Part shown: positions 1 through 47,754 of the stretch, one piece after another
Layout of the letters: every line of letters begins with the position of its first letter
Position numbering within the stretch: the first letter of the stretch is position 1
IMG/VR virus record: IMGVR_UViG_3300026183_000009
Coordinates: 1-47,754 of that record
Origin: a virus
Reading direction: 5' to 3' (one strand)
DNA: 47,754 bases
Program-made: the position numbers and the translations under genes
The notes under the pieces: model-generated
Database searches by the model: none
Told to the model about the DNA's origin: nothing
The model's input: the letters and a program-made list of their open reading frames with translations, nothing else

Positions 1-145
1 AATACTTAGCAATCTCCTCACGAGTTTTATTAAGCAATATGTCTTGTCTTTTAAGTTCTGAAGCATTTTGTCTAATCCCATACATCAATGGAGCAAGTAC
101 CAAAGTTATAAAAATGTTCCAAAACAAGTATGGGGTTAGTTCCAT
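1..145 (-). CDS. Small membrane protein with coiled coil, partial at left edge
   Basis: Starts at an ATG ending at 145, one base after the stop of the upstream gene, and stays open for 48 codons to the edge. Residues about 5-24 are hydrophobic (a membrane segment including FITLVLAPLMYGI), followed by a charged helix containing ELKRQDILLNKTREE. Small one-TM plus coiled-coil proteins of this kind are common next to tail and internal-protein genes in marine podoviruses and are sometimes called holin-like or spanin-like. The C-terminus is missing, so its length is unknown. The role is inferred only from the TM/coiled-coil pattern and location. Confidence 0.7.
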   Translation of the reverse strand, partial: MELTPYLFWNIFITLVLAPLMYGIRQNASELKRQDILLNKTREEIAKY

Positions 146-146
146 G

Positions 147-494
147 TTAGCTTCCTATAACTTTACTAACTGATGATGGGTTTATCTTTTCTGCAATCTG
201 AGCATCAATACCATCTTTGTAAGCTTGTACTTGGTCAGCACCCATAACTGCTTCAACCCAGCCCTGTACTTGTGATACGGTCACATTATCAAATTCTGTA
301 AAATTAGAAAGGTCTGAAGTATCAAGACCTATACTGCCATAAACTGAACTTGACAAGGGATTTCCGTCAGCATCATTATTTGCATCATCTTCACCAGACA
401 ACCTCCAGTGCACATTATATATCACATTTGAATGTCCGCTTTCTGTTGGGTAGACATCTACATTTGATACGTCCCAAGTATAATTAATAGCCAT
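147..494 (-). CDS. Conserved small phage protein next to the tail fibre (115 aa)
   Basis: An AGGAGG ribosome site lies 8 bases before the ATG. The N-terminal half looks beta-rich (INYTWDVSNVDVYP, VIYNVHWRLSGED), followed by a helical segment (VQGWVEAVMGADQVQAYKDG). I recognise this style of protein as a common small gene downstream of marine phage tail fibres, but know of no function. It sits between the fibre gene and the membrane protein with 1-base gaps, so it is surely in the late operon. A fibre accessory or attachment role is conjecture. Confidence 0.8.
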   Translation of the reverse strand: MAINYTWDVSNVDVYPTESGHSNVIYNVHWRLSGEDDANNDADGNPLSSSVYGSIGLDTSDLSNFTEFDNVTVSQVQGWVEAVMGADQVQAYKDGIDAQIAEKINPSSVSKVIGS

Positions 495-495
495 T

Positions 496-3400
496 CTAGT
501 TTCCTCCTTTTAATAGCTCTATTTCACTTTTGAGTGATTCGATTTGTTCTTGTTGTTCTTTCATACCTTTAACCAAGTGGACAACTAATTTTGAGTAATC
601 CATTTGGTAATATTCTTCTTCATTTTGTGAAACTGCATTAGGTACAATTTCTTCAACTTCTTGTGCAATTAGACCTTCGTCACTCTGTCCATCTGCTTTC
701 CAATTATATGCAACTGGATTGAGAGCATTAATAACTTCTAAACCTCTGGCTTCACCAGTAATTTCTTTGAGTCTGGCATCTGAAGAGGTGTTGTATTGTG
801 TAGCCGAACCACTTGTATTAATAGTACCTACAGAACCATTAGGGTTGTAAAATTCTATATGAGTGGCTGCTGCTGTAGAGTTTCTTGATGAAGCGGAATA
901 ACCAGGTGTAGACCACGAAAATAATCTTCCAGCCTGAGAAGCACCCGGAACTGAAGTAGTACCTATTAATACATTCCCACTACTATCAATCCTCATGCGT
1001 TCTGAGCCATTTGTACCAAAAGCTAAAGTATATGCTGTTGGACAAAACATATTGGCTACATCTGCTACTGAACCAGAAGCACTAAATGAGTAGCCATCAC
1101 CACCACCAGTTGCATAATAAATACTGCCATCTGCTGCAATCCTCATGCGTTCTTCTGGGGAGCCTGTTCCTGAACAACTATTTACAACAAAGGCTGACTC
1201 TCTGTTTCCTGCGTTTGTCTTGACTGCTCCTATTGTTATATCCTGAACATCTGTACCATTAAAAGTGTTGTTCATGTTAAAACTAATAAGAGATACATTG
1301 TCTACAGCAGCTGATGAGTTATTGTGTATGCATAAACCAGCATCGGTTGTGCCATATGTTCCTAGAATATCTAAACTAAAGTCAGGACTAGTTGTTCCAA
1401 TACCTACGTTGCCACCAGATTCAATACAGAACCTTTCTGTTCCAGTTGTCATGCTACTTGCACCAGAACGATAACGTAAAGCATCATCCCCATTTTCATA
1501 ACCTAAAACACCAGAATTTCTAACGCCTGAAACACCAAAATGAATATGTGGATTGTAGCTATCTGAAGGTGCAAAAATTTGCAATACTGAATCTGCACCA
1601 GAGTTTTGTATTTTTGCAATTCCTTGAACGTCTAGTTTTTGTGCAGGATTTGTTGTACCTATACCTACGTTGCCTAAGCTATCTATTCTCATGCGTTCTG
1701 CACCATTTGTATCTAAACGCATAAAGTTTGAATTAGCATCGTAATAAACAGCACCATCACCATTATCAAATGTAACACCTGTTGTTGAGGTTGCTCCACC
1801 ATCTATACGAGCAAAAGTATTACCTGTAGAGCTTATATGTAATTTTTGTGCAGGACTATCTGTACCGATACCTACCCTTTGGTTTTCATCTATCATTAAG
1901 GTCAAAGTATCGGTTGTTGAACCTGCTGCTCTTGAATAAAAAGCATGACCAGCACCATTACCAGTAGCATCATCTTGTATAGCAAAATATTGAGCAACTC
2001 TGTCTGTTGTGCCGACATTATCAATACTTATTCCTAGTGAACCTGCTCCACCTGCTCTTCTTACTTGTAAAGGATGTGCAGGGTTGGTTATACCAATACC
2101 TACATTGCCACCTAAAGGATTAAGTAATAAATCATACTGAGCTACACTGGTATCTAAAACATAAGCAGATTGTATGTAAGACCTAAAAGGAGATGAAGAT
2201 TGAGTGCCAAATAGTAACCCATTACCTCCTGTTGTTTCAAATTTAACAGTACCTGTAGTTTCATCAATAGTATCATTAGGTGTCCCAAAAACATTTAATG
2301 TTTGATTAAGATTTCCAACTCCACCAATACCTACAGCATCTTCAGAAGCATCTACAAATAATGTATCTGTATCTACTGTTAAATCACCTGAAACTGTTAA
2401 GCTCGATAGTGTGCCGACTGAAGTTACATTTGGTTGAGCTGCTGTAGCTAGAGTAGCTGTTAAATTACCATGAAATTGAGCAGTACCATCACTAAATAAT
2501 GTAAAGTCTGTTTGCCCTTGTCTACCAATTCTAAAATCATCTTCAGCTACATCAATTCTATAAAATTCATAAGTGCCATCATAGTCTGCTGCTGTATCTA
2601 AACGTAGTTCACCACCTTCAGCACTTCCAGTAGCTGCACCACTAATTTCTAAAATTGCACTATTATTATCTTCTGTTCCAATTGTTAGGCTGCCTGTAGT
2701 TATTAAACCTGTAAGTGTACCAAGACTTGTAATATTAGGTTGTGCTGCGGTTGTAAGAGTACCTGCTATGTTACCGAAGGCTACATCACCTGCAGAGCCT
2801 GAGAAGACTTCTGAAGTATTGGTAGCATCTGGAATAAATGTAAAGACTGAAGCACTATCATCGTAACCAAAGAAACCTACTTTAGCGGCTGTACCATTGT
2901 GCCATCTAAATTCTATACCTCTATCTTTATTATCATCTGCAACTGGAGCTGTATCGCCACCTAGAGTAAAGATTGGGTCATCAACTGTAACTGTTGTACT
3001 GTTGACTGTTGTCGTTGTGCCATTAATTGTTAAATCACCGGTAACTGATAAATCTCCGCCTACGGAAGCATTACCAGTGGTGTCCATTGTTGTAAAATCA
3101 GCAGCAGCTGGAGTAGCTCCACCAATAACTGTACCATCAATAGTACCACCATCAATGTCTGGAGTATTTATGTCTGGACTTGTAAGTGTTTTATTAGTTA
3201 AAGTTTGTGTGTCGGTCAGTGTAGCCACTGTAGAGTCTATCGCAACTGTAACACTATTGGCAGAAGCAGATGTATCTATACCTGTGCCACCTGCAACTGT
3301 TAAAGTTTCAGAATCTAAGTCGATAGCAATAGTACCACTATCGGTTGTTAAATCTAAATCTTGTGCAGTAACTTGTGAGTCGACATAAGCTTTAACGGAT

Positions 3401-4770
3401 TGTTGAGTTGGGACTAAGGTTGCTGAGTTTGAAACCATGTCATCTTCATCAGCAAAGGCTGTAATGGTTATTACTCCATCTGATAGTGAACCATAAGTAA
3501 TTGTTCCTGTTGTGGTAATAGCTGACGAACCATTGTCAATAGCTCCGAACCCTGAAGTAATGCTACCAGAGTTTAAAGCACCAACTGTGACAAGGCTTGA
3601 GTCACCCGGGTAAGCTGTCGCATCAGATAAGTTAAAAGCCGGAGTAGCATCTGACCCTCCAAGAGATACACTAACACCGCCATAAGACACTGACGAATTT
3701 GTAAGCGAACTATTGGCAATATTAGATAAAGTATTTGAAGCGGCATCTATAGTTTTATTGGTTAATGTTTGTGTTCCTGTTAATGTTGCAACTGTACTAT
3801 CAATAGCTACTGTAAGTGTATTTGTTGCACCAGAAGTGTCGATACCAGTACCACCTGCAATAGTTAAAGTTTCGCTATCTAAGTCTATTGATAATGCTCC
3901 ACCTGTATCACCTTGAAAGTCTAGGTCTTCGGCAGTTAGTTGAGTATCAACGTAATCTTTAACTGCTGCTGAAGTTGGTAAAGTTGTATCATTGTCATTA
4001 GAACCAATACCTTCTGATTCTAGTACAATCGCAGAAGCTTTGAAATTGTCTACTTCAATATTAGATACTGTGTTGTTATCAACATCTAAAGTTTTGTTTG
4101 TTAGTGTTTGTGAACCTGTCAGTGTTGCGACAGTTGAATCGATAGCTACTGTTAAAGTATTGGTAGCTCCTGACGTGTCGATACCTGTCCCACCAGCGAT
4201 AGTCAATGATTCGCTGTCGAGGTCAATACTTAAAGCACCACCTGAGTCCCCTTGGAAGTCTAAGTCTTGTGCTGTTACTTGAGCATCAACATAAGCTTTA
4301 ATAGACTGTTGTGTTGCTAATGAAGTTGCACTGTCAGAACTTAAATCGTCTTCATCTAAAATAGCAGTAACTGTTGAGCCACTACCTAGAACTAAGCTAT
4401 CGAGGTTGGCAGTACCATCAATATATAAGTCTTTAAATTCTAAAGAAGAAGTTCCTAAGTCGATGTCATTATCTGTGACAGGAACAATAGCACCATCGGC
4501 TATATAAAGTTGTTGTACTGATGAGGAAGAAACATCAACATAAAACTCTATGTAATTATTTACAGTATCTATTAAAACTTTGTTTAAAGGTGTAGTTTCT
4601 CCAGCATCACCTATTAATGCTATTACTGGACCTTCACCTGCTGTGCCATCGTGTGCGTGTCCTGAAGTATTGCTAAATGCATTTACTAATTGATTGTATT
4701 CGTTATTAAATAACGCAGCTGTGATGGTATCGCCATCTGCGAATGTACTTTGTCGTGTATAACCTGCCAT
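496..4770 (-). CDS. Tail fibre with C-terminal S74 self-cleaving chaperone (1424 aa)
   Basis: Likely receptor-binding or side fibre. The N-terminus (MAGYTRQSTFADGDTITAAL) is a typical short virion-attachment region, followed by long Ser/Thr/Gly/Asp-rich beta-repeat shaft. From about residue 880 the shaft contains recurring VGIGTTSPAQKL and ERMRIDSSGNVGIG units. The last 100 residues match the peptidase S74 intramolecular chaperone: SDARLKEITG near residue 1328 (Ser/Lys dyad), then NPVAYNW, GLIAQEVEEIVP and a C-terminal coiled coil. In this family the chaperone assists trimer folding and then cuts itself off before the Ser. RBS is GGAGAT. Internal sequence repeats are listed separately. Confidence 0.93.
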   Translation of the reverse strand: MAGYTRQSTFADGDTITAALFNNEYNQLVNAFSNTSGHAHDGTAGEGPVIALIGDAGETTPLNKVLIDTVNNYIEFYVDVSSSSVQQLYIADGAIVPVTDNDIDLGTSSLEFKDLYIDGTANLDSLVLGSGSTVTAILDEDDLSSDSATSLATQQSIKAYVDAQVTAQDLDFQGDSGGALSIDLDSESLTIAGGTGIDTSGATNTLTVAIDSTVATLTGSQTLTNKTLDVDNNTVSNIEVDNFKASAIVLESEGIGSNDNDTTLPTSAAVKDYVDTQLTAEDLDFQGDTGGALSIDLDSETLTIAGGTGIDTSGATNTLTVAIDSTVATLTGTQTLTNKTIDAASNTLSNIANSSLTNSSVSYGGVSVSLGGSDATPAFNLSDATAYPGDSSLVTVGALNSGSITSGFGAIDNGSSAITTTGTITYGSLSDGVITITAFADEDDMVSNSATLVPTQQSVKAYVDSQVTAQDLDLTTDSGTIAIDLDSETLTVAGGTGIDTSASANSVTVAIDSTVATLTDTQTLTNKTLTSPDINTPDIDGGTIDGTVIGGATPAAADFTTMDTTGNASVGGDLSVTGDLTINGTTTTVNSTTVTVDDPIFTLGGDTAPVADDNKDRGIEFRWHNGTAAKVGFFGYDDSASVFTFIPDATNTSEVFSGSAGDVAFGNIAGTLTTAAQPNITSLGTLTGLITTGSLTIGTEDNNSAILEISGAATGSAEGGELRLDTAADYDGTYEFYRIDVAEDDFRIGRQGQTDFTLFSDGTAQFHGNLTATLATAAQPNVTSVGTLSSLTVSGDLTVDTDTLFVDASEDAVGIGGVGNLNQTLNVFGTPNDTIDETTGTVKFETTGGNGLLFGTQSSSPFRSYIQSAYVLDTSVAQYDLLLNPLGGNVGIGITNPAHPLQVRRAGGAGSLGISIDNVGTTDRVAQYFAIQDDATGNGAGHAFYSRAAGSTTDTLTLMIDENQRVGIGTDSPAQKLHISSTGNTFARIDGGATSTTGVTFDNGDGAVYYDANSNFMRLDTNGAERMRIDSLGNVGIGTTNPAQKLDVQGIAKIQNSGADSVLQIFAPSDSYNPHIHFGVSGVRNSGVLGYENGDDALRYRSGASSMTTGTERFCIESGGNVGIGTTSPDFSLDILGTYGTTDAGLCIHNNSSAAVDNVSLISFNMNNTFNGTDVQDITIGAVKTNAGNRESAFVVNSCSGTGSPEERMRIAADGSIYYATGGGDGYSFSASGSVADVANMFCPTAYTLAFGTNGSERMRIDSSGNVLIGTTSVPGASQAGRLFSWSTPGYSASSRNSTAAATHIEFYNPNGSVGTINTSGSATQYNTSSDARLKEITGEARGLEVINALNPVAYNWKADGQSDEGLIAQEVEEIVPNAVSQNEEEYYQMDYSKLVVHLVKGMKEQQEQIESLKSEIELLKGGN
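3185..4290 (-). repeat. Three diverged repeat units inside the tail fibre gene
   Basis: Three blocks encode nearly the same protein unit, containing LDFQGD or LDLTTD, then IDLDSETLTIAGGTGIDTS, TVAIDSTVATLT and QTLTNKT. They lie at about 4290-4080, 3940-3745 and 3390-3185. Synonymous positions have diverged although the protein is conserved, suggesting old duplications held by selection on the shaft fold rather than recent slippage. A preceding AYVDAQVTAQD or DYVDTQLTAED segment is part of each unit. Confidence 0.85.
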
Positions 4771-4775
4771 AATTT

Positions 4776-6383
4776 TTATCTCCTACCCGAAGGTATATAA
4801 TCTACATAAAATCCGTTTATAATATAAGGTGCATTTGTGTCTTCACTAAGAACCCTAAAACTATTACTATAACCACTGCCGACTAATGGTATTCTTACTA
4901 GAGGCTGTTCAGCTGCACCAAATTTAGCTGTGCCAAATATAGCTGTACCAAATTTAGCTGGTGCTGGAACAGAATCCAAAACAATATCACTAGGTTGTGG
5001 TGTTTCATTACTATCGTAATCAAATCTAACTCTTAATGTTGGTTGGACTTCATTTTCTGGTCCAATAGACATTTTAATGTAATGTAAAGTTTTTAAAGTA
5101 CCGAAGTCACCATAATCGTAATCGGGTGTCTGATACCTAGCATCTATATTACTACCATCAAAATCATCACCAATATCATGCTCATATATGTAACCTGTTT
5201 GTGAACCATGATAATGTTCTTCAATTCCTACCTCATTAAAGGCTGTACCAATCGCTGTAACTTCTATACCTTTGATTTCAGACCATTGAAAGCCATCTGG
5301 TCTTAATGTTCCTATAATACCTTTTTGGTCTGCTTCAACAAAACCTCTATTGGTATAAAATAATCTATATTGTGACTTGTCTCTATGAACCATGCTACTA
5401 ATAACATAGTCATTAACGTTTCTTGCTAAGTCATTAATAATAGGTTGTATCTGTTTTGATACTGTACCTAACTCAACGTCACCAATTCTTGCAGTACCAG
5501 CCACTGTTCTAATGCCATCTGGTGCTAAGAATACTAAGTCACCACCAATCTCTTGTATGCTATAGCCACTTAAACATCCTACGTTCTCAGCAATAGGGTC
5601 AATTTGTATATTTACTGCATCGTTTATATTAATTAATTTATGTAAACTGTTTTCACAAAAAACAATTAAGTCTTCACGGAAACCTCTAATACCAACAATA
5701 GTATCGGATATTGCTACACTTCCTGCTCCTGCACCGGTAAAATTATTAGGGTCATTATAAACACTGTAATAAACAGTAGTTTCCTCACCTTCAACACCTG
5801 ATGCTATTAGGTGGTGGTCATGCGATGTAATAAATTTTACTGGAGTATTGGCTCCGTTAGGTTGTATTTCTTTAGCAAAAAATGTTCTGGTTGTTAAATC
5901 TCCAGTACCTTCCATTCTAAATGAAAAAATATCTGCAGTAGAATTATCAGCAATAAATATTTCACCATAATCCATACCAGAACTTTCAAATAAAGCAAAA
6001 GTTGCTTGTTCTTGTCCTGTTCTTACCGAAGCTGATTTACCAGTAAAAGTAGCATAATTATCTCCACCACCAGCAGACAATTTATTTATCTGTAACCATG
6101 TAATGCCGTCTTGACTAAAATATAACGCATTACCTGCTACAACTATGACTCCATCGGCATAAGGTCTAACACCAAATATTTCAGTAGTTCCTCCTGTTGG
6201 TTGTGTCGCACTAGCACCACCAAACTTAGCAAAACCATTTATTCTTCTGTAGCCACCCTCAATAGCCACTTCAAAGTTTTGTAAAACTGTGGCTGCACCG
6301 GGAGTTCTTAATAAGTCTATAGAGTTAGCTGACTTAACTAAACCACCACTACAAGCTACTGTATAAGGTTGTGAACGTGCCAT
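4776..6383 (-). CDS. Tail tubular protein B-like / tail nozzle protein (535 aa)
   Basis: Probable tail tube or nozzle subunit, in the place of T7 gp12 directly after the gp11-like gene. The protein is beta-rich throughout, with Gly/Asp turns resembling propeller-like phage tail proteins (GYRRINGFAKFGG near 45, IVVAGNALYFSQDGITW near 90, DLVFLAPDGIRTVAG near 280). It is shorter than T7 gp12 (794 aa), so homology to gp12 is inferred from position and fold style rather than shared motifs. The start follows the previous stop by 3 bases, with no good Shine-Dalgarno, suggesting translational coupling. Confidence 0.75.
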   Translation of the reverse strand: MARSQPYTVACSGGLVKSANSIDLLRTPGAATVLQNFEVAIEGGYRRINGFAKFGGASATQPTGGTTEIFGVRPYADGVIVVAGNALYFSQDGITWLQINKLSAGGGDNYATFTGKSASVRTGQEQATFALFESSGMDYGEIFIADNSTADIFSFRMEGTGDLTTRTFFAKEIQPNGANTPVKFITSHDHHLIASGVEGEETTVYYSVYNDPNNFTGAGAGSVAISDTIVGIRGFREDLIVFCENSLHKLININDAVNIQIDPIAENVGCLSGYSIQEIGGDLVFLAPDGIRTVAGTARIGDVELGTVSKQIQPIINDLARNVNDYVISSMVHRDKSQYRLFYTNRGFVEADQKGIIGTLRPDGFQWSEIKGIEVTAIGTAFNEVGIEEHYHGSQTGYIYEHDIGDDFDGSNIDARYQTPDYDYGDFGTLKTLHYIKMSIGPENEVQPTLRVRFDYDSNETPQPSDIVLDSVPAPAKFGTAIFGTAKFGAAEQPLVRIPLVGSGYSNSFRVLSEDTNAPYIINGFYVDYIPSGRR

Positions 6384-6386
6384 AAA

Positions 6387-7154
6387 TTAAAAATAAGTTC
6401 TGTCGTCTGTCATTCTTGACGGAGCTTGATTGATTAAGTTTGACTTCATGTATTTCATAGCTTTTTTAAAGTCCTCTAAAGCAAATGCTGCTTGTTGTGG
6501 AGATTCTTTAAATTGCCAAACATAATATCTAGTTCTTGAAGTAATGACATTACTGTATTGTTCTGGTAAAACTATTGTATCGTCATAAGCTGATAAAGCT
6601 GTTGGTCTGTCAAAGGCATAAAAATGCACATTGTATGCTTTATCTGGTATAGGACTTAGACCAAATTTCCTAGCATCTGGTGATTGTATAACATATTTTG
6701 GTTCACCATATTTTTGTCCGTTTGCATCGTCTTCATTTTCTTGGTCTCTGTAGTATCTAGCCCAGTCTGCATGGTCTAAATATTTTAAACCTTGTGAGAC
6801 GTAAGGTGCTGATTCACCTGAGACATTAATTGTTGTCAGATAAAAGTCGTCCCAGTCTATTGATGCATAGTCTGTTGTAATACTGGAACTACCTGACTTT
6901 AACAAATACCATCTGGTACCTGCTACTGTTTCTACTGTAACATTCCCATAAAAAGGGTCTGTACTACCACTTAATCCTGCTGAGAAAAAAGGCAACTGAG
7001 GTTCTTCATTAGCTATGTCAAACAATGCTTTGTTGACTGAATCTTTAACAAACTTTTGTAGTCCTATCGCACTTGCAAAGTTTGCTGCAGTAAGTGGTAC
7101 TTCGTTTAGTTCTCTTAGAACCTCGTTAGTTATATCTAAATATGTTGTTGCCAT
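6387..7154 (-). CDS. Tail tubular protein A-like (gp11-type, 255 aa)
   Basis: Probable head-to-tail gatekeeper. It begins with a helical region (TYLDITNEVLRELNEVPLT, then FASAIGLQKFVKDSVNKAL) like the opening of T7 gp11-type and gp4-like adaptor proteins. A WYLLKSG/DDFYLTT beta core and a C-terminal helical EQYSNVITSRTRYYVWQFKES segment follow, as in many podovirus tubular A proteins. Located between small head-locus genes and the nozzle-like gene. The ATG overlaps the preceding stop as TAATG. Confidence 0.8.
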   Translation of the reverse strand: MATTYLDITNEVLRELNEVPLTAANFASAIGLQKFVKDSVNKALFDIANEEPQLPFFSAGLSGSTDPFYGNVTVETVAGTRWYLLKSGSSSITTDYASIDWDDFYLTTINVSGESAPYVSQGLKYLDHADWARYYRDQENEDDANGQKYGEPKYVIQSPDARKFGLSPIPDKAYNVHFYAFDRPTALSAYDDTIVLPEQYSNVITSRTRYYVWQFKESPQQAAFALEDFKKAMKYMKSNLINQAPSRMTDDRTYF

Positions 7155-7300
7155 TATTTCTTATGTATTTTTTGTATTTCAAAGTTTGCTGATTTACTGG
7201 CTCCTTTATGTGGCTTATAACCGCCAACAGGGTCTTTCATTAGTTTAAAGCTTTTACCGCTTTTCATCCAATGATAACCTTTAGGTGCTGGTACTTTCAT
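7154..7300 (-). CDS. 48-aa basic protein
   Basis: Open frame from the ATG ending at 7300 to the TAA at 7154-7156, which overlaps the next gene's start. It begins MKVPAPKGYHWMKSGKSFKL and ends with KSANFEIQKIHKK. Rich in Lys and Gly, with no hydrophobic core. The tight fit between neighbours (1 base from the previous stop, 1-base overlap with the next start) and the late-operon orientation support a real gene. Similar short KGYHWMK proteins occur beside capsid genes in marine phages (from memory). Function unknown. Confidence 0.72.
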   Translation of the reverse strand: MKVPAPKGYHWMKSGKSFKLMKDPVGGYKPHKGASKSANFEIQKIHKK

Positions 7301-7301
7301 G

Positions 7302-7490
7302 TTAGCAAGGCATAGCCTTTTTCATAGCTTTTTTAACAAGCTTACCTGCGTTGTACTTCATTCGTCCACCGCCATACATGTTTTCACGTCTAGCTGCTTT
7401 ATTGCCATCCATGATACCATCAACCTTTTCAACCTTCATGCCACCCATGTAGCCTTTTCTTTTCTTGTCTTTATGCATCCCGTGCTTCAT
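7302..7490 (-). CDS. 62-aa Lys/Met/Gly-rich basic protein
   Basis: Good ribosome site (AAGGAG, 6 bases before ATG) just downstream of the capsid terminator. The sequence is highly charged (KHGMHKDKKRKGYMGGMK) and ends with YNAGKLVKKAMKKAMPC. The GKLV-K segment resembles pieces of two other virion-locus proteins (residues about 15-25 of the 415-aa protein and about 1200 of the 1328-aa protein). It is translated after a strong terminator, so expression is probably much lower than capsid. A nucleic-acid-binding or packaged-peptide role is a guess. Confidence 0.72.
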   Translation of the reverse strand: MKHGMHKDKKRKGYMGGMKVEKVDGIMDGNKAARRENMYGGGRMKYNAGKLVKKAMKKAMPC

Positions 7491-7503
7491 TATTTCTCCT
7501 TGT

Positions 7504-7531
7504 AAAAATGGAGGAGTCCGAAGACTCCCCC
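7504..7531 (-). terminator. Intrinsic terminator after the major capsid gene
   Basis: On the minus strand a 9-bp stem (GGGGGAGTC with GACTCCTCC, one G-U pair) closes a TTCG tetraloop and is followed by ATTTTTAC. It lies 10 bases after the capsid stop codon. This is the textbook position for limiting transcription past the most highly expressed gene, as T7 does with its late terminator after gene 10. Confidence 0.9.
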
Positions 7532-7541
7532 GTGACTATAA

Positions 7542-8513
7542 TTAGTCAATAGTGTAGAAAGCTGATACTAATGCATCATCTCTCAATACTTTTGCTCCAT
7601 ATACATGTAAGCCTCTAACAATATCACCGAATGAACTTGGGTCTCTTAGGACTTCAGTTGAGATGATTGTTTGAGCTGTTGCTGTTGAAGAAATATGTCC
7701 ACCTAGACATTTTCCTGTAGCATTTGAAACAGCTGCAATGTTATTGGATTTGTACATGTTGAAACCTCTTAACTTACCGCTAGATACTAGACCATTTCTG
7801 ATTGAGCCTTGTCCTGCGTTGAAGTCAACAGAAAGAAGCTTAGAACCAGACTGAGACAGTTGCTCATAAAATTCTGGTGAAGCTACAAACCATCTACCTT
7901 CTTCAGGAACGTTTGCATCGTCTAATAGTCTTGCCATTCTTGCAAGTACGTTTAATGGGTCTGTTTCACTATCAGCACCTAGGTCAATAGAACCTGCACC
8001 ATCGTAAACGTCAGCAGCTAATTTTGTTGCTGAGTCTGCACCTAGTACATGGTCTGGTGAAGAAGAAGCGACACCTGAGAACATTGATTCAATAACTGAG
8101 CTATCGAATGAATCTCTTAGAGCATAAGCTGCTGAAGATGTTGCAACTTCTTTAAAGTTGACGTGAGACATATCTCTCTCAATATCATCTACGATGAATT
8201 TGAAAGCTTTTGCTGAATCGACTACGAGTGTTAGCTCTTGGTCGGTTAGCTTGGTTTCGGTTGTGTCAGAACCTCTTGTGTAGTCATACACTGAGATTAC
8301 TGGCTCTTTGATAATTTTAACAGAATCACCATAATTGCTGATTTCTCCGGAGTAGTCAGTATTTGTAATAGCTTCTACCACTGATGCCTTTCTGAAAAAG
8401 TTTAAAACTTTAGCAGAATATATGGAAGGCAGGAAGAAACTATTATTTTGACCGGCTACGGAGTTACCAAAGTTTGCATTTGTATCTGGGGTTGGTTCAA
8501 AATACTGTGCCAT
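7542..8513 (-). CDS. Major capsid protein (323 aa)
   Basis: Shell protein. Order scaffold-capsid-terminator-tail tubular A matches T7-like genomes, and length is close to T7 gp10A (345 aa). The N-terminal region (FEPTPDTNANFGNSVAGQ, then FRKASVVEAITNTD and GDSVKIIKEPVISVYDYTRG) is typical of podovirus capsid proteins of HK97 fold. The C-terminal half has RWFVASPEFYEQLSQSG and a final domain with AKVLRDDALVSAFY. RBS AAGGAG is strong. I see no frameshift extension to make a gp10B-like minor form, because the terminator follows at once. Confidence 0.92.
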   Translation of the reverse strand: MAQYFEPTPDTNANFGNSVAGQNNSFFLPSIYSAKVLNFFRKASVVEAITNTDYSGEISNYGDSVKIIKEPVISVYDYTRGSDTTETKLTDQELTLVVDSAKAFKFIVDDIERDMSHVNFKEVATSSAAYALRDSFDSSVIESMFSGVASSSPDHVLGADSATKLAADVYDGAGSIDLGADSETDPLNVLARMARLLDDANVPEEGRWFVASPEFYEQLSQSGSKLLSVDFNAGQGSIRNGLVSSGKLRGFNMYKSNNIAAVSNATGKCLGGHISSTATAQTIISTEVLRDPSSFGDIVRGLHVYGAKVLRDDALVSAFYTID

Positions 8514-8543
8514 TTTTTACTCCTTTTGGGTTAATATAAAAGT

Positions 8544-9395
8544 TTATCTACTAATTCTACCCTCTTCCCAAGCTTTGTCGATTTCTTTTTCAAGTCTATC
8601 AAACTCGGCTGGAGATAAAGATAGAATCTCCTTTTCGGTCCAAACTTTAGCTTGTTGTGGCTCAACGTTGGTTGTCTTTGCAGAAACCATGTCAGCCGCT
8701 GAAGCTTTGGATTTAGAACCTGCCGATGACTTTTTCGGATTGCTATTTATACCCATGTCAGACTTAAATAAATCTAGTGCTCGACTTGCTGCTTCTGGGT
8801 CCCCTGAATTTTTATAAATCCAGTTTTGTATGGACTCAGGTTGAGATTTAGCCCAGTCATGAAAATCATCACTGTTTCTGATATCATCAAAATCAGGATG
8901 CTTAGACTTAAGTTCTTTCTCAGCATCTAGTCTTACTAACTCTTGCTCTCTAGATTGAAGAAGTTTAATTTTTTCTTCAAGCTGCTTTGCTCGGTTTTCA
9001 CTTTGCATGTTAGCAACAGTTTCTACTACATCATAGACATCAGGATATTTTTGTTTAAACTCTTTAAGTTCTTCTTCAGATTTAGGTGGAGTGTATTTGA
9101 CTTGTCCCTCACGGGCTTGGTCTAACAACTCTAACTCTCTCTGTTTAAACTCATTGAGCTTACTATCGTAATGCCTTTTTAAGTCATCGTAACGTTTTTT
9201 ATAGTCGGGTCGCTTGTAGGGTGTTTTTGTTTCTTTGACTTCTTTTTCTTCTTGAACTTCTGTAGCTTCTACTTCTTCAGTTTCTGCTTGAGGCTCTTCA
9301 AAAAATAAGTTGTTTGAATTAACAAAAACTTTTTCTTCTACTTTGTGCCAACTCTTATCCGCATTATACGGGTTAGCTTTTTCTTCTTTAGCCAT
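8544..9395 (-). CDS. Capsid assembly scaffolding protein (283 aa)
   Basis: Directs procapsid assembly and is normally absent from the mature head. Acidic N-terminus with a Glu run (ETEEVEATEVQEEKEVKE, about residues 38-55), then long charged helices (KKRYDDLKRHYDSKLNEFKQ; ENRAKQLEEKIKLLQSREQE). The C-terminal helix (SPAEFDRLEKEIDKAWEEGR) is the usual basic/amphipathic capsid-contacting end. Immediately upstream of the capsid gene, RBS AGGAG. Composition and position make the call; no sequence motif is diagnostic. Confidence 0.88.
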   Translation of the reverse strand: MAKEEKANPYNADKSWHKVEEKVFVNSNNLFFEEPQAETEEVEATEVQEEKEVKETKTPYKRPDYKKRYDDLKRHYDSKLNEFKQRELELLDQAREGQVKYTPPKSEEELKEFKQKYPDVYDVVETVANMQSENRAKQLEEKIKLLQSREQELVRLDAEKELKSKHPDFDDIRNSDDFHDWAKSQPESIQNWIYKNSGDPEAASRALDLFKSDMGINSNPKKSSAGSKSKASAADMVSAKTTNVEPQQAKVWTEKEILSLSPAEFDRLEKEIDKAWEEGRISR

Positions 9396-9486
9396 CTTTT
9401 TCTCCTATTCAGGGCTTAACAAATATTACAAGGTAGCTGCTGTACGGGCAGGGCTTGTCTTGCAAAGGTCGCCTTTCGGTTAATCT

Positions 9487-10734
9487 TTAACTACGCACAT
9501 GTCCGAATGGTGACATCATAGATTTTTTAATTTCAAGCTGTGATTCATCTTCAGGCTGCATTTGCCTTAGCAATGATTCTTCAGCTGTCATTTGTTGTTG
9601 CGGTTGAACGTATTCAACTGTAACTTTTTTATCAGGTTCACCACCTTCTTGCATAGCTTCTCTTTCACCACCAGCATCGTAAGCAGCTTCGGCATCCTTC
9701 ATCATTTTCATGAGGTTGTCTGCACCAATCTGCTCAACTGCTTTGGCAGTAAAGACAAATTCTCCATCTGATAACCTAGCAGGTATATCATCTGAAGTGC
9801 CTGTCCCCGGACCATCAACAGGACCGGCTCCAGTAAACTCGGAAGCTTTTTCAATCACTTTGTCAAACACCATGCTCAACTCAGGATTAGCTTCTAGTTG
9901 TTCCATTAACATAGACTCTTCTTCTTCGGACAATGCTTCGTCCACTATAAAGTCTATAAAGTTTTGTTCCATTTCTTCGTCAGGTAGCATTTCCATTTCG
10001 CCACCTTCGTTTTGTTGTTCTCTTGGTTCTTGTAAGAAATTTAAAGCTTTCATAAATAAATCTGGATGATTTTTTTGAGCATCAATAGGATTCATAACTA
10101 CTCCAGTTTTTTCTTCTACCATATATTGTTCTGGTAATGATTTACCTTCTTGAGCTAAAGCTAAAACTTGTGGTAATTCATTTTCTGGTAATTGTCTAAG
10201 ACCAGCAAGTATTACTCTATAGTTTTGCATTTCAGCATCGTTTTGACCTTCAGCAAAGCCCATTCTGTAATCATCAGAGGCTAATAAACCTCCTTGATAG
10301 TTTATTGCTCTTGAAGTCATTGGTAAATCTGATAAAAGTTTACTTCCTTCTTTTGTAGGTACTTTAATATAAACATCTAAGAACCTATCTATATCAGTAA
10401 TATCACCACCCATTTCATCTAAAAATACATCAAATAGTTTAGCTTGTCTGGCAGTATCGCCTTTAGATATCATTTTAAGTTCATCTAAAGCTAAACTTTG
10501 TAAGTAAGCTGCTGGGTCGTCTGCACCTGTTTCTACTTTATCTACAAGAAACTGATAAAGCTCATTTGCTTCTTTAGGCTTAATTGGTCTTGTTTTTTGA
10601 AATGCTTCATCTATATCTGGATAGATTTTTTTAGCTTCTTTAAGCTGTGAAGCAAATTTACTACCTGCTTTACTTACTAATTTACCTAACTTATAAGGTT
10701 CTCTGTCTTTATTTAATAAACTTTTCTTAGCCAT
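9487..10734 (-). CDS. Head-locus structural protein with SDGEFV motif (415 aa)
   Basis: Lies between portal and scaffold. The N-terminus is basic (residues 9-30, including EPYKLGKLVSKAGSK), the middle is helical and acidic (EGGEMEMLPDEEMEQNF near 245), and around residue 305-345 comes VDGPGTGTSDDIPARLSDGEFVF-type sequence followed by AVEQIGADNLMKMM. The GTGTSDxIPARLSDGEFV segment recurs in diverse phage virion proteins. I do not know its function. A 90-base gap to the next gene contains a weak hairpin (AAAGG/CCTTT) and no credible ORF. RBS GAGG lies inside the small overlapping gene upstream. Confidence 0.75.
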   Translation of the reverse strand: MAKKSLLNKDREPYKLGKLVSKAGSKFASQLKEAKKIYPDIDEAFQKTRPIKPKEANELYQFLVDKVETGADDPAAYLQSLALDELKMISKGDTARQAKLFDVFLDEMGGDITDIDRFLDVYIKVPTKEGSKLLSDLPMTSRAINYQGGLLASDDYRMGFAEGQNDAEMQNYRVILAGLRQLPENELPQVLALAQEGKSLPEQYMVEEKTGVVMNPIDAQKNHPDLFMKALNFLQEPREQQNEGGEMEMLPDEEMEQNFIDFIVDEALSEEEESMLMEQLEANPELSMVFDKVIEKASEFTGAGPVDGPGTGTSDDIPARLSDGEFVFTAKAVEQIGADNLMKMMKDAEAAYDAGGEREAMQEGGEPDKKVTVEYVQPQQQMTAEESLLRQMQPEDESQLEIKKSMMSPFGHVRS

Positions 10735-10969
10735 TATTGTTTTCCTCTTTTCTATTCAGGGCTTCCGCCACCTGCTGCTGCAGCTGCTCCAATTGTCCCA
10801 CTAAACGTATCTTCCCCTGCAACCGGTACATTTCCAATTCCGATGTTGCCACCACCAGTGCCTGTAGGTCCAAGTTCCGTTGGTTGTTCAGGTGCTCCTT
10901 GAATGCCTCCCATAGCTCCTTGTTGTTCACCAACAGGTTGAGCTTCTTCGCCAGTTTCTTGTCTAACAT
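10727..10969 (-). CDS. 80-aa helical protein overprinted on the portal 3' end
   Basis: Reads a different frame of the portal gene for 218 bases, then overlaps the next gene's start by 8 bases. The product looks like a genuine folded protein: mostly helical with heptad-like Leu spacing (LAKKLNLLVNNKELWEAF, then LQGKIRLVGQLEQLQQQV). Small proteins with this LNLLVNNK opening and a later L-QG-I--L segment follow the portal in other marine podoviruses (from memory). In the same DNA the portal frame encodes low-complexity Gly/Pro/Ala sequence. RBS is weak (AGG 8 bases upstream), suggesting coupling to portal translation. Confidence 0.7.
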   Translation of the reverse strand: MLDKKLAKKLNLLVNNKELWEAFKEHLNNQRNLDLQALVVATSELEMYRLQGKIRLVGQLEQLQQQVAEALNRKEENNNG

Positions 10970-12986
10970 TTTGCATACCTATTATTTGTGCCATCATTGC
11001 AGCTTCTTCTGGGTCATTGAGTATTTCATCAGGGTCCAAGTCTAAGCTGTAGGCAAGTTCACTAATCAATTTAGAAATCTTAACAAATGGTGCAATGGCT
11101 GGACTTTGTGCTGTCTGTAAGAACATTGTCAATCTTTGACTTCTTACTTCTTTCTGCATCAAGCTATTGGTACCTGTTGCTTTAACTTCTAAATCACCTT
11201 TAACGTCTAAGTCACCTTCAAAGAATTGCATGTTCCATTGGAAGTATGCTTCTCCTAAAGGCTTCAATAAAAAGTCGTCAAGATTCTTAACAACTGTTTT
11301 AATGTTTAGACTTGCTGCTCCTAATAACATTGACATACCGGAAGCAGTTCTAGTCATACTTTGTACTCCTGTTTGACCATGCGAGTAACTTGGTATGCCT
11401 GTTTGCTCATCGGCTAACTGTCTAAACCTGTCAAACATCATCATGTTTTCAGGTGCAGTGTTTGGGAACTTTAAACCATAAATGGCTTGTCCCGGCATCC
11501 CAGCTTGTCTTCTAAAGATTTTACCGGGATATATTTCCATATTCTGACCAGCTACAAGTGCTGATTCGTCTATGTCAAAAACTAATGAACCAGATAATGC
11601 TAAATTATCAATAGCCATTCTTGCATGACCATTCATAATCTGCTGAGAGTCATTCATATTCTCAGCTATTCCAACACCAAAGAAATTATATGGGTTTCTT
11701 TCGTATGGGAAAGCATGATAAGGTATTCTGTATGGAGTAAATGGATTGATAACTGCCCTTAGCAATTTATTACCACATATCCATGCATTGATTTGTACCT
11801 CATCTAAATCATCAATGTCTTCATCAAGTTCGATACCTACTTCTCTAGCATATTGAGCATCCATGATACCCCAATATTCAACTACTTCAAAAGCATTAGA
11901 ATATGCTTCTTCAGTATCGTAATCATCTTTTAATTGACTTTCAAAGTCTTTTTCAAGATAATTAGGACCTTCTTGAATTGCTTCACGAATAGCATCTTTA
12001 TCAAAATAAGGCATATTTCTTAATGCCCTAAGTTGTGAAGTATTCATGCGATGTCTATGAATTATATATTCACATTCATCTATGTTAGTTCCACCGGGGT
12101 CTGGATAAAAGTCCCAGCAACTAACAAATTCAATTCTAGGTACTCTAACTTGTATAGGTGAATATTCTCTTTCACCTTCATCATTAACTTGCCAATTATT
12201 AAGGGTTTTGTTGTAATTAAAAGGACCCTTAATAATTCCTGTTCCTAATAGTGCTGCTTCAAGCAATGCACTTCTAATTTCAGAAGAACCATTTGATTCT
12301 TCAATTTGGTCATGGATTAATTTTTCCATTCTCCTTGCAGCTCTTTGTGCTGGAGATAGTTCTGGTTTCTGTGGGTCTGGTGTTGTACCTTCTCTTAAGA
12401 CACCAAGCTCTTCAGCTTTGTCTTCCAAAGACTGCTCTGAGTCTTCAAACATTCCATCGCCAAATGTAGCTCCGGGTTTAAGTACCTTACCATCTCCTCG
12501 ATAACCAATATCAAACGGACCACCTTTTAAATTTCCTATGTTGTCTAATATATCTTCTACAGGTTCTGATGTTTCAATACCCGGTTGAGGATTTTGAAAA
12601 TCTAAATAAGCATTTGCTTTTTCACCTTCAGGTATTTTAGTTTCGCTAATACCAATAGGAAATTTACCTGTGCCAAATAGTACATCGACTAATTGACCAA
12701 AAGCAGCTAATACTTTTGTTTTTGTTATCTTAATAAAGATACGGGACTTTTCGGATTCTCTAAACTTTACTCTTTTGCCGTAAAGCCCTCTGTAGTTTTC
12801 GTAGGCTTCTAGCCATCTTCTTTCGTCTGCATCTCTAGATTCTTCAGCAACAGAAAAACGACTTTGAATAAGTCCTACCAAATTGTTTTTTTGGTCTTCA
12901 ATTAAATTAAGACTTTTTCCTGCTTCACCTTCAACATCTTCGTAGATGTAATCAGCATTTAAAAATGTGTTATTGTCTTCTGCCAT
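10752..12986 (-). CDS. Portal / head-tail connector protein (744 aa)
   Basis: Forms the dodecameric DNA channel at the capsid vertex. It directly follows large terminase and has typical podovirus portal features: an N-terminal helical region with ERRWLEAYENYRGLYGKR, a central stretch (FVSCWDFYPDPGGTNIDECEYIIHRHRM near 285-310) and a stem/wing region with GMSMLLGAASLNIKTVVKNLDDFLLKPL near 565-595. At 744 aa it is longer than T7 gp8 (536), closer to P22-sized portals. The C-terminal 70 residues are Gly/Gln/Pro-rich and lie where another gene is overprinted. RBS AAGGA is 3-4 bases from the ATG. Confidence 0.88.
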   Translation of the reverse strand: MAEDNNTFLNADYIYEDVEGEAGKSLNLIEDQKNNLVGLIQSRFSVAEESRDADERRWLEAYENYRGLYGKRVKFRESEKSRIFIKITKTKVLAAFGQLVDVLFGTGKFPIGISETKIPEGEKANAYLDFQNPQPGIETSEPVEDILDNIGNLKGGPFDIGYRGDGKVLKPGATFGDGMFEDSEQSLEDKAEELGVLREGTTPDPQKPELSPAQRAARRMEKLIHDQIEESNGSSEIRSALLEAALLGTGIIKGPFNYNKTLNNWQVNDEGEREYSPIQVRVPRIEFVSCWDFYPDPGGTNIDECEYIIHRHRMNTSQLRALRNMPYFDKDAIREAIQEGPNYLEKDFESQLKDDYDTEEAYSNAFEVVEYWGIMDAQYAREVGIELDEDIDDLDEVQINAWICGNKLLRAVINPFTPYRIPYHAFPYERNPYNFFGVGIAENMNDSQQIMNGHARMAIDNLALSGSLVFDIDESALVAGQNMEIYPGKIFRRQAGMPGQAIYGLKFPNTAPENMMMFDRFRQLADEQTGIPSYSHGQTGVQSMTRTASGMSMLLGAASLNIKTVVKNLDDFLLKPLGEAYFQWNMQFFEGDLDVKGDLEVKATGTNSLMQKEVRSQRLTMFLQTAQSPAIAPFVKISKLISELAYSLDLDPDEILNDPEEAAMMAQIIGMQNVRQETGEEAQPVGEQQGAMGGIQGAPEQPTELGPTGTGGGNIGIGNVPVAGEDTFSGTIGAAAAAGGGSPE

Positions 12987-12989
12987 TCC

Positions 12990-14879
12990 TTAATATCCAA
13001 ATGTTGAATCTGATGGTACATATTGTTTTATATCTCTTAGTCTTTGCAATGTACCATACACTGAAGGTCTACTCATAATCATATAACGCAATGCATCATA
13101 TGCATGGTCAGAAGCATGAGTATCAACATCCTCGGAATTATTCTTTGATAAAGGAATGCTTTGTAATTCTCTTATCAAGTTTTTACAAGTGCTGAATATT
13201 TGTAGTTTAGGTCTACCATTTGGTTGAACCTTTAAATACTCATGTATTTGTATTTTTCCTTGTACTCTGTTTTTGTCTGCTCTTCTAAGCTTGTGACCCA
13301 TCTTTTGTAAAGCTTCACCTACAGTCGGACCCGATGCTCCTGTTTTAGCCCAAGCTGCTGTATCTAACACACCCGGAACAGAAAAAGGGTCTTCTTTTTC
13401 CATATCTGATATTATATAGCCTAATTCCTCTCCTGTCAAGCCTTTTTGATATAATTCCCTATAAATTATCAAAGTTCCATCATTTTGGTCTACTGTACCC
13501 CATAAACAACAGGATTCTGAGGCATAACCATAATCGATTCCTTTAAGTCTTTCCCAATGAAAAGGAAACTGAAAGGGGTCAACAACATGAACATTCATAT
13601 CAAACTCAGCGAATGCTGCACCTTCTGCAACTTCCCAATTACCTTCAAGTAGCTGTTTACGTTGTGTTGGTGGTAAAGATTCCAACATCTTTTCATAAAC
13701 ACCATCTTTTGCTAAGTAAGGGTTATCCGATAGTTTAGCTGGAATAAACTTTCTGGTTAGACCATCAGAGCCTTCAAAAGATTTGTTTGGGTCGGCTGGT
13801 TCAATGTAACGTCTTTTCACCCAATGAGCACCAACACCACCGGGGTTAGCTGTACAACGTAAATAGGTTTTTATTTCTGGGTCTGTGGTTCTTAAACGAG
13901 ATGCCAAATAGTTCCAGCCAAATTCTGTTGGTAGGTGAGTTATTTCATCAAAACCAATCCAAGAATAAGCTTGACCTTGATAACGATATACGTCAGCATC
14001 TTTTTCTAAGAAACCAAATTCTATTTTAGCTCCGGAAGGAAAAGTCCAAACCTTTTCAACTTCACGAAACCTAGCTCCGGGAAATGCTTGAGGATATAAC
14101 TCTCTAGATTTGTCTATAAGTTCTCTGAGCTCTGGCATGGACCTTCTAAGTATTAAAGCCCTGTGAGCTTTTTTATGACAATACCTTAGAGGGTCAATAA
14201 GCATAGCAAAACTTTTACCACCACCAGCAGCACCACCATAGAGCACATCTTTTTCATCTGCTGCTAAGAATAATGTCTGTGGTCCCTCGTTGGGATGAAA
14301 CAAAACCTTAGAGTCTTTAAGAGTATCTTGAACTGAAGGTGCTGCACTTTCTATTTCACTGTTTGTTAAGATATTGTTGTTGCTTTCACCTTGTAACGTA
14401 TCAAGTACTTTATTTTCTCTTTTTAATTTTGTTTCTTTATATAATACTTTCTTTTTAAGTTTGTCAAGTTCTTTTTTTTCTTGATTTAATTTTTGTTTTC
14501 TGCGTTGTGCTTTAGAAAAATTATAATTACTTTTTACTCCTTGTGGTCTCCCTGTTTTTCTTTTAGGCTCACCTTTAGCATTAAGAATAAAGTTGCCTTC
14601 GGCATCTTTTTCATATTCATTTGGTAGTAATTCCCATAAGTCTTTTTTGAGCATTTTAGCTAATGCAGTGTGACTTATTTTTCTACCAGATTCTAAAGAG
14701 ACTGCTTCGGCTGCTTCTCGAAGTGAAGCTTCTTGTTGAATAACAGCCTTAAGATATTTTTGTAAGATTTCTAATTGTTCGGGTATGGGCTGTAGATAAC
14801 CTTTGATTTCTGATTGTTGATAACCAAATGGAATGGTTCTAGACTTTTTCTTAATGTAGCCTTCAGGCAGCATACTCAT
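12990..14879 (-). CDS. terL: Terminase large subunit with N-terminal recognition domain (629 aa)
   Basis: ATP-driven packaging motor and nuclease. Domains: residues 5-95, an HTH-like domain (TIPFGYQQSEIKGYL, PIPEQLEIL, SLREAAEAVSLESGRKISH) shared with the GIY-YIG protein at 29172; 125-165, a basic coiled coil; ATPase with Walker A GGAAGGGKSF (about 214-223), Walker B WIGFDEIT (about 306-313) and coupling motif CTANPGG (about 343); RNase H-like nuclease with GIDYGYA (about 445), DTAAW (about 505) and SDHAYDALR (about 586). All key residues are present, so it should be active. The ATG overlaps the previous stop as ATGA. Confidence 0.96.
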   Translation of the reverse strand: MSMLPEGYIKKKSRTIPFGYQQSEIKGYLQPIPEQLEILQKYLKAVIQQEASLREAAEAVSLESGRKISHTALAKMLKKDLWELLPNEYEKDAEGNFILNAKGEPKRKTGRPQGVKSNYNFSKAQRRKQKLNQEKKELDKLKKKVLYKETKLKRENKVLDTLQGESNNNILTNSEIESAAPSVQDTLKDSKVLFHPNEGPQTLFLAADEKDVLYGGAAGGGKSFAMLIDPLRYCHKKAHRALILRRSMPELRELIDKSRELYPQAFPGARFREVEKVWTFPSGAKIEFGFLEKDADVYRYQGQAYSWIGFDEITHLPTEFGWNYLASRLRTTDPEIKTYLRCTANPGGVGAHWVKRRYIEPADPNKSFEGSDGLTRKFIPAKLSDNPYLAKDGVYEKMLESLPPTQRKQLLEGNWEVAEGAAFAEFDMNVHVVDPFQFPFHWERLKGIDYGYASESCCLWGTVDQNDGTLIIYRELYQKGLTGEELGYIISDMEKEDPFSVPGVLDTAAWAKTGASGPTVGEALQKMGHKLRRADKNRVQGKIQIHEYLKVQPNGRPKLQIFSTCKNLIRELQSIPLSKNNSEDVDTHASDHAYDALRYMIMSRPSVYGTLQRLRDIKQYVPSDSTFGY

Positions 14880-15121
14880 TTTTTTCTATACTTTCTGACT
14901 TTAGTAGCTACCTTTTTAGGCTGTTTAGAAAACTGTTTACCCTTCTTGGTATCTTCTCTTTTCTTTCTTGTGGTCGCAGCATATTCTTTAGCACTCAAAG
15001 CTTTTATAGCTTTTTCTGGTAAATAACGTTCTCCTGTTTTAGATGACTTTTTACCAGACTTAGTTCGCCATTTTTGTTTGGTCCAGCTATCAAGACTTCT
15101 TTGTGACTTTGCTTTTGGCAT
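14876..15121 (-). CDS. 81-aa very basic protein upstream of terL
   Basis: Nearly every third residue is Lys or Arg. It opens with PKAKSQRSLDSWTKQKWRTK, then TGERYLPEKAIKALSAKEYAATT, and ends with QPKKVATKVRKYRKK. I recognise this pattern from many phage genomes near terminase or head genes, without a known role. Its stop overlaps the terL start by 4 bases, indicating coupled translation. DNA or RNA binding in packaging or in the virion is inferred from charge and context only. Confidence 0.8.
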   Translation of the reverse strand: MPKAKSQRSLDSWTKQKWRTKSGKKSSKTGERYLPEKAIKALSAKEYAATTRKKREDTKKGKQFSKQPKKVATKVRKYRKK

Positions 15122-15209
15122 TTCTTTTCCTAGGTTTTCTTTTTGGCTTTGAATCGTTTCGCAACCATTCTTTCATAAATCTAAATGCTTCTTCTACTCC
15201 GTACAACAT
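15090..15209 (-). CDS. 39-aa basic peptide
   Basis: Starts at an ATG that overlaps the previous stop as TAATG at 15209 and runs to TGA, overlapping the next gene by 32 bases. Sequence begins MLYGVEEAFRFMKEWLR and finishes with a Lys/Arg tail. A longer reading from 15278 is possible but would overlap the upstream gene by 70 bases and lacks a ribosome site. Coupled translation is the likely mode. Function unknown. Confidence 0.5.
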   Translation of the reverse strand: MLYGVEEAFRFMKEWLRNDSKPKRKPRKRNAKSKVTKKS

Positions 15210-15415
15210 TACTTTTTGTAACCTCCGCCTTTGGCTTTGTACTCTTTTGCTAAAAGCTGGGCTTTCCGAGCCGACCACTGACCGGGTTTACCACCTTTAG
15301 AACCGGACTTAATCTTTTCGAAAAGCCTCTTACGCATACTCGGCTTGGTATAATTACCCGCTTCGTTGACACGTGATTTAGGCTTTCTTTTTGTTGTTGT
15401 GCTTTTTCTTGGCAT
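15209..15415 (-). CDS. 68-aa basic protein, WSARKAQLLAKEYK motif
   Basis: The start at 15415 (MPRKSTTTKRKPKSRV) is preferred over an upstream alternative because AGGA lies 9 bases before it. A Lys-rich head is followed by NYTKPSMRKRLFEKIKSG and the strongly conserved-looking GQWSARKAQLLAKEYKAKGG ending. This short domain occurs in phages and bacteria as a small uncharacterised basic protein (a DUF5872-type sequence, from memory). Overlaps the preceding 55-aa gene by 38 bases. Probably nucleic-acid binding, by composition only. Confidence 0.72.
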   Translation of the reverse strand: MPRKSTTTKRKPKSRVNEAGNYTKPSMRKRLFEKIKSGSKGGKPGQWSARKAQLLAKEYKAKGGGYKK

Positions 15416-15545
15416 GTTTAAATATCCTATCGAAGTTATCTCGATACTCTTGTGTATAAACACCGGGACGGGCTTTAGAGCCTTTCCCTGCTATTGTGCC
15501 TGATTTAAATTTTACAGGCTTGTCTGGGCTTCCAATTTGAGGCAT
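15378..15545 (-). CDS. 55-aa basic protein
   Basis: ATG one base after the stop of the membrane peptide upstream, TAA at 15378-15380. Sequence starts MPQIGSPDKPVKFKSGTIAG, contains RPGVYTQEYRDNFDRIF and ends in a Lys/Asn/His tail. The plausible folded region plus tight packing between neighbours support coding. It overlaps the next gene by 38 bases in another frame. No family recognised. Confidence 0.6.
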   Translation of the reverse strand: MPQIGSPDKPVKFKSGTIAGKGSKARPGVYTQEYRDNFDRIFKHAKKKHNNKKKA

Positions 15546-15546
15546 A

Positions 15547-15708
15547 TTACTTTTTAAAGTTTAATGCAATAATATTAACTATTTTTAATAGTTTGTCTAG
15601 CCACTCATCATCCTTTGGAGATGGTGTAGCTGCTGCAACAATAGAAGCAACAGAAATAACTATACTAATACTAATAAATAAATTATATAACCAATCTAAA
15701 ATAAACAT
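15547..15708 (-). CDS. 53-aa single-pass membrane protein
   Basis: Residues 5-27 form one hydrophobic segment (LYNLFISISIVISVASIVAA), followed by TPSPKDDEWLDKLLKIVN and a short hydrophobic end. Proteins with a TM helix and then T-P-P-KDDEWLDKL are frequent small genes near marine phage late regions (from memory). RBS AGGAATT. It follows the 34-aa peptide by 4 bases. Could be a holin or antiholin component, but the holin call at 35905 is better supported. Confidence 0.68.
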   Translation of the reverse strand: MFILDWLYNLFISISIVISVASIVAAATPSPKDDEWLDKLLKIVNIIALNFKK

Positions 15709-15712
15709 AATT

Positions 15713-15817
15713 TTAATTCCTTTTTAATAATAACAATAATTTATATTCTTTTTCTCTTTTTTTCAAGAGTTTTTTTTCTAAAACTTTTTTCAAAGTTAGT
15801 TGTGTTGTAATAGACAT
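15713..15817 (-). CDS. 34-aa Lys/Leu-rich peptide
   Basis: ATG preceded by a near-perfect ribosome site (AAGGAGGT, 5 bases away) presented in a hairpin loop. The peptide is SITTQLTLKKVLEKK followed by alternating Lys and Leu and ends LLLLLKRN, so it would be an amphipathic or membrane-seeking helix. The strong RBS argues for translation. It might serve mainly as a leader that delivers ribosomes to the 53-aa membrane protein 4 bases downstream. Function unknown. Confidence 0.5.
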   Translation of the reverse strand: MSITTQLTLKKVLEKKLLKKREKEYKLLLLLKRN

Positions 15818-15844
15818 AACGCACCTCCTTAATAGATATGCGTT
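15818..15844 (-). promoter_or_regulatory. Hairpin presenting the Shine-Dalgarno of the 34-aa peptide
   Basis: On the minus strand AACGCA (15844-15839) pairs with TGCGTT (15823-15818), enclosing a 15-base loop that contains AAGGAGG. The 3' arm abuts the ATG at 15817. The SD is in the loop and hence accessible, while the start codon is next to the stem, a geometry that could tune initiation. Six base pairs only, so stability is modest. Confidence 0.4.
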
Positions 15845-15879
15845 CCTTCGACTACAACAAAGTCTACTTCCGAGCCTAT

Positions 15880-16206
15880 TTAAGGCTTGAACGTATTACA
15901 AAAGTTTAACCTTTCGTATTCTCTTTGTCTTAAACCATTTATTTCTTTTTCGTATAGTTTAAGTTCAGTTTCTAACACAAAAACTTGTCTTTCTAATTCT
16001 ACTGTTTTTGTTTCTAGTTCTCTAATGTCAGGAAAGATATAATTGTTTTGATTACCTCTAATGTTTCTGGCTTCTCTAGCATTATTATCTATCCTTTCGT
16101 TAATATGAGCATAAGCATAAACAGCAACAGCAATGCTAACAATTATTTGCACTAAATAACTTAGTGAAATGTTCAAAGATGTTTTATCATCAACCTTGGC
16201 TACCAT
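15880..16206 (-). CDS. Membrane-anchored coiled-coil protein (108 aa)
   Basis: A TM segment at about residues 14-35 (LSYLVQIIVSIAVAVYAYAH) is followed by a long charged helix with heptads (IRELETKTVELERQVFVLETELKLYEKEINGLRQRE). N-in, C-out single-pass topology with a periplasmic coiled coil is the layout of inner-membrane spanins and of holin-accessory proteins. Neither is proven here. The ATG overlaps the previous gene's end by 7 bases. Confidence 0.8.
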   Translation of the reverse strand: MVAKVDDKTSLNISLSYLVQIIVSIAVAVYAYAHINERIDNNAREARNIRGNQNNYIFPDIRELETKTVELERQVFVLETELKLYEKEINGLRQREYERLNFCNTFKP

Positions 16207-16490
16207 TTCACTTTATCAGCCCAATATGCTGCTGACATTTTCCCTTTAGCAATGTTTTTAGCATGTCTAGCCTTAAAGCTTTTTCTTTTAGCCTTCATAC
16301 GAGCTGATTCACCCGGCTTGGGCTTACCAGCTGTTTTAGCTCCCTTTTCACCAAAACGAATAAGTTTAATCTTTTCACCTTCTTTAGCCACTACAACGTG
16401 AGACTTCTTAGGATGGTTTGGTGTTCTTTTAGGCTTGTTGTAACCTTTAACACCTGCTCGTTCTAACCTAGAATCTTTCTTTTTAGTCAT
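16200..16490 (-). CDS. 96-aa basic protein ending ARHAKNIAKGKMSAAYWADKVKW
   Basis: Lys-rich N-terminus, then SHVVVAKEGEKIKLIRFGEKG, then RMKAKRKSFKARHAKNIAKG and MSAAYWADKVKW. This architecture, VVVAKEGxKxKxxRFG plus KSFKARHxxNI plus SAAYWAxKVKW, recurs widely in phage genomes, usually unannotated. A DNA-linked role is suggested by charge and by its place between the two terminase genes. It overlaps terS by 8 bases and the next gene by 7, so the three are coupled. Confidence 0.82.
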   Translation of the reverse strand: MTKKKDSRLERAGVKGYNKPKRTPNHPKKSHVVVAKEGEKIKLIRFGEKGAKTAGKPKPGESARMKAKRKSFKARHAKNIAKGKMSAAYWADKVKW

Positions 16491-16890
16491 TTTCTGTTTT
16501 TCCTTCTATGATTATTGTTTCTTTTTCAGGTAAAATAAATATACCTCCGTTGACATTGTGGTCTACTGAAACCTTATCGGTCTTTGTAACCCCTACTCTG
16601 TCTAGCAATGTTTGAGCTGCTTGAAGCTTAGTATTGCTGTTGGGTATTGGCTTATCACTTGTCATAAGCTCAACAAGCTTAAATGCGGCTTTTGGAGCTT
16701 CTTTAGCTAATATGTTCTGGGCTAAATCGACTATTTCGTCTTTTAAGCTTTTAACGACTTGATAGGGATTACCAGCATAACCAGCTAAATCTGCTGCTTT
16801 ATTAATATCACCTTGTGTTTCTATTAAGCTATTTAAGAATAATTCTTGTTTTTCAGTAAGCTTTCTATCGTTTTTTATTAAGCTATTCAT
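16483..16890 (-). CDS. terS: Terminase small subunit (135 aa)
   Basis: Recognises phage DNA for packaging. Residues 10-50 (KLTEKQELFLNSLIETQGDINKAADLAGY) match the N-terminal HTH of small terminases, followed by helical oligomerisation segments (KAAFKLVELM, NTKLQAAQTLLDRVGV) and the C-terminal NGGIFILPEKE often seen in this family. I place the start at 16890 rather than an upstream in-frame codon because the upstream part runs through a perfect promoter. The ATG is only 7 bases after the -10 box, so the mRNA would be leaderless. First gene of the late operon. Confidence 0.88.
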   Translation of the reverse strand: MNSLIKNDRKLTEKQELFLNSLIETQGDINKAADLAGYAGNPYQVVKSLKDEIVDLAQNILAKEAPKAAFKLVELMTSDKPIPNSNTKLQAAQTLLDRVGVTKTDKVSVDHNVNGGIFILPEKETIIIEGKTEND

Positions 16891-16897
16891 AGTAAGT

Positions 16898-16926
16898 ATT
16901 ATATAGCTATATTTAGACTTTGTCAA
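16898..16926 (-). promoter_or_regulatory. Perfect sigma70-type promoter for the late operon
   Basis: Minus strand: TTGACA (16926-16921), 17-base spacer, TATAAT (16903-16898). Both boxes match the bacterial consensus fully with optimal spacing. The expected transcription start is at about 16891-16890, the A of the terS ATG. It stands back to back with the plus-strand promoter at 16944-16972. Confidence 0.9.
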
Positions 16927-16951
16927 GAGATAAAAGAAAGTTCTTGACAAA
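16919..16951. promoter_or_regulatory. Inverted repeat joining two divergent promoters (candidate operator)
   Basis: TTTGTCAAGA (16919-16928) and TCTTGACAAA (16942-16951) are perfect 10-base inverted arms around a 13-base spacer. Each arm contains one promoter's -35 box. Part of the symmetry follows from having two TTGACA boxes face away from each other, but the four extra matching bases per arm do not. A dimeric regulator bound here would control both promoters together. Confidence 0.6.
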
Positions 16952-16972
16952 ACTCAATTTCAACTGTATAAT
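16944..16972 (+). promoter_or_regulatory. Perfect sigma70-type promoter pointing into the gene-free region
   Basis: Plus strand: TTGACA (16944-16949), 17-base spacer, TATAAT (16967-16972). Expected start at about 16979. No credible plus-strand gene follows until 18668. The next plus-strand intrinsic terminator candidate is at 18425-18452, so the transcript may be about 1.5 kb, non-coding and antisense to the two genes at 17549-18159. Confidence 0.88.
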
Positions 16973-16978
16973 AGCTAT

Positions 16979-17499
16979 ATAGGCTGCCGGGGTTAAATAT
17001 ATACATATACCCCACCTATATTTCTTTATAGAGCTTAATAAGCCCGACCTAACCTATCAAACCCTGTAAATCTTAGCGACCACCACCTGTGAAGTTGACA
17101 AGCTTTTTTAGCTCAAAATGTATAAGCATTAGTATATATACTACAGGGGTGGGGGGGTGCTCCTGCGTAGGGTGCGTAGAACTCCAAAGACTTTACAAGT
17201 CTTGCAAGTTCCATAGGAGTATGCATAGAAACTACGAAGACTTGAAAAGTCTAGGTAGATTTCTGATGCCTGTGCGAAGCTCTGTAGAGTTTACGAAGTA
17301 AAAATAGACTGTGAAGAGCTGTTGAGATAATCTAAAAGCTCTAAAGAGCTTAATAGATTTCATAGGCTTTATAAGGCTTTACAAGCTTTTTAAGCTTGAG
17401 AGGAAGGGAACAGAACCCCATAGAGATTAGAAGGTCTTACAAGCCTTATAAGGCTCTGTAAACTATGGGAATCTAGATAGGCTTTGGGACGTTTAAGGC
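16979..17499 (+). other. Gene-free, hairpin-rich stretch (candidate ncRNA / cis element)
   Basis: About 520 bases with no convincing ORF. Contains many short perfect stems with tiny loops, for example AAGACTTTACAAGTCTT, AGACTTGAAAAGTCT, AAGCTCTAAAGAGCTT, AAGCTTTTTAAGCTT and the palindrome AGCCTTATAAGGCT, plus GGGG...CCCC around an AT stem at the expected 5' end (near 16989). Two direct TGCGTAG copies lie at 17164-17179 beside a run of seven Gs. It may be a structured RNA, an origin, or a packaging site, given terS next door. I cannot choose between these. Confidence 0.5.
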
Positions 17500-17522
17500 A
17501 AAAAAAAACTCCCCGAAGGGAG
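17500..17522 (-). terminator. Intrinsic terminator of the small minus-strand operon
   Basis: On the minus strand CTCCC-TTCG-GGGAG is followed by nine Ts. It lies 27 bases past the stop of the 92-aa gene. It ends the 18159-17549 operon and prevents its transcripts reaching the late operon promoter. The TTCG tetraloop is the same as in the capsid and SSB-operon terminators. Confidence 0.93.
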
Positions 17523-17548
17523 CTTTCTAAAGTGAGATAAGCCCGAAC

Positions 17549-17827
17549 TTACCTACGAAGCCGAAGGCTCTGTATGAGTTCTATGTGGGCTTGTGAAGGC
17601 TTAACAACTCTTCGAACTCCTTTGGAGTTAAAAACATATCTGATTTCGTCAACAAAAACATTTATGTTTTCTTCCTCGTAGTTCTCGTCACGCACTACAA
17701 GCACGTCACGCACTAGGTTATCTTTCTCAAATCTATTGTCTAAAACAATAGCTTGTCTAAGATGACGAGAGCAACAAGGTGCTAAAAGCACCCTGTCACC
17801 TTTGTAGATTTGCTCTGAAGTAACCAT
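17549..17827 (-). CDS. Unknown 92-aa protein of the minus-strand control operon
   Basis: Starts 2 bases after the stop of its partner gene. N-terminal YKGDRVLLAPCCSRHLRQAIVLD suggests a small beta-barrel (KOW/SH3-like), with VRDVLVVRDENYEEENINVFVDEI then an Arg-rich C-terminus (SLRLRR). No family recognised. It sits in a separate unit in the control region with its own promoter and terminator, which suggests a regulatory or early takeover role, but this is inference. Confidence 0.78.
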   Translation of the reverse strand: MVTSEQIYKGDRVLLAPCCSRHLRQAIVLDNRFEKDNLVRDVLVVRDENYEEENINVFVDEIRYVFNSKGVRRVVKPSQAHIELIQSLRLRR

Positions 17828-17829
17828 AG

Positions 17830-18159
17830 TTACTTAGAGCCCTCGATAGCACTTTCTAGCTTATAGGCTAGAATGTCATTCGCTACCTCTACAGGAAAAC
17901 TCGAAGAGTTTCGAATCGAAGTCACTTGACCTTGTGTCAAATAACCTTTCTTCAAGTTCAACTTGGACATAAAATGTCCATTCAAGTTGCCATAGTTGAT
18001 ACCATCTGGCTTGTCCTCAACTCTGTTGAGATGACTTACAACGCCCTTTACTTGTAGCCATGTGGCACGTTTATTGGCATTCTTAGCCCATCTATCTTCG
18101 ATAGAAAGGTTTGCGTTATCGTTTTTTGTTGCTTTCGCAACAGTCTTTGCGTTTTTCAT
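17830..18159 (-). CDS. Unknown 109-aa protein, first gene of the minus-strand control operon
   Basis: RBS AAGGAG 10 bases before ATG. Composition is mixed and soluble: a Lys/Ala/Asn-rich head (KNAKTVAKATKND), a helical RATWLQVKGVVSHLNRVED, then NLKKGYLTQGQVTSIRNSSSFPVEVANDI. The last part is faintly HTH-like, so a DNA-binding regulator is possible. I do not recognise a family. It is transcribed toward the late promoter but stopped by the terminator at 17500. Confidence 0.78.
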   Translation of the reverse strand: MKNAKTVAKATKNDNANLSIEDRWAKNANKRATWLQVKGVVSHLNRVEDKPDGINYGNLNGHFMSKLNLKKGYLTQGQVTSIRNSSSFPVEVANDILAYKLESAIEGSK

Positions 18160-18228
18160 GTGAAAAAACTCCTTGAGCCAAAGGCTCGATAGTTAAGCTC
18201 CGAAGCTACCCAGCAACGAAGCCATTAC

Positions 18229-18258
18229 ATAGTAATTCGAATAAATTTCGATTGTCAA
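18229..18258 (-). promoter_or_regulatory. Promoter of the minus-strand control operon
   Basis: Minus strand: TTGACA (18258-18253), 18-base spacer, TACTAT (18234-18229, 4 of 6). Leader of about 60 bases to the ATG at 18159. The spacer holds an inverted repeat TCGAA-N5-TTCGA (18237-18251), a possible operator. Good -35, mediocre -10, so probably weaker than the two perfect promoters. Confidence 0.6.
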
Positions 18259-18289
18259 GCTCGTCAAGTTCATGTTTTATAAATTCTTC

Positions 18290-18513
18290 CTACGCATAAT
18301 GCCCACGAGAACAGGTAAAACCATGCGTACAAGCTTTCATGAATTTCATTCATGGCTCAAAACTACTGTTCAAACATACAGTATCAAAATTCACAAAAAC
18401 ACCTCAAACAGGCTTTTCAAATCCCTATATGTTAGCCATATAGATTTTTTTTCAGCACCCCACAATACACACGCATAGATATCTACGCACACACACGTGC
18501 ACACATGCGTAGA
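18290..18513. repeat. Cluster of CTACGCA / TGCGTAG motifs and hairpins
   Basis: Exact 7-mers CTACGCA at 18290-18296 and 18483-18489 and TGCGTAG at 18506-18512, with near copies (CCATGCGTAC near 18322, ACGCATAG near 18471). Two more exact TGCGTAG copies are at 17164 and 17173. TCTACGCA (18482-18489) and TGCGTAGA (18506-18513) form an 8-bp inverted repeat around an alternating CACACACGTGCACACA. CATGAAT-TTC-ATTCATG (18338-18354) is another hairpin. The stretch 18160-18667 has no credible gene and could be an origin or regulator-binding region. Confidence 0.5.
18425..18452 (+). terminator. Candidate plus-strand intrinsic terminator
   Basis: CTATATG (18425-18431), loop TTAGC, CATATAG (18437-18443), then A and eight Ts. 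The stem is only 7 bp and AT-rich, but the T-run is excellent. It would end transcripts from the promoter at 16944 and insulate the early promoter at 18601. Confidence 0.6.
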
Positions 18514-18600
18514 GGAGATATTTCAAACTTTTTCACACAGGAAGGAGTATGCTCAAAAGACATCTACGACACGATAAACACTCTATGTGCATCTCCTAGC

Positions 18601-18630
18601 TTGACAATGAGCAACAGTTGTGGACAATGG
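18601..18630 (+). promoter_or_regulatory. Early promoter-like element, copy 1
   Basis: Starts with TTGACA and, 16 bases after it, GACAAT (4 of 6 to TATAAT). The 30-base element (TTGACAATGAGCAAC, then TGTGGACAATGG) recurs with 26 of 30 identical bases at 19315-19344. Each copy lies 37-41 bases before an ATG. Repetition upstream of two early genes suggests a promoter or regulator site. Confidence 0.55.
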
Positions 18631-18667
18631 TGTTGCTGACATGGTGTCGGCTAAGGAGTTTTAAAAC

Positions 18668-18928
18668 ATGTTTGATGGTTTGATATTCGGAATCGTAGAC
18701 AACGGAGTGTTAGCTCTGTGTTCCCTTTGGGGAATTGACATAGACCAGAAACTATCTGGTAAAGGTATCAATGGTGCTTTGTATGGAGCATTGTTGGGGA
18801 ATGCATTAAGTGATTTTATTGGTGGTATTATGGACTTCACATGGCTTGTAAGTCTAAACATAGCTATTGGTTGCTTGATTGTTATTCCTGTTGTAAATAT
18901 TTATTTGAGATTTAGAAGAGAAAATTAA
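18668..18928 (+). CDS. Small glycine-rich membrane protein, first early gene (86 aa)
   Basis: AAGGAG ribosome site upstream. Two or three hydrophobic segments: residues 1-21 (FDGLIFGIVDNGVLALCSLW), a Gly/Ala-zipper segment 36-52 (NGALYGALLGNALSDFIGG), and 56-79 (FTWLVSLNIAIGCLIVIPVV), ending RFRREN. Being first in the early unit, a membrane protein could alter the host envelope or exclude superinfection, but nothing in the sequence shows this. Stop and next start share a base (TAATG). Confidence 0.82.
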   Translation: MFDGLIFGIVDNGVLALCSLWGIDIDQKLSGKGINGALYGALLGNALSDFIGGIMDFTWLVSLNIAIGCLIVIPVVNIYLRFRREN

Positions 18929-19281
18929 TGAAAATACTTGACAGAACTTCAAAGACTTTGCAGAAATATTTATTATCTCCGAAGTCTGGTGATAATTACA
19001 GATGTTTCTTTTGGACACGAGAAGGCTTTAGATATGTTACCATCAAGGTTGGTAGAAAATGGGTTTCTATGAGTTGGACAGGAGCAAGACGTAGACTTTC
19101 ATTGGCTATGTTCAAGAATCATGCATGGCTTCAATGGCGATACAATGCTCGGAATGACGCATCTTTAAAGGCTTTCGAGCAAACAGGTAGATATAAAAGA
19201 CCTAACGTATGGTATAGAGATTATGGCTTCAAGACTAATCCAGACCACGAATCAGTAGATAAACTTGCTTGGAAATGTTAA
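18928..19281 (+). CDS. Unknown 117-aa basic protein, early gene
   Basis: Rich in aromatic and basic residues: NYRCFFWTREGFRYVTIKVGRKW, MSWTGARRRLSLAMFKNHAWLQWRY, YKRPNVWYRDYG. The pattern looks like a compact beta/alpha nucleic-acid-binding protein, but I recognise no family. It is translationally coupled to the membrane protein and precedes the second copy of the promoter-like element. Confidence 0.75.
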   Translation: MKILDRTSKTLQKYLLSPKSGDNYRCFFWTREGFRYVTIKVGRKWVSMSWTGARRRLSLAMFKNHAWLQWRYNARNDASLKAFEQTGRYKRPNVWYRDYGFKTNPDHESVDKLAWKC

Positions 19282-19314
19282 TGCGTGATAGAAATTCTAT
19301 GCGTGTCTCTTGGG

Positions 19315-19344
19315 TTGACAACGAGCAACGAATGTGGACAATGG
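19315..19344 (+). promoter_or_regulatory. Early promoter-like element, copy 2
   Basis: TTGACAACGAGCAAC followed by TGTGGACAATGG, matching the element at 18601 in 26 of 30 positions. It lies 41 bases before the ATG at 19386. Because the longer reading frame through this element would start inside or before it, the element supports the later start for the gene that follows. Confidence 0.52.
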
Positions 19345-19385
19345 GTAGCAGTTCAGCAATGAAGCCGAACAACAACGGAGAAATT

Positions 19386-19721
19386 ATGGCAACAAAGAAA
19401 CCAAAGCCAATCATGTTCAGAGACGGAGAAATTGTTAAGCTTCGACCTCAAACATACTACGACAGTAATGTTGTAAAACAAGAAGAAAAACTACTAAAGC
19501 TTGGTCAAACATTCTTAACAAGAGAACAAGCAATACAAAAACTAAAAAGCCTTAGAGCTAGACGAGTTGAAAGTTATTCATTCAAGAATGACAGATATGA
19601 TATCTACAGAGTTAAAGGGCAATTAGTAGGATTAAGAAACATTGCTAGACAGAAGTTCGACAATCGTTATGCTGTGTCTAGACATGTTCAAACAATGTAT
19701 AGATTGGAAGTATTAAAATAA
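19386..19721 (+). CDS. Unknown 111-aa basic early protein
   Basis: Start MATKKPKPIMFRDGEI chosen because ACGGAG lies 7 bases upstream. An upstream in-frame start at 19269 would read through the promoter-like repeat. The protein is basic: QEEKLLKLGQTFLTREQAIQKLKSLRARRVESYSFKNDRYDIYRVKG followed by a QLVGLRNIARQKFDN segment. No family recognised. Last gene before a 275-base structured gene-free stretch. Confidence 0.72.
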   Translation: MATKKPKPIMFRDGEIVKLRPQTYYDSNVVKQEEKLLKLGQTFLTREQAIQKLKSLRARRVESYSFKNDRYDIYRVKGQLVGLRNIARQKFDNRYAVSRHVQTMYRLEVLK

Positions 19722-19735
19722 AAAGATTATTAAGT

Positions 19736-19863
19736 TTGTGGCTAGGACAGGCTTGGAGAGCATTTTTCTATATTGTATATTTCTCCCTTAAAGTTCTAGT
19801 CACAATTTAACATAAGTGTAAGATGAGCTTACTGTAAAATCCAGAAGTCTGAACTGTTTACAG
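19736..19863 (+). ncRNA. Candidate structured RNA between early genes
   Basis: A 13-bp stem (19736-19748 with 19793-19805, two G-U pairs) encloses a 6-bp stem (19755-19760 with 19781-19786) and a 4-bp ATAT/ATAT tip. Next come GTAAG-N5-CTTAC (19818-19832) and CTGTAAA (19832-19838) pairing TTTACAG (19857-19863) with CAGA-AG-TCTG inside. There is no T-run, so it is not a terminator. The whole 19722-19996 stretch lacks a credible ORF. Confidence 0.5.
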
Positions 19864-19996
19864 GGTGACGAAGTAGGTCGTAAGATGAAGTTTAGGATAA
19901 GTGCTAGAACCCATCGCCTATAACACTATTGTTTGTCTCTTGCTAGTTTAGACAATCAAAATAGAATTAGCATTAACTTTTTAATAGGAGTATATT

Positions 19997-20347
19997 ATGA
20001 AGAAAAACTTCAGAAAACCTTATGAGCCTGTATTTGAAGGCTCAAGTAGTGATGTATTGTATCGTGGTATTAATGATAAAACCACACATGCTTTAATCGC
20101 TAAGTATCTTGTAGATAAAAGTGCAAATGTTATCTACGATAAACCTGCTGAAAAGATTGCCGAAGCAATAGAGCTTTTATGGTCTGCTTTGACACCTTTA
20201 GATTCTTGGAGAATCAAACATGTCTACGAAAACTTTCCAGAAATATTTGTTCTGGCTCAAAAGTATCGAGAAGTTTATGGTTCACCAAATAGATGTTTGG
20301 TAGCTGAATTAGCAAATACTTATAAATGGGAGGAAGATAATGAATAA
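19997..20347 (+). CDS. Unknown 116-aa protein, early accessory cluster
   Basis: RBS TAGGAG 8 bases before ATG. Mostly helical by composition (THALIAKYLVDKSANVIYD, EKIAEAIELLWSALTPLDSWRIKHVYENF), soluble, near neutral. No motif recognised. First of a run of about fifteen small genes with ATGA or TAATG junctions. It overlaps the next start by 8 bases. Confidence 0.75.
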   Translation: MKKNFRKPYEPVFEGSSSDVLYRGINDKTTHALIAKYLVDKSANVIYDKPAEKIAEAIELLWSALTPLDSWRIKHVYENFPEIFVLAQKYREVYGSPNRCLVAELANTYKWEEDNE

Positions 20348-20693
20348 ACCTACACGTTTTGAACAATTCAAACACGACTTGAATAAAGTTTTAGAAAAGC
20401 ATTACCCAAACACAGATTGGGAGTGGGAAGACTATGATAAAGATTGGTCTGATGTTGATAACAACTCTAAAGATAAACATTGGCGATTGGTAAGATTATT
20501 TTTAAATGTTGAACACGAAGACACTAACAAAGTAATCTTCACCAAAAAAGAACTATGGGCTAATCAAGTTCCTTTGTTTGACTTTGAATACAACGAAGAC
20601 CAACTACTTAAAAAAGCTTTAAAAGTTGGTTTTGTAACAAAGATTGGTGAAGACCAATACGAAATGAATGAAGACTATCTGGGAGGTGACTAA
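20340..20693 (+). CDS. Unknown 117-aa acidic protein
   Basis: Very rich in Asp, Glu and Trp (TDWEWEDYDKDWSDVDNNSKD near 25-45), then a beta-alpha part with WRLVRLFLNVEHE and a C-terminal winged-looking segment (LLKKALKVGFVTKIGEDQYEM). Acidic small proteins of this kind in phage early regions sometimes mimic DNA, but there is no direct evidence for that here. Stop overlaps the next ATG by one base. Confidence 0.75.
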   Translation: MNKPTRFEQFKHDLNKVLEKHYPNTDWEWEDYDKDWSDVDNNSKDKHWRLVRLFLNVEHEDTNKVIFTKKELWANQVPLFDFEYNEDQLLKKALKVGFVTKIGEDQYEMNEDYLGGD

Positions 20694-20833
20694 TGAGTAA
20701 GCGATATGTTGTATGGGTTGGTGGTTGTGATGATTACTATACTGAATACGAAAAAGCCAAAGAACATTATGATGAATGGATTGAGCAAGGTTACGATGAT
20801 GTACATTTAATGGAGGTGTCTGATGAGAGTTAA
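20693..20833 (+). CDS. 46-aa small protein
   Basis: TAATG junction with the previous gene, GGGAGGTG ribosome site. Sequence starts MSKRYVVWVGGCDDYYTEYE and continues KAKEHYDEWIEQGYDDVHLMEV: a beta strand, helix, strand pattern (VVWVGG, helix, DVHLMEV) consistent with a mini alpha/beta fold. It ends 11 bases into the next gene. Function unknown. Confidence 0.68.
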   Translation: MSKRYVVWVGGCDDYYTEYEKAKEHYDEWIEQGYDDVHLMEVSDES

Positions 20834-21002
20834 ACAATTATTAGATTACTTAAAAGACTGTAACCCTAAAGCCTCTGTTGAGCTTCTAACTCAGAATGAA
20901 GATGGCGAGGAGGTCTGGCATGAAGTGCAAGATGTCTGGGCAGATACTTTAGATGAAAATGTTTATCTAGAATTTGGTATTAAGGAGGTAACTAATGACT
21001 AG
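20823..21002 (+). CDS. 59-aa acidic small protein
   Basis: Overlaps the previous gene by 11 bases, with GGAGGTG 4 bases before the ATG. Reads MRVKQLLDYLKDCNPKASVE, then LLTQNEDGEEVWHEVQDVWA and VYLEF. The opening KQLLDYLKDCNPKASVEL is like small phage and plasmid proteins with a helix followed by beta strands, but I can assign no role. Overlaps the next gene by 8 bases. Confidence 0.68.
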   Translation: MRVKQLLDYLKDCNPKASVELLTQNEDGEEVWHEVQDVWADTLDENVYLEFGIKEVTND

Positions 21003-21219
21003 TATATATCCAGAGGATTCTTGGGGAACATTCTACGCTGAATCAGAATACAAAGATGTCAAAGGCATACACCAAGATAAAAAAATAGATATTAATTTAT
21101 GGACTGATACACAAACAGGGGATAAGTTTTTATCTCTTTATCCTGTTGATGAGAGTGGTCAAATAGATTGCACTAAGTCTTTAGGTTTTTATAAATTACA
21201 GGAGATAACTAATGGATAG
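20995..21219 (+). CDS. Unknown 74-aa protein
   Basis: AAGGAGG lies 4-5 bases before the ATG. Beta-rich: DSWGTFYAESEYKDVKG, KKIDINLWTDTQTGDKFLSLYPV, KSLGFYKLQ. Reads like a compact single-domain beta protein. No family recognised. Stop overlaps the next gene's start by 8 bases. Confidence 0.7.
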   Translation: MTSIYPEDSWGTFYAESEYKDVKGIHQDKKIDINLWTDTQTGDKFLSLYPVDESGQIDCTKSLGFYKLQEITNG

Positions 21220-21340
21220 AGATAAAGAATTTATAAGACTACTAGACGAAATGTCAAAGACTAACAAACCTTTAAGCGATTGGTTTAGAGGTGTTAAAGA
21301 AACTTTGGAGAAAGAAGAAGATTATGAAGACAAAGATTAA
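21212..21340 (+). CDS. 42-aa charged peptide
   Basis: ATG inside the end of the previous gene, with GGAGAT 6 bases upstream. Sequence MDRDKEFIRLLDEMSKTNKP then LSDWFRGVKETLEKEED, helical and charged. It overlaps the GP88-like gene by 17 bases and may couple its translation. Function unknown. Confidence 0.6.
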   Translation: MDRDKEFIRLLDEMSKTNKPLSDWFRGVKETLEKEEDYEDKD

Positions 21341-22046
21341 ACTTTCTAAGCCTAGCAAAATGCCTTGTTACTCATGGTCATTACAAGCTATTGATACTTG
21401 TCCTGCTTCCAAAGGAGCAGATGGTAAGCTTGTTGATGCTTGTAAGGGTTGTTATGCTACTGATGGTAATTACAATTTCAAGAATGTAAAACAATCAAGA
21501 GACTTCAACAAAGAAGATTGGCAAAGAGCAGAGTGGGTATCCGATATGGTCGCCTTTCTTGATACTCAACGATACTTTCGTTGGTTTGATAGTGGCGACA
21601 TTTATCATGTGAAACTCCTATTAAAAATACATGAAGTGTGCGAAAGGACACCTCATTGTAAGCATTGGATACCTACTCGCATGTTTAAGTTTGAAAAGTT
21701 TCAAGAGCCTTTGAATAGGCTTAACAGTCTACCTAATGTCAATATCAGATTCAGTTCTGATAGTGTCTTAGGAGAATTTACAGAGGGTGTGCATGGCTCA
21801 ACTATCCTACCAGATAGAAGAGATGTGCATGGAGTCACTCGCTGTAATGCTTATCGGACTGATTATTGGGGTAATACTATCTCAGATGATGAGTTCGATA
21901 AGCTTTCTACTACGAAAGACTATGGGTTTTGTGGCTCATGTCGGGCATGTTGGGATAAAGATGTGCCTGTGATAGGTTATGTAGCTCATGGTAGAAAAAT
22001 GATAAAGGTCATCAAAGATTTAATTGATGTCGTTCAACTTGTATAA
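21324..22046 (+). CDS. GP88-like phage protein with Cys clusters (240 aa)
   Basis: Start MKTKIKLSKPSKMPCYSW chosen over an upstream non-ATG codon. It resembles the phage gene product 88 family known from mycobacteriophages and others (from memory). Conserved-looking features: CYSW (about 15), DTCPAS then CKGCYA (about 25-45), a FRWFDSGDI segment (about 85), HWIPTR (about 112), NIRFSSDS (about 137) and CGSCRACW (about 205). The (beta-alpha) pattern with Cys groups is reminiscent of radical-SAM-like TIM barrels, but the canonical CX3CX2C is not evident. Function unknown. Confidence 0.75.
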   Translation: MKTKIKLSKPSKMPCYSWSLQAIDTCPASKGADGKLVDACKGCYATDGNYNFKNVKQSRDFNKEDWQRAEWVSDMVAFLDTQRYFRWFDSGDIYHVKLLLKIHEVCERTPHCKHWIPTRMFKFEKFQEPLNRLNSLPNVNIRFSSDSVLGEFTEGVHGSTILPDRRDVHGVTRCNAYRTDYWGNTISDDEFDKLSTTKDYGFCGSCRACWDKDVPVIGYVAHGRKMIKVIKDLIDVVQLV

Positions 22047-22057
22047 AAGGAGGTATT

Positions 22058-22213
22058 ATGAAAAAACGTAGAGCTACTATCGTTCAAACTAATAATGGTT
22101 TTAGAGTAGACCTTTATAAACGCATGGAGTTTGTTAGAAGTGTAGAATGTTATGACCATTCAGAAAGCTATGCCGAAAGGGTAGCAGAGAATTGGGTACT
22201 AGGAGTATTGTAA
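22058..22213 (+). CDS. 51-aa small protein
   Basis: Strong AAGGAGG 6 bases before ATG. Reads KKRRATIVQTNNGFRVDLYK then a helix (SESYAERVAENWVLGVL). Beta hairpin plus helix is a common architecture of short phage accessory proteins. The next ATG begins two bases after its stop codon. Function unknown. Confidence 0.7.
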   Translation: MKKRRATIVQTNNGFRVDLYKRMEFVRSVECYDHSESYAERVAENWVLGVL

Positions 22214-22214
22214 T

Positions 22215-22412
22215 ATGACTAAATATCAACTTGTAAAATTTAAATACGATAGCTCTTTGACAGAGCTTGAAAACTTTGATGAATGGTTTCGTTGTGCTAA
22301 CGAAGAAAGGTTTAATCATGATGAAAAGCCTTTAAATCGTTCTGAAGCACAGAAACAATATGAAACCATGATGGGCTTTAAACTACCTTTTGAGGAGGGA
22401 TTTGATGATTGA
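22215..22412 (+). CDS. Unknown 65-aa protein
   Basis: Follows the previous stop by one base. The protein is charged and helical, with FDEWFRCANEERFNHDEKPL then SEAQKQYETMMGFKLPFEEG. No recognised domain. Its last 8 bases overlap the next gene's start. Confidence 0.68.
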   Translation: MTKYQLVKFKYDSSLTELENFDEWFRCANEERFNHDEKPLNRSEAQKQYETMMGFKLPFEEGFDD

Positions 22413-22665
22413 TGAAAAAACAATCAACGAAAATATTCGTGAGCAGATTCTATGGGTTATAACAGACCTATGGACTATACCAGACAGAGAAGATTTGCTG
22501 TCTGATTGTATCGCATATGTCGAAGATATTATTTTATCTTTGGATAAACCAATAACTGATATTGATATCACACGAAGCACATGTTTGTTTTTACAACAAC
22601 ATTGCAGAGATGCTGTATCTTCTAGAGATTTAGAAGAAATGGAGAAATATCAAAACAGACACTAA
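22405..22665 (+). CDS. Unknown 86-aa acidic protein
   Basis: I prefer the ATG at 22405 (MIDEKTINENIREQILW) because GAGGAGGG lies 6 bases before it. An upstream codon lacks such a site. Helical (REDLLSDCIAYVEDIILSLDKP, then STCLFLQQHCRDAVSSRDLEEME). No family recognised. Confidence 0.7.
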   Translation: MIDEKTINENIREQILWVITDLWTIPDREDLLSDCIAYVEDIILSLDKPITDIDITRSTCLFLQQHCRDAVSSRDLEEMEKYQNRH

Positions 22666-22674
22666 GGAATTATT

Positions 22675-22983
22675 ATGACAAAGAAAACTACAAAGTGGCT
22701 TAAATATATACCTAGAATTACCAAGTCTAATGTTTCTCATAGGAAACAATCTTATTGGGTAGACAAGTATGACTTTCAGCCATCATTCGAATTAGCAACT
22801 AATCCAGAGTTAATTGCTTATGTTAATTCTACTTTTTTAGGTTTGTTAGATGATAAAGAAAATTTATGTGAAACAAAATGTAAAAAATTAGGTTTTAAAT
22901 ATGATGAAAACATTGTTGATTCTTTTGAGTTTTATATGACTAATCAAAAGGATTTAGAATGTAGATATTTTATGGAGGTTTAA
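22675..22983 (+). CDS. Unknown 102-aa protein
   Basis: AAGGAAT upstream. N-terminus basic (KKTTKWLKYIPRITKSNVSHRKQSYWVDKYDF), then helical with a CETKCKK pair and LECRYFMEV end. No motif recognised. The next ATG follows its TAA directly, so the two are coupled. Confidence 0.7.
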   Translation: MTKKTTKWLKYIPRITKSNVSHRKQSYWVDKYDFQPSFELATNPELIAYVNSTFLGLLDDKENLCETKCKKLGFKYDENIVDSFEFYMTNQKDLECRYFMEV

Positions 22984-23208
22984 ATGACTAAAGCAGAAAT
23001 AATAACTAGACTGAATGCTATTAAAGAAGGTTCTGTACAAGATTTACAAGAAGGCTTTGTATCTTTTCAAAAGTATTGTATAGAAAATGAAATTGAAAAA
23101 GAAGATGATGATATTGATTGGTCTTATGTAGCTCGATTAGCTATTGACCTTGATAGATTTTTTAATCTTAAACAAGATATAAAAGATTTAATCAATAGAA
23201 TAAACTAA
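22984..23208 (+). CDS. Unknown 74-aa helical protein
   Basis: Abuts the previous stop, with TGGAGGT 6 bases before the ATG. Charged helices (KAEIITRLNAIKEGSVQDLQEG, IDWSYVARLAIDLDRFFNL). No family recognised. Followed by the 104-base structured element. Confidence 0.7.
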   Translation: MTKAEIITRLNAIKEGSVQDLQEGFVSFQKYCIENEIEKEDDDIDWSYVARLAIDLDRFFNLKQDIKDLINRIN

Positions 23209-23212
23209 AGGT

Positions 23213-23316
23213 TTTGGCTCAGCAAACAAGGAGATTTATTCTCAAATAATTTCGAGCCATTGATAGGTTTCAATGGGGGTAATGGGGTAGCCTTAAATAT
23301 CCTGCGTTGAGCCAAA
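23213..23316 (+). ncRNA. Candidate structured RNA upstream of the coiled-coil gene
   Basis: TTTGGCTCA (23213-23221) pairs perfectly with TGAGCCAAA (23308-23316), closing an 86-base loop. Inside are GAGA-TTTAT-TCTC (23231-23243) and CCATTGA-TAGGTT-TCAATGG (23257-23276), plus an unpaired G-rich run. The multibranched plan 16 bases before a start codon resembles a riboswitch-like leader, but I match it to no known class. Confidence 0.5.
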
Positions 23317-23331
23317 TTTATTGGAGGTATT

Positions 23332-23715
23332 ATGAAAAATTTATTACGCAAATGGCTTGGTATTACTGAGCTTACTCAATCGATGCTTAGTTTCAAAGTC
23401 GATGCTGACAAATCTAGTGACGAGTTGAAAGACGACATCATGAATGACTTGGAGTATGAGATAGAACGCAAGGTCGAGAACGAAGTCGAGGACCATATCT
23501 CAAACTACTCAGATAAGTTTGATGATATTGATAGTCTAAGGTATGACCTTGATGAACTCAAAGATACTTTTGAAAATGAAGACTTAAGTGGTGGCATTGA
23601 TGAAGCTTATAGTCGTATCGAAGGTTTGACCAATCGTATTGAAGCTTTGGAAGAGAGTGTCTCTAGTCTATCCGTACTTGATAGGCTTGAGGCTTTGGAG
23701 GCTAAACTAAAATAA
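23332..23715 (+). CDS. Coiled-coil protein (127 aa)
   Basis: RBS GGAGGT. Short N-terminal segment (MKNLLRKWLGITELTQ), then highly acidic helices (ELKDDIMNDLEYEIERKVENEVEDH) and a clear C-terminal coiled coil with heptads (YSRIEGLTNRIEALEESVSSL, LDRLEALEAKL). No enzymatic motif. Likely self-associates or docks to a partner. Lies directly after the structured element, which might regulate it. Confidence 0.78.
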   Translation: MKNLLRKWLGITELTQSMLSFKVDADKSSDELKDDIMNDLEYEIERKVENEVEDHISNYSDKFDDIDSLRYDLDELKDTFENEDLSGGIDEAYSRIEGLTNRIEALEESVSSLSVLDRLEALEAKLK

Positions 23716-23724
23716 GGAGTAAGT

Positions 23725-23955
23725 ATGAGCATATTGAATAAAACAGAACTAATGAACTTTGTTAGAAACCAAATACATAATGATTTGTATATGGAACTTT
23801 CAGAGGACTGGGAAAACGAAGAACCTGAATATTTTAATCCTAATTGGGTAAAGAATATCAGCGAAGCAGAAGATATAACAGAACTAAAATATGCTTTGAT
23901 TAATATAGTCAAAGGTCTTAGTAAATATTTGGAGGAAAAAAATGGAATTAACTAA
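23725..23955 (+). CDS. Unknown 76-aa acidic protein
   Basis: RBS AAGGAG. Helix-strand-helix-like: KTELMNFVRNQIHNDLYMELS, then ENEEPEYFNPNWVKNI and ITELKYALINIVKGLSKYLEE. No recognised domain. Overlaps the next gene's start by 14 bases. Confidence 0.7.
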   Translation: MSILNKTELMNFVRNQIHNDLYMELSEDWENEEPEYFNPNWVKNISEAEDITELKYALINIVKGLSKYLEEKNGIN

Positions 23956-24205
23956 GAACGAATATGCGATTGCACAAGCTTTGTATAGCAATGTAGATAT
24001 TGATAGTGTGTTATTATCTTTTAGATATGAAAAAAATAAAGAAGCTTATGAATACGAAATGCAAGTATCTCAAAGGCTAGTAAGAGTAAAAGAAATACAC
24101 CCTACTCATATCATAGCTCAAGACTATGGTACAGGCGAATTAAAAAGATATAATTTAAATAAAATTACAGAAGATTCTTGCAAGGTCTTAACGGAGGCAG
24201 TATGA
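23942..24205 (+). CDS. 87-aa protein with WYL-like beta segment
   Basis: The second half, VSQRLVRVKEIHPTHIIAQDYGTGELKRYNLNKI, has strand spacing and an ending like a small WYL/Sm-like beta-barrel (strand with V--RV--I, strand with -I-A-D, then --RYNL-KI). In that fold the last strand carries FRLDRI-type residues. The first half is helical (KNEYAIAQALYSNVDIDSVL). The similarity is by eye and weak. If right, it could bind a ligand or nucleic acid. Confidence 0.65.
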   Translation: MELTKNEYAIAQALYSNVDIDSVLLSFRYEKNKEAYEYEMQVSQRLVRVKEIHPTHIIAQDYGTGELKRYNLNKITEDSCKVLTEAV

Positions 24206-24426
24206 AAATGATGAGACAAAACCACCCCGAAGCACCTGTTGAGGTCGCTGTAAGTTTTGACAGGTCTCAACAAGAAACTTTTCATACTTTATATGAATCA
24301 GAGTTTCTTCCTTGGAACGAAGAAGTTACATGGAATGTTAGAGAATTGTATGACGGAAGTAAGCTTTACATTTTTGATGTCGAGGTTTATGAATTACTAA
24401 ACGATATTATTGAGAAAGTATTATGA
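24202..24426 (+). CDS. Unknown 74-aa protein
   Basis: Start at 24202 (MKMMRQNHPEAPVEVAVSF) chosen for ACGGAGG, 4-5 bases upstream. An earlier in-frame codon would overlap the previous gene and lacks a ribosome site. Mixed alpha/beta: VEVAVSFDRSQQETFHTLYES then WNVRELYDGSKLYIFDVEVY. The stop overlaps the next ATG as ATGA. No family recognised. Confidence 0.68.
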   Translation: MKMMRQNHPEAPVEVAVSFDRSQQETFHTLYESEFLPWNEEVTWNVRELYDGSKLYIFDVEVYELLNDIIEKVL

Positions 24427-24929
24427 ATATATTTTATTTTTACGATTGCCCAAAAGCTTGTGCCCAAGCACAGCCAGATAAAATGCTAGTGAAGATGCCA
24501 CTAGAAACTGCACAAATGTTATGCACAGCTCACCGAGTTTTAGATGGTGATGAGTATGCAGATGCCAATGGTCTCTACAAAGAAGCATACAAGAATCATC
24601 CATGCACTATATGGGCTAGAAAGACATCCGGGAACTACGCATGGCTTTACGAACACTTTGATGCTTTGTGTTGGGAATATACTCATAGGTATGGTAAGAC
24701 ACACATGTCTGGAGCAAAACTAATGGATGCTTTGAGCAAAGTTCCAGACAATATTGAGCAAGGTGAAATGACACCTATAGCTCTAGCTATGCCCGACCAA
24801 TACAAAGAACCAGACGACCCTATACTTTCGTATAGACAATACTGCATTGCTGAAAAGCATTATGCACAATGGAACAAAAGTAGACCAAGACCTACTTGGT
24901 GGATTGCACCTAATTCTTGGACTGCTTAA
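24423..24929 (+). CDS. Conserved phage protein, possibly DNA repair-like (168 aa)
   Basis: Starts NIFYFYDCPKACAQAQPDK, then LVKMPLETAQMLCTAHRVLDG (20-42), NHPCTIWARKTSGNYAWLYEHFDAL and WEYTHRYGKTHMSG. I recognise this set (AQ--D-H-VKM-LETAQLLCTAH, HPC-IW-R-S--NY-WL, E---RYGK-H) as a protein frequent in cyanophages and other marine phages, usually hypothetical. Automatic annotation sometimes labels such proteins pyrimidine-dimer glycosylase-like; I cannot verify that here. Last gene of the accessory cluster. Confidence 0.72.
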   Translation: MNIFYFYDCPKACAQAQPDKMLVKMPLETAQMLCTAHRVLDGDEYADANGLYKEAYKNHPCTIWARKTSGNYAWLYEHFDALCWEYTHRYGKTHMSGAKLMDALSKVPDNIEQGEMTPIALAMPDQYKEPDDPILSYRQYCIAEKHYAQWNKSRPRPTWWIAPNSWTA

Positions 24930-24955
24930 TTAGTCATCAATGAAGATGAAAATGC

Positions 24956-24984
24956 TTGACAAAATAAATTTTATCGTTTATTTT
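24956..24984 (+). promoter_or_regulatory. Sigma70-type promoter before the SSB gene
   Basis: TTGACA (24956-24961), 17-base spacer, TATTTT (24979-24984, 4 of 6). It lies in the 89-base gap before SSB and would start a separate high-level transcript for SSB and its partner, ended by the terminator at 25743. Confidence 0.68.
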
Positions 24985-25018
24985 AGGAGCATAAAATTTA
25001 ACCATAAGGAGTTAATTT

Positions 25019-25471
25019 ATGGCAATATTAGAAGGTAAAGCTTATTGGGCAAGTGTAACAACTCCCAATACGACTTATGAACCTGTTTATACTGTAGACT
25101 TAGTAGTCGATGCAGATACTGCAAATGACTTTGAGTCTAGAGGTTTTCGTGTAAAAGACCTTTCATTGAAAAATGAAGATGGTTCTCAAGAATCAATAGG
25201 TAAAGCTATTGTTATTAAAAGGAAAGTTAATGGTGCTAGTAATACTGTTAGACCAGCTCCAAAACTTTTTGATAAGAATAAGAATCCTATTGATACCATT
25301 GTTGGCAATGGCTCAACAGTCAAAGTTCAATACAATGAATGGGAGACTGAAAACAAGTATGGTAAGTTCAAGGGTTTGGACTTTCAAGCCATGCAAGTTA
25401 TCGACCTTGTATCTGTTAAATCAGGAGACGGGGACGAGCTAGACCCATTTGGTGATGGTGAGGAGTTTTAA
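25019..25471 (+). CDS. Single-stranded DNA-binding protein, T7 gp2.5-like (150 aa)
   Basis: Coats ssDNA during replication and recombination. OB-like beta-rich body (GKAYWASVTTPNTTYEPVYTVDLVVD, SIGKAIVIKRKVNG, STVKVQYNEWETENKYGKFKG) and a short acidic tail ending DGDELDPFGDGEEF. An acidic tail with terminal Phe is how gp2.5 contacts polymerase and helicase. T7 gp2.5 is 232 aa, so this is a compact version. RBS AAGGAG. Own promoter just upstream and a terminator two genes later. Confidence 0.85.
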   Translation: MAILEGKAYWASVTTPNTTYEPVYTVDLVVDADTANDFESRGFRVKDLSLKNEDGSQESIGKAIVIKRKVNGASNTVRPAPKLFDKNKNPIDTIVGNGSTVKVQYNEWETENKYGKFKGLDFQAMQVIDLVSVKSGDGDELDPFGDGEEF

Positions 25472-25473
25472 TT

Positions 25474-25713
25474 ATGATTATTAATTTCGATGGTAACTCA
25501 TATGAAACTGAAAAGCTTACTGACCCAAAAGCTAGACAACAAGTTCAAGCTTATGTAAGTCAAATAGCTTTCAACAATCAAATGCAGATTAGTTTGCAAA
25601 AGTCTAACGATAAACTTCAAGAGGAGTTAAGACCTTTGTTAGCTGAAGAAGCTTTGATTGAAGAGGAATCAGAAAGTTCTGAAGAAGATAGTAATGAATC
25701 TGACAAAGACTAA
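25474..25713 (+). CDS. 79-aa acidic-tailed protein after SSB
   Basis: Follows the SSB stop by two bases. Starts MIINFDGNSYETEKLTDPKA, then a helix with NNQMQISLQKSNDKLQEELR and a highly acidic tail (EEESESSEEDSNESDKD). Short IxFdGxxY proteins of this kind are common in phages. Coexpression with SSB suggests a replication-related partner, but no function is known to me. Confidence 0.75.
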   Translation: MIINFDGNSYETEKLTDPKARQQVQAYVSQIAFNNQMQISLQKSNDKLQEELRPLLAEEALIEEESESSEEDSNESDKD

Positions 25714-25742
25714 AACTGATTACTAAATTTTCCTTTTATACT

Positions 25743-25764
25743 AGCCCTCTTCGGAGGGCTTTTT
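25743..25764 (+). terminator. Intrinsic terminator between SSB operon and primase
   Basis: AGCCCTC-TTCG-GAGGGCT followed by a run of five Ts (25760-25764). It ends 13 bases before the primase ATG, so replication genes downstream depend on read-through or antitermination unless a promoter is hidden. The terminator type (TTCG loop) matches those at 7504 and 17500. Confidence 0.93.
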
Positions 25765-25777
25765 AATTAAGAATATT

Positions 25778-27445
25778 ATGACAACTAATTTTGTAAAACA
25801 TCATCTTCCATGTTCCTCATGTGGGAGTAGTGATGCATTATCAATTAATGAGGATGGTTCAGCTAAGTGTTTTAGTTGCCAAGGTTTCTTCCCTAAATAT
25901 GAAAAAGGTGATAAGGTAAATACGAGTATGCAAAAATTTAAACAACCAGAACGAGCACTTAACCTTGAAGGTGGTAAGTTTGCTCGGTTAAGTGACAGAG
26001 GAATTTCACAGGAGACTGCCCAGACTTATGGTGTAAGGATTATGTATAATGCTGATGGCACGATAGCTCAACACCTATATCCTTTCTACATCAACAATGA
26101 ATTATCAGCAATCAAAACAAGATACATAAAAGACAAACGTTTTACTTTTGAAGGCACGATTCAAGATACCGGTTTATTCGGACAGAATCTTTTTAAAGAG
26201 GGTGGTAAATATCTTACCATCACTGAAGGAGAGTGTGATGCAATGGCTGCCTATGAGCTTCTCGGTAGTAAGTGGGCAGTCGTATCCATTAAAAGAGGAG
26301 CTGGTTCGGCAGTAAAAGATATCAAAGAAAACATTGAGTATGTTGAAAGCTTTGACAATGTTATTCTTTGTTTTGACAAAGACAAACAAGGTATCGAAGC
26401 AGCGAAGAAAGTTGCTTCCATTATTAAACCTCGTAAGTGTAAGATAATCAATTTACCTAATGGTTATAAAGATGCCAACGATATGCTTCTTAAAAACAAA
26501 CACCAAGAATTTGTTAGAGCTTGGTGGGATGCTCAAGTCTATACCCCAAGTGGTATCATTAGAGTTTCAGAAAAGAAGAAAGAGTTTTTCAATAGACCAA
26601 AGAAAGAAAGTGTTCCTTATCCTTTCGAAGGTCTTAACAAAAAACTTATCGGTATGCGACAAGGCGAGTTAGTTACTATCACAGGTGGCACAGGTCTTGG
26701 TAAGTCAAGTGTCACTAGAGAAATAGAACATTGGCTCGTCAATAAAACAGATGACAACGTGGGTATCATTGCCCTTGAAGAAGACTGGAGAAGAACAGTC
26801 GATGGTATTCTAAGTATTGAAGCGAATGCTAGGCTTTACATAGACCATATCCGGGAAGAGTTATCATCTGAAACTTTGGATGTTATGTATGAAAAAATCT
26901 TTGGTAAAGATAAAGTATTTATTCATGCTCACTTCGGGACTAACGATATTGAAGATATCTTTTCTAAGCTTCGTTATCTTATTGTCGGCTGTGATTGTAA
27001 GTGGGTGGTCGTAGACCATTTACATATGCTAGTGACAGCTCTGTCTGAGAATGATGAACGTAGAGGTATTGATAACATCATGACTAGACTTAGAAGTATG
27101 GTCGAGGAAACAGGAGCAGGTATTATTCTGGTCTCACACCTCAGACGTGTGGATGGTAACAAAGGACATGAGAATGGTATCCAAGTTAATTTAAGTCATC
27201 TAAGAGGCTCTAACAGCATTGCACAATTATCTGACTGTGTGATAGCCCTTGAAAGAAATCAACAGGCTGACGATGAAAGAGAGTCTAGAACGACACGTTT
27301 AAGAGTGTTAAAGTCTAGATACACTGGTGATGTTGGATTAGCTTCTTCCTTGCTTTATGATAAAGATTCAGGTAGACTAACAGAGTTTGATGAAGCTGAC
27401 TTCAGTGGTATTGATGATGAGTTTGAACCAGACATACCTTTTTAG
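25778..27445 (+). CDS. Primase-helicase, T7 gp4-like (555 aa)
   Basis: Makes RNA primers and unwinds the fork as a ring. Zinc ribbon with C12, C15, C31, C34 (CSSC ... CFSC). TOPRIM: TITEGECDA near 147 and CFDKDKQG near 197. RecA-like helicase: Walker A TGGTGLGKSS near 302, GIIALEEDW near 328, Walker B KWVVVDHLHML near 408, then GIILVSHLRR near 450. Acidic C-terminus ending PDIPF, as used in T7 to bind polymerase. Length is close to T7 gp4 (566 aa). Ribosome site is poor and a terminator immediately precedes it. Confidence 0.97.
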   Translation: MTTNFVKHHLPCSSCGSSDALSINEDGSAKCFSCQGFFPKYEKGDKVNTSMQKFKQPERALNLEGGKFARLSDRGISQETAQTYGVRIMYNADGTIAQHLYPFYINNELSAIKTRYIKDKRFTFEGTIQDTGLFGQNLFKEGGKYLTITEGECDAMAAYELLGSKWAVVSIKRGAGSAVKDIKENIEYVESFDNVILCFDKDKQGIEAAKKVASIIKPRKCKIINLPNGYKDANDMLLKNKHQEFVRAWWDAQVYTPSGIIRVSEKKKEFFNRPKKESVPYPFEGLNKKLIGMRQGELVTITGGTGLGKSSVTREIEHWLVNKTDDNVGIIALEEDWRRTVDGILSIEANARLYIDHIREELSSETLDVMYEKIFGKDKVFIHAHFGTNDIEDIFSKLRYLIVGCDCKWVVVDHLHMLVTALSENDERRGIDNIMTRLRSMVEETGAGIILVSHLRRVDGNKGHENGIQVNLSHLRGSNSIAQLSDCVIALERNQQADDERESRTTRLRVLKSRYTGDVGLASSLLYDKDSGRLTEFDEADFSGIDDEFEPDIPF

Positions 27446-27448
27446 ATT

Positions 27449-29185
27449 ATGAAAAGTTTAGTATTTGATATCGAAACAGATGACCTAAATGCTACAAAAG
27501 TCTGGTGCATTGTGGCTATAGATGAAAATAATAAAGTCTATAGCTTTCATGGCGATACCATTGAAGATGGTTTAATTCTTCTCAATGAAGCAGAGATGCT
27601 CATTGGACATAATATTCTTGGTTTTGATATCCCTATCTTAGAAAAACTATACGATTGGACACCGAATGCCTCCATAAAAATAATTGATACTTTGGTGTTG
27701 AGTAGGCTTTTTAATCCTACACGAGAAGGTGGGCATAGTTTGGAGAGATGGGGTATCAAACTTGGAATGCACAAGTTAGATTTTTCTGATTTCACAGAGT
27801 TCTCTGATGATATGTTGAAGTATTGTATCGCTGATACCAAGCTCAACAAGATTTTATTTCAAGCACTACGTAAAGAAGCTATGGGATTCTCTAAAGAAAG
27901 TATTAATCTGGAACATGACATTACAAGAATTTTAACCAAACAAACTAAAGATGGTTTTGCATTTGATTTTAAATCAGCTACATTTCTTATCAGTAAATTC
28001 AATAAACTTCTAAAAGAAACAGAAGATAAAGTTCACGAAACATTTAAACCAAAATGGGTAGACGATAAAGTTGTTTCACCTTACACGAAAAAAGATGGGA
28101 CTTTATCTCGTAGAGGATTGACAGATGAGGAATATAACTCTATAATAGAAGGTTTGCGTCCTAATAAACCTTTCATGCGTAAAACTCTACAGGAGTTTAA
28201 CTTAGGTTCAAGAAAGCAGATAGGAGAATATCTTACAGATTTTGGCTGGAAGCCTAGAAAGTTTACTCCAACAGGACAACCTATTGTAGATGAAGCTACT
28301 CTAAAAGAAGTAGAGCATATACCAGAAGCAAAACTTATTGCTGATTTCTTACTATATCAAAAGAGATTAGCACAGGTCCAATCTTGGCTCGATGCGTTGG
28401 CAGATGATGAACGTATTCATGGTTCTGTTATTTCTACAGGGACAATTACGGGTAGAATGTCCCATAGAAATCCTAACGTTGCTCAAGTGCCTAGTGTAAA
28501 GAGCAAGTTTGGTGAGGAATGTCGAGCCTGTTGGACTGTTCCAGAAGGCTACAAGCTTGTTGGTGTTGATGCTTCAGGCTTAGAGCTAAGAATGTTAGCT
28601 CATTATATGGATGACGAGGAGTATATAAATGAAATTATCGATGGAGATATTCACACAACTAACCAACAAATTGTTGGACTTAAATCAAGAGATAAGGCTA
28701 AAACATTCATCTATGCACTTATCTACGGAGCAGGAGACGAAAAAATTGGTAAAATTGTTGACGGAAATAAAGCCGATGGCAGAGAACTTAAACAACGTTT
28801 TCTTGCTGGTCAACCTGCATTTAAATCTCTTAGAGAACGAGTGCAAAGAGCAGCTCAAAAAGGATTCCTCAAAGGACTAGATGGTCGTAAGATTATACTG
28901 AGACATCAACATGCTGCTTTAAATACTTTACTACAAGGTGGAGGAGCAATCGTTATGAAGAAAGGTTTATGCATACTTGACGAAAGATTAAGATTAGCTA
29001 ACATAGATTATAAGTTTGTTGCCAACATCCATGATGAATGGCAGATTGAAGTAAGAGAATGTCAAGCAATGAGAGTAGGCGAGTTAGCAGTTGAATCTAT
29101 TCGAGATGCTGGTAAGTATTTTAACATGCGTTGTCCTTTGGATGGCGAATATAAAATAGGGAGTAACTGGAGTGAAACCCATTAA
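27449..29185 (+). CDS. DNA polymerase, family A with 3'-5' exonuclease (578 aa)
   Basis: Replicative polymerase. Exonuclease: Exo I FDIETDD (6-12), Exo II GHNILGFDIPIL near 52, Exo III YCIADTK near 125. Polymerase: TGRMSHRNPN-type motif near 335, motif A GVDASGLELRML near 371, motif B RDKAKTFIYALIYGAG near 413, motif C IHDEW near 527. All catalytic residues are present. T7 gp5 is 704 aa; the roughly 125-residue deficit suggests no long thumb insertion for thioredoxin. Starts 3 bases after primase and overlaps the GIY-YIG gene by 14 bases. Confidence 0.96.
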   Translation: MKSLVFDIETDDLNATKVWCIVAIDENNKVYSFHGDTIEDGLILLNEAEMLIGHNILGFDIPILEKLYDWTPNASIKIIDTLVLSRLFNPTREGGHSLERWGIKLGMHKLDFSDFTEFSDDMLKYCIADTKLNKILFQALRKEAMGFSKESINLEHDITRILTKQTKDGFAFDFKSATFLISKFNKLLKETEDKVHETFKPKWVDDKVVSPYTKKDGTLSRRGLTDEEYNSIIEGLRPNKPFMRKTLQEFNLGSRKQIGEYLTDFGWKPRKFTPTGQPIVDEATLKEVEHIPEAKLIADFLLYQKRLAQVQSWLDALADDERIHGSVISTGTITGRMSHRNPNVAQVPSVKSKFGEECRACWTVPEGYKLVGVDASGLELRMLAHYMDDEEYINEIIDGDIHTTNQQIVGLKSRDKAKTFIYALIYGAGDEKIGKIVDGNKADGRELKQRFLAGQPAFKSLRERVQRAAQKGFLKGLDGRKIILRHQHAALNTLLQGGGAIVMKKGLCILDERLRLANIDYKFVANIHDEWQIEVRECQAMRVGELAVESIRDAGKYFNMRCPLDGEYKIGSNWSETH

Positions 29186-29729
29186 TATACCTAAAGATTA
29201 TATATCTCGAAAAACTTCGACCATTGATTTTGGTTATGAAGAAAGTGAGATTGATGGGTATTTAAAACCAATACCAGAACAGTTAAAGCTTCTTTATACT
29301 GCTGAACAAAAAATAAAACAAGGTAAATCTACAAGAGTTGTTGCTCGTTGGTTATCAAAAAAGAGCAATAGATATATAAGTCACGTTGGTCTTTGGAAAC
29401 ATGTAACGAATAAAACATCACATGAATTTACCAAAGTTTGTAACCAACAAAAAGAAGGCTATATTTATATCTTAACCAACCCGGCATGGCAAGATTGGGT
29501 TAAAGTTGGCATGGCTGTGGACCCTGAAGATAGATGTTCTACTTTTCAAATAGGTTCACCATTTAGGGATTATGATATATTTTTTACTAAGTTTTTTAAG
29601 GATAGACAAAAAGCAGAAAGCAATCTACACAAATTGTTAAAAAAAGAAGCAGAGAAATTTAATGGCGAATGGTTTAAAATTTGCAAAACTAAAACACAGA
29701 GGTTAATAGAAAATTATGAAACCAAATAA
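29172..29729 (+). CDS. GIY-YIG (T5orf172-type) nuclease with terminase-like N-domain (185 aa)
   Basis: GTG start with GGGAG 8 bases upstream. Residues 5-80 align closely with the N-terminal domain of the large terminase: FGY, SEI, GYL, PIPEQL and ISH are shared in order. Residues 96-170 are a T5orf172/MUG113-type GIY-YIG domain: EGYIYIL (95-101), KVGMA (111-115), R121, E149, NGEWFK (164-169). This family cuts DNA; several members are homing endonucleases. The fusion implies that nuclease and terminase recognise a similar DNA site or partner. Confidence 0.85.
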   Translation: MKPINIPKDYISRKTSTIDFGYEESEIDGYLKPIPEQLKLLYTAEQKIKQGKSTRVVARWLSKKSNRYISHVGLWKHVTNKTSHEFTKVCNQQKEGYIYILTNPAWQDWVKVGMAVDPEDRCSTFQIGSPFRDYDIFFTKFFKDRQKAESNLHKLLKKEAEKFNGEWFKICKTKTQRLIENYETK

Positions 29730-30141
29730 AGAAGATAGAAAAAAGTTTGACCTAGACTTAGAATATGGTCAAGTGCGAGAAGATAAGATAGCAGACATGC
29801 TTCAAGATAAAAAGATTGAAGTTAAATCTGAACGTGATATTTGGCAGAGCACAGGAAACATTGCAATCGAATATGAATGCTATGGAAAGCCTTCAGGAAT
29901 TAAAGCCACAGAATCTGATTATTGGTTTCATAATCTTTGTATTGGTGATAATATATTCTGCAGTTTAGTTTTTGATACAAAAGTATTGAAAAAGCTAGTA
30001 GATAAACTCGATACTTTTAGAACAGTATCCGGTGGAGATAATAACGCAAGTAAAATGTATCTTGTAAATTTACCTAAGTTGTTTTCATCAGATGTAATAA
30101 AAGCATTTAAGGAATTAGAAAATGAAAAAGAAAACAGTTGA
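29716..30141 (+). CDS. PD-(D/E)XK-like nuclease (141 aa)
   Basis: RBS weak, overlapping the previous gene by 14 bases. Residues 14-60 read DLEYGQVREDKIADML then KKIEVKSERD, with E and K of the E-V-K motif preceded by a conserved-looking D/E. NIAIEYECYGKPSGIKAT, with Gly/Pro after the strand, is the pattern of small Holliday-junction resolvase-like or restriction-like nucleases. Function as a recombination or recycling nuclease is inferred. Overlaps the next gene by 20 bases. Confidence 0.72.
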   Translation: MKPNKEDRKKFDLDLEYGQVREDKIADMLQDKKIEVKSERDIWQSTGNIAIEYECYGKPSGIKATESDYWFHNLCIGDNIFCSLVFDTKVLKKLVDKLDTFRTVSGGDNNASKMYLVNLPKLFSSDVIKAFKELENEKENS

Positions 30142-30985
30142 AACACTTGTAGATGATATCTATAAAGTTATTGGTTCTTTAGCCGATAATAAACCTATAG
30201 AAATATCTGAACAAGACTACGAAGACTTTGGTAAGGCTATGTCGGATGCATTAAGACATTGGGCAACTCCTTCATCAGAAGCTAAACCAACAATTAGAAT
30301 GTCTAACGTTGGTAAGCCATTGAGAAGATTATGGTATGATTTAAATTTAGAAAAGAAAGAAGAACAAAAACTATCTTCACCTATCTTTATTAAGTTTTTA
30401 TATGGTCATTTACTTGAGGTTCTTCTTTTATTCTTTGTTAAACTTTCTGGACACAAAATAGAAAATGAACAAAAAGAAATAAGTATTTCAGGTATCAAAG
30501 GACATATGGACTGTATGATTGATGGTGAAGTTATAGATATTAAATCGGCTTCTGGTTATGCTTTCAAGAAATTTAAAGAAGGCACACTCGGAGAGGAGGA
30601 TGCGTTTGGTTATCTATCGCAGTTAGCTGGATACGAACATGCAGAACAAACCAATAAAGGTGGTTTTCTTGTTATGAATAAAGAGACAGGAGAACTGACA
30701 ACTTTTATTCCTGATGATTTAGATAAACCAAACATTACAACAAAGATTAAAACTGTTAAATCAGCTATTGCTAAAAAGACACCACCTCAAAGGTGTTACA
30801 ATCCTATACCAGATGGAGCTGCCGGGAACATGAAGCTTCCTAGAGATTGTGTTTGGTGCCCATATAAGTTTGAGTGTCATAAAGATGCTAACGATGGACA
30901 AGGATTAAGAGTGTTTGAATATGCTAAAGGTAATGCATACTTGACACACATAGAAAAAGTACCTAATGTTAGGGAGATAACATAA
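30122..30985 (+). CDS. RecB/Cas4-type exonuclease with Cys cluster (287 aa)
   Basis: Probable 5'-3' exonuclease replacing T7 gp6. PD-(D/E)XK core: H96/E99 in YGHLLEVL, D130 in GHMDCMID, D139-I-K141 in VIDIKSASG, Q167 in YLSQLAGY. RRLWYD near 68-73 is also typical of these phage exonucleases. Four Cys (225, 243, 246, 252) lie in the C-terminal part, C-X17-C-X2-C-X5-C, where RecB/Cas4 relatives hold an Fe-S or Zn centre. Unlike Cas4, no Cys is seen at the N-terminal position. Confidence 0.83.
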   Translation: MKKKTVETLVDDIYKVIGSLADNKPIEISEQDYEDFGKAMSDALRHWATPSSEAKPTIRMSNVGKPLRRLWYDLNLEKKEEQKLSSPIFIKFLYGHLLEVLLLFFVKLSGHKIENEQKEISISGIKGHMDCMIDGEVIDIKSASGYAFKKFKEGTLGEEDAFGYLSQLAGYEHAEQTNKGGFLVMNKETGELTTFIPDDLDKPNITTKIKTVKSAIAKKTPPQRCYNPIPDGAAGNMKLPRDCVWCPYKFECHKDANDGQGLRVFEYAKGNAYLTHIEKVPNVREIT

Positions 30986-31263
30986 TGAATGGTAGAAAAT
31001 CAAAAAAAGTAAGACATAAAGCAAAGCTTTTGTTTATTGAATGGATTGGTTCTTTTTTAAAAGAAGAAGATAAAAAACAAATTAATTTACAAAACTTTAC
31101 AGAGCTTTTGCCTGACGAAACCCATGTATATGCCAATAGAAGATTAATGCATTCAGCATTTTCTTTTAGATGGTTCATCAAGTATGTTAAAATCTTAAGC
31201 AAAAATAAGGCTATAGATGATATCAAACTTACAGATGTGATGGAGTATGCGAGGGTATCGTAA
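30985..31263 (+). CDS. Unknown 92-aa basic protein
   Basis: ATG shares a base with the previous stop, RBS GGGAG. Starts NGRKSKKVRHKAKLLFIEWIG and continues DKKQINLQNFTELLPDETHVYANRRL then FSFRWFIKYVKIL. Small proteins of this appearance sit between exonuclease and endonuclease I in marine podoviruses (from memory). It may be DNA-binding by charge. Overlaps endonuclease I by 17 bases. Confidence 0.72.
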   Translation: MNGRKSKKVRHKAKLLFIEWIGSFLKEEDKKQINLQNFTELLPDETHVYANRRLMHSAFSFRWFIKYVKILSKNKAIDDIKLTDVMEYARVS

Positions 31264-31678
31264 GCCTAGAAAGATAAGACCTGTTGAAAAAGATATACCT
31301 AGTGGATACGATTCCAAATGGGAATATAATTTACATCAGACTGTCTTAAAAGAATGGGAACATCATGGCGACAAAGTCAATTACATAGTTGAACATAACT
31401 ATGAGCCAGACTTTATCAAAGTCATAAATGGTATTGAATATCTTTTAGAAGCCAAAGGTCGCTTCTGGGACTACAACGAATACAACAAGTATGTTTGGAT
31501 TCGTAAGTCTTTAAAAGATAATCAAGAATTGATATTTTTGTTTTCTAATCCTTATGCTCCAATGCCTCAAGCAAAGAGACGTAAAGATGGAACAAAAAGA
31601 ACACATGCTGAGTGGGCAGAGAAAAATAATTTTAAATGGTATACGGAGGAAACATTACCCGATGAATGGAAAATATAA
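31247..31678 (+). CDS. Endonuclease I, Holliday-junction resolvase, T7 gp3-like (143 aa)
   Basis: Resolves branched DNA and degrades host DNA. Catalytic set by position: E26 (SKWEYNLHQ), D55 (NYEPDFIK), E68 and K70 (YLLEAKGRF), matching the T7 gp3 arrangement E20, D55, E65, K67. Length (143 aa) is near T7's 149. Basic C-terminal part (AKRRKDGTKRTHAEWAEKN) as in the family. Its end overlaps the DUF3310-like gene by 17 bases. Confidence 0.92.
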   Translation: MRGYRKPRKIRPVEKDIPSGYDSKWEYNLHQTVLKEWEHHGDKVNYIVEHNYEPDFIKVINGIEYLLEAKGRFWDYNEYNKYVWIRKSLKDNQELIFLFSNPYAPMPQAKRRKDGTKRTHAEWAEKNNFKWYTEETLPDEWKI

Positions 31679-31931
31679 ATTTAACGAAGATAAAATAATA
31701 AAACAAATAAAAGAATATGTTGATGGCACTTACAATCAGCACTATGCTAATGGTAAGTATCAAGCAACAGATATGATAATTGATGCCGGACACGGAGAAA
31801 GTTTTGCTATCGGGAATATCATGAAATATGCTATGAGATGTGGTAAAAAAGATGAAAAGAAAAAAGAGCTTATGAAAATAGTGCATTACGCAATCATAGC
31901 TCTATACATAGAGGAAAATAATGGAAGATAA
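31662..31931 (+). CDS. DUF3310-like protein (89 aa)
   Basis: Start at 31662 (MNGKYKFNEDKIIKQIKEYV) preferred: ACGGAGG lies about 12 bases upstream and the longer frame runs through endonuclease I. The second half matches the phage DUF3310 pattern: E-FAIGN-MKYA-R-GKKD, then LMKIVHYAIIALYIE. Function of the family is unsettled (nucleotide kinase-like annotations exist). It lies directly before ribonucleotide reductase, compatible with a nucleotide-related role. Overlaps nrdA by 11 bases. Confidence 0.8.
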   Translation: MNGKYKFNEDKIIKQIKEYVDGTYNQHYANGKYQATDMIIDAGHGESFAIGNIMKYAMRCGKKDEKKKELMKIVHYAIIALYIEENNGR

Positions 31932-33837
31932 AATAGGTTTAAAACAATATTTGGGTATAAATATTGATTATAATAAAGAAAAAGAGTTGGATAAATTTAC
32001 TTTAGACACTCTTTATGACAGATATTTATTTGAAGAAGGAGGTGAAACACATGCTCAAGAAGCTTTTGCAAGAGCTGCAGTATATGGTGCAACGTATAAA
32101 TCTGTTACGGACTTTGATTTGGCTCAGAGACTTTATGAGTACAGTTCTGATAGGTGGTTCATGTTTAGCACTCCTATCCTTTCTAATGGTGGAACCAGCA
32201 GAAACGGGCATAAGGCAAGGGGTCTTCCTATTAGCTGTTTCCTCAATTATGTTCCTGACTCTAGGGATGGTTTGTCTTCTCATTACGATGAAAATATATG
32301 GTTGGCTAGTTCAGGTGGAGGGATTGGTGGATATTGGGGAGATGTTAGGAGTAATGGTATTTCTACTTCTAACAATAGTCGTTCTACTGGTTCAATTCCT
32401 TTCATAAAAGTTGTTGATTCTCAAATGTTAGCCTTTAATCAAGGCACAACAAGAAGAGGTTCTTACGCAGCCTACATGAATATAAGTCATCCAGAAATAG
32501 AAGAGTTTATAAACTTTAGAAAAGAATCAGGTGGCGACATTCATCGTAAATGTTTAAACCTACACAATGGTATCAACATAACCAATGCATTCTTAGATGC
32601 TGTTAAGAGAGACGATGATTGGCGATTAGTTGACCCAAAGACCAACAAGGCTGTTAAGACAGTTAAGGCTAGAGATTTATGGTGGCAAATCTTAAATGTT
32701 AGAGCCGAGACTGGTGAGCCTTACATGGTCAATATAGATACCTGTAATGAAGCCATGCCTAAACAACAAAAAGACTTAGGCTTAGATATTAAACAGAGTA
32801 ATTTATGTTCAGAAATAACACTACCTACCAACGAAGAAAGAACAGCAGTCTGTTGTTTATCTAGTGTCAATCTAGAATACTTCGATGACTGGAAAGACCA
32901 TCCTCATTTTATCGGGGACTTAATCACCATGTTAGATAATGTGGTGCAACATTACATAGACAATGCGATAGATGTTGAAACCTTGGGAGGCTACAATGCC
33001 AACTACAAAAGGTTTAGTAATCACGTTAATCCTGATAAAAAGCCTTTCACTAGGTCAGCATTCTCAGCATATCGAGAAAGGTCATTAGGTCTGGGAGCTA
33101 TGGGCTTTCATGCTTATTTGCAAAAGAATAATATTCCTTTTGAGAGTATGTTTGCTGCTAGTTTTAACAATCAAGCCTTTAAGCATATTAAAACACATGC
33201 TAAGAAAGCTTCAAAGTTCTTGGCTGAGATTAGAGGTGAAGCACCAGACGTAGCCGGTACAGGCTTAAGAAACGCACACTTACTTGCTGTAGCTCCTAAT
33301 GCCTCGTCAAGTATTATTTGTGGTGGCACATCGCCTAGTATCGAGCCTTACAGAGCCAATGTCTTTACGCATAAAACATTGACAGGCTCGTATCAAGTTA
33401 AAAACAAACACTTAGAAAAAGTATTAAAAAGTAAAGGTTTAAAAGCAGAAGAAATAAATAATCTATGGAAAGATATCTTTGCTAACAATGGTTCTGTACA
33501 ACACTTAGATATTCTTGATGATAATGAAAAAGAAATATTTAAGACAGCAAATGAGATTAATCAGATTTGGATTATTGAACATGCTCATCAAAGACAAGAA
33601 TATATTTGTCAGAGCCAGAGTGTTAATCTTTTCTTTACTTTACCGAAGGCTACAGAGCCTCAAGAAGTGCACGATGAATACTTACAATACATTAATGATG
33701 TTCACTGGGCAGGAATGCATAAGTTAAAATCTTTATATTATTTAAGGTCAGATGCTGCAAGAGCTGCAGAAAATGTTAATATTAAAATACCTCGAATCAA
33801 ATTAGACGAAGAGGGTTGTATTGCTTGTGAGGGATAA
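31921..33837 (+). CDS. nrdA: Ribonucleotide reductase large subunit, class I (638 aa)
   Basis: Reduces NDPs to dNDPs. Active site: Cys in LPISCFLNYV (about 103), NLCSEI near 296 (radical Cys), and the partner Cys in CCLSSVNL near 316. Radical-path tyrosines are in LKSLYYLRSDAARAA near 605. C-terminal CIAC pair (633 and 636) for thioredoxin/glutaredoxin re-reduction. The protein begins with the catalytic-domain helix region and is about 120 residues shorter than E. coli NrdA (761), so no N-terminal ATP-cone is visible and dATP shut-off is probably absent. Confidence 0.95.
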   Translation: MEDKIGLKQYLGINIDYNKEKELDKFTLDTLYDRYLFEEGGETHAQEAFARAAVYGATYKSVTDFDLAQRLYEYSSDRWFMFSTPILSNGGTSRNGHKARGLPISCFLNYVPDSRDGLSSHYDENIWLASSGGGIGGYWGDVRSNGISTSNNSRSTGSIPFIKVVDSQMLAFNQGTTRRGSYAAYMNISHPEIEEFINFRKESGGDIHRKCLNLHNGINITNAFLDAVKRDDDWRLVDPKTNKAVKTVKARDLWWQILNVRAETGEPYMVNIDTCNEAMPKQQKDLGLDIKQSNLCSEITLPTNEERTAVCCLSSVNLEYFDDWKDHPHFIGDLITMLDNVVQHYIDNAIDVETLGGYNANYKRFSNHVNPDKKPFTRSAFSAYRERSLGLGAMGFHAYLQKNNIPFESMFAASFNNQAFKHIKTHAKKASKFLAEIRGEAPDVAGTGLRNAHLLAVAPNASSSIICGGTSPSIEPYRANVFTHKTLTGSYQVKNKHLEKVLKSKGLKAEEINNLWKDIFANNGSVQHLDILDDNEKEIFKTANEINQIWIIEHAHQRQEYICQSQSVNLFFTLPKATEPQEVHDEYLQYINDVHWAGMHKLKSLYYLRSDAARAAENVNIKIPRIKLDEEGCIACEG

Positions 33838-33839
33838 TT

Positions 33840-33992
33840 ATGGCAGCTAAATGGAATAACGCAACAACACATGTCTCTGTTACTGGTGTTAGAGGCAAGA
33901 AAACATCGCAAGGTAGAAAGAACTTAGCAACTTCTACTATGAACAAAAACTACAAAAGAAACTTTAAGAAATATAGAGGACAAGGCAAATGA
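33840..33992 (+). CDS. 50-aa basic peptide between nrdA and nrdB
   Basis: ATG 3 bases after the nrdA stop, ending ATGA with the next gene. Reads MAAKWNNATTHVSVTGVRGK then a Lys/Asn/Arg tail (KNYKRNFKKYRGQGK). RBS is weak but coupling to nrdA is likely. The precise end-to-end fit and coherent basic composition support coding. No family recognised. Confidence 0.62.
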   Translation: MAAKWNNATTHVSVTGVRGKKTSQGRKNLATSTMNKNYKRNFKKYRGQGK

Positions 33993-34276
33993 CCAGATGG
34001 GATAAAAGAGTTAAAAAACCTAATTGGGAGTCCCTAATCGATTGGGAAAAAGTAAACAATGCTCTTGTTATGTGGGTAGTAACACCAAACTGCATTTTAG
34101 AGAGAGCTAAAGAACGTGGGGTAACTTTGAACGCTAATAGAGAACAAATATATGAATTCTGTTATCAGACAAAAAGAGGTTATGACATGGATATGATTAA
34201 AAGTCATTTTAAAGACTTTGTTATAGAAAACTTAATGACAGAATATGGAGGAAAAGAAAATGAGTCTACTAAGTAA
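33989..34276 (+). CDS. Unknown 95-aa protein between nrdA and nrdB
   Basis: Starts MTRWDKRVKKPNWESLIDWE and continues VMWVVTPNCILERAKERGV and FCYQTKRGYDMDMIKSHFKDF. Mostly helical and soluble. I recognise no domain. It overlaps nrdB by 17 bases. Position hints at an RNR accessory role, unproven. Confidence 0.72.
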   Translation: MTRWDKRVKKPNWESLIDWEKVNNALVMWVVTPNCILERAKERGVTLNANREQIYEFCYQTKRGYDMDMIKSHFKDFVIENLMTEYGGKENESTK

Positions 34277-35231
34277 AAGAGAATATTATAAACCTTTCGA
34301 CCATCAATGGATGTTCGATTATTATGTGCTACAAAATCAAATGCACTGGATGCCTGAGTCAGTACCTTTGCACACAGATGTTAAGGATTGGCAAGAGCTA
34401 TCAAACGATGAAAAGAATTTATTGACACAAATATTTAGATTATTTACGCAGTCTGATGTTGACGTTGGTTCGGGCTACATAGATAAATACATGCGTATCT
34501 TTAAAAAGCCTGAAGCTCGTATGATGATGGCTTCGTTTGCTAATATGGAATCTATTCATCAACATGCTTATAGTCTGTTGTTAGATACTGTAGGAATGCC
34601 TGAGAACGAATATAAAGCCTTTGCTGAGTATGAGGCTATGGCAGACAAGCATGATTATGTCGGGAACTTTAAGCCCTCTAAAGCCAACAAAAAGAGTATA
34701 GCTAAAACACTAGCAGTCTATTCTGCTTTTACTGAAGGCTTACAACTCTTTTCAAGCTTTGCAATCTTATTAAACTTTCCAAGGTTCGGTAAGATGAAAG
34801 GTATGGGTCAAATAGTAACCTATAGCATTAGAGATGAGTCTATGCACGTTGAAGCTATGACCAAGCTCTTTAGAGAGTTTATACAAGAGAATCTAGATAT
34901 TTGGACAGATGAGTTCAAGAAAGAAATTTATGAGATATGTCGAGAGATGGTTAGTCTTGAAGACAAGTTTTTAGACCTAGTATTTGAGATGGGAGATATA
35001 CAGGGTCTAACAAAAGAAGATATGAGAAAATACAATCGCTATATAGCCGATAGAAGATTATTACAATTAGGATTAAAAACTAACTATGACCAAAGAGAGA
35101 ATCCTTTACCTTGGTTAGATGAAGTTATGGGTGTTGAACATCAAAACTTCTTTGAAGGTAGAGCTACTTCTTATATGAAGGCAGGTCTTAGAGGCAGACA
35201 AGGCGATGTGGAGTTTAAGGATGTCGTATGA
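34260..35231 (+). CDS. nrdB: Ribonucleotide reductase small subunit, class Ia-like (323 aa)
   Basis: Provides the tyrosyl radical. Start at 34260 chosen for GGAGG 9 bases upstream. Ligands: D66 or D68 in QSDVDVG, E97 and H100 in NMESIHQH, E159 in FTEGLQLF, E193 and H196 in RDESMHVE. Y104 is at the E. coli Y122 position, four residues after His, so radical chemistry looks standard. The C-terminus ends GDVEFKDVV, a plausible R1-docking tail. Overlaps the next gene by 4 bases. Confidence 0.95.
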   Translation: MSLLSKREYYKPFDHQWMFDYYVLQNQMHWMPESVPLHTDVKDWQELSNDEKNLLTQIFRLFTQSDVDVGSGYIDKYMRIFKKPEARMMMASFANMESIHQHAYSLLLDTVGMPENEYKAFAEYEAMADKHDYVGNFKPSKANKKSIAKTLAVYSAFTEGLQLFSSFAILLNFPRFGKMKGMGQIVTYSIRDESMHVEAMTKLFREFIQENLDIWTDEFKKEIYEICREMVSLEDKFLDLVFEMGDIQGLTKEDMRKYNRYIADRRLLQLGLKTNYDQRENPLPWLDEVMGVEHQNFFEGRATSYMKAGLRGRQGDVEFKDVV

Positions 35232-35437
35232 AATCAAAGGAAGCAAACATTATAAGTTGGAAAATACTTATAGATGAAAAGAACAATATTATTACTGAAA
35301 TCAGTCAAGTTCCTGAAGAGAAAGTAGAAGAAATATTTGGTGAAGATTCTAGATATGTTTTAGCAATACTTAAAAATGCTAAAGTAAAATTAGATGCTTT
35401 ACACTATGAGCTTCAAAAATATTTGAAAAGCTTATAA
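35228..35437 (+). CDS. Unknown 69-aa helical protein, last plus-strand gene
   Basis: ATGA junction with nrdB. Strand-like ANIISWKILIDEKNNIITEISQ followed by long helices (PEEKVEEIFGEDSRYVLAILKNAKVKLDALHYELQKYL). No family recognised. Its stop codon at 35435-35437 lies inside a hairpin that also contains the stop of the convergent gene. Confidence 0.68.
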   Translation: MKSKEANIISWKILIDEKNNIITEISQVPEEKVEEIFGEDSRYVLAILKNAKVKLDALHYELQKYLKSL

Positions 35438-35446
35438 TATTTTTTT
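35415..35446. terminator. Candidate bidirectional terminator at the convergence point
   Basis: AAAAATATT (35415-35423) pairs with AATATTTTT (35436-35444), loop TGAAAAGCTTAT containing AAGCTT. The stem is all A/T and so weak. On plus it is followed by two more Ts; on minus the 3' arm ends in five Ts. Both convergent stop codons are within it. Confidence 0.5.
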
Positions 35447-35908
35447 ACAGCCCTTGGCTTTAGCTCTTCCAAGCACTTCGAAGTTATTAGCAACTACTGA
35501 GGCAGTTAAGAGTGTGCTTAAAGACAAGCTGTCATCGTTTAGTTTGTTTGGTGGGAATAGTTGAAATGTTGGAATAAAAACAATAGCTTTATGTCTAATT
35601 AAATCACTTGTGTCTGGCTTTCGAGGTAGTAAAATATTTGCTTCATAAACACAATTGTATTTAGTAGCTTCCATAGTAGTATAGACATCTAAAGCTTGTA
35701 GGGTCCAGAAAAGCTTCCAGTGCCAAGGAGACACTGTTTCTTTTTCTTCTAATTTAATATTGAATCTTTCTGTTTCAAAGACAGGTGCTTTATAGTGTAT
35801 TTTTTCTAAGTATTCTTTACTGTAGGGTGCTTTAGTAATCTTCCAGTATATGTCTGGTTTATCAGCATAAAGACTAAAACACGAAAGCAAGACTAACCAT
35901 GTCTTCAC
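35432..35908 (-). CDS. Exported protein, possible lipoprotein, lysis-locus end (158 aa)
   Basis: GTG start (GTGA overlap with the holin stop). N-terminal signal: MKTWLVLLSCFSLYADKP; a cut after SLYA is possible, or LLSC could act as a lipobox with Cys 10. The body has WHWKLFWTLQALDVYTTMEATKY, resembling membrane-associated small proteins, and a C-terminal VANNFEVLGRAKAKGCK. Located directly after holin, where spanins are usual, but no Pro-rich or coiled-coil signature is visible. Function unassigned. Confidence 0.72.
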   Translation of the reverse strand: MKTWLVLLSCFSLYADKPDIYWKITKAPYSKEYLEKIHYKAPVFETERFNIKLEEKETVSPWHWKLFWTLQALDVYTTMEATKYNCVYEANILLPRKPDTSDLIRHKAIVFIPTFQLFPPNKLNDDSLSLSTLLTASVVANNFEVLGRAKAKGCKKIL

Positions 35909-36291
35909 TTTTCTCTCGAAACATTCTGAACTTTTTCTATGGTTCTCATGCCTCCTAATCCGAGCATACCCAACAGAACAGTCATGAGACTGCTCATGTC
36001 AAACTCCGGAAGAGCCACCTGATAGCCTGAAAGGGATAGGACAAAAACCAGTATTGGTTGAAGAATGAAGTGATACGCAAGTGCAGAAGCACAGCACCAG
36101 CCAACAAATGGTCGCCATCCAGCAACAAACATGTTTTTGTGAGCAGCTTCAACTTTATTAACTTCAAGTTGAGCCATGTTTGCTTTATGTAGTTCAGTAT
36201 TAAGTTCATGTTGTAGTTTAGCCTTTAAATCTTTATCGGCTACGAATTTGTCCAGTATCTTACTTACTGGTTCTATTAATTTATCAATCAT
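35905..36291 (-). CDS. Holin, three-TM GTA_holin type (128 aa)
   Basis: Forms the lysis pore. Amphipathic N-terminal helices (KLIEPVSKILDKFVADKDLKAKL, HELNTELHKANMAQLEVNKVEA), then GWRPFVGWCCASALAYHFIL (about 58-77), a further hydrophobic stretch ILVFVLSLSGY and a final Leu/Gly segment SSLMTVLLGMLGLGGMRTIEKV. The GWRPFVGW plus terminal GLGGMRTxEK pattern is that of the GTA_holin_3TM family. RBS GGAG. In the lysis locus after the M15 peptidase. Confidence 0.88.
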   Translation of the reverse strand: MIDKLIEPVSKILDKFVADKDLKAKLQHELNTELHKANMAQLEVNKVEAAHKNMFVAGWRPFVGWCCASALAYHFILQPILVFVLSLSGYQVALPEFDMSSLMTVLLGMLGLGGMRTIEKVQNVSREK

Positions 36292-36538
36292 CGTTTAACT
36301 CCAATTCTAAATCTATAACTTCTTTTATAGATTTTAATATTTCATTAGGAATATCAACATCAAAAGTCTTCAAATAATATTGAGACTTTTCATCCATACC
36401 TGAGATTTCTAAGTCTAAACAGGCTTCAAATAAATCTCTGTATGTTTCTCGGTGTAACCAAGGCTTCTCTTTCCTTGCTCTATTTTTACAGTCTTGTTGC
36501 CAAGCCATGTCTAATTGTGCTTCGGTATAAAGAACCAT
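36284..36538 (-). CDS. Unknown 84-aa protein between endolysin and holin
   Basis: Start at 36538 (MVLYTEAQLDMAWQQDCKNR) chosen because GGAG is 8 bases upstream and it overlaps the previous stop as TAATG. Helical, acidic C-terminus (IKEVIDLELELNDD). YTEAQLDxAWxxDCKxR openings occur in small phage lysis-locus proteins (from memory). Function unknown. Overlaps holin by 8 bases. Confidence 0.72.
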   Translation of the reverse strand: MVLYTEAQLDMAWQQDCKNRARKEKPWLHRETYRDLFEACLDLEISGMDEKSQYYLKTFDVDIPNEILKSIKEVIDLELELNDD

Positions 36539-36903
36539 TAATAACTCCAAATACGAGGTGCTGCTCGTGATGTATCCATGTCTAAATGAATAAATCTAGA
36601 ACCGACTGGTCCTTTCTGTGAAATACCAATACGAGGTATTCCATGCTTGAGAGCAACCTCAACGAGGATATAAGCTTCTTCCATACTAACGAGTATGTCT
36701 ACAGCCTTTCCTGATGTATGAGCACCCGGTGAGGCTTTCTTAGCCTCGACAGGATGTTCTGGAGAACGATAACCACTACTAATAAAAAAAGGAAAATCGC
36801 ACTCCTCTCGAATAGCATCAAGCTTTGCCATGAAAGCATTATCCATATGACACTCTCCTGTGTGCTTACATGCTAGTTCTTCTTTTTTAAAATATTTATA
36901 CAT
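36538..36903 (-). CDS. Peptidase M15-type endolysin (121 aa)
   Basis: Zn-dependent peptidoglycan peptidase. Residues 41-50 SSGYRSPEH, Zn ligands H62 (GAHTSGKAVD), D69 and H106 (RFIHLD). This HxxxxxxD...H arrangement is that of the M15_3 (VanY-like) family, common as phage endolysins. Short single-domain, no signal peptide, so it needs the holin for release. RBS is poor (AAGAAA). Confidence 0.9.
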   Translation of the reverse strand: MYKYFKKEELACKHTGECHMDNAFMAKLDAIREECDFPFFISSGYRSPEHPVEAKKASPGAHTSGKAVDILVSMEEAYILVEVALKHGIPRIGISQKGPVGSRFIHLDMDTSRAAPRIWSY

Positions 36904-36905
36904 TT

Positions 36906-39900
36906 TTATTTCTTGTAAAATGCTGCTACAATAGCATCATCAAAACTATTAAAATCTTCTTTCATTAATGGATGTGACTTCCAATCATAAACATTACCAT
37001 CTTTATCCATTACATTAATTTGATATTTACTCCCAGAGCCTCCTAAATATTTATCAGATTGTATTGTAAAATTTTCTCCATTTTTAAGAGTTCCTACAAG
37101 AGCAGGTTTGCCTTGATATGTGCTTTCTTTTAATTGAAAATTATCCTCAAATTTTATAAAATCAGTTTTTGTTAAATTTTGTTGTCCCCAATAAATATTT
37201 CCTTTTTCATCTTTACGCAATTTACCACCTAAAGAACTACCTAAAGAAGATGTTTCTTTTTTAAGATTTTTCTTTTTAAGTTTTTGTACTCCTTTTTGTA
37301 CTAATTTACCAAACTTAAAAGGTTTTCTTGTTAATTGACTCATTTGTTTATCAACAGGAGCTACCTTTTCTGTTTCTTCTTGCATTTCTTTTAAAGCTTT
37401 TTCCATCTGCGTAAACACATCTGCTGTATCAGCATAGCTTACTCCTGTGTAAGGATTTGTTCGGTCTGCTGGGTCTTCTTTAACGTCACTAACAAGACCA
37501 CCTGTTCTTTTTAGTTCTCTAAATCTTGTCTCAGTTAGTTCTAATCTATTTGCTAAGGTTTCTATTTTTTCAACTAAATCATTTATTTGCTTTTCACCTG
37601 CTTCTTTACTTATTTTACCTTCAACTATTTGTCTTTGTATGGCATAAATAGACTGTCTCATTTCACCATATTGTCTTCTAAATTCTACACTCTTAATGCC
37701 TAATAGCTTTTCAACCTCGATAGGTGTCAGTTTAAAACCAAAGGTACTTAGTATAGCTTCAAACGGACTAAACTCAGTTCCGTATTGCTCTTGAGTACCT
37801 TCTTGAGCTTGTCTAAATGCTTCTTGAATCTTTTTAGAACCAAAAGAATTTTTAAAAGGACTATAGTCATCAATAACATTATCTGGTCCTAAGAAAGGAA
37901 CTGTAAATGCTGAAGTTGGAATATTAGGTATAAGTCTATTGAGTATATGTTGTGTTAAGACTGCACCATCATTTCCTAAACCTAACCCGTCTATTTTTTG
38001 TTTAGTAAATGGGTCTACTCCAGTAAGTATAGGAATCATGATTTCACCAGCTGCACCAAAGTTAGGTGATAATACAGTTGGTAAATCTATTTGTTTATCT
38101 TTAAAACCTAAGAAGTCTAATGGAATACCAAAACCTTTATCACCAACATTAAGTACATCACCACCGGGAATAAAACGTTTAACATCAATATATAGAGGAA
38201 CTTCTTCTCCTTTTCTTTCTGAAATACCAGAAGCAAATGGAGTCTTAATTAATGTTTCAGGCATGAAAGGCAAACCAAATAGTTTATCCTGCATGTTTTT
38301 ACGCATTAAAAGTCTTTCTGCTTCTTCGTTGCCTATCTCTTCTTTAATTCTACCGAAGTCTGGGTCTTCACTAATTGCTTCAGCAAAAGGTATTTTACCT
38401 TTACCTACTTCATTCATACCATAACCTATGGCAGCCCATTTAGCGAACTTCCAAGGTCTATAAACTGCTGCCTCTGCTAATAAAGGTACAACACGATATG
38501 TATAGGATATGAAAGGTGTAGGTGCTCTACGCATAAAGTCTATAAATGGTGCATTGATATCGTAGTCTATGAACCACTTTTTAGCATCAGCTGCTGCTTT
38601 ATTGACATCAAAGCCCTTTTCAAGCCTGTCAATAAATAAACCCATTCTAAAGACTTGGTCTTCTAACTGATAAAACTTTTCTAATTTACCAGCAGTCATT
38701 TCATAGCCTTTCTCAGCTAATCTTTGATATAATTTTTTACTATATTCGGTAGCATTTTTTAGTTCTAAACTACCTTCATCAGCTAACTCTCTTAATGTTT
38801 TTTGTAAGGCATCTCTTGTTTCGCCTGTTAATTCTTTGGATACTAAGTCAACATCAAATACTCCGTATTCCTTTGCAAGTTTATACATAGTTGCTTTAGG
38901 GTCGCCATCTAAGCCTTTTAAAAGCTCAGAATAGCCTTTAGGAATAGCTTTATATGAGCCTCCAGCAAAGTCCATTAACAGAACATTAGATACTGTATTG
39001 TTGACATGAACTGTAGGGTTCCAAGCAGTCTTAGATTTCTTCCAAAATCTGTTGACATCTAAATAGGCATCAAAGACATTTTTAGTTTCTTTTTCTTTAA
39101 AAGCATTTATCTTGACCAAATCATCGTGTATTTCTTTTGGTACAAATTTATTAGCAAGTTGTCCGTAAGTTTTGACAGGATTCTTACCAAACTTTAAACC
39201 ACGAACAATGGTGTCAGGCATTTGCATCCAATCTTGTTCTCTTAGTTCTCCAGTTAATAATTTTTCTTTAAATATTTTTTCATCTAAAGCAAAGTTATTA
39301 TTTTTAGATACATTAGAATAAAGCTTATAGACTGCTAAATCGTTGGTCATTACTCGACCAGTCTCAGCAACATTAAAGGCTGCATCTTCTATTTCACCTC
39401 TAGCCTGTCTTTCTGCTTTTGTTAAATCTCTTCTTAAAGTTACACGAGTTTTTTGTTTTTTACCTTTACCAACTGTAAATTCATCAACAACTTCCCATTC
39501 TTTATATTTGTCTATTTCTCTTAAATATGTTTTTTGGTCAATGGTTTTACTGTATCCTCTTGGTCTTAATTCATCGCCAATTATTTTTAAATATCTAGCA
39601 CCTCGTACAGCCTCTTGAGGAGATTCACCTTTTAAATGTTTTTCATAGGTTCTGTGTAAATATTTACCAACATTTTTTCTATAAACTTTTTCTGATAATA
39701 AACCAACATCAACAAGCTCTTGTCCTGTTTTGTCTATAATGTCTCTAGATTTTTGTGAAAAACCAACAAGGTCTTTATTGGTTAAAGAATCTAAATCGCC
39801 TGTAATCATAGCATTAACAATTTTTTTCTCTTTTGTAGAAAGAGTAGAAATAAGCTTAGAGGCTTCTGCAAACTTAGTAGCTAAAGCATTTACTTCACCA

Positions 39901-40892
39901 AATGTGCCTTTTTTAAGAGCAAGGTATTCTTTAGGCAAACCATAATTATCGACCAATCCTTTAGCCATTAATTCTTTTAGCTTGATATCACCTACAGGTA
40001 TTTGACCTCCTAGTTTGGTTACACCTATACCTCCTGCTCCCATTAAGAAAGCAGCAAACATTTTTTCGGCTTCACTAGACTCTGGGTCATTCCATGCATT
40101 ATAACCAGCAACACTACCAAATGTACCAACTAAAGCAGAACCCCAATTTTTACCTACAAGGTCCCAAACTTTATCGCCAACATTCTCAGCCCAGAATTTC
40201 TCTATATTAGTACCTAAAGTCTTTTTTGGATTCTTTTTATATTCTTCTAAAGTTTTTCTTGTTAATTCTTCTATTTCTTTTTCTGATGAAATAGCCTGTC
40301 CTGATTTGACGAGATTAGCTTGTTCTTCAATAATATCTTCTTGTCTTTGCCTTGTTGTTCTAGCAAACTTCATAGGTTTAGCACCTTTAGCTTTTGCTAT
40401 AGCTTGAGCAATACCTGAACCACCTAAACCTAAAACACCACCTATTGTAGCTCCTGTAAGGGCATTCATGCCTCTGTCTTGCTCTTCTGGTGTATAAGCA
40501 ATACCACTTTGAAAAGCTCCTACTCCTGTACCAAATGCAGTAGCTTTACCGATACCATTTATTTTTTTACCCCAGCCTAAAAAGGGTACAAAGCCTATAG
40601 GGTCGCCAAAAGCACCACCTAAATAAAAACCAAAAGCTTTGTCGCCATATTCAGGATTTTTAAATATTTCTTCAAGCTTTTTATTTTTAACAGAGAGTTT
40701 TTCTAAAAGGTCATCGGAGCCTGTAATTTGTCCGTACATTTGTTGTATACCTCGCCATGAGTCTGTGAAACCCATTTTTAAGGCATATTGAATTGCTTCA
40801 TCTTCCGACATTGCATAAGGAGATTTTGTTTTTTTAATAAGAGAACTAAGACCTTTTTGGTCTTTTTTATTTATAAGATTTTCTAAAGGCAT
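36906..40892 (-). CDS. Giant internal virion / ejection protein (1328 aa)
   Basis: Size and place match T7 gp16, a protein ejected with the DNA to form a channel across the envelope. Several Gly/Ala-rich hydrophobic segments near 85-125, 140-170, 245-265 and 280-300 could enter membranes. Middle and C-terminal parts are helical. I see no lysozyme motif, which T7 gp16 carries at its N-terminus; here a separate lysozyme-like gene sits just upstream. Residues near 1205-1225 contain KPFKFGKLVQKGVQK, similar to the 415-aa protein's start. Confidence 0.78.
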   Translation of the reverse strand: MPLENLINKKDQKGLSSLIKKTKSPYAMSEDEAIQYALKMGFTDSWRGIQQMYGQITGSDDLLEKLSVKNKKLEEIFKNPEYGDKAFGFYLGGAFGDPIGFVPFLGWGKKINGIGKATAFGTGVGAFQSGIAYTPEEQDRGMNALTGATIGGVLGLGGSGIAQAIAKAKGAKPMKFARTTRQRQEDIIEEQANLVKSGQAISSEKEIEELTRKTLEEYKKNPKKTLGTNIEKFWAENVGDKVWDLVGKNWGSALVGTFGSVAGYNAWNDPESSEAEKMFAAFLMGAGGIGVTKLGGQIPVGDIKLKELMAKGLVDNYGLPKEYLALKKGTFGEVNALATKFAEASKLISTLSTKEKKIVNAMITGDLDSLTNKDLVGFSQKSRDIIDKTGQELVDVGLLSEKVYRKNVGKYLHRTYEKHLKGESPQEAVRGARYLKIIGDELRPRGYSKTIDQKTYLREIDKYKEWEVVDEFTVGKGKKQKTRVTLRRDLTKAERQARGEIEDAAFNVAETGRVMTNDLAVYKLYSNVSKNNNFALDEKIFKEKLLTGELREQDWMQMPDTIVRGLKFGKNPVKTYGQLANKFVPKEIHDDLVKINAFKEKETKNVFDAYLDVNRFWKKSKTAWNPTVHVNNTVSNVLLMDFAGGSYKAIPKGYSELLKGLDGDPKATMYKLAKEYGVFDVDLVSKELTGETRDALQKTLRELADEGSLELKNATEYSKKLYQRLAEKGYEMTAGKLEKFYQLEDQVFRMGLFIDRLEKGFDVNKAAADAKKWFIDYDINAPFIDFMRRAPTPFISYTYRVVPLLAEAAVYRPWKFAKWAAIGYGMNEVGKGKIPFAEAISEDPDFGRIKEEIGNEEAERLLMRKNMQDKLFGLPFMPETLIKTPFASGISERKGEEVPLYIDVKRFIPGGDVLNVGDKGFGIPLDFLGFKDKQIDLPTVLSPNFGAAGEIMIPILTGVDPFTKQKIDGLGLGNDGAVLTQHILNRLIPNIPTSAFTVPFLGPDNVIDDYSPFKNSFGSKKIQEAFRQAQEGTQEQYGTEFSPFEAILSTFGFKLTPIEVEKLLGIKSVEFRRQYGEMRQSIYAIQRQIVEGKISKEAGEKQINDLVEKIETLANRLELTETRFRELKRTGGLVSDVKEDPADRTNPYTGVSYADTADVFTQMEKALKEMQEETEKVAPVDKQMSQLTRKPFKFGKLVQKGVQKLKKKNLKKETSSLGSSLGGKLRKDEKGNIYWGQQNLTKTDFIKFEDNFQLKESTYQGKPALVGTLKNGENFTIQSDKYLGGSGSKYQINVMDKDGNVYDWKSHPLMKEDFNSFDDAIVAAFYKK

Positions 40893-40895
40893 ATT

Positions 40896-41372
40896 TTAAT
40901 TTTCTTTTATATAACGAGCAACAGTTCCTTTACCCTTTTCTGTATTATAATATTTTTTCCAATAAGCACCTCTACCCTCTACGTCTGAAGGTATTGCTTC
41001 TGGAAATATTTTTAAATAAGCTCGGGCAAATGCTGCCGAATAAATAGGGCTATCAAGGTCTTGATAACTTACTTTTGTTAAATCAATACCCACATTTTCT
41101 TTGAGGTATTCATTATATGCTCTGACACTAGCTCCAACATCTTCATTTAAATTTAGTCTACTCTGTACTTCATTAAAAGCTTTGTCTTCTACTTGAAAAA
41201 TCCCGGATGAGTCTTTTCTTTTAAAGGTATTACTATCAGTACCAAACTTTGATTCAACCTTGGCTATCTCTCTTAAAAACTGAGCAGCTTCTGAGCTATC
41301 AGCAACTAAATCAATAGCTTTAAAGGTAATATTTTTACCTACCTTTTTAGGTTCAAATACATCATTAGACAT
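40896..41372 (-). CDS. Lysozyme / transglycosylase-like virion protein (158 aa)
   Basis: Residues 36-45 IAKVESKFGT put a catalytic Glu at 40, followed by SSGIFQVE (55-62) and later SAAFARAYLK and WKKYYNTEKGKGT. The ES-G...GIFQ pattern is that of SLT/lysozyme-fold enzymes which locally open peptidoglycan during DNA entry. Immediately before the giant ejection protein, with which it may act as a split version of T7 gp16. RBS weak. Confidence 0.8.
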   Translation of the reverse strand: MSNDVFEPKKVGKNITFKAIDLVADSSEAAQFLREIAKVESKFGTDSNTFKRKDSSGIFQVEDKAFNEVQSRLNLNEDVGASVRAYNEYLKENVGIDLTKVSYQDLDSPIYSAAFARAYLKIFPEAIPSDVEGRGAYWKKYYNTEKGKGTVARYIKEN

Positions 41373-41377
41373 ATTAA

Positions 41378-43591
41378 TTACTTTTTTTTTTCGTCTTCGT
41401 CAGGAGATAATAAAGATTTACCTTCATTAGATATACTTAATTCATCAATTTCTTTTTGTAATTCTGCTATTTTTTGATTAGCAAAATCTATTTGACTTTG
41501 ATTTAACTCGTCTTCTTTTAACTCTAATCTTTCTTGTTGATTTTTAAGCTCTTCTTTTTTTCTACCAAGTAAAGATGTTTTTTCGGCTCTATTTATTTGT
41601 TCAAAAACAGTACCCGGATTATATCTTTCAGAAATAATAGTAGAAATACTTGATTCTATTTTTTCTAATTTAGCAGTATCTCTTTCTTGAGCTTTTTTAG
41701 ATTGTAATTTAAAATCATCACTATTAATTTTATTTAATAAATTTTGTCTTTCAGCTACTTGAACTCTATAAATATTTTGTTGTTGAGGAGACATTTCATT
41801 TATTTCACTATCAGTGGCTAATTTAAATACAGCTATATCTTCATTATTATCAGTAGGCTCAGGTGGTGGTAAAATATCGTTTTCATCATCACCAGATGTT
41901 ATAACATCACTTACTGGTTTTATAATTAATTCATCAGTTTTAAGATTGTAACCTAATACTACTTTTTGAGCATTTGCAAGTGCTGGTTCTTTTGCAATAG
42001 TATCAGTTAATTCTGGAGCTTCATTTAAAAGTTCATTAACATTATAAACTAAACTATTATCACCATAATATTCACCTTCTGCAGTTACACCTTTTATAGC
42101 AATTCCAGATTCTAAGTCATTTTGCATACTTTGAATTTTTGCATCAGAAAGATTTAAACCTTCTTTAAGTTGATTAATATTTTCTGCTACAATCTTTTCA
42201 TCCATTCCTGAAGCATCTACTACAAAACTATTACCAGTTGTCTGAATTGTAGAAACAGAATCTGGATATACAATTCTATTAAAATCTCGTATATTTAAAT
42301 TAGGTATAAAGGACTGTGCAAATTCATAAGGAGTATCATAAAATCCCTTTGGTTTAGGACCTGTGCCATCACGATAAGCTTGTAAAGCTTCGGTAGGTTC
42401 TAATTGTCCTAACGCATTTTTTCGATAAAACCCTTGTTCCATAATATCATCAAAAGAACCAACAATAACTCCTAGATTGTTTTCATAAATTCCTTTAGCT
42501 ATTACTTCATCATAAGACATTCTATGCTCATTTGGAACATTTAAATATGCATCATGAATAGTTTGTGTTGTATCTTTTAAATTATTTGAAAATATTTTTT
42601 GACCTTCTGCAGTTAAAAATTCCATATAGCTTTTTTGAGCCTCGAAAGTTTTTCCTTTTTGATTAAATAATTCTTGCTCGATTGGATTAGTAATAACCTC
42701 TTGTTTTTGCACCATTTGAGGATTACCATTTTTATCTGTGTAATTTTGTATGCTTGTTACTAGAATACCAGCACCATCAGGCAATTCTTCAGTAATAAGT
42801 TTTGTTTCACCCATAACTTTATAATCAATACTTTCTACAGTCTTTTCAAACTGTGCAGCTAATGTAGGGGACATAGCATATAAAGATTTAAACCTATTAT
42901 TTACGTCTTCAATATCAGATAATTTAGCTTGAAATGCATTATTTTCATATTGTTTTGAAAGTTTATTATAATCAGTAGTATTAAAACCATTACCTCTTAA
43001 GAATGAACCAATACCTCCTATTAGATTAAATCTATTATCATCTTCCATATTGTTAAATATGTTTTCGTAGGATTCATCAATAAATTTCTTTGAAGCATCT
43101 AAATCTCTGTAAGGAACTCCAAGGCTATCTAAATCGCCTAAAATAGCATTATAAGCATTGACGAGTTCTTCTTCTCTGTTTTTGAGATAATCTCCATAAG
43201 CTGCTGTAGGTTGCTTGACAACATTATTTAAATCTTCTGGAGACATGTTCATGCCTTGCTTTCTAATAAAGTCATCATCAACTTCTTCTCTAGCATAGTC
43301 TCTAGCCCAAGCATTAACATCGTTTTTATATTTTGTTTCGATGTCTTTTTGGATATTACCAAACTGACTTAAATGAGCTAATTGTGCTTTGGCATTAATC
43401 TTGTCAAATTCTTTTTCTTCTTCTAGCCTTTGGATATTATCTGCTATTCTATTGTTGAATATATTCTCAACACTACTTTTAACAGTACCAGCAACTTCTA
43501 AAAATTTATCAAAGTTAGTTTTGTCTTGACCAGTAGCCCTTCTTAAAATAGGGTTTGTTTTATATATATCACCGGGTTTATATGCTTTCAT
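41378..43591 (-). CDS. Internal virion protein, gp15-like position (737 aa)
   Basis: Long, helical, charged, with coiled coils at 45-75 (NRIADNIQRLEEEKEFDKINAKA) and near the C-terminus (EELKNQQERLELKEDELNQSQ, FANQKIAELQKEIDEL). Mixed beta/alpha in the middle. Its place between the 185-aa gene and lysozyme/gp16-like genes is that of T7 gp15, the internal core protein (747 aa in T7), and the size matches closely. Identification is by size and order, not by shared motif. RBS GAGGAG. Confidence 0.7.
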   Translation of the reverse strand: MKAYKPGDIYKTNPILRRATGQDKTNFDKFLEVAGTVKSSVENIFNNRIADNIQRLEEEKEFDKINAKAQLAHLSQFGNIQKDIETKYKNDVNAWARDYAREEVDDDFIRKQGMNMSPEDLNNVVKQPTAAYGDYLKNREEELVNAYNAILGDLDSLGVPYRDLDASKKFIDESYENIFNNMEDDNRFNLIGGIGSFLRGNGFNTTDYNKLSKQYENNAFQAKLSDIEDVNNRFKSLYAMSPTLAAQFEKTVESIDYKVMGETKLITEELPDGAGILVTSIQNYTDKNGNPQMVQKQEVITNPIEQELFNQKGKTFEAQKSYMEFLTAEGQKIFSNNLKDTTQTIHDAYLNVPNEHRMSYDEVIAKGIYENNLGVIVGSFDDIMEQGFYRKNALGQLEPTEALQAYRDGTGPKPKGFYDTPYEFAQSFIPNLNIRDFNRIVYPDSVSTIQTTGNSFVVDASGMDEKIVAENINQLKEGLNLSDAKIQSMQNDLESGIAIKGVTAEGEYYGDNSLVYNVNELLNEAPELTDTIAKEPALANAQKVVLGYNLKTDELIIKPVSDVITSGDDENDILPPPEPTDNNEDIAVFKLATDSEINEMSPQQQNIYRVQVAERQNLLNKINSDDFKLQSKKAQERDTAKLEKIESSISTIISERYNPGTVFEQINRAEKTSLLGRKKEELKNQQERLELKEDELNQSQIDFANQKIAELQKEIDELSISNEGKSLLSPDEDEKKK

Positions 43592-43593
43592 TA

Positions 43594-44151
43594 TTACTCA
43601 CTCCTCTCTAATAAACTTTTTACATCAACATCTTGCACTGCTTCATTTAATTCTGGACTAACAAAATCAGGTGCTCTTAAATCCTGTGAAGCTGCTTTTC
43701 TAATTTGATTTTTCATAATATCTACAGCTTTATTTGTTACTTCTGCTTCTTTATCTGCATCAGCTTCTTGATTCTCACCAGTATATAACTCATAGTCTAA
43801 TCCAGCTTTTTCAGCCAAAGCCATAATAATAAAACCAACAGATTCAGCCAATAACAATATCATGTCTACAGTCCAAAGACCTCTTGAATAACCAGACAAG
43901 AGATATGTTCTAGCAATAGATTCAATAGGAACACCCTCAATAATCATATCTGTTATTTGTCTAAAAGCTTCTTTTTCTGTTAGCTCTTCTAAGATATATA
44001 TTTCAGCCTCACGTCTATTAGTAAACTGAGGTGGTTGTTCCCATGCATAAGAAACATCTGTTGAATTTGTTAAGGATTGTCCCGGAACTGGTCCAACATA
44101 ATCCATCATTTGCTGTAAAGACTCTTGAGATAATACTTGTCTACCTGCCAT
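43594..44151 (-). CDS. Virion-locus helical protein (185 aa)
   Basis: RBS AGGAGG. Residues 45-75 form an acidic helix (REAEIYILEELTEKEAFRQITDMI), then PIESIARTYLLSGYSRGLWT and a hydrophobic segment (DMILLLAESVGFIIMALAEKAGL, about 96-118). The EELTEKEAFRQI...GVPIESIARTYL...FLLAESVGFIIMALAE pattern occurs in virion proteins of other marine phages (from memory). It could be a membrane-contacting ejection component, by analogy with T7 gp14 (196 aa). Confidence 0.68.
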   Translation of the reverse strand: MAGRQVLSQESLQQMMDYVGPVPGQSLTNSTDVSYAWEQPPQFTNRREAEIYILEELTEKEAFRQITDMIIEGVPIESIARTYLLSGYSRGLWTVDMILLLAESVGFIIMALAEKAGLDYELYTGENQEADADKEAEVTNKAVDIMKNQIRKAASQDLRAPDFVSPELNEAVQDVDVKSLLERSE

Positions 44152-44152
44152 T

Positions 44153-45544
44153 TTATTGTCCTCCTAAAGATACTGTAGGTGTTGGGGTTTGATAAGCTTT
44201 TAAATCTCTCATAAACTTTGAAAAGACATCATCGCCATAATATCCTGCTTCGTACATGCTTTGAATTGTAGGTTGACCTCTAAATCCATTTTGAACATAC
44301 ATAGGATAGTTATTTCTACTATAATCATTATAAGAACTTGTGTCTGTTTGTAAAGGTGTAACATTAATATATCCACCACTGCCAATAACTTCTTCACCTG
44401 CACTCATTTCATTTAAACTAGCTTGAACTCCCATGAAACCAGCACCTACGTCTGAAAGACGACTAGCATCGTATTGAGCCATGACTTGTGAAACTTTATC
44501 AGCTTGTATATTTTCTAAACCTTCTTTACCAGCAAATTCTTCAAATCCTTTTACTCTACCATTATTATAATCAGTAAAACTATTTAAACGATTGTTAAGT
44601 TTTATTTGTTCGTCAGATAAAATATGAGTAGGAACACTTCTATATTGTGGTGTAAGTTCAAATACTTCTTTACCATCAGCTCCCATATATTTAACATTTT
44701 TATCAAAACCAACAACAACATCTGTTAAGTCATCTTGAGCTTCTAATTTAATTCTATTTAATTCAGCTTGTTTTGAAACATTTGAAGCATACATATCAAC
44801 AGTAGTTTTACCAAATCTTTCTGGTTGAAAATCTTTAATTTTATTTAATTCAGCTTGAGTGAAATCTCTATCAACAAATGGGTCAATGCCTAACTCATCC
44901 CAATCTTCCATTTTTAATTCATTCATTTTGGCATTAATAGGGTCATCTAAATAGTTACCTTTTATTTGTGGATATTTCACAACTTTATCTTTTTCTAAAA
45001 GACTGGTTTGTTCTGGATTAAAAGACTCAGTATATCCTCTATCTACTAATTCACCATCTAGTTTAGCTGCATCAGCTGCTACAGTTTCGGCAGTAATATT
45101 AGATGTGGGTAGATTTAAAGCCATTCTAACATCATCTAATTTATTACCAACAAAATTTGTAAAGCCATTATAAACATCTGTTAAGTTTCTATTAGCACCA
45201 ACAGGTATTTTACCAATAGTATTACCAGCAATAGTACCCACAGTATCACTTATCATACCACTAACAGAAGAATAAACTCTACCAGCTAAATTACCTGCTT
45301 GAGCGATACCATTCATAACACCACCTATTAAGCCTCCTTGTGCTCCTGCCCAAGCTCCAAAGCTCGTCCACGCAGCTCCTATTCCCGGAAGCATTAAAGT
45401 AAGTGCTAAAGTACCTAAAGGACCCATACTACCAAAAAACTTACCTACTTCTCCTAAACCATTTTTCAATGCTCTACCTATAGGTGCTAAAGTTTTTTTA
45501 ATACCTCTAAATATTTTCTTAAATTGTTTTTTTAAATATCCCAT
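44153..45544 (-). CDS. Glycine-rich membrane-active virion protein (463 aa)
   Basis: N-terminus is basic and amphipathic (KKQFKKIFRGIKKTLAPIGRALKNGL), followed by Gly/Ala-rich hydrophobic stretch (GSMGPLGTLALTLMLPGIG, FGAWAGAQGGLIGGVMNG, up to about residue 110). The rest is soluble. Marine phages often carry a structural protein with such a KK-F-GI-K-L-PIG-ALK start. Membrane insertion during ejection is plausible. RBS GGAGG. Confidence 0.7.
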   Translation of the reverse strand: MGYLKKQFKKIFRGIKKTLAPIGRALKNGLGEVGKFFGSMGPLGTLALTLMLPGIGAAWTSFGAWAGAQGGLIGGVMNGIAQAGNLAGRVYSSVSGMISDTVGTIAGNTIGKIPVGANRNLTDVYNGFTNFVGNKLDDVRMALNLPTSNITAETVAADAAKLDGELVDRGYTESFNPEQTSLLEKDKVVKYPQIKGNYLDDPINAKMNELKMEDWDELGIDPFVDRDFTQAELNKIKDFQPERFGKTTVDMYASNVSKQAELNRIKLEAQDDLTDVVVGFDKNVKYMGADGKEVFELTPQYRSVPTHILSDEQIKLNNRLNSFTDYNNGRVKGFEEFAGKEGLENIQADKVSQVMAQYDASRLSDVGAGFMGVQASLNEMSAGEEVIGSGGYINVTPLQTDTSSYNDYSRNNYPMYVQNGFRGQPTIQSMYEAGYYGDDVFSKFMRDLKAYQTPTPTVSLGGQ

Positions 45545-45562
45545 TTATTTTTTCCTCCGTTA

Positions 45563-47754
45563 TTATTCTTTTCCAAATAGTGCTAAAAAGTTTTGTAATC
45601 TAACTAGATGTGCATTATCTTGTAGTGCACTGTTATCACCACCTTGCATACCTGCAACAGCAATGTTAGCATCTCTATCCTTGGCATTTTCTGAAGCTTT
45701 GAATATATAGTCAAATTCATCTCTAAGCTCCTGCCAAGATGTAGCCAATGCTGTACTTGTTAAACCAAACGCATTCTGAGCATTCATCATATTTACTTGG
45801 TTTTGTGCTGCGGTATCCATTGTTGATATTTTTCTTCGCCATTCAACATTTGACTGTTCGATTATCATAGCATTTTGAGCATTGAAAGTTTCTCTAGAAA
45901 ACTCTTGATTCATTTTAGCTTGGTCAATACTTGCTGCTAACTGTGCATTAAACTTGTTTAAATCTGCTTCAATACCAAGCTCTTGTGCTTTTTTCTGATT
46001 GTATTGAGCAGCATTAAATTGTCTCATAGCATTTTGCTGACTTGCGTTGTATTGATTCATTTGTGCTCCTAAGTTTGCCCAGAACTGATTTAATTGATTT
46101 TCATTTTGAGCATTAAACTGAGAAGCTGCATTTTGATACGATTGATTAGACAATAAAGCCTGTTGTTCTTGTTGAGCTTTTAAAATAACAGCTTGTTGCT
46201 CATTAGACACATTAGTCATATCCATTTGTAAAAATGCTTGAGCATGTTGAGCAGCTACTTTAGTTCTTTGGTCAACTGCAGCTAAATCTAACTGAGCTAG
46301 TGCTGTAGCATTTTGCATAACAGATTGTTGCTCGGCATTAAAGTTTGCTAAAGTTGCACTTTGCATAAATTTACTATTAGCCAATTCAACTTGTTGAGCA
46401 TTGTTAAACTTAGCCATATCCATACCAGCAACCATGTTAGCATTAGACATAGCTCTTTGTTGAGCAGCATTAAGATTTGCTATACCCATCTGTTGAGCAA
46501 GTTCAGCATTCTTAATGTTCATGTTCATCCTAGCTGTTAAATTAGCTAGTTCAGTTTGCTGTGCTGCTGATAGGTTTTGTGCTTCTGCTTGGTTTTGAGC
46601 AGTTAAGTTTGCTAATCTAATTTGCTGTTCAGCCGATAGATTAGATTTTTCCATATCTTGTTTAAAGGCAGCATTCTTAGATAAAAAGTCAGCTGCTATT
46701 TGATATTCAACTAATTTTGATTGTTGCTCTGCAGACATGTTTTCACGTTCTGTTTCATTCATGATTTGCAGATTAGCTAATTCTACTTGTTGCTCATTGT
46801 TTAAATTTAAAGCATCCATAGCTTGTTTTTGTTGAGCATTAAGTGTTGCTGCTTGTTGTCTATTTTGTAAGTTAGCTATTCTTACTTGTTGTTCTTGTTG
46901 TTCTGTTGTTAAAACAGCTTGTTGTTCAAACTGACCTGTTAAGACTTTTAGTTCTTGAGCAAACTGTGCTGATTGACTTTCAGCTGTTTGTCTATTACTT
47001 AAGTTTTGTAATCTTACTTGTTGGTCTTGTTGAGCAGCTTGAAGATTTGCTTGTTGTTCGTTGCTAAGATTTTGTGTAGCTCTTTGTTGTATAGCTTGAG
47101 CATTAGACTGTGCCATAGGCAAAGCACTTTGAATAATAGCATTAAATAAAGAATCTCTTGCTACTGTCGAAGCTAATATACCTCTTTGAGCCATAATGCT
47201 ATTAACAGTATCAACAGCTGGTTTAGCCCATAAAGGTACTTCACCTGATTCGAGACCACCAAGCAATGCTTCCATCTGTGAAGACACTAAAGCTTCAGTT
47301 GGTAAAGCTGCTACTGCTGCTTGTACATTTGTATCTGCTGTATCTAATTGTGCTGTAACAGTTGCTGGGTCATCAACAATAGCTGCTGCAATATCTTGAG
47401 GAACATCAGCAGTTTCTGCTATCATTTGTGTGGCAGCACTTTTAGCTGCTTCACCTTTTACTGTTCTTCTTTGTGCAGCTTCGAAACCTGCTGTATTAAT
47501 TATTTCAGCAGCCATACCTGTTGCTGCTTCGCCTGTAATAGCTTCTCTTTCTCTTATTTCAGCTTGAGGTGTTTCGGATAATTGAGCAGCTACTCCAACA
47601 ACTTCAGGAACAAAAGCTCCAGATGAGATTGCTGCATCAACTGTTGCTGCTTTAGAAGATTCAACAGCCTGTCTAGTAATTTGTGCTGCTTGAGCTGGAC
47701 CTGAAAGTTTTCTAATTTCTTGAACTTTCATTTTTGAATCATCAGATAGCTGAC
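45563..47754 (-). CDS. Ala/Gln-rich internal virion protein with 11-residue repeats, 5' end off the window
   Basis: Open from the right edge. The first in-window ATG (47731) has no ribosome site and the frame stays open 7 codons upstream of it, so the true start probably lies outside. About 722 residues visible. Residues 1-215 are Ala-rich. About 220-560 is a long helix of repeats with LSAEQQ or LNAEQQ cores spaced by multiples of 11 residues (11, 22, 33 and 44). The C-terminal 150 residues are helical. Likely a rod or barrel-forming internal core/ejection protein, by composition and position. Confidence 0.78.
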   Translation of the reverse strand, partial: QLSDDSKMKVQEIRKLSGPAQAAQITRQAVESSKAATVDAAISSGAFVPEVVGVAAQLSETPQAEIREREAITGEAATGMAAEIINTAGFEAAQRRTVKGEAAKSAATQMIAETADVPQDIAAAIVDDPATVTAQLDTADTNVQAAVAALPTEALVSSQMEALLGGLESGEVPLWAKPAVDTVNSIMAQRGILASTVARDSLFNAIIQSALPMAQSNAQAIQQRATQNLSNEQQANLQAAQQDQQVRLQNLSNRQTAESQSAQFAQELKVLTGQFEQQAVLTTEQQEQQVRIANLQNRQQAATLNAQQKQAMDALNLNNEQQVELANLQIMNETERENMSAEQQSKLVEYQIAADFLSKNAAFKQDMEKSNLSAEQQIRLANLTAQNQAEAQNLSAAQQTELANLTARMNMNIKNAELAQQMGIANLNAAQQRAMSNANMVAGMDMAKFNNAQQVELANSKFMQSATLANFNAEQQSVMQNATALAQLDLAAVDQRTKVAAQHAQAFLQMDMTNVSNEQQAVILKAQQEQQALLSNQSYQNAASQFNAQNENQLNQFWANLGAQMNQYNASQQNAMRQFNAAQYNQKKAQELGIEADLNKFNAQLAASIDQAKMNQEFSRETFNAQNAMIIEQSNVEWRRKISTMDTAAQNQVNMMNAQNAFGLTSTALATSWQELRDEFDYIFKASENAKDRDANIAVAGMQGGDNSALQDNAHLVRLQNFLALFGKE

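Follow-up and report, generated by a model that had tools for sequence, protein, structure and literature searches.

Introduction

ICP1 Odn is a T5orf172 nuclease with a captured RepA_N domain, which is 42% identical to that of the donor PLE, and it cuts the donor's origin (PMC8263062). Odn demonstrates that a captured module can direct a T5orf172 enzyme to the site used by the donor of this module (PMC8263062). According to the survey PMC10448857, T5orf172 enzymes are predicted to bind DNA with the region that lies outside their nuclease domain. The homing endonucleases treated there, which contain CapR, DUF723/DUF4397 or RepA_N, resemble the enzyme studied here in their nuclease domain, their modular N-terminus and their location next to an essential gene at a variable junction. 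The same survey cites the HNH nuclease of HK97, which helps the terminase at cos.

The window, i.e. the whole stretch of DNA that was analysed, comprises 47,754 bases and corresponds to a virus record of IMG/VR. The nearest isolates of its terminase, small terminase subunit (TerS) and polymerase are the pelagiphages HTVC103P, HTVC104P and HTVC115P and HMO-2011-type phages. Its large terminase subunit (TerL) and a T5orf172 GIY-YIG nuclease have an N-terminal unit of approximately 75 residues in common, which is designated RD here after its resemblance to the recombinase (DNA-binding) domain found in large serine integrases. Like Odn, the nuclease combines a homing-type T5orf172 backbone with an N-terminal domain homologous to an essential DNA-recognition protein of another pathway (42% identity between Odn and RepA_N, 47% between the nuclease and TerL). 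In contrast to Odn, the module probably comes from the packaging machinery and not from a replication initiator, its probable donor is the phage group itself and not a satellite, and the target and activity of the nuclease are putative. RD and the TerL segment following it (the tail) are not among the modules named in the excerpt of PMC10448857 considered here, which are zinc fingers and RepA_N. HK97-type nucleases likewise link a homing-type enzyme to terminase function, but they belong to the HNH type and are encoded beside the terminase, and that excerpt describes no sharing of a domain with TerL. HMO-2011-type and HTVC103P/HTVC115P-type phages possess RD in the same contexts as the window and its relatives, as the TerL N-terminus or as a gene just upstream of TerL; an RD nuclease was not found in these isolates. 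CRP-2, CRP-603 and CRP-235 encode T5orf172 enzymes which, unlike that of the window, lack RD.

Results

Common N-terminal module of TerL and the nuclease

The relevant features of the window are:

12990..14879, minus strand: TerL, large terminase subunit, 629 amino acids, in the order RD, tail, ATPase/nuclease (PF03237 E 9e-14; phrog_979 E 6.8e-63)
14442..14636, minus strand: TerL tail (residues 82-146), WELLPNEYEKDAEGNFILNAKGEPKRKTGRPQG and a lysine-rich stretch (BLASTP to L329 E 2e-7, to L281 E 8e-9)
14622..14867, minus strand: RD module of TerL (residues 5-86; homology to the nuclease RD)
16483..16950, minus strand: TerS, small terminase subunit (homology at 16486-16866; tblastn 57-67% identity to TerS of HTVC115P and HTVC103P)
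27449..29185, plus strand: DNA polymerase A, left side of a variable junction (PF00476 E 7e-53)
29172..29729, plus strand: RD and T5orf172 GIY-YIG nuclease, 185 amino acids, GTG start (AlphaFold2 mean pLDDT 85.3)
29190..29432, plus strand: RD module of the nuclease (residues 7-87; AlphaFold2 mean pLDDT 87.9)
29457..29711, plus strand: T5orf172 GIY-YIG nuclease domain (residues 96-180; PF10544 E 1.2e-10, PF13455 E 1.5e-11)
29716..30141, plus strand: phrog_13596 protein, right side of the variable junction (E 2e-45)

The earlier note had claimed that TerL and a GIY-YIG nuclease share an N-terminal domain, after which one protein continues into an ATPase and the other into a T5orf172-type domain. 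Both open reading frames were found, and the common domain was confirmed by BLASTP, which aligned TerL residues 4-77 with nuclease residues 6-78 (47% identity, 35/74 positions identical and 49/74 (66%) similar, one gap, 65.9 bits, E 3e-17). The start of the shared region had been placed one residue too late in each protein (5 and 7). Outside RD, all remaining BLASTP segments between the two proteins were noise (E ~1 or more), and the nuclease used as a query against the whole window record matched only itself and TerL (E 6.5e-16 for TerL). The different continuations were also verified, since TerL leads into Terminase_6N (PF03237) at residues 214-428, and residues 96-180 of the nuclease are T5orf172/MUG113. 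The nuclease gene shares 14 nt with the polymerase gene and another 14 nt with the gene that follows it.

Occurrence of RD in related phages

In HMO-2011, CRP-2, HTVC115P and HTVC103P, a small gene of its own between terS and terL encodes RD; in CRP-235, CRP-3, CRP-738, phiM6 and Rhizobium phages, RD forms the N-terminus of TerL. Its description as an N-terminal extension of TerL is therefore correct for some phages, while in many relatives it is an independent gene. Viral contigs sampled with several queries contained at least 194 solo RD, 78 tail-TerL, 25 RD-TerL and 10 RD-tail-TerL reading frames as packaging classes (each number being a minimum), and at least 38 RD-GIY and at least 23 tail-RD-GIY nucleases in addition to at least three tails truncated by contig ends; these counts are per locus, and the loci overlap and do not represent independent genomes. 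Among the loci examined, RD was confined to packaging genes and T5orf172 nucleases. Of the solo RD genes in the matches listed, 189/194 lay directly upstream of TerL and 5/194 at locus ends, with none elsewhere, and every other RD in these matches was fused to TerL or to a T5orf172 nuclease. As every scan started from an RD, tail, nuclease or neighbour sequence and covered at most 80 loci, rare other contexts may have been missed. A genome-wide scan of bacteria and archaea for RD gave a single hit, on a contig from a SAR11 single-cell genome where TerL is adjacent to RD, and no satellite carrying RD.

On this contig (L454:1-6194, Pelagibacteraceae AG-422-J20), RD is accompanied by TerL and a portal-like gene of the phage group, a finding that points to SAR11 as the host of the respective relative. 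The module is not exclusively marine, as the soil Rhizobium/Sinorhizobium phages RHph_N3_19 and phiM6 (L271, L272) have RD at the N-terminus of TerL. In HTVC033P (L012:2065-2400), an unannotated RD reading frame is located between terS and terL, where the deposited annotation shows a gap.

Predicted nature of RD

Because of its similarity in phrog_95, hhalign and Foldseek comparisons, RD is most likely a DNA-binding module of the recombinase-domain type. An AlphaFold2 prediction from an alignment of 31 RDs gave a confident small fold with two strands followed by three helices (mean pLDDT 87.9). Seven of the 31 members matched phrog_95, which is annotated as integrase (best E 6.4e-6). The hhalign probability of RD was 96.3% with a set of serine-integrase recombinase domains that had partly been found through a search with an RD member, 29.9% with the independently chosen TP901-1 alone and 0.2% with GIY-YIG. 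Foldseek against viral models returned RD homologues, followed by resolvases and serine recombinases (prob 0.96-0.99), and a structure comparison with the PDB placed Bxb1-att complexes on top with weak E values of 0.04 to 0.8. With the model of the whole nuclease, integrase-DNA complexes matched one part and Slx1 and UvrC the GIY part, all of them weakly. RD and the recombinase domain of serine integrases (PF07508; Bxb1, TP901-1, A118) agree in the PFGY start, the register, the order of strands and helices and the predicted fold. On the other hand, RD lies below the Pfam threshold and lacks the NPxYxG end of the family, and the RD proteins are devoid of the catalytic serine-recombinase domain and the following zinc ribbon of large serine integrases. 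At the curated threshold, Pfam Recombinase (PF07508) matched none of the 31 members and nothing in the window record. Neither Pfam nor NCBIfam offered a significant name for RD, and a PDB sequence search with the RD profile gave no match. The assignment as a recognition-type domain made in the earlier note is supported by sequence profiles, the predicted fold and the position-for-position exchange with zinc fingers (see below), which all point toward DNA binding. A TerS fused to TerL was also considered for RD and rejected, as hhalign of RD with TerS yielded 0.4% and a separate TerS gene is present.

The nuclease family and its insertion site

The window nuclease scores above the curated cut-offs of PF10544 and PF13455 and retains the residues G96, Y99, K111, G113, R121, E149, H153 and E166, which are invariant in a 29-row alignment of the family. 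By analogy with known GIY-YIG enzymes, Y99, K111, G113, R121, E149 and E166 probably have a catalytic role. T5orf172 relatives in viral contigs mostly possess Cys4 zinc fingers at the N-terminus, and most of them begin overlapping the end of the polymerase gene. At the junction between the polymerase and phrog_13596 genes, 75 loci including the window could be scored: 43 had no added reading frame of more than 70 amino acids, six contained RD nucleases and 26 other reading frames. This presence or absence at one site among relatives is the picture of a homing-nuclease hot spot. RD nucleases occur in a small part of the phage group, and most relatives do without one.

Four of the other occupants (L276:2929-3480, L277:2641-3501, L288:180-677 and L298:2894-3511) comprise an HNH_3 nuclease, a probable C5 cytosine methyltransferase, assigned by reading its sequence, a Cys-rich probable HNH protein and an unnamed protein.

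Exchange of RD between nuclease backbones

In the nucleases, RD occupies the place of the Cys4 zinc finger of sister enzymes. The RD nucleases have the architecture RD-GIY (the clade of the window and L192), RD-linker-GIY (L187-L191, L193), zinc finger-RD-Cys-rich segment-GIY (L294) or tail-RD-GIY (L281, L329, L353-L360, L367, L382); those with the tail are referred to as type B, as opposed to type A. In the GIY tree, the four backbones of type A were not monophyletic (AU p 0.009), and the enzyme of L190 has a GIY domain 90% identical to that of the zinc-finger enzyme of L131 together with an RD 70% identical to that of the window. From this polyphyly and these identities it is apparent that RD has been exchanged between different nuclease backbones.

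In the RD tree, type B nucleases are nested among solo packaging RDs, in a clade with 95/94 support, and type A is placed elsewhere. A common origin of both types was not formally rejected (AU p 0.09). As this value is not decisive, an origin on at least two occasions is proposed from tree position and architecture. Since packaging genes carry RD widely and in diverse forms, and nucleases only rarely, the transfer presumably proceeded from packaging genes to nucleases. Type B nucleases start with the motif W-x-x-NP-x-x-Y...DGSFxLKKDGTPxxKxGRPxG, a tail that is also the start of TerL in solo-RD phages and the segment after RD in the TerL of the window. Their order, tail followed by RD, is the reverse of that in the window TerL. 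The acquisition of both elements by type B suggests that RD and tail may work as one unit.

Discussion

The data give good support to the sharing of a module by packaging genes and homing-type nucleases. The reading we prefer, whose chance of being correct in its entirety we put a little short of even, is that of a T5orf172 nuclease with a packaging-derived RD cutting at packaging-RD-recognised sequences of co-infecting relatives or satellites. The nuclease would be a homing-endonuclease-like enzyme whose targeting module is common to, and probably taken from, the packaging machinery of the group, where the terminase would use RD either fused to TerL or as a small neighbouring protein. RD would bind DNA in both proteins and retain its specificity in the nuclease. 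By the logic of Odn, the enzyme would then bind the sequence recognised by the packaging RD and cleave at this place, so that the genomes of co-infecting relatives or satellites would suffer damage, to the advantage of its own. Taken as a step of its own, a rival's packaging site as the target is tentative, with a chance clearly below even. The broader proposal, that packaging-directed nucleases copying RD, or RD plus the TerL tail, evolved at least twice against rival phages or satellites, is rather doubtful. The position of the nuclease gene beside the polymerase and not the terminase speaks against the preferred reading, and the specificity of RD may have diverged, since the RDs of the nuclease and its own TerL differ at more than half of their positions.

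The main rival, which is possible and likewise some way from an even chance, is an ordinary free-standing homing endonuclease for which RD is merely a convenient DNA-binding module with altered specificity. It would cut the nuclease-free junction of polymerase and phrog_13596 and have its own gene copied in. This agrees with the hot spot described above, where unoccupied junctions stand beside those that hold an RD nuclease, the HNH nuclease, the probable C5 methyltransferase or another reading frame, and with PMC10448857, in which homing genes of the T5orf172 kind are concentrated close to essential genes and their DNA-binding domains can be exchanged. It leaves unexplained, however, that packaging genes and no other DNA-binding protein supplied RD twice over, and in type B the TerL tail as well. 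It is also conceivable, if improbable, that RD is a protein-docking domain which binds a partner such as TerS or the portal, so that the nuclease would reach packaging complexes and not a DNA sequence. The best conserved stretch of RD is the FGY...L.PI region ahead of the helix-turn-helix-like part, a conservation exceeding the need of a pure DNA reader, but docking is hard to reconcile with the profile and fold similarity to integrase DNA-binding domains and with the replacement of zinc fingers by RD.

The earlier note had suggested that the two enzymes may target one DNA site, or that the nuclease competes with the terminases of relatives. In the window, the one genome on which this comparison is based, the nuclease RD ranks 35/69 among packaging RDs in identity to its own TerL RD, and 49/69 for the putative recognition helix; TerL was absent from all nine further nuclease-bearing contigs checked. 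As the nuclease RD resembles that of its own TerL no more than it does most other packaging RDs, a common site for this pair of enzymes appears less plausible, and competition with the packaging of relatives, for which the design of Odn provides an experimentally proven parallel (PMC8263062), would fit better. This also bears on a role as packaging helper, in which the nuclease would bind the site of its own terminase and help to make genome ends. The same domain in both enzymes of one genome and the precedent of the HK97 HNH nuclease at cos, described in PMC10448857, favour such a role. It is nevertheless very improbable: most relatives package without an RD nuclease, the gene belongs to the replication module, on the other strand and a long way from terL, and the rank of 35/69 suits an attack on others better than assistance to the own packaging and argues against a helper, even though plain drift would give the same rank.

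A possible packaging site is indicated by four exact copies of TATTAAGCTNT, two per orientation, at positions 16822-17355 of the window, around and upstream of the start of terS. The expectation from dinucleotide shuffles is 0.49 for the window, for a motif that was picked after the repeats had been seen. Because of this post hoc choice and the absence of TATTAAGCTNT from L212 and L232, it is a lead only.

If the preferred reading is true, the principle of Odn applies to packaging sites as well as to replication origins, and a direct test of interference among abundant marine phages becomes feasible. Whatever the target, the analysis provides a lead on the unnamed small gene between terS and terL, which would encode an integrase-like, probably DNA-binding part of the packaging machinery that also occurs as a TerL extension. 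The natural nuclease variants constitute a set of RDs for studying specificity. An unusually modular example is the reading frame of 322 residues at L294 (78-1043), in which a Cys4 zinc finger, RD and a further Cys-rich segment precede GIY-YIG.
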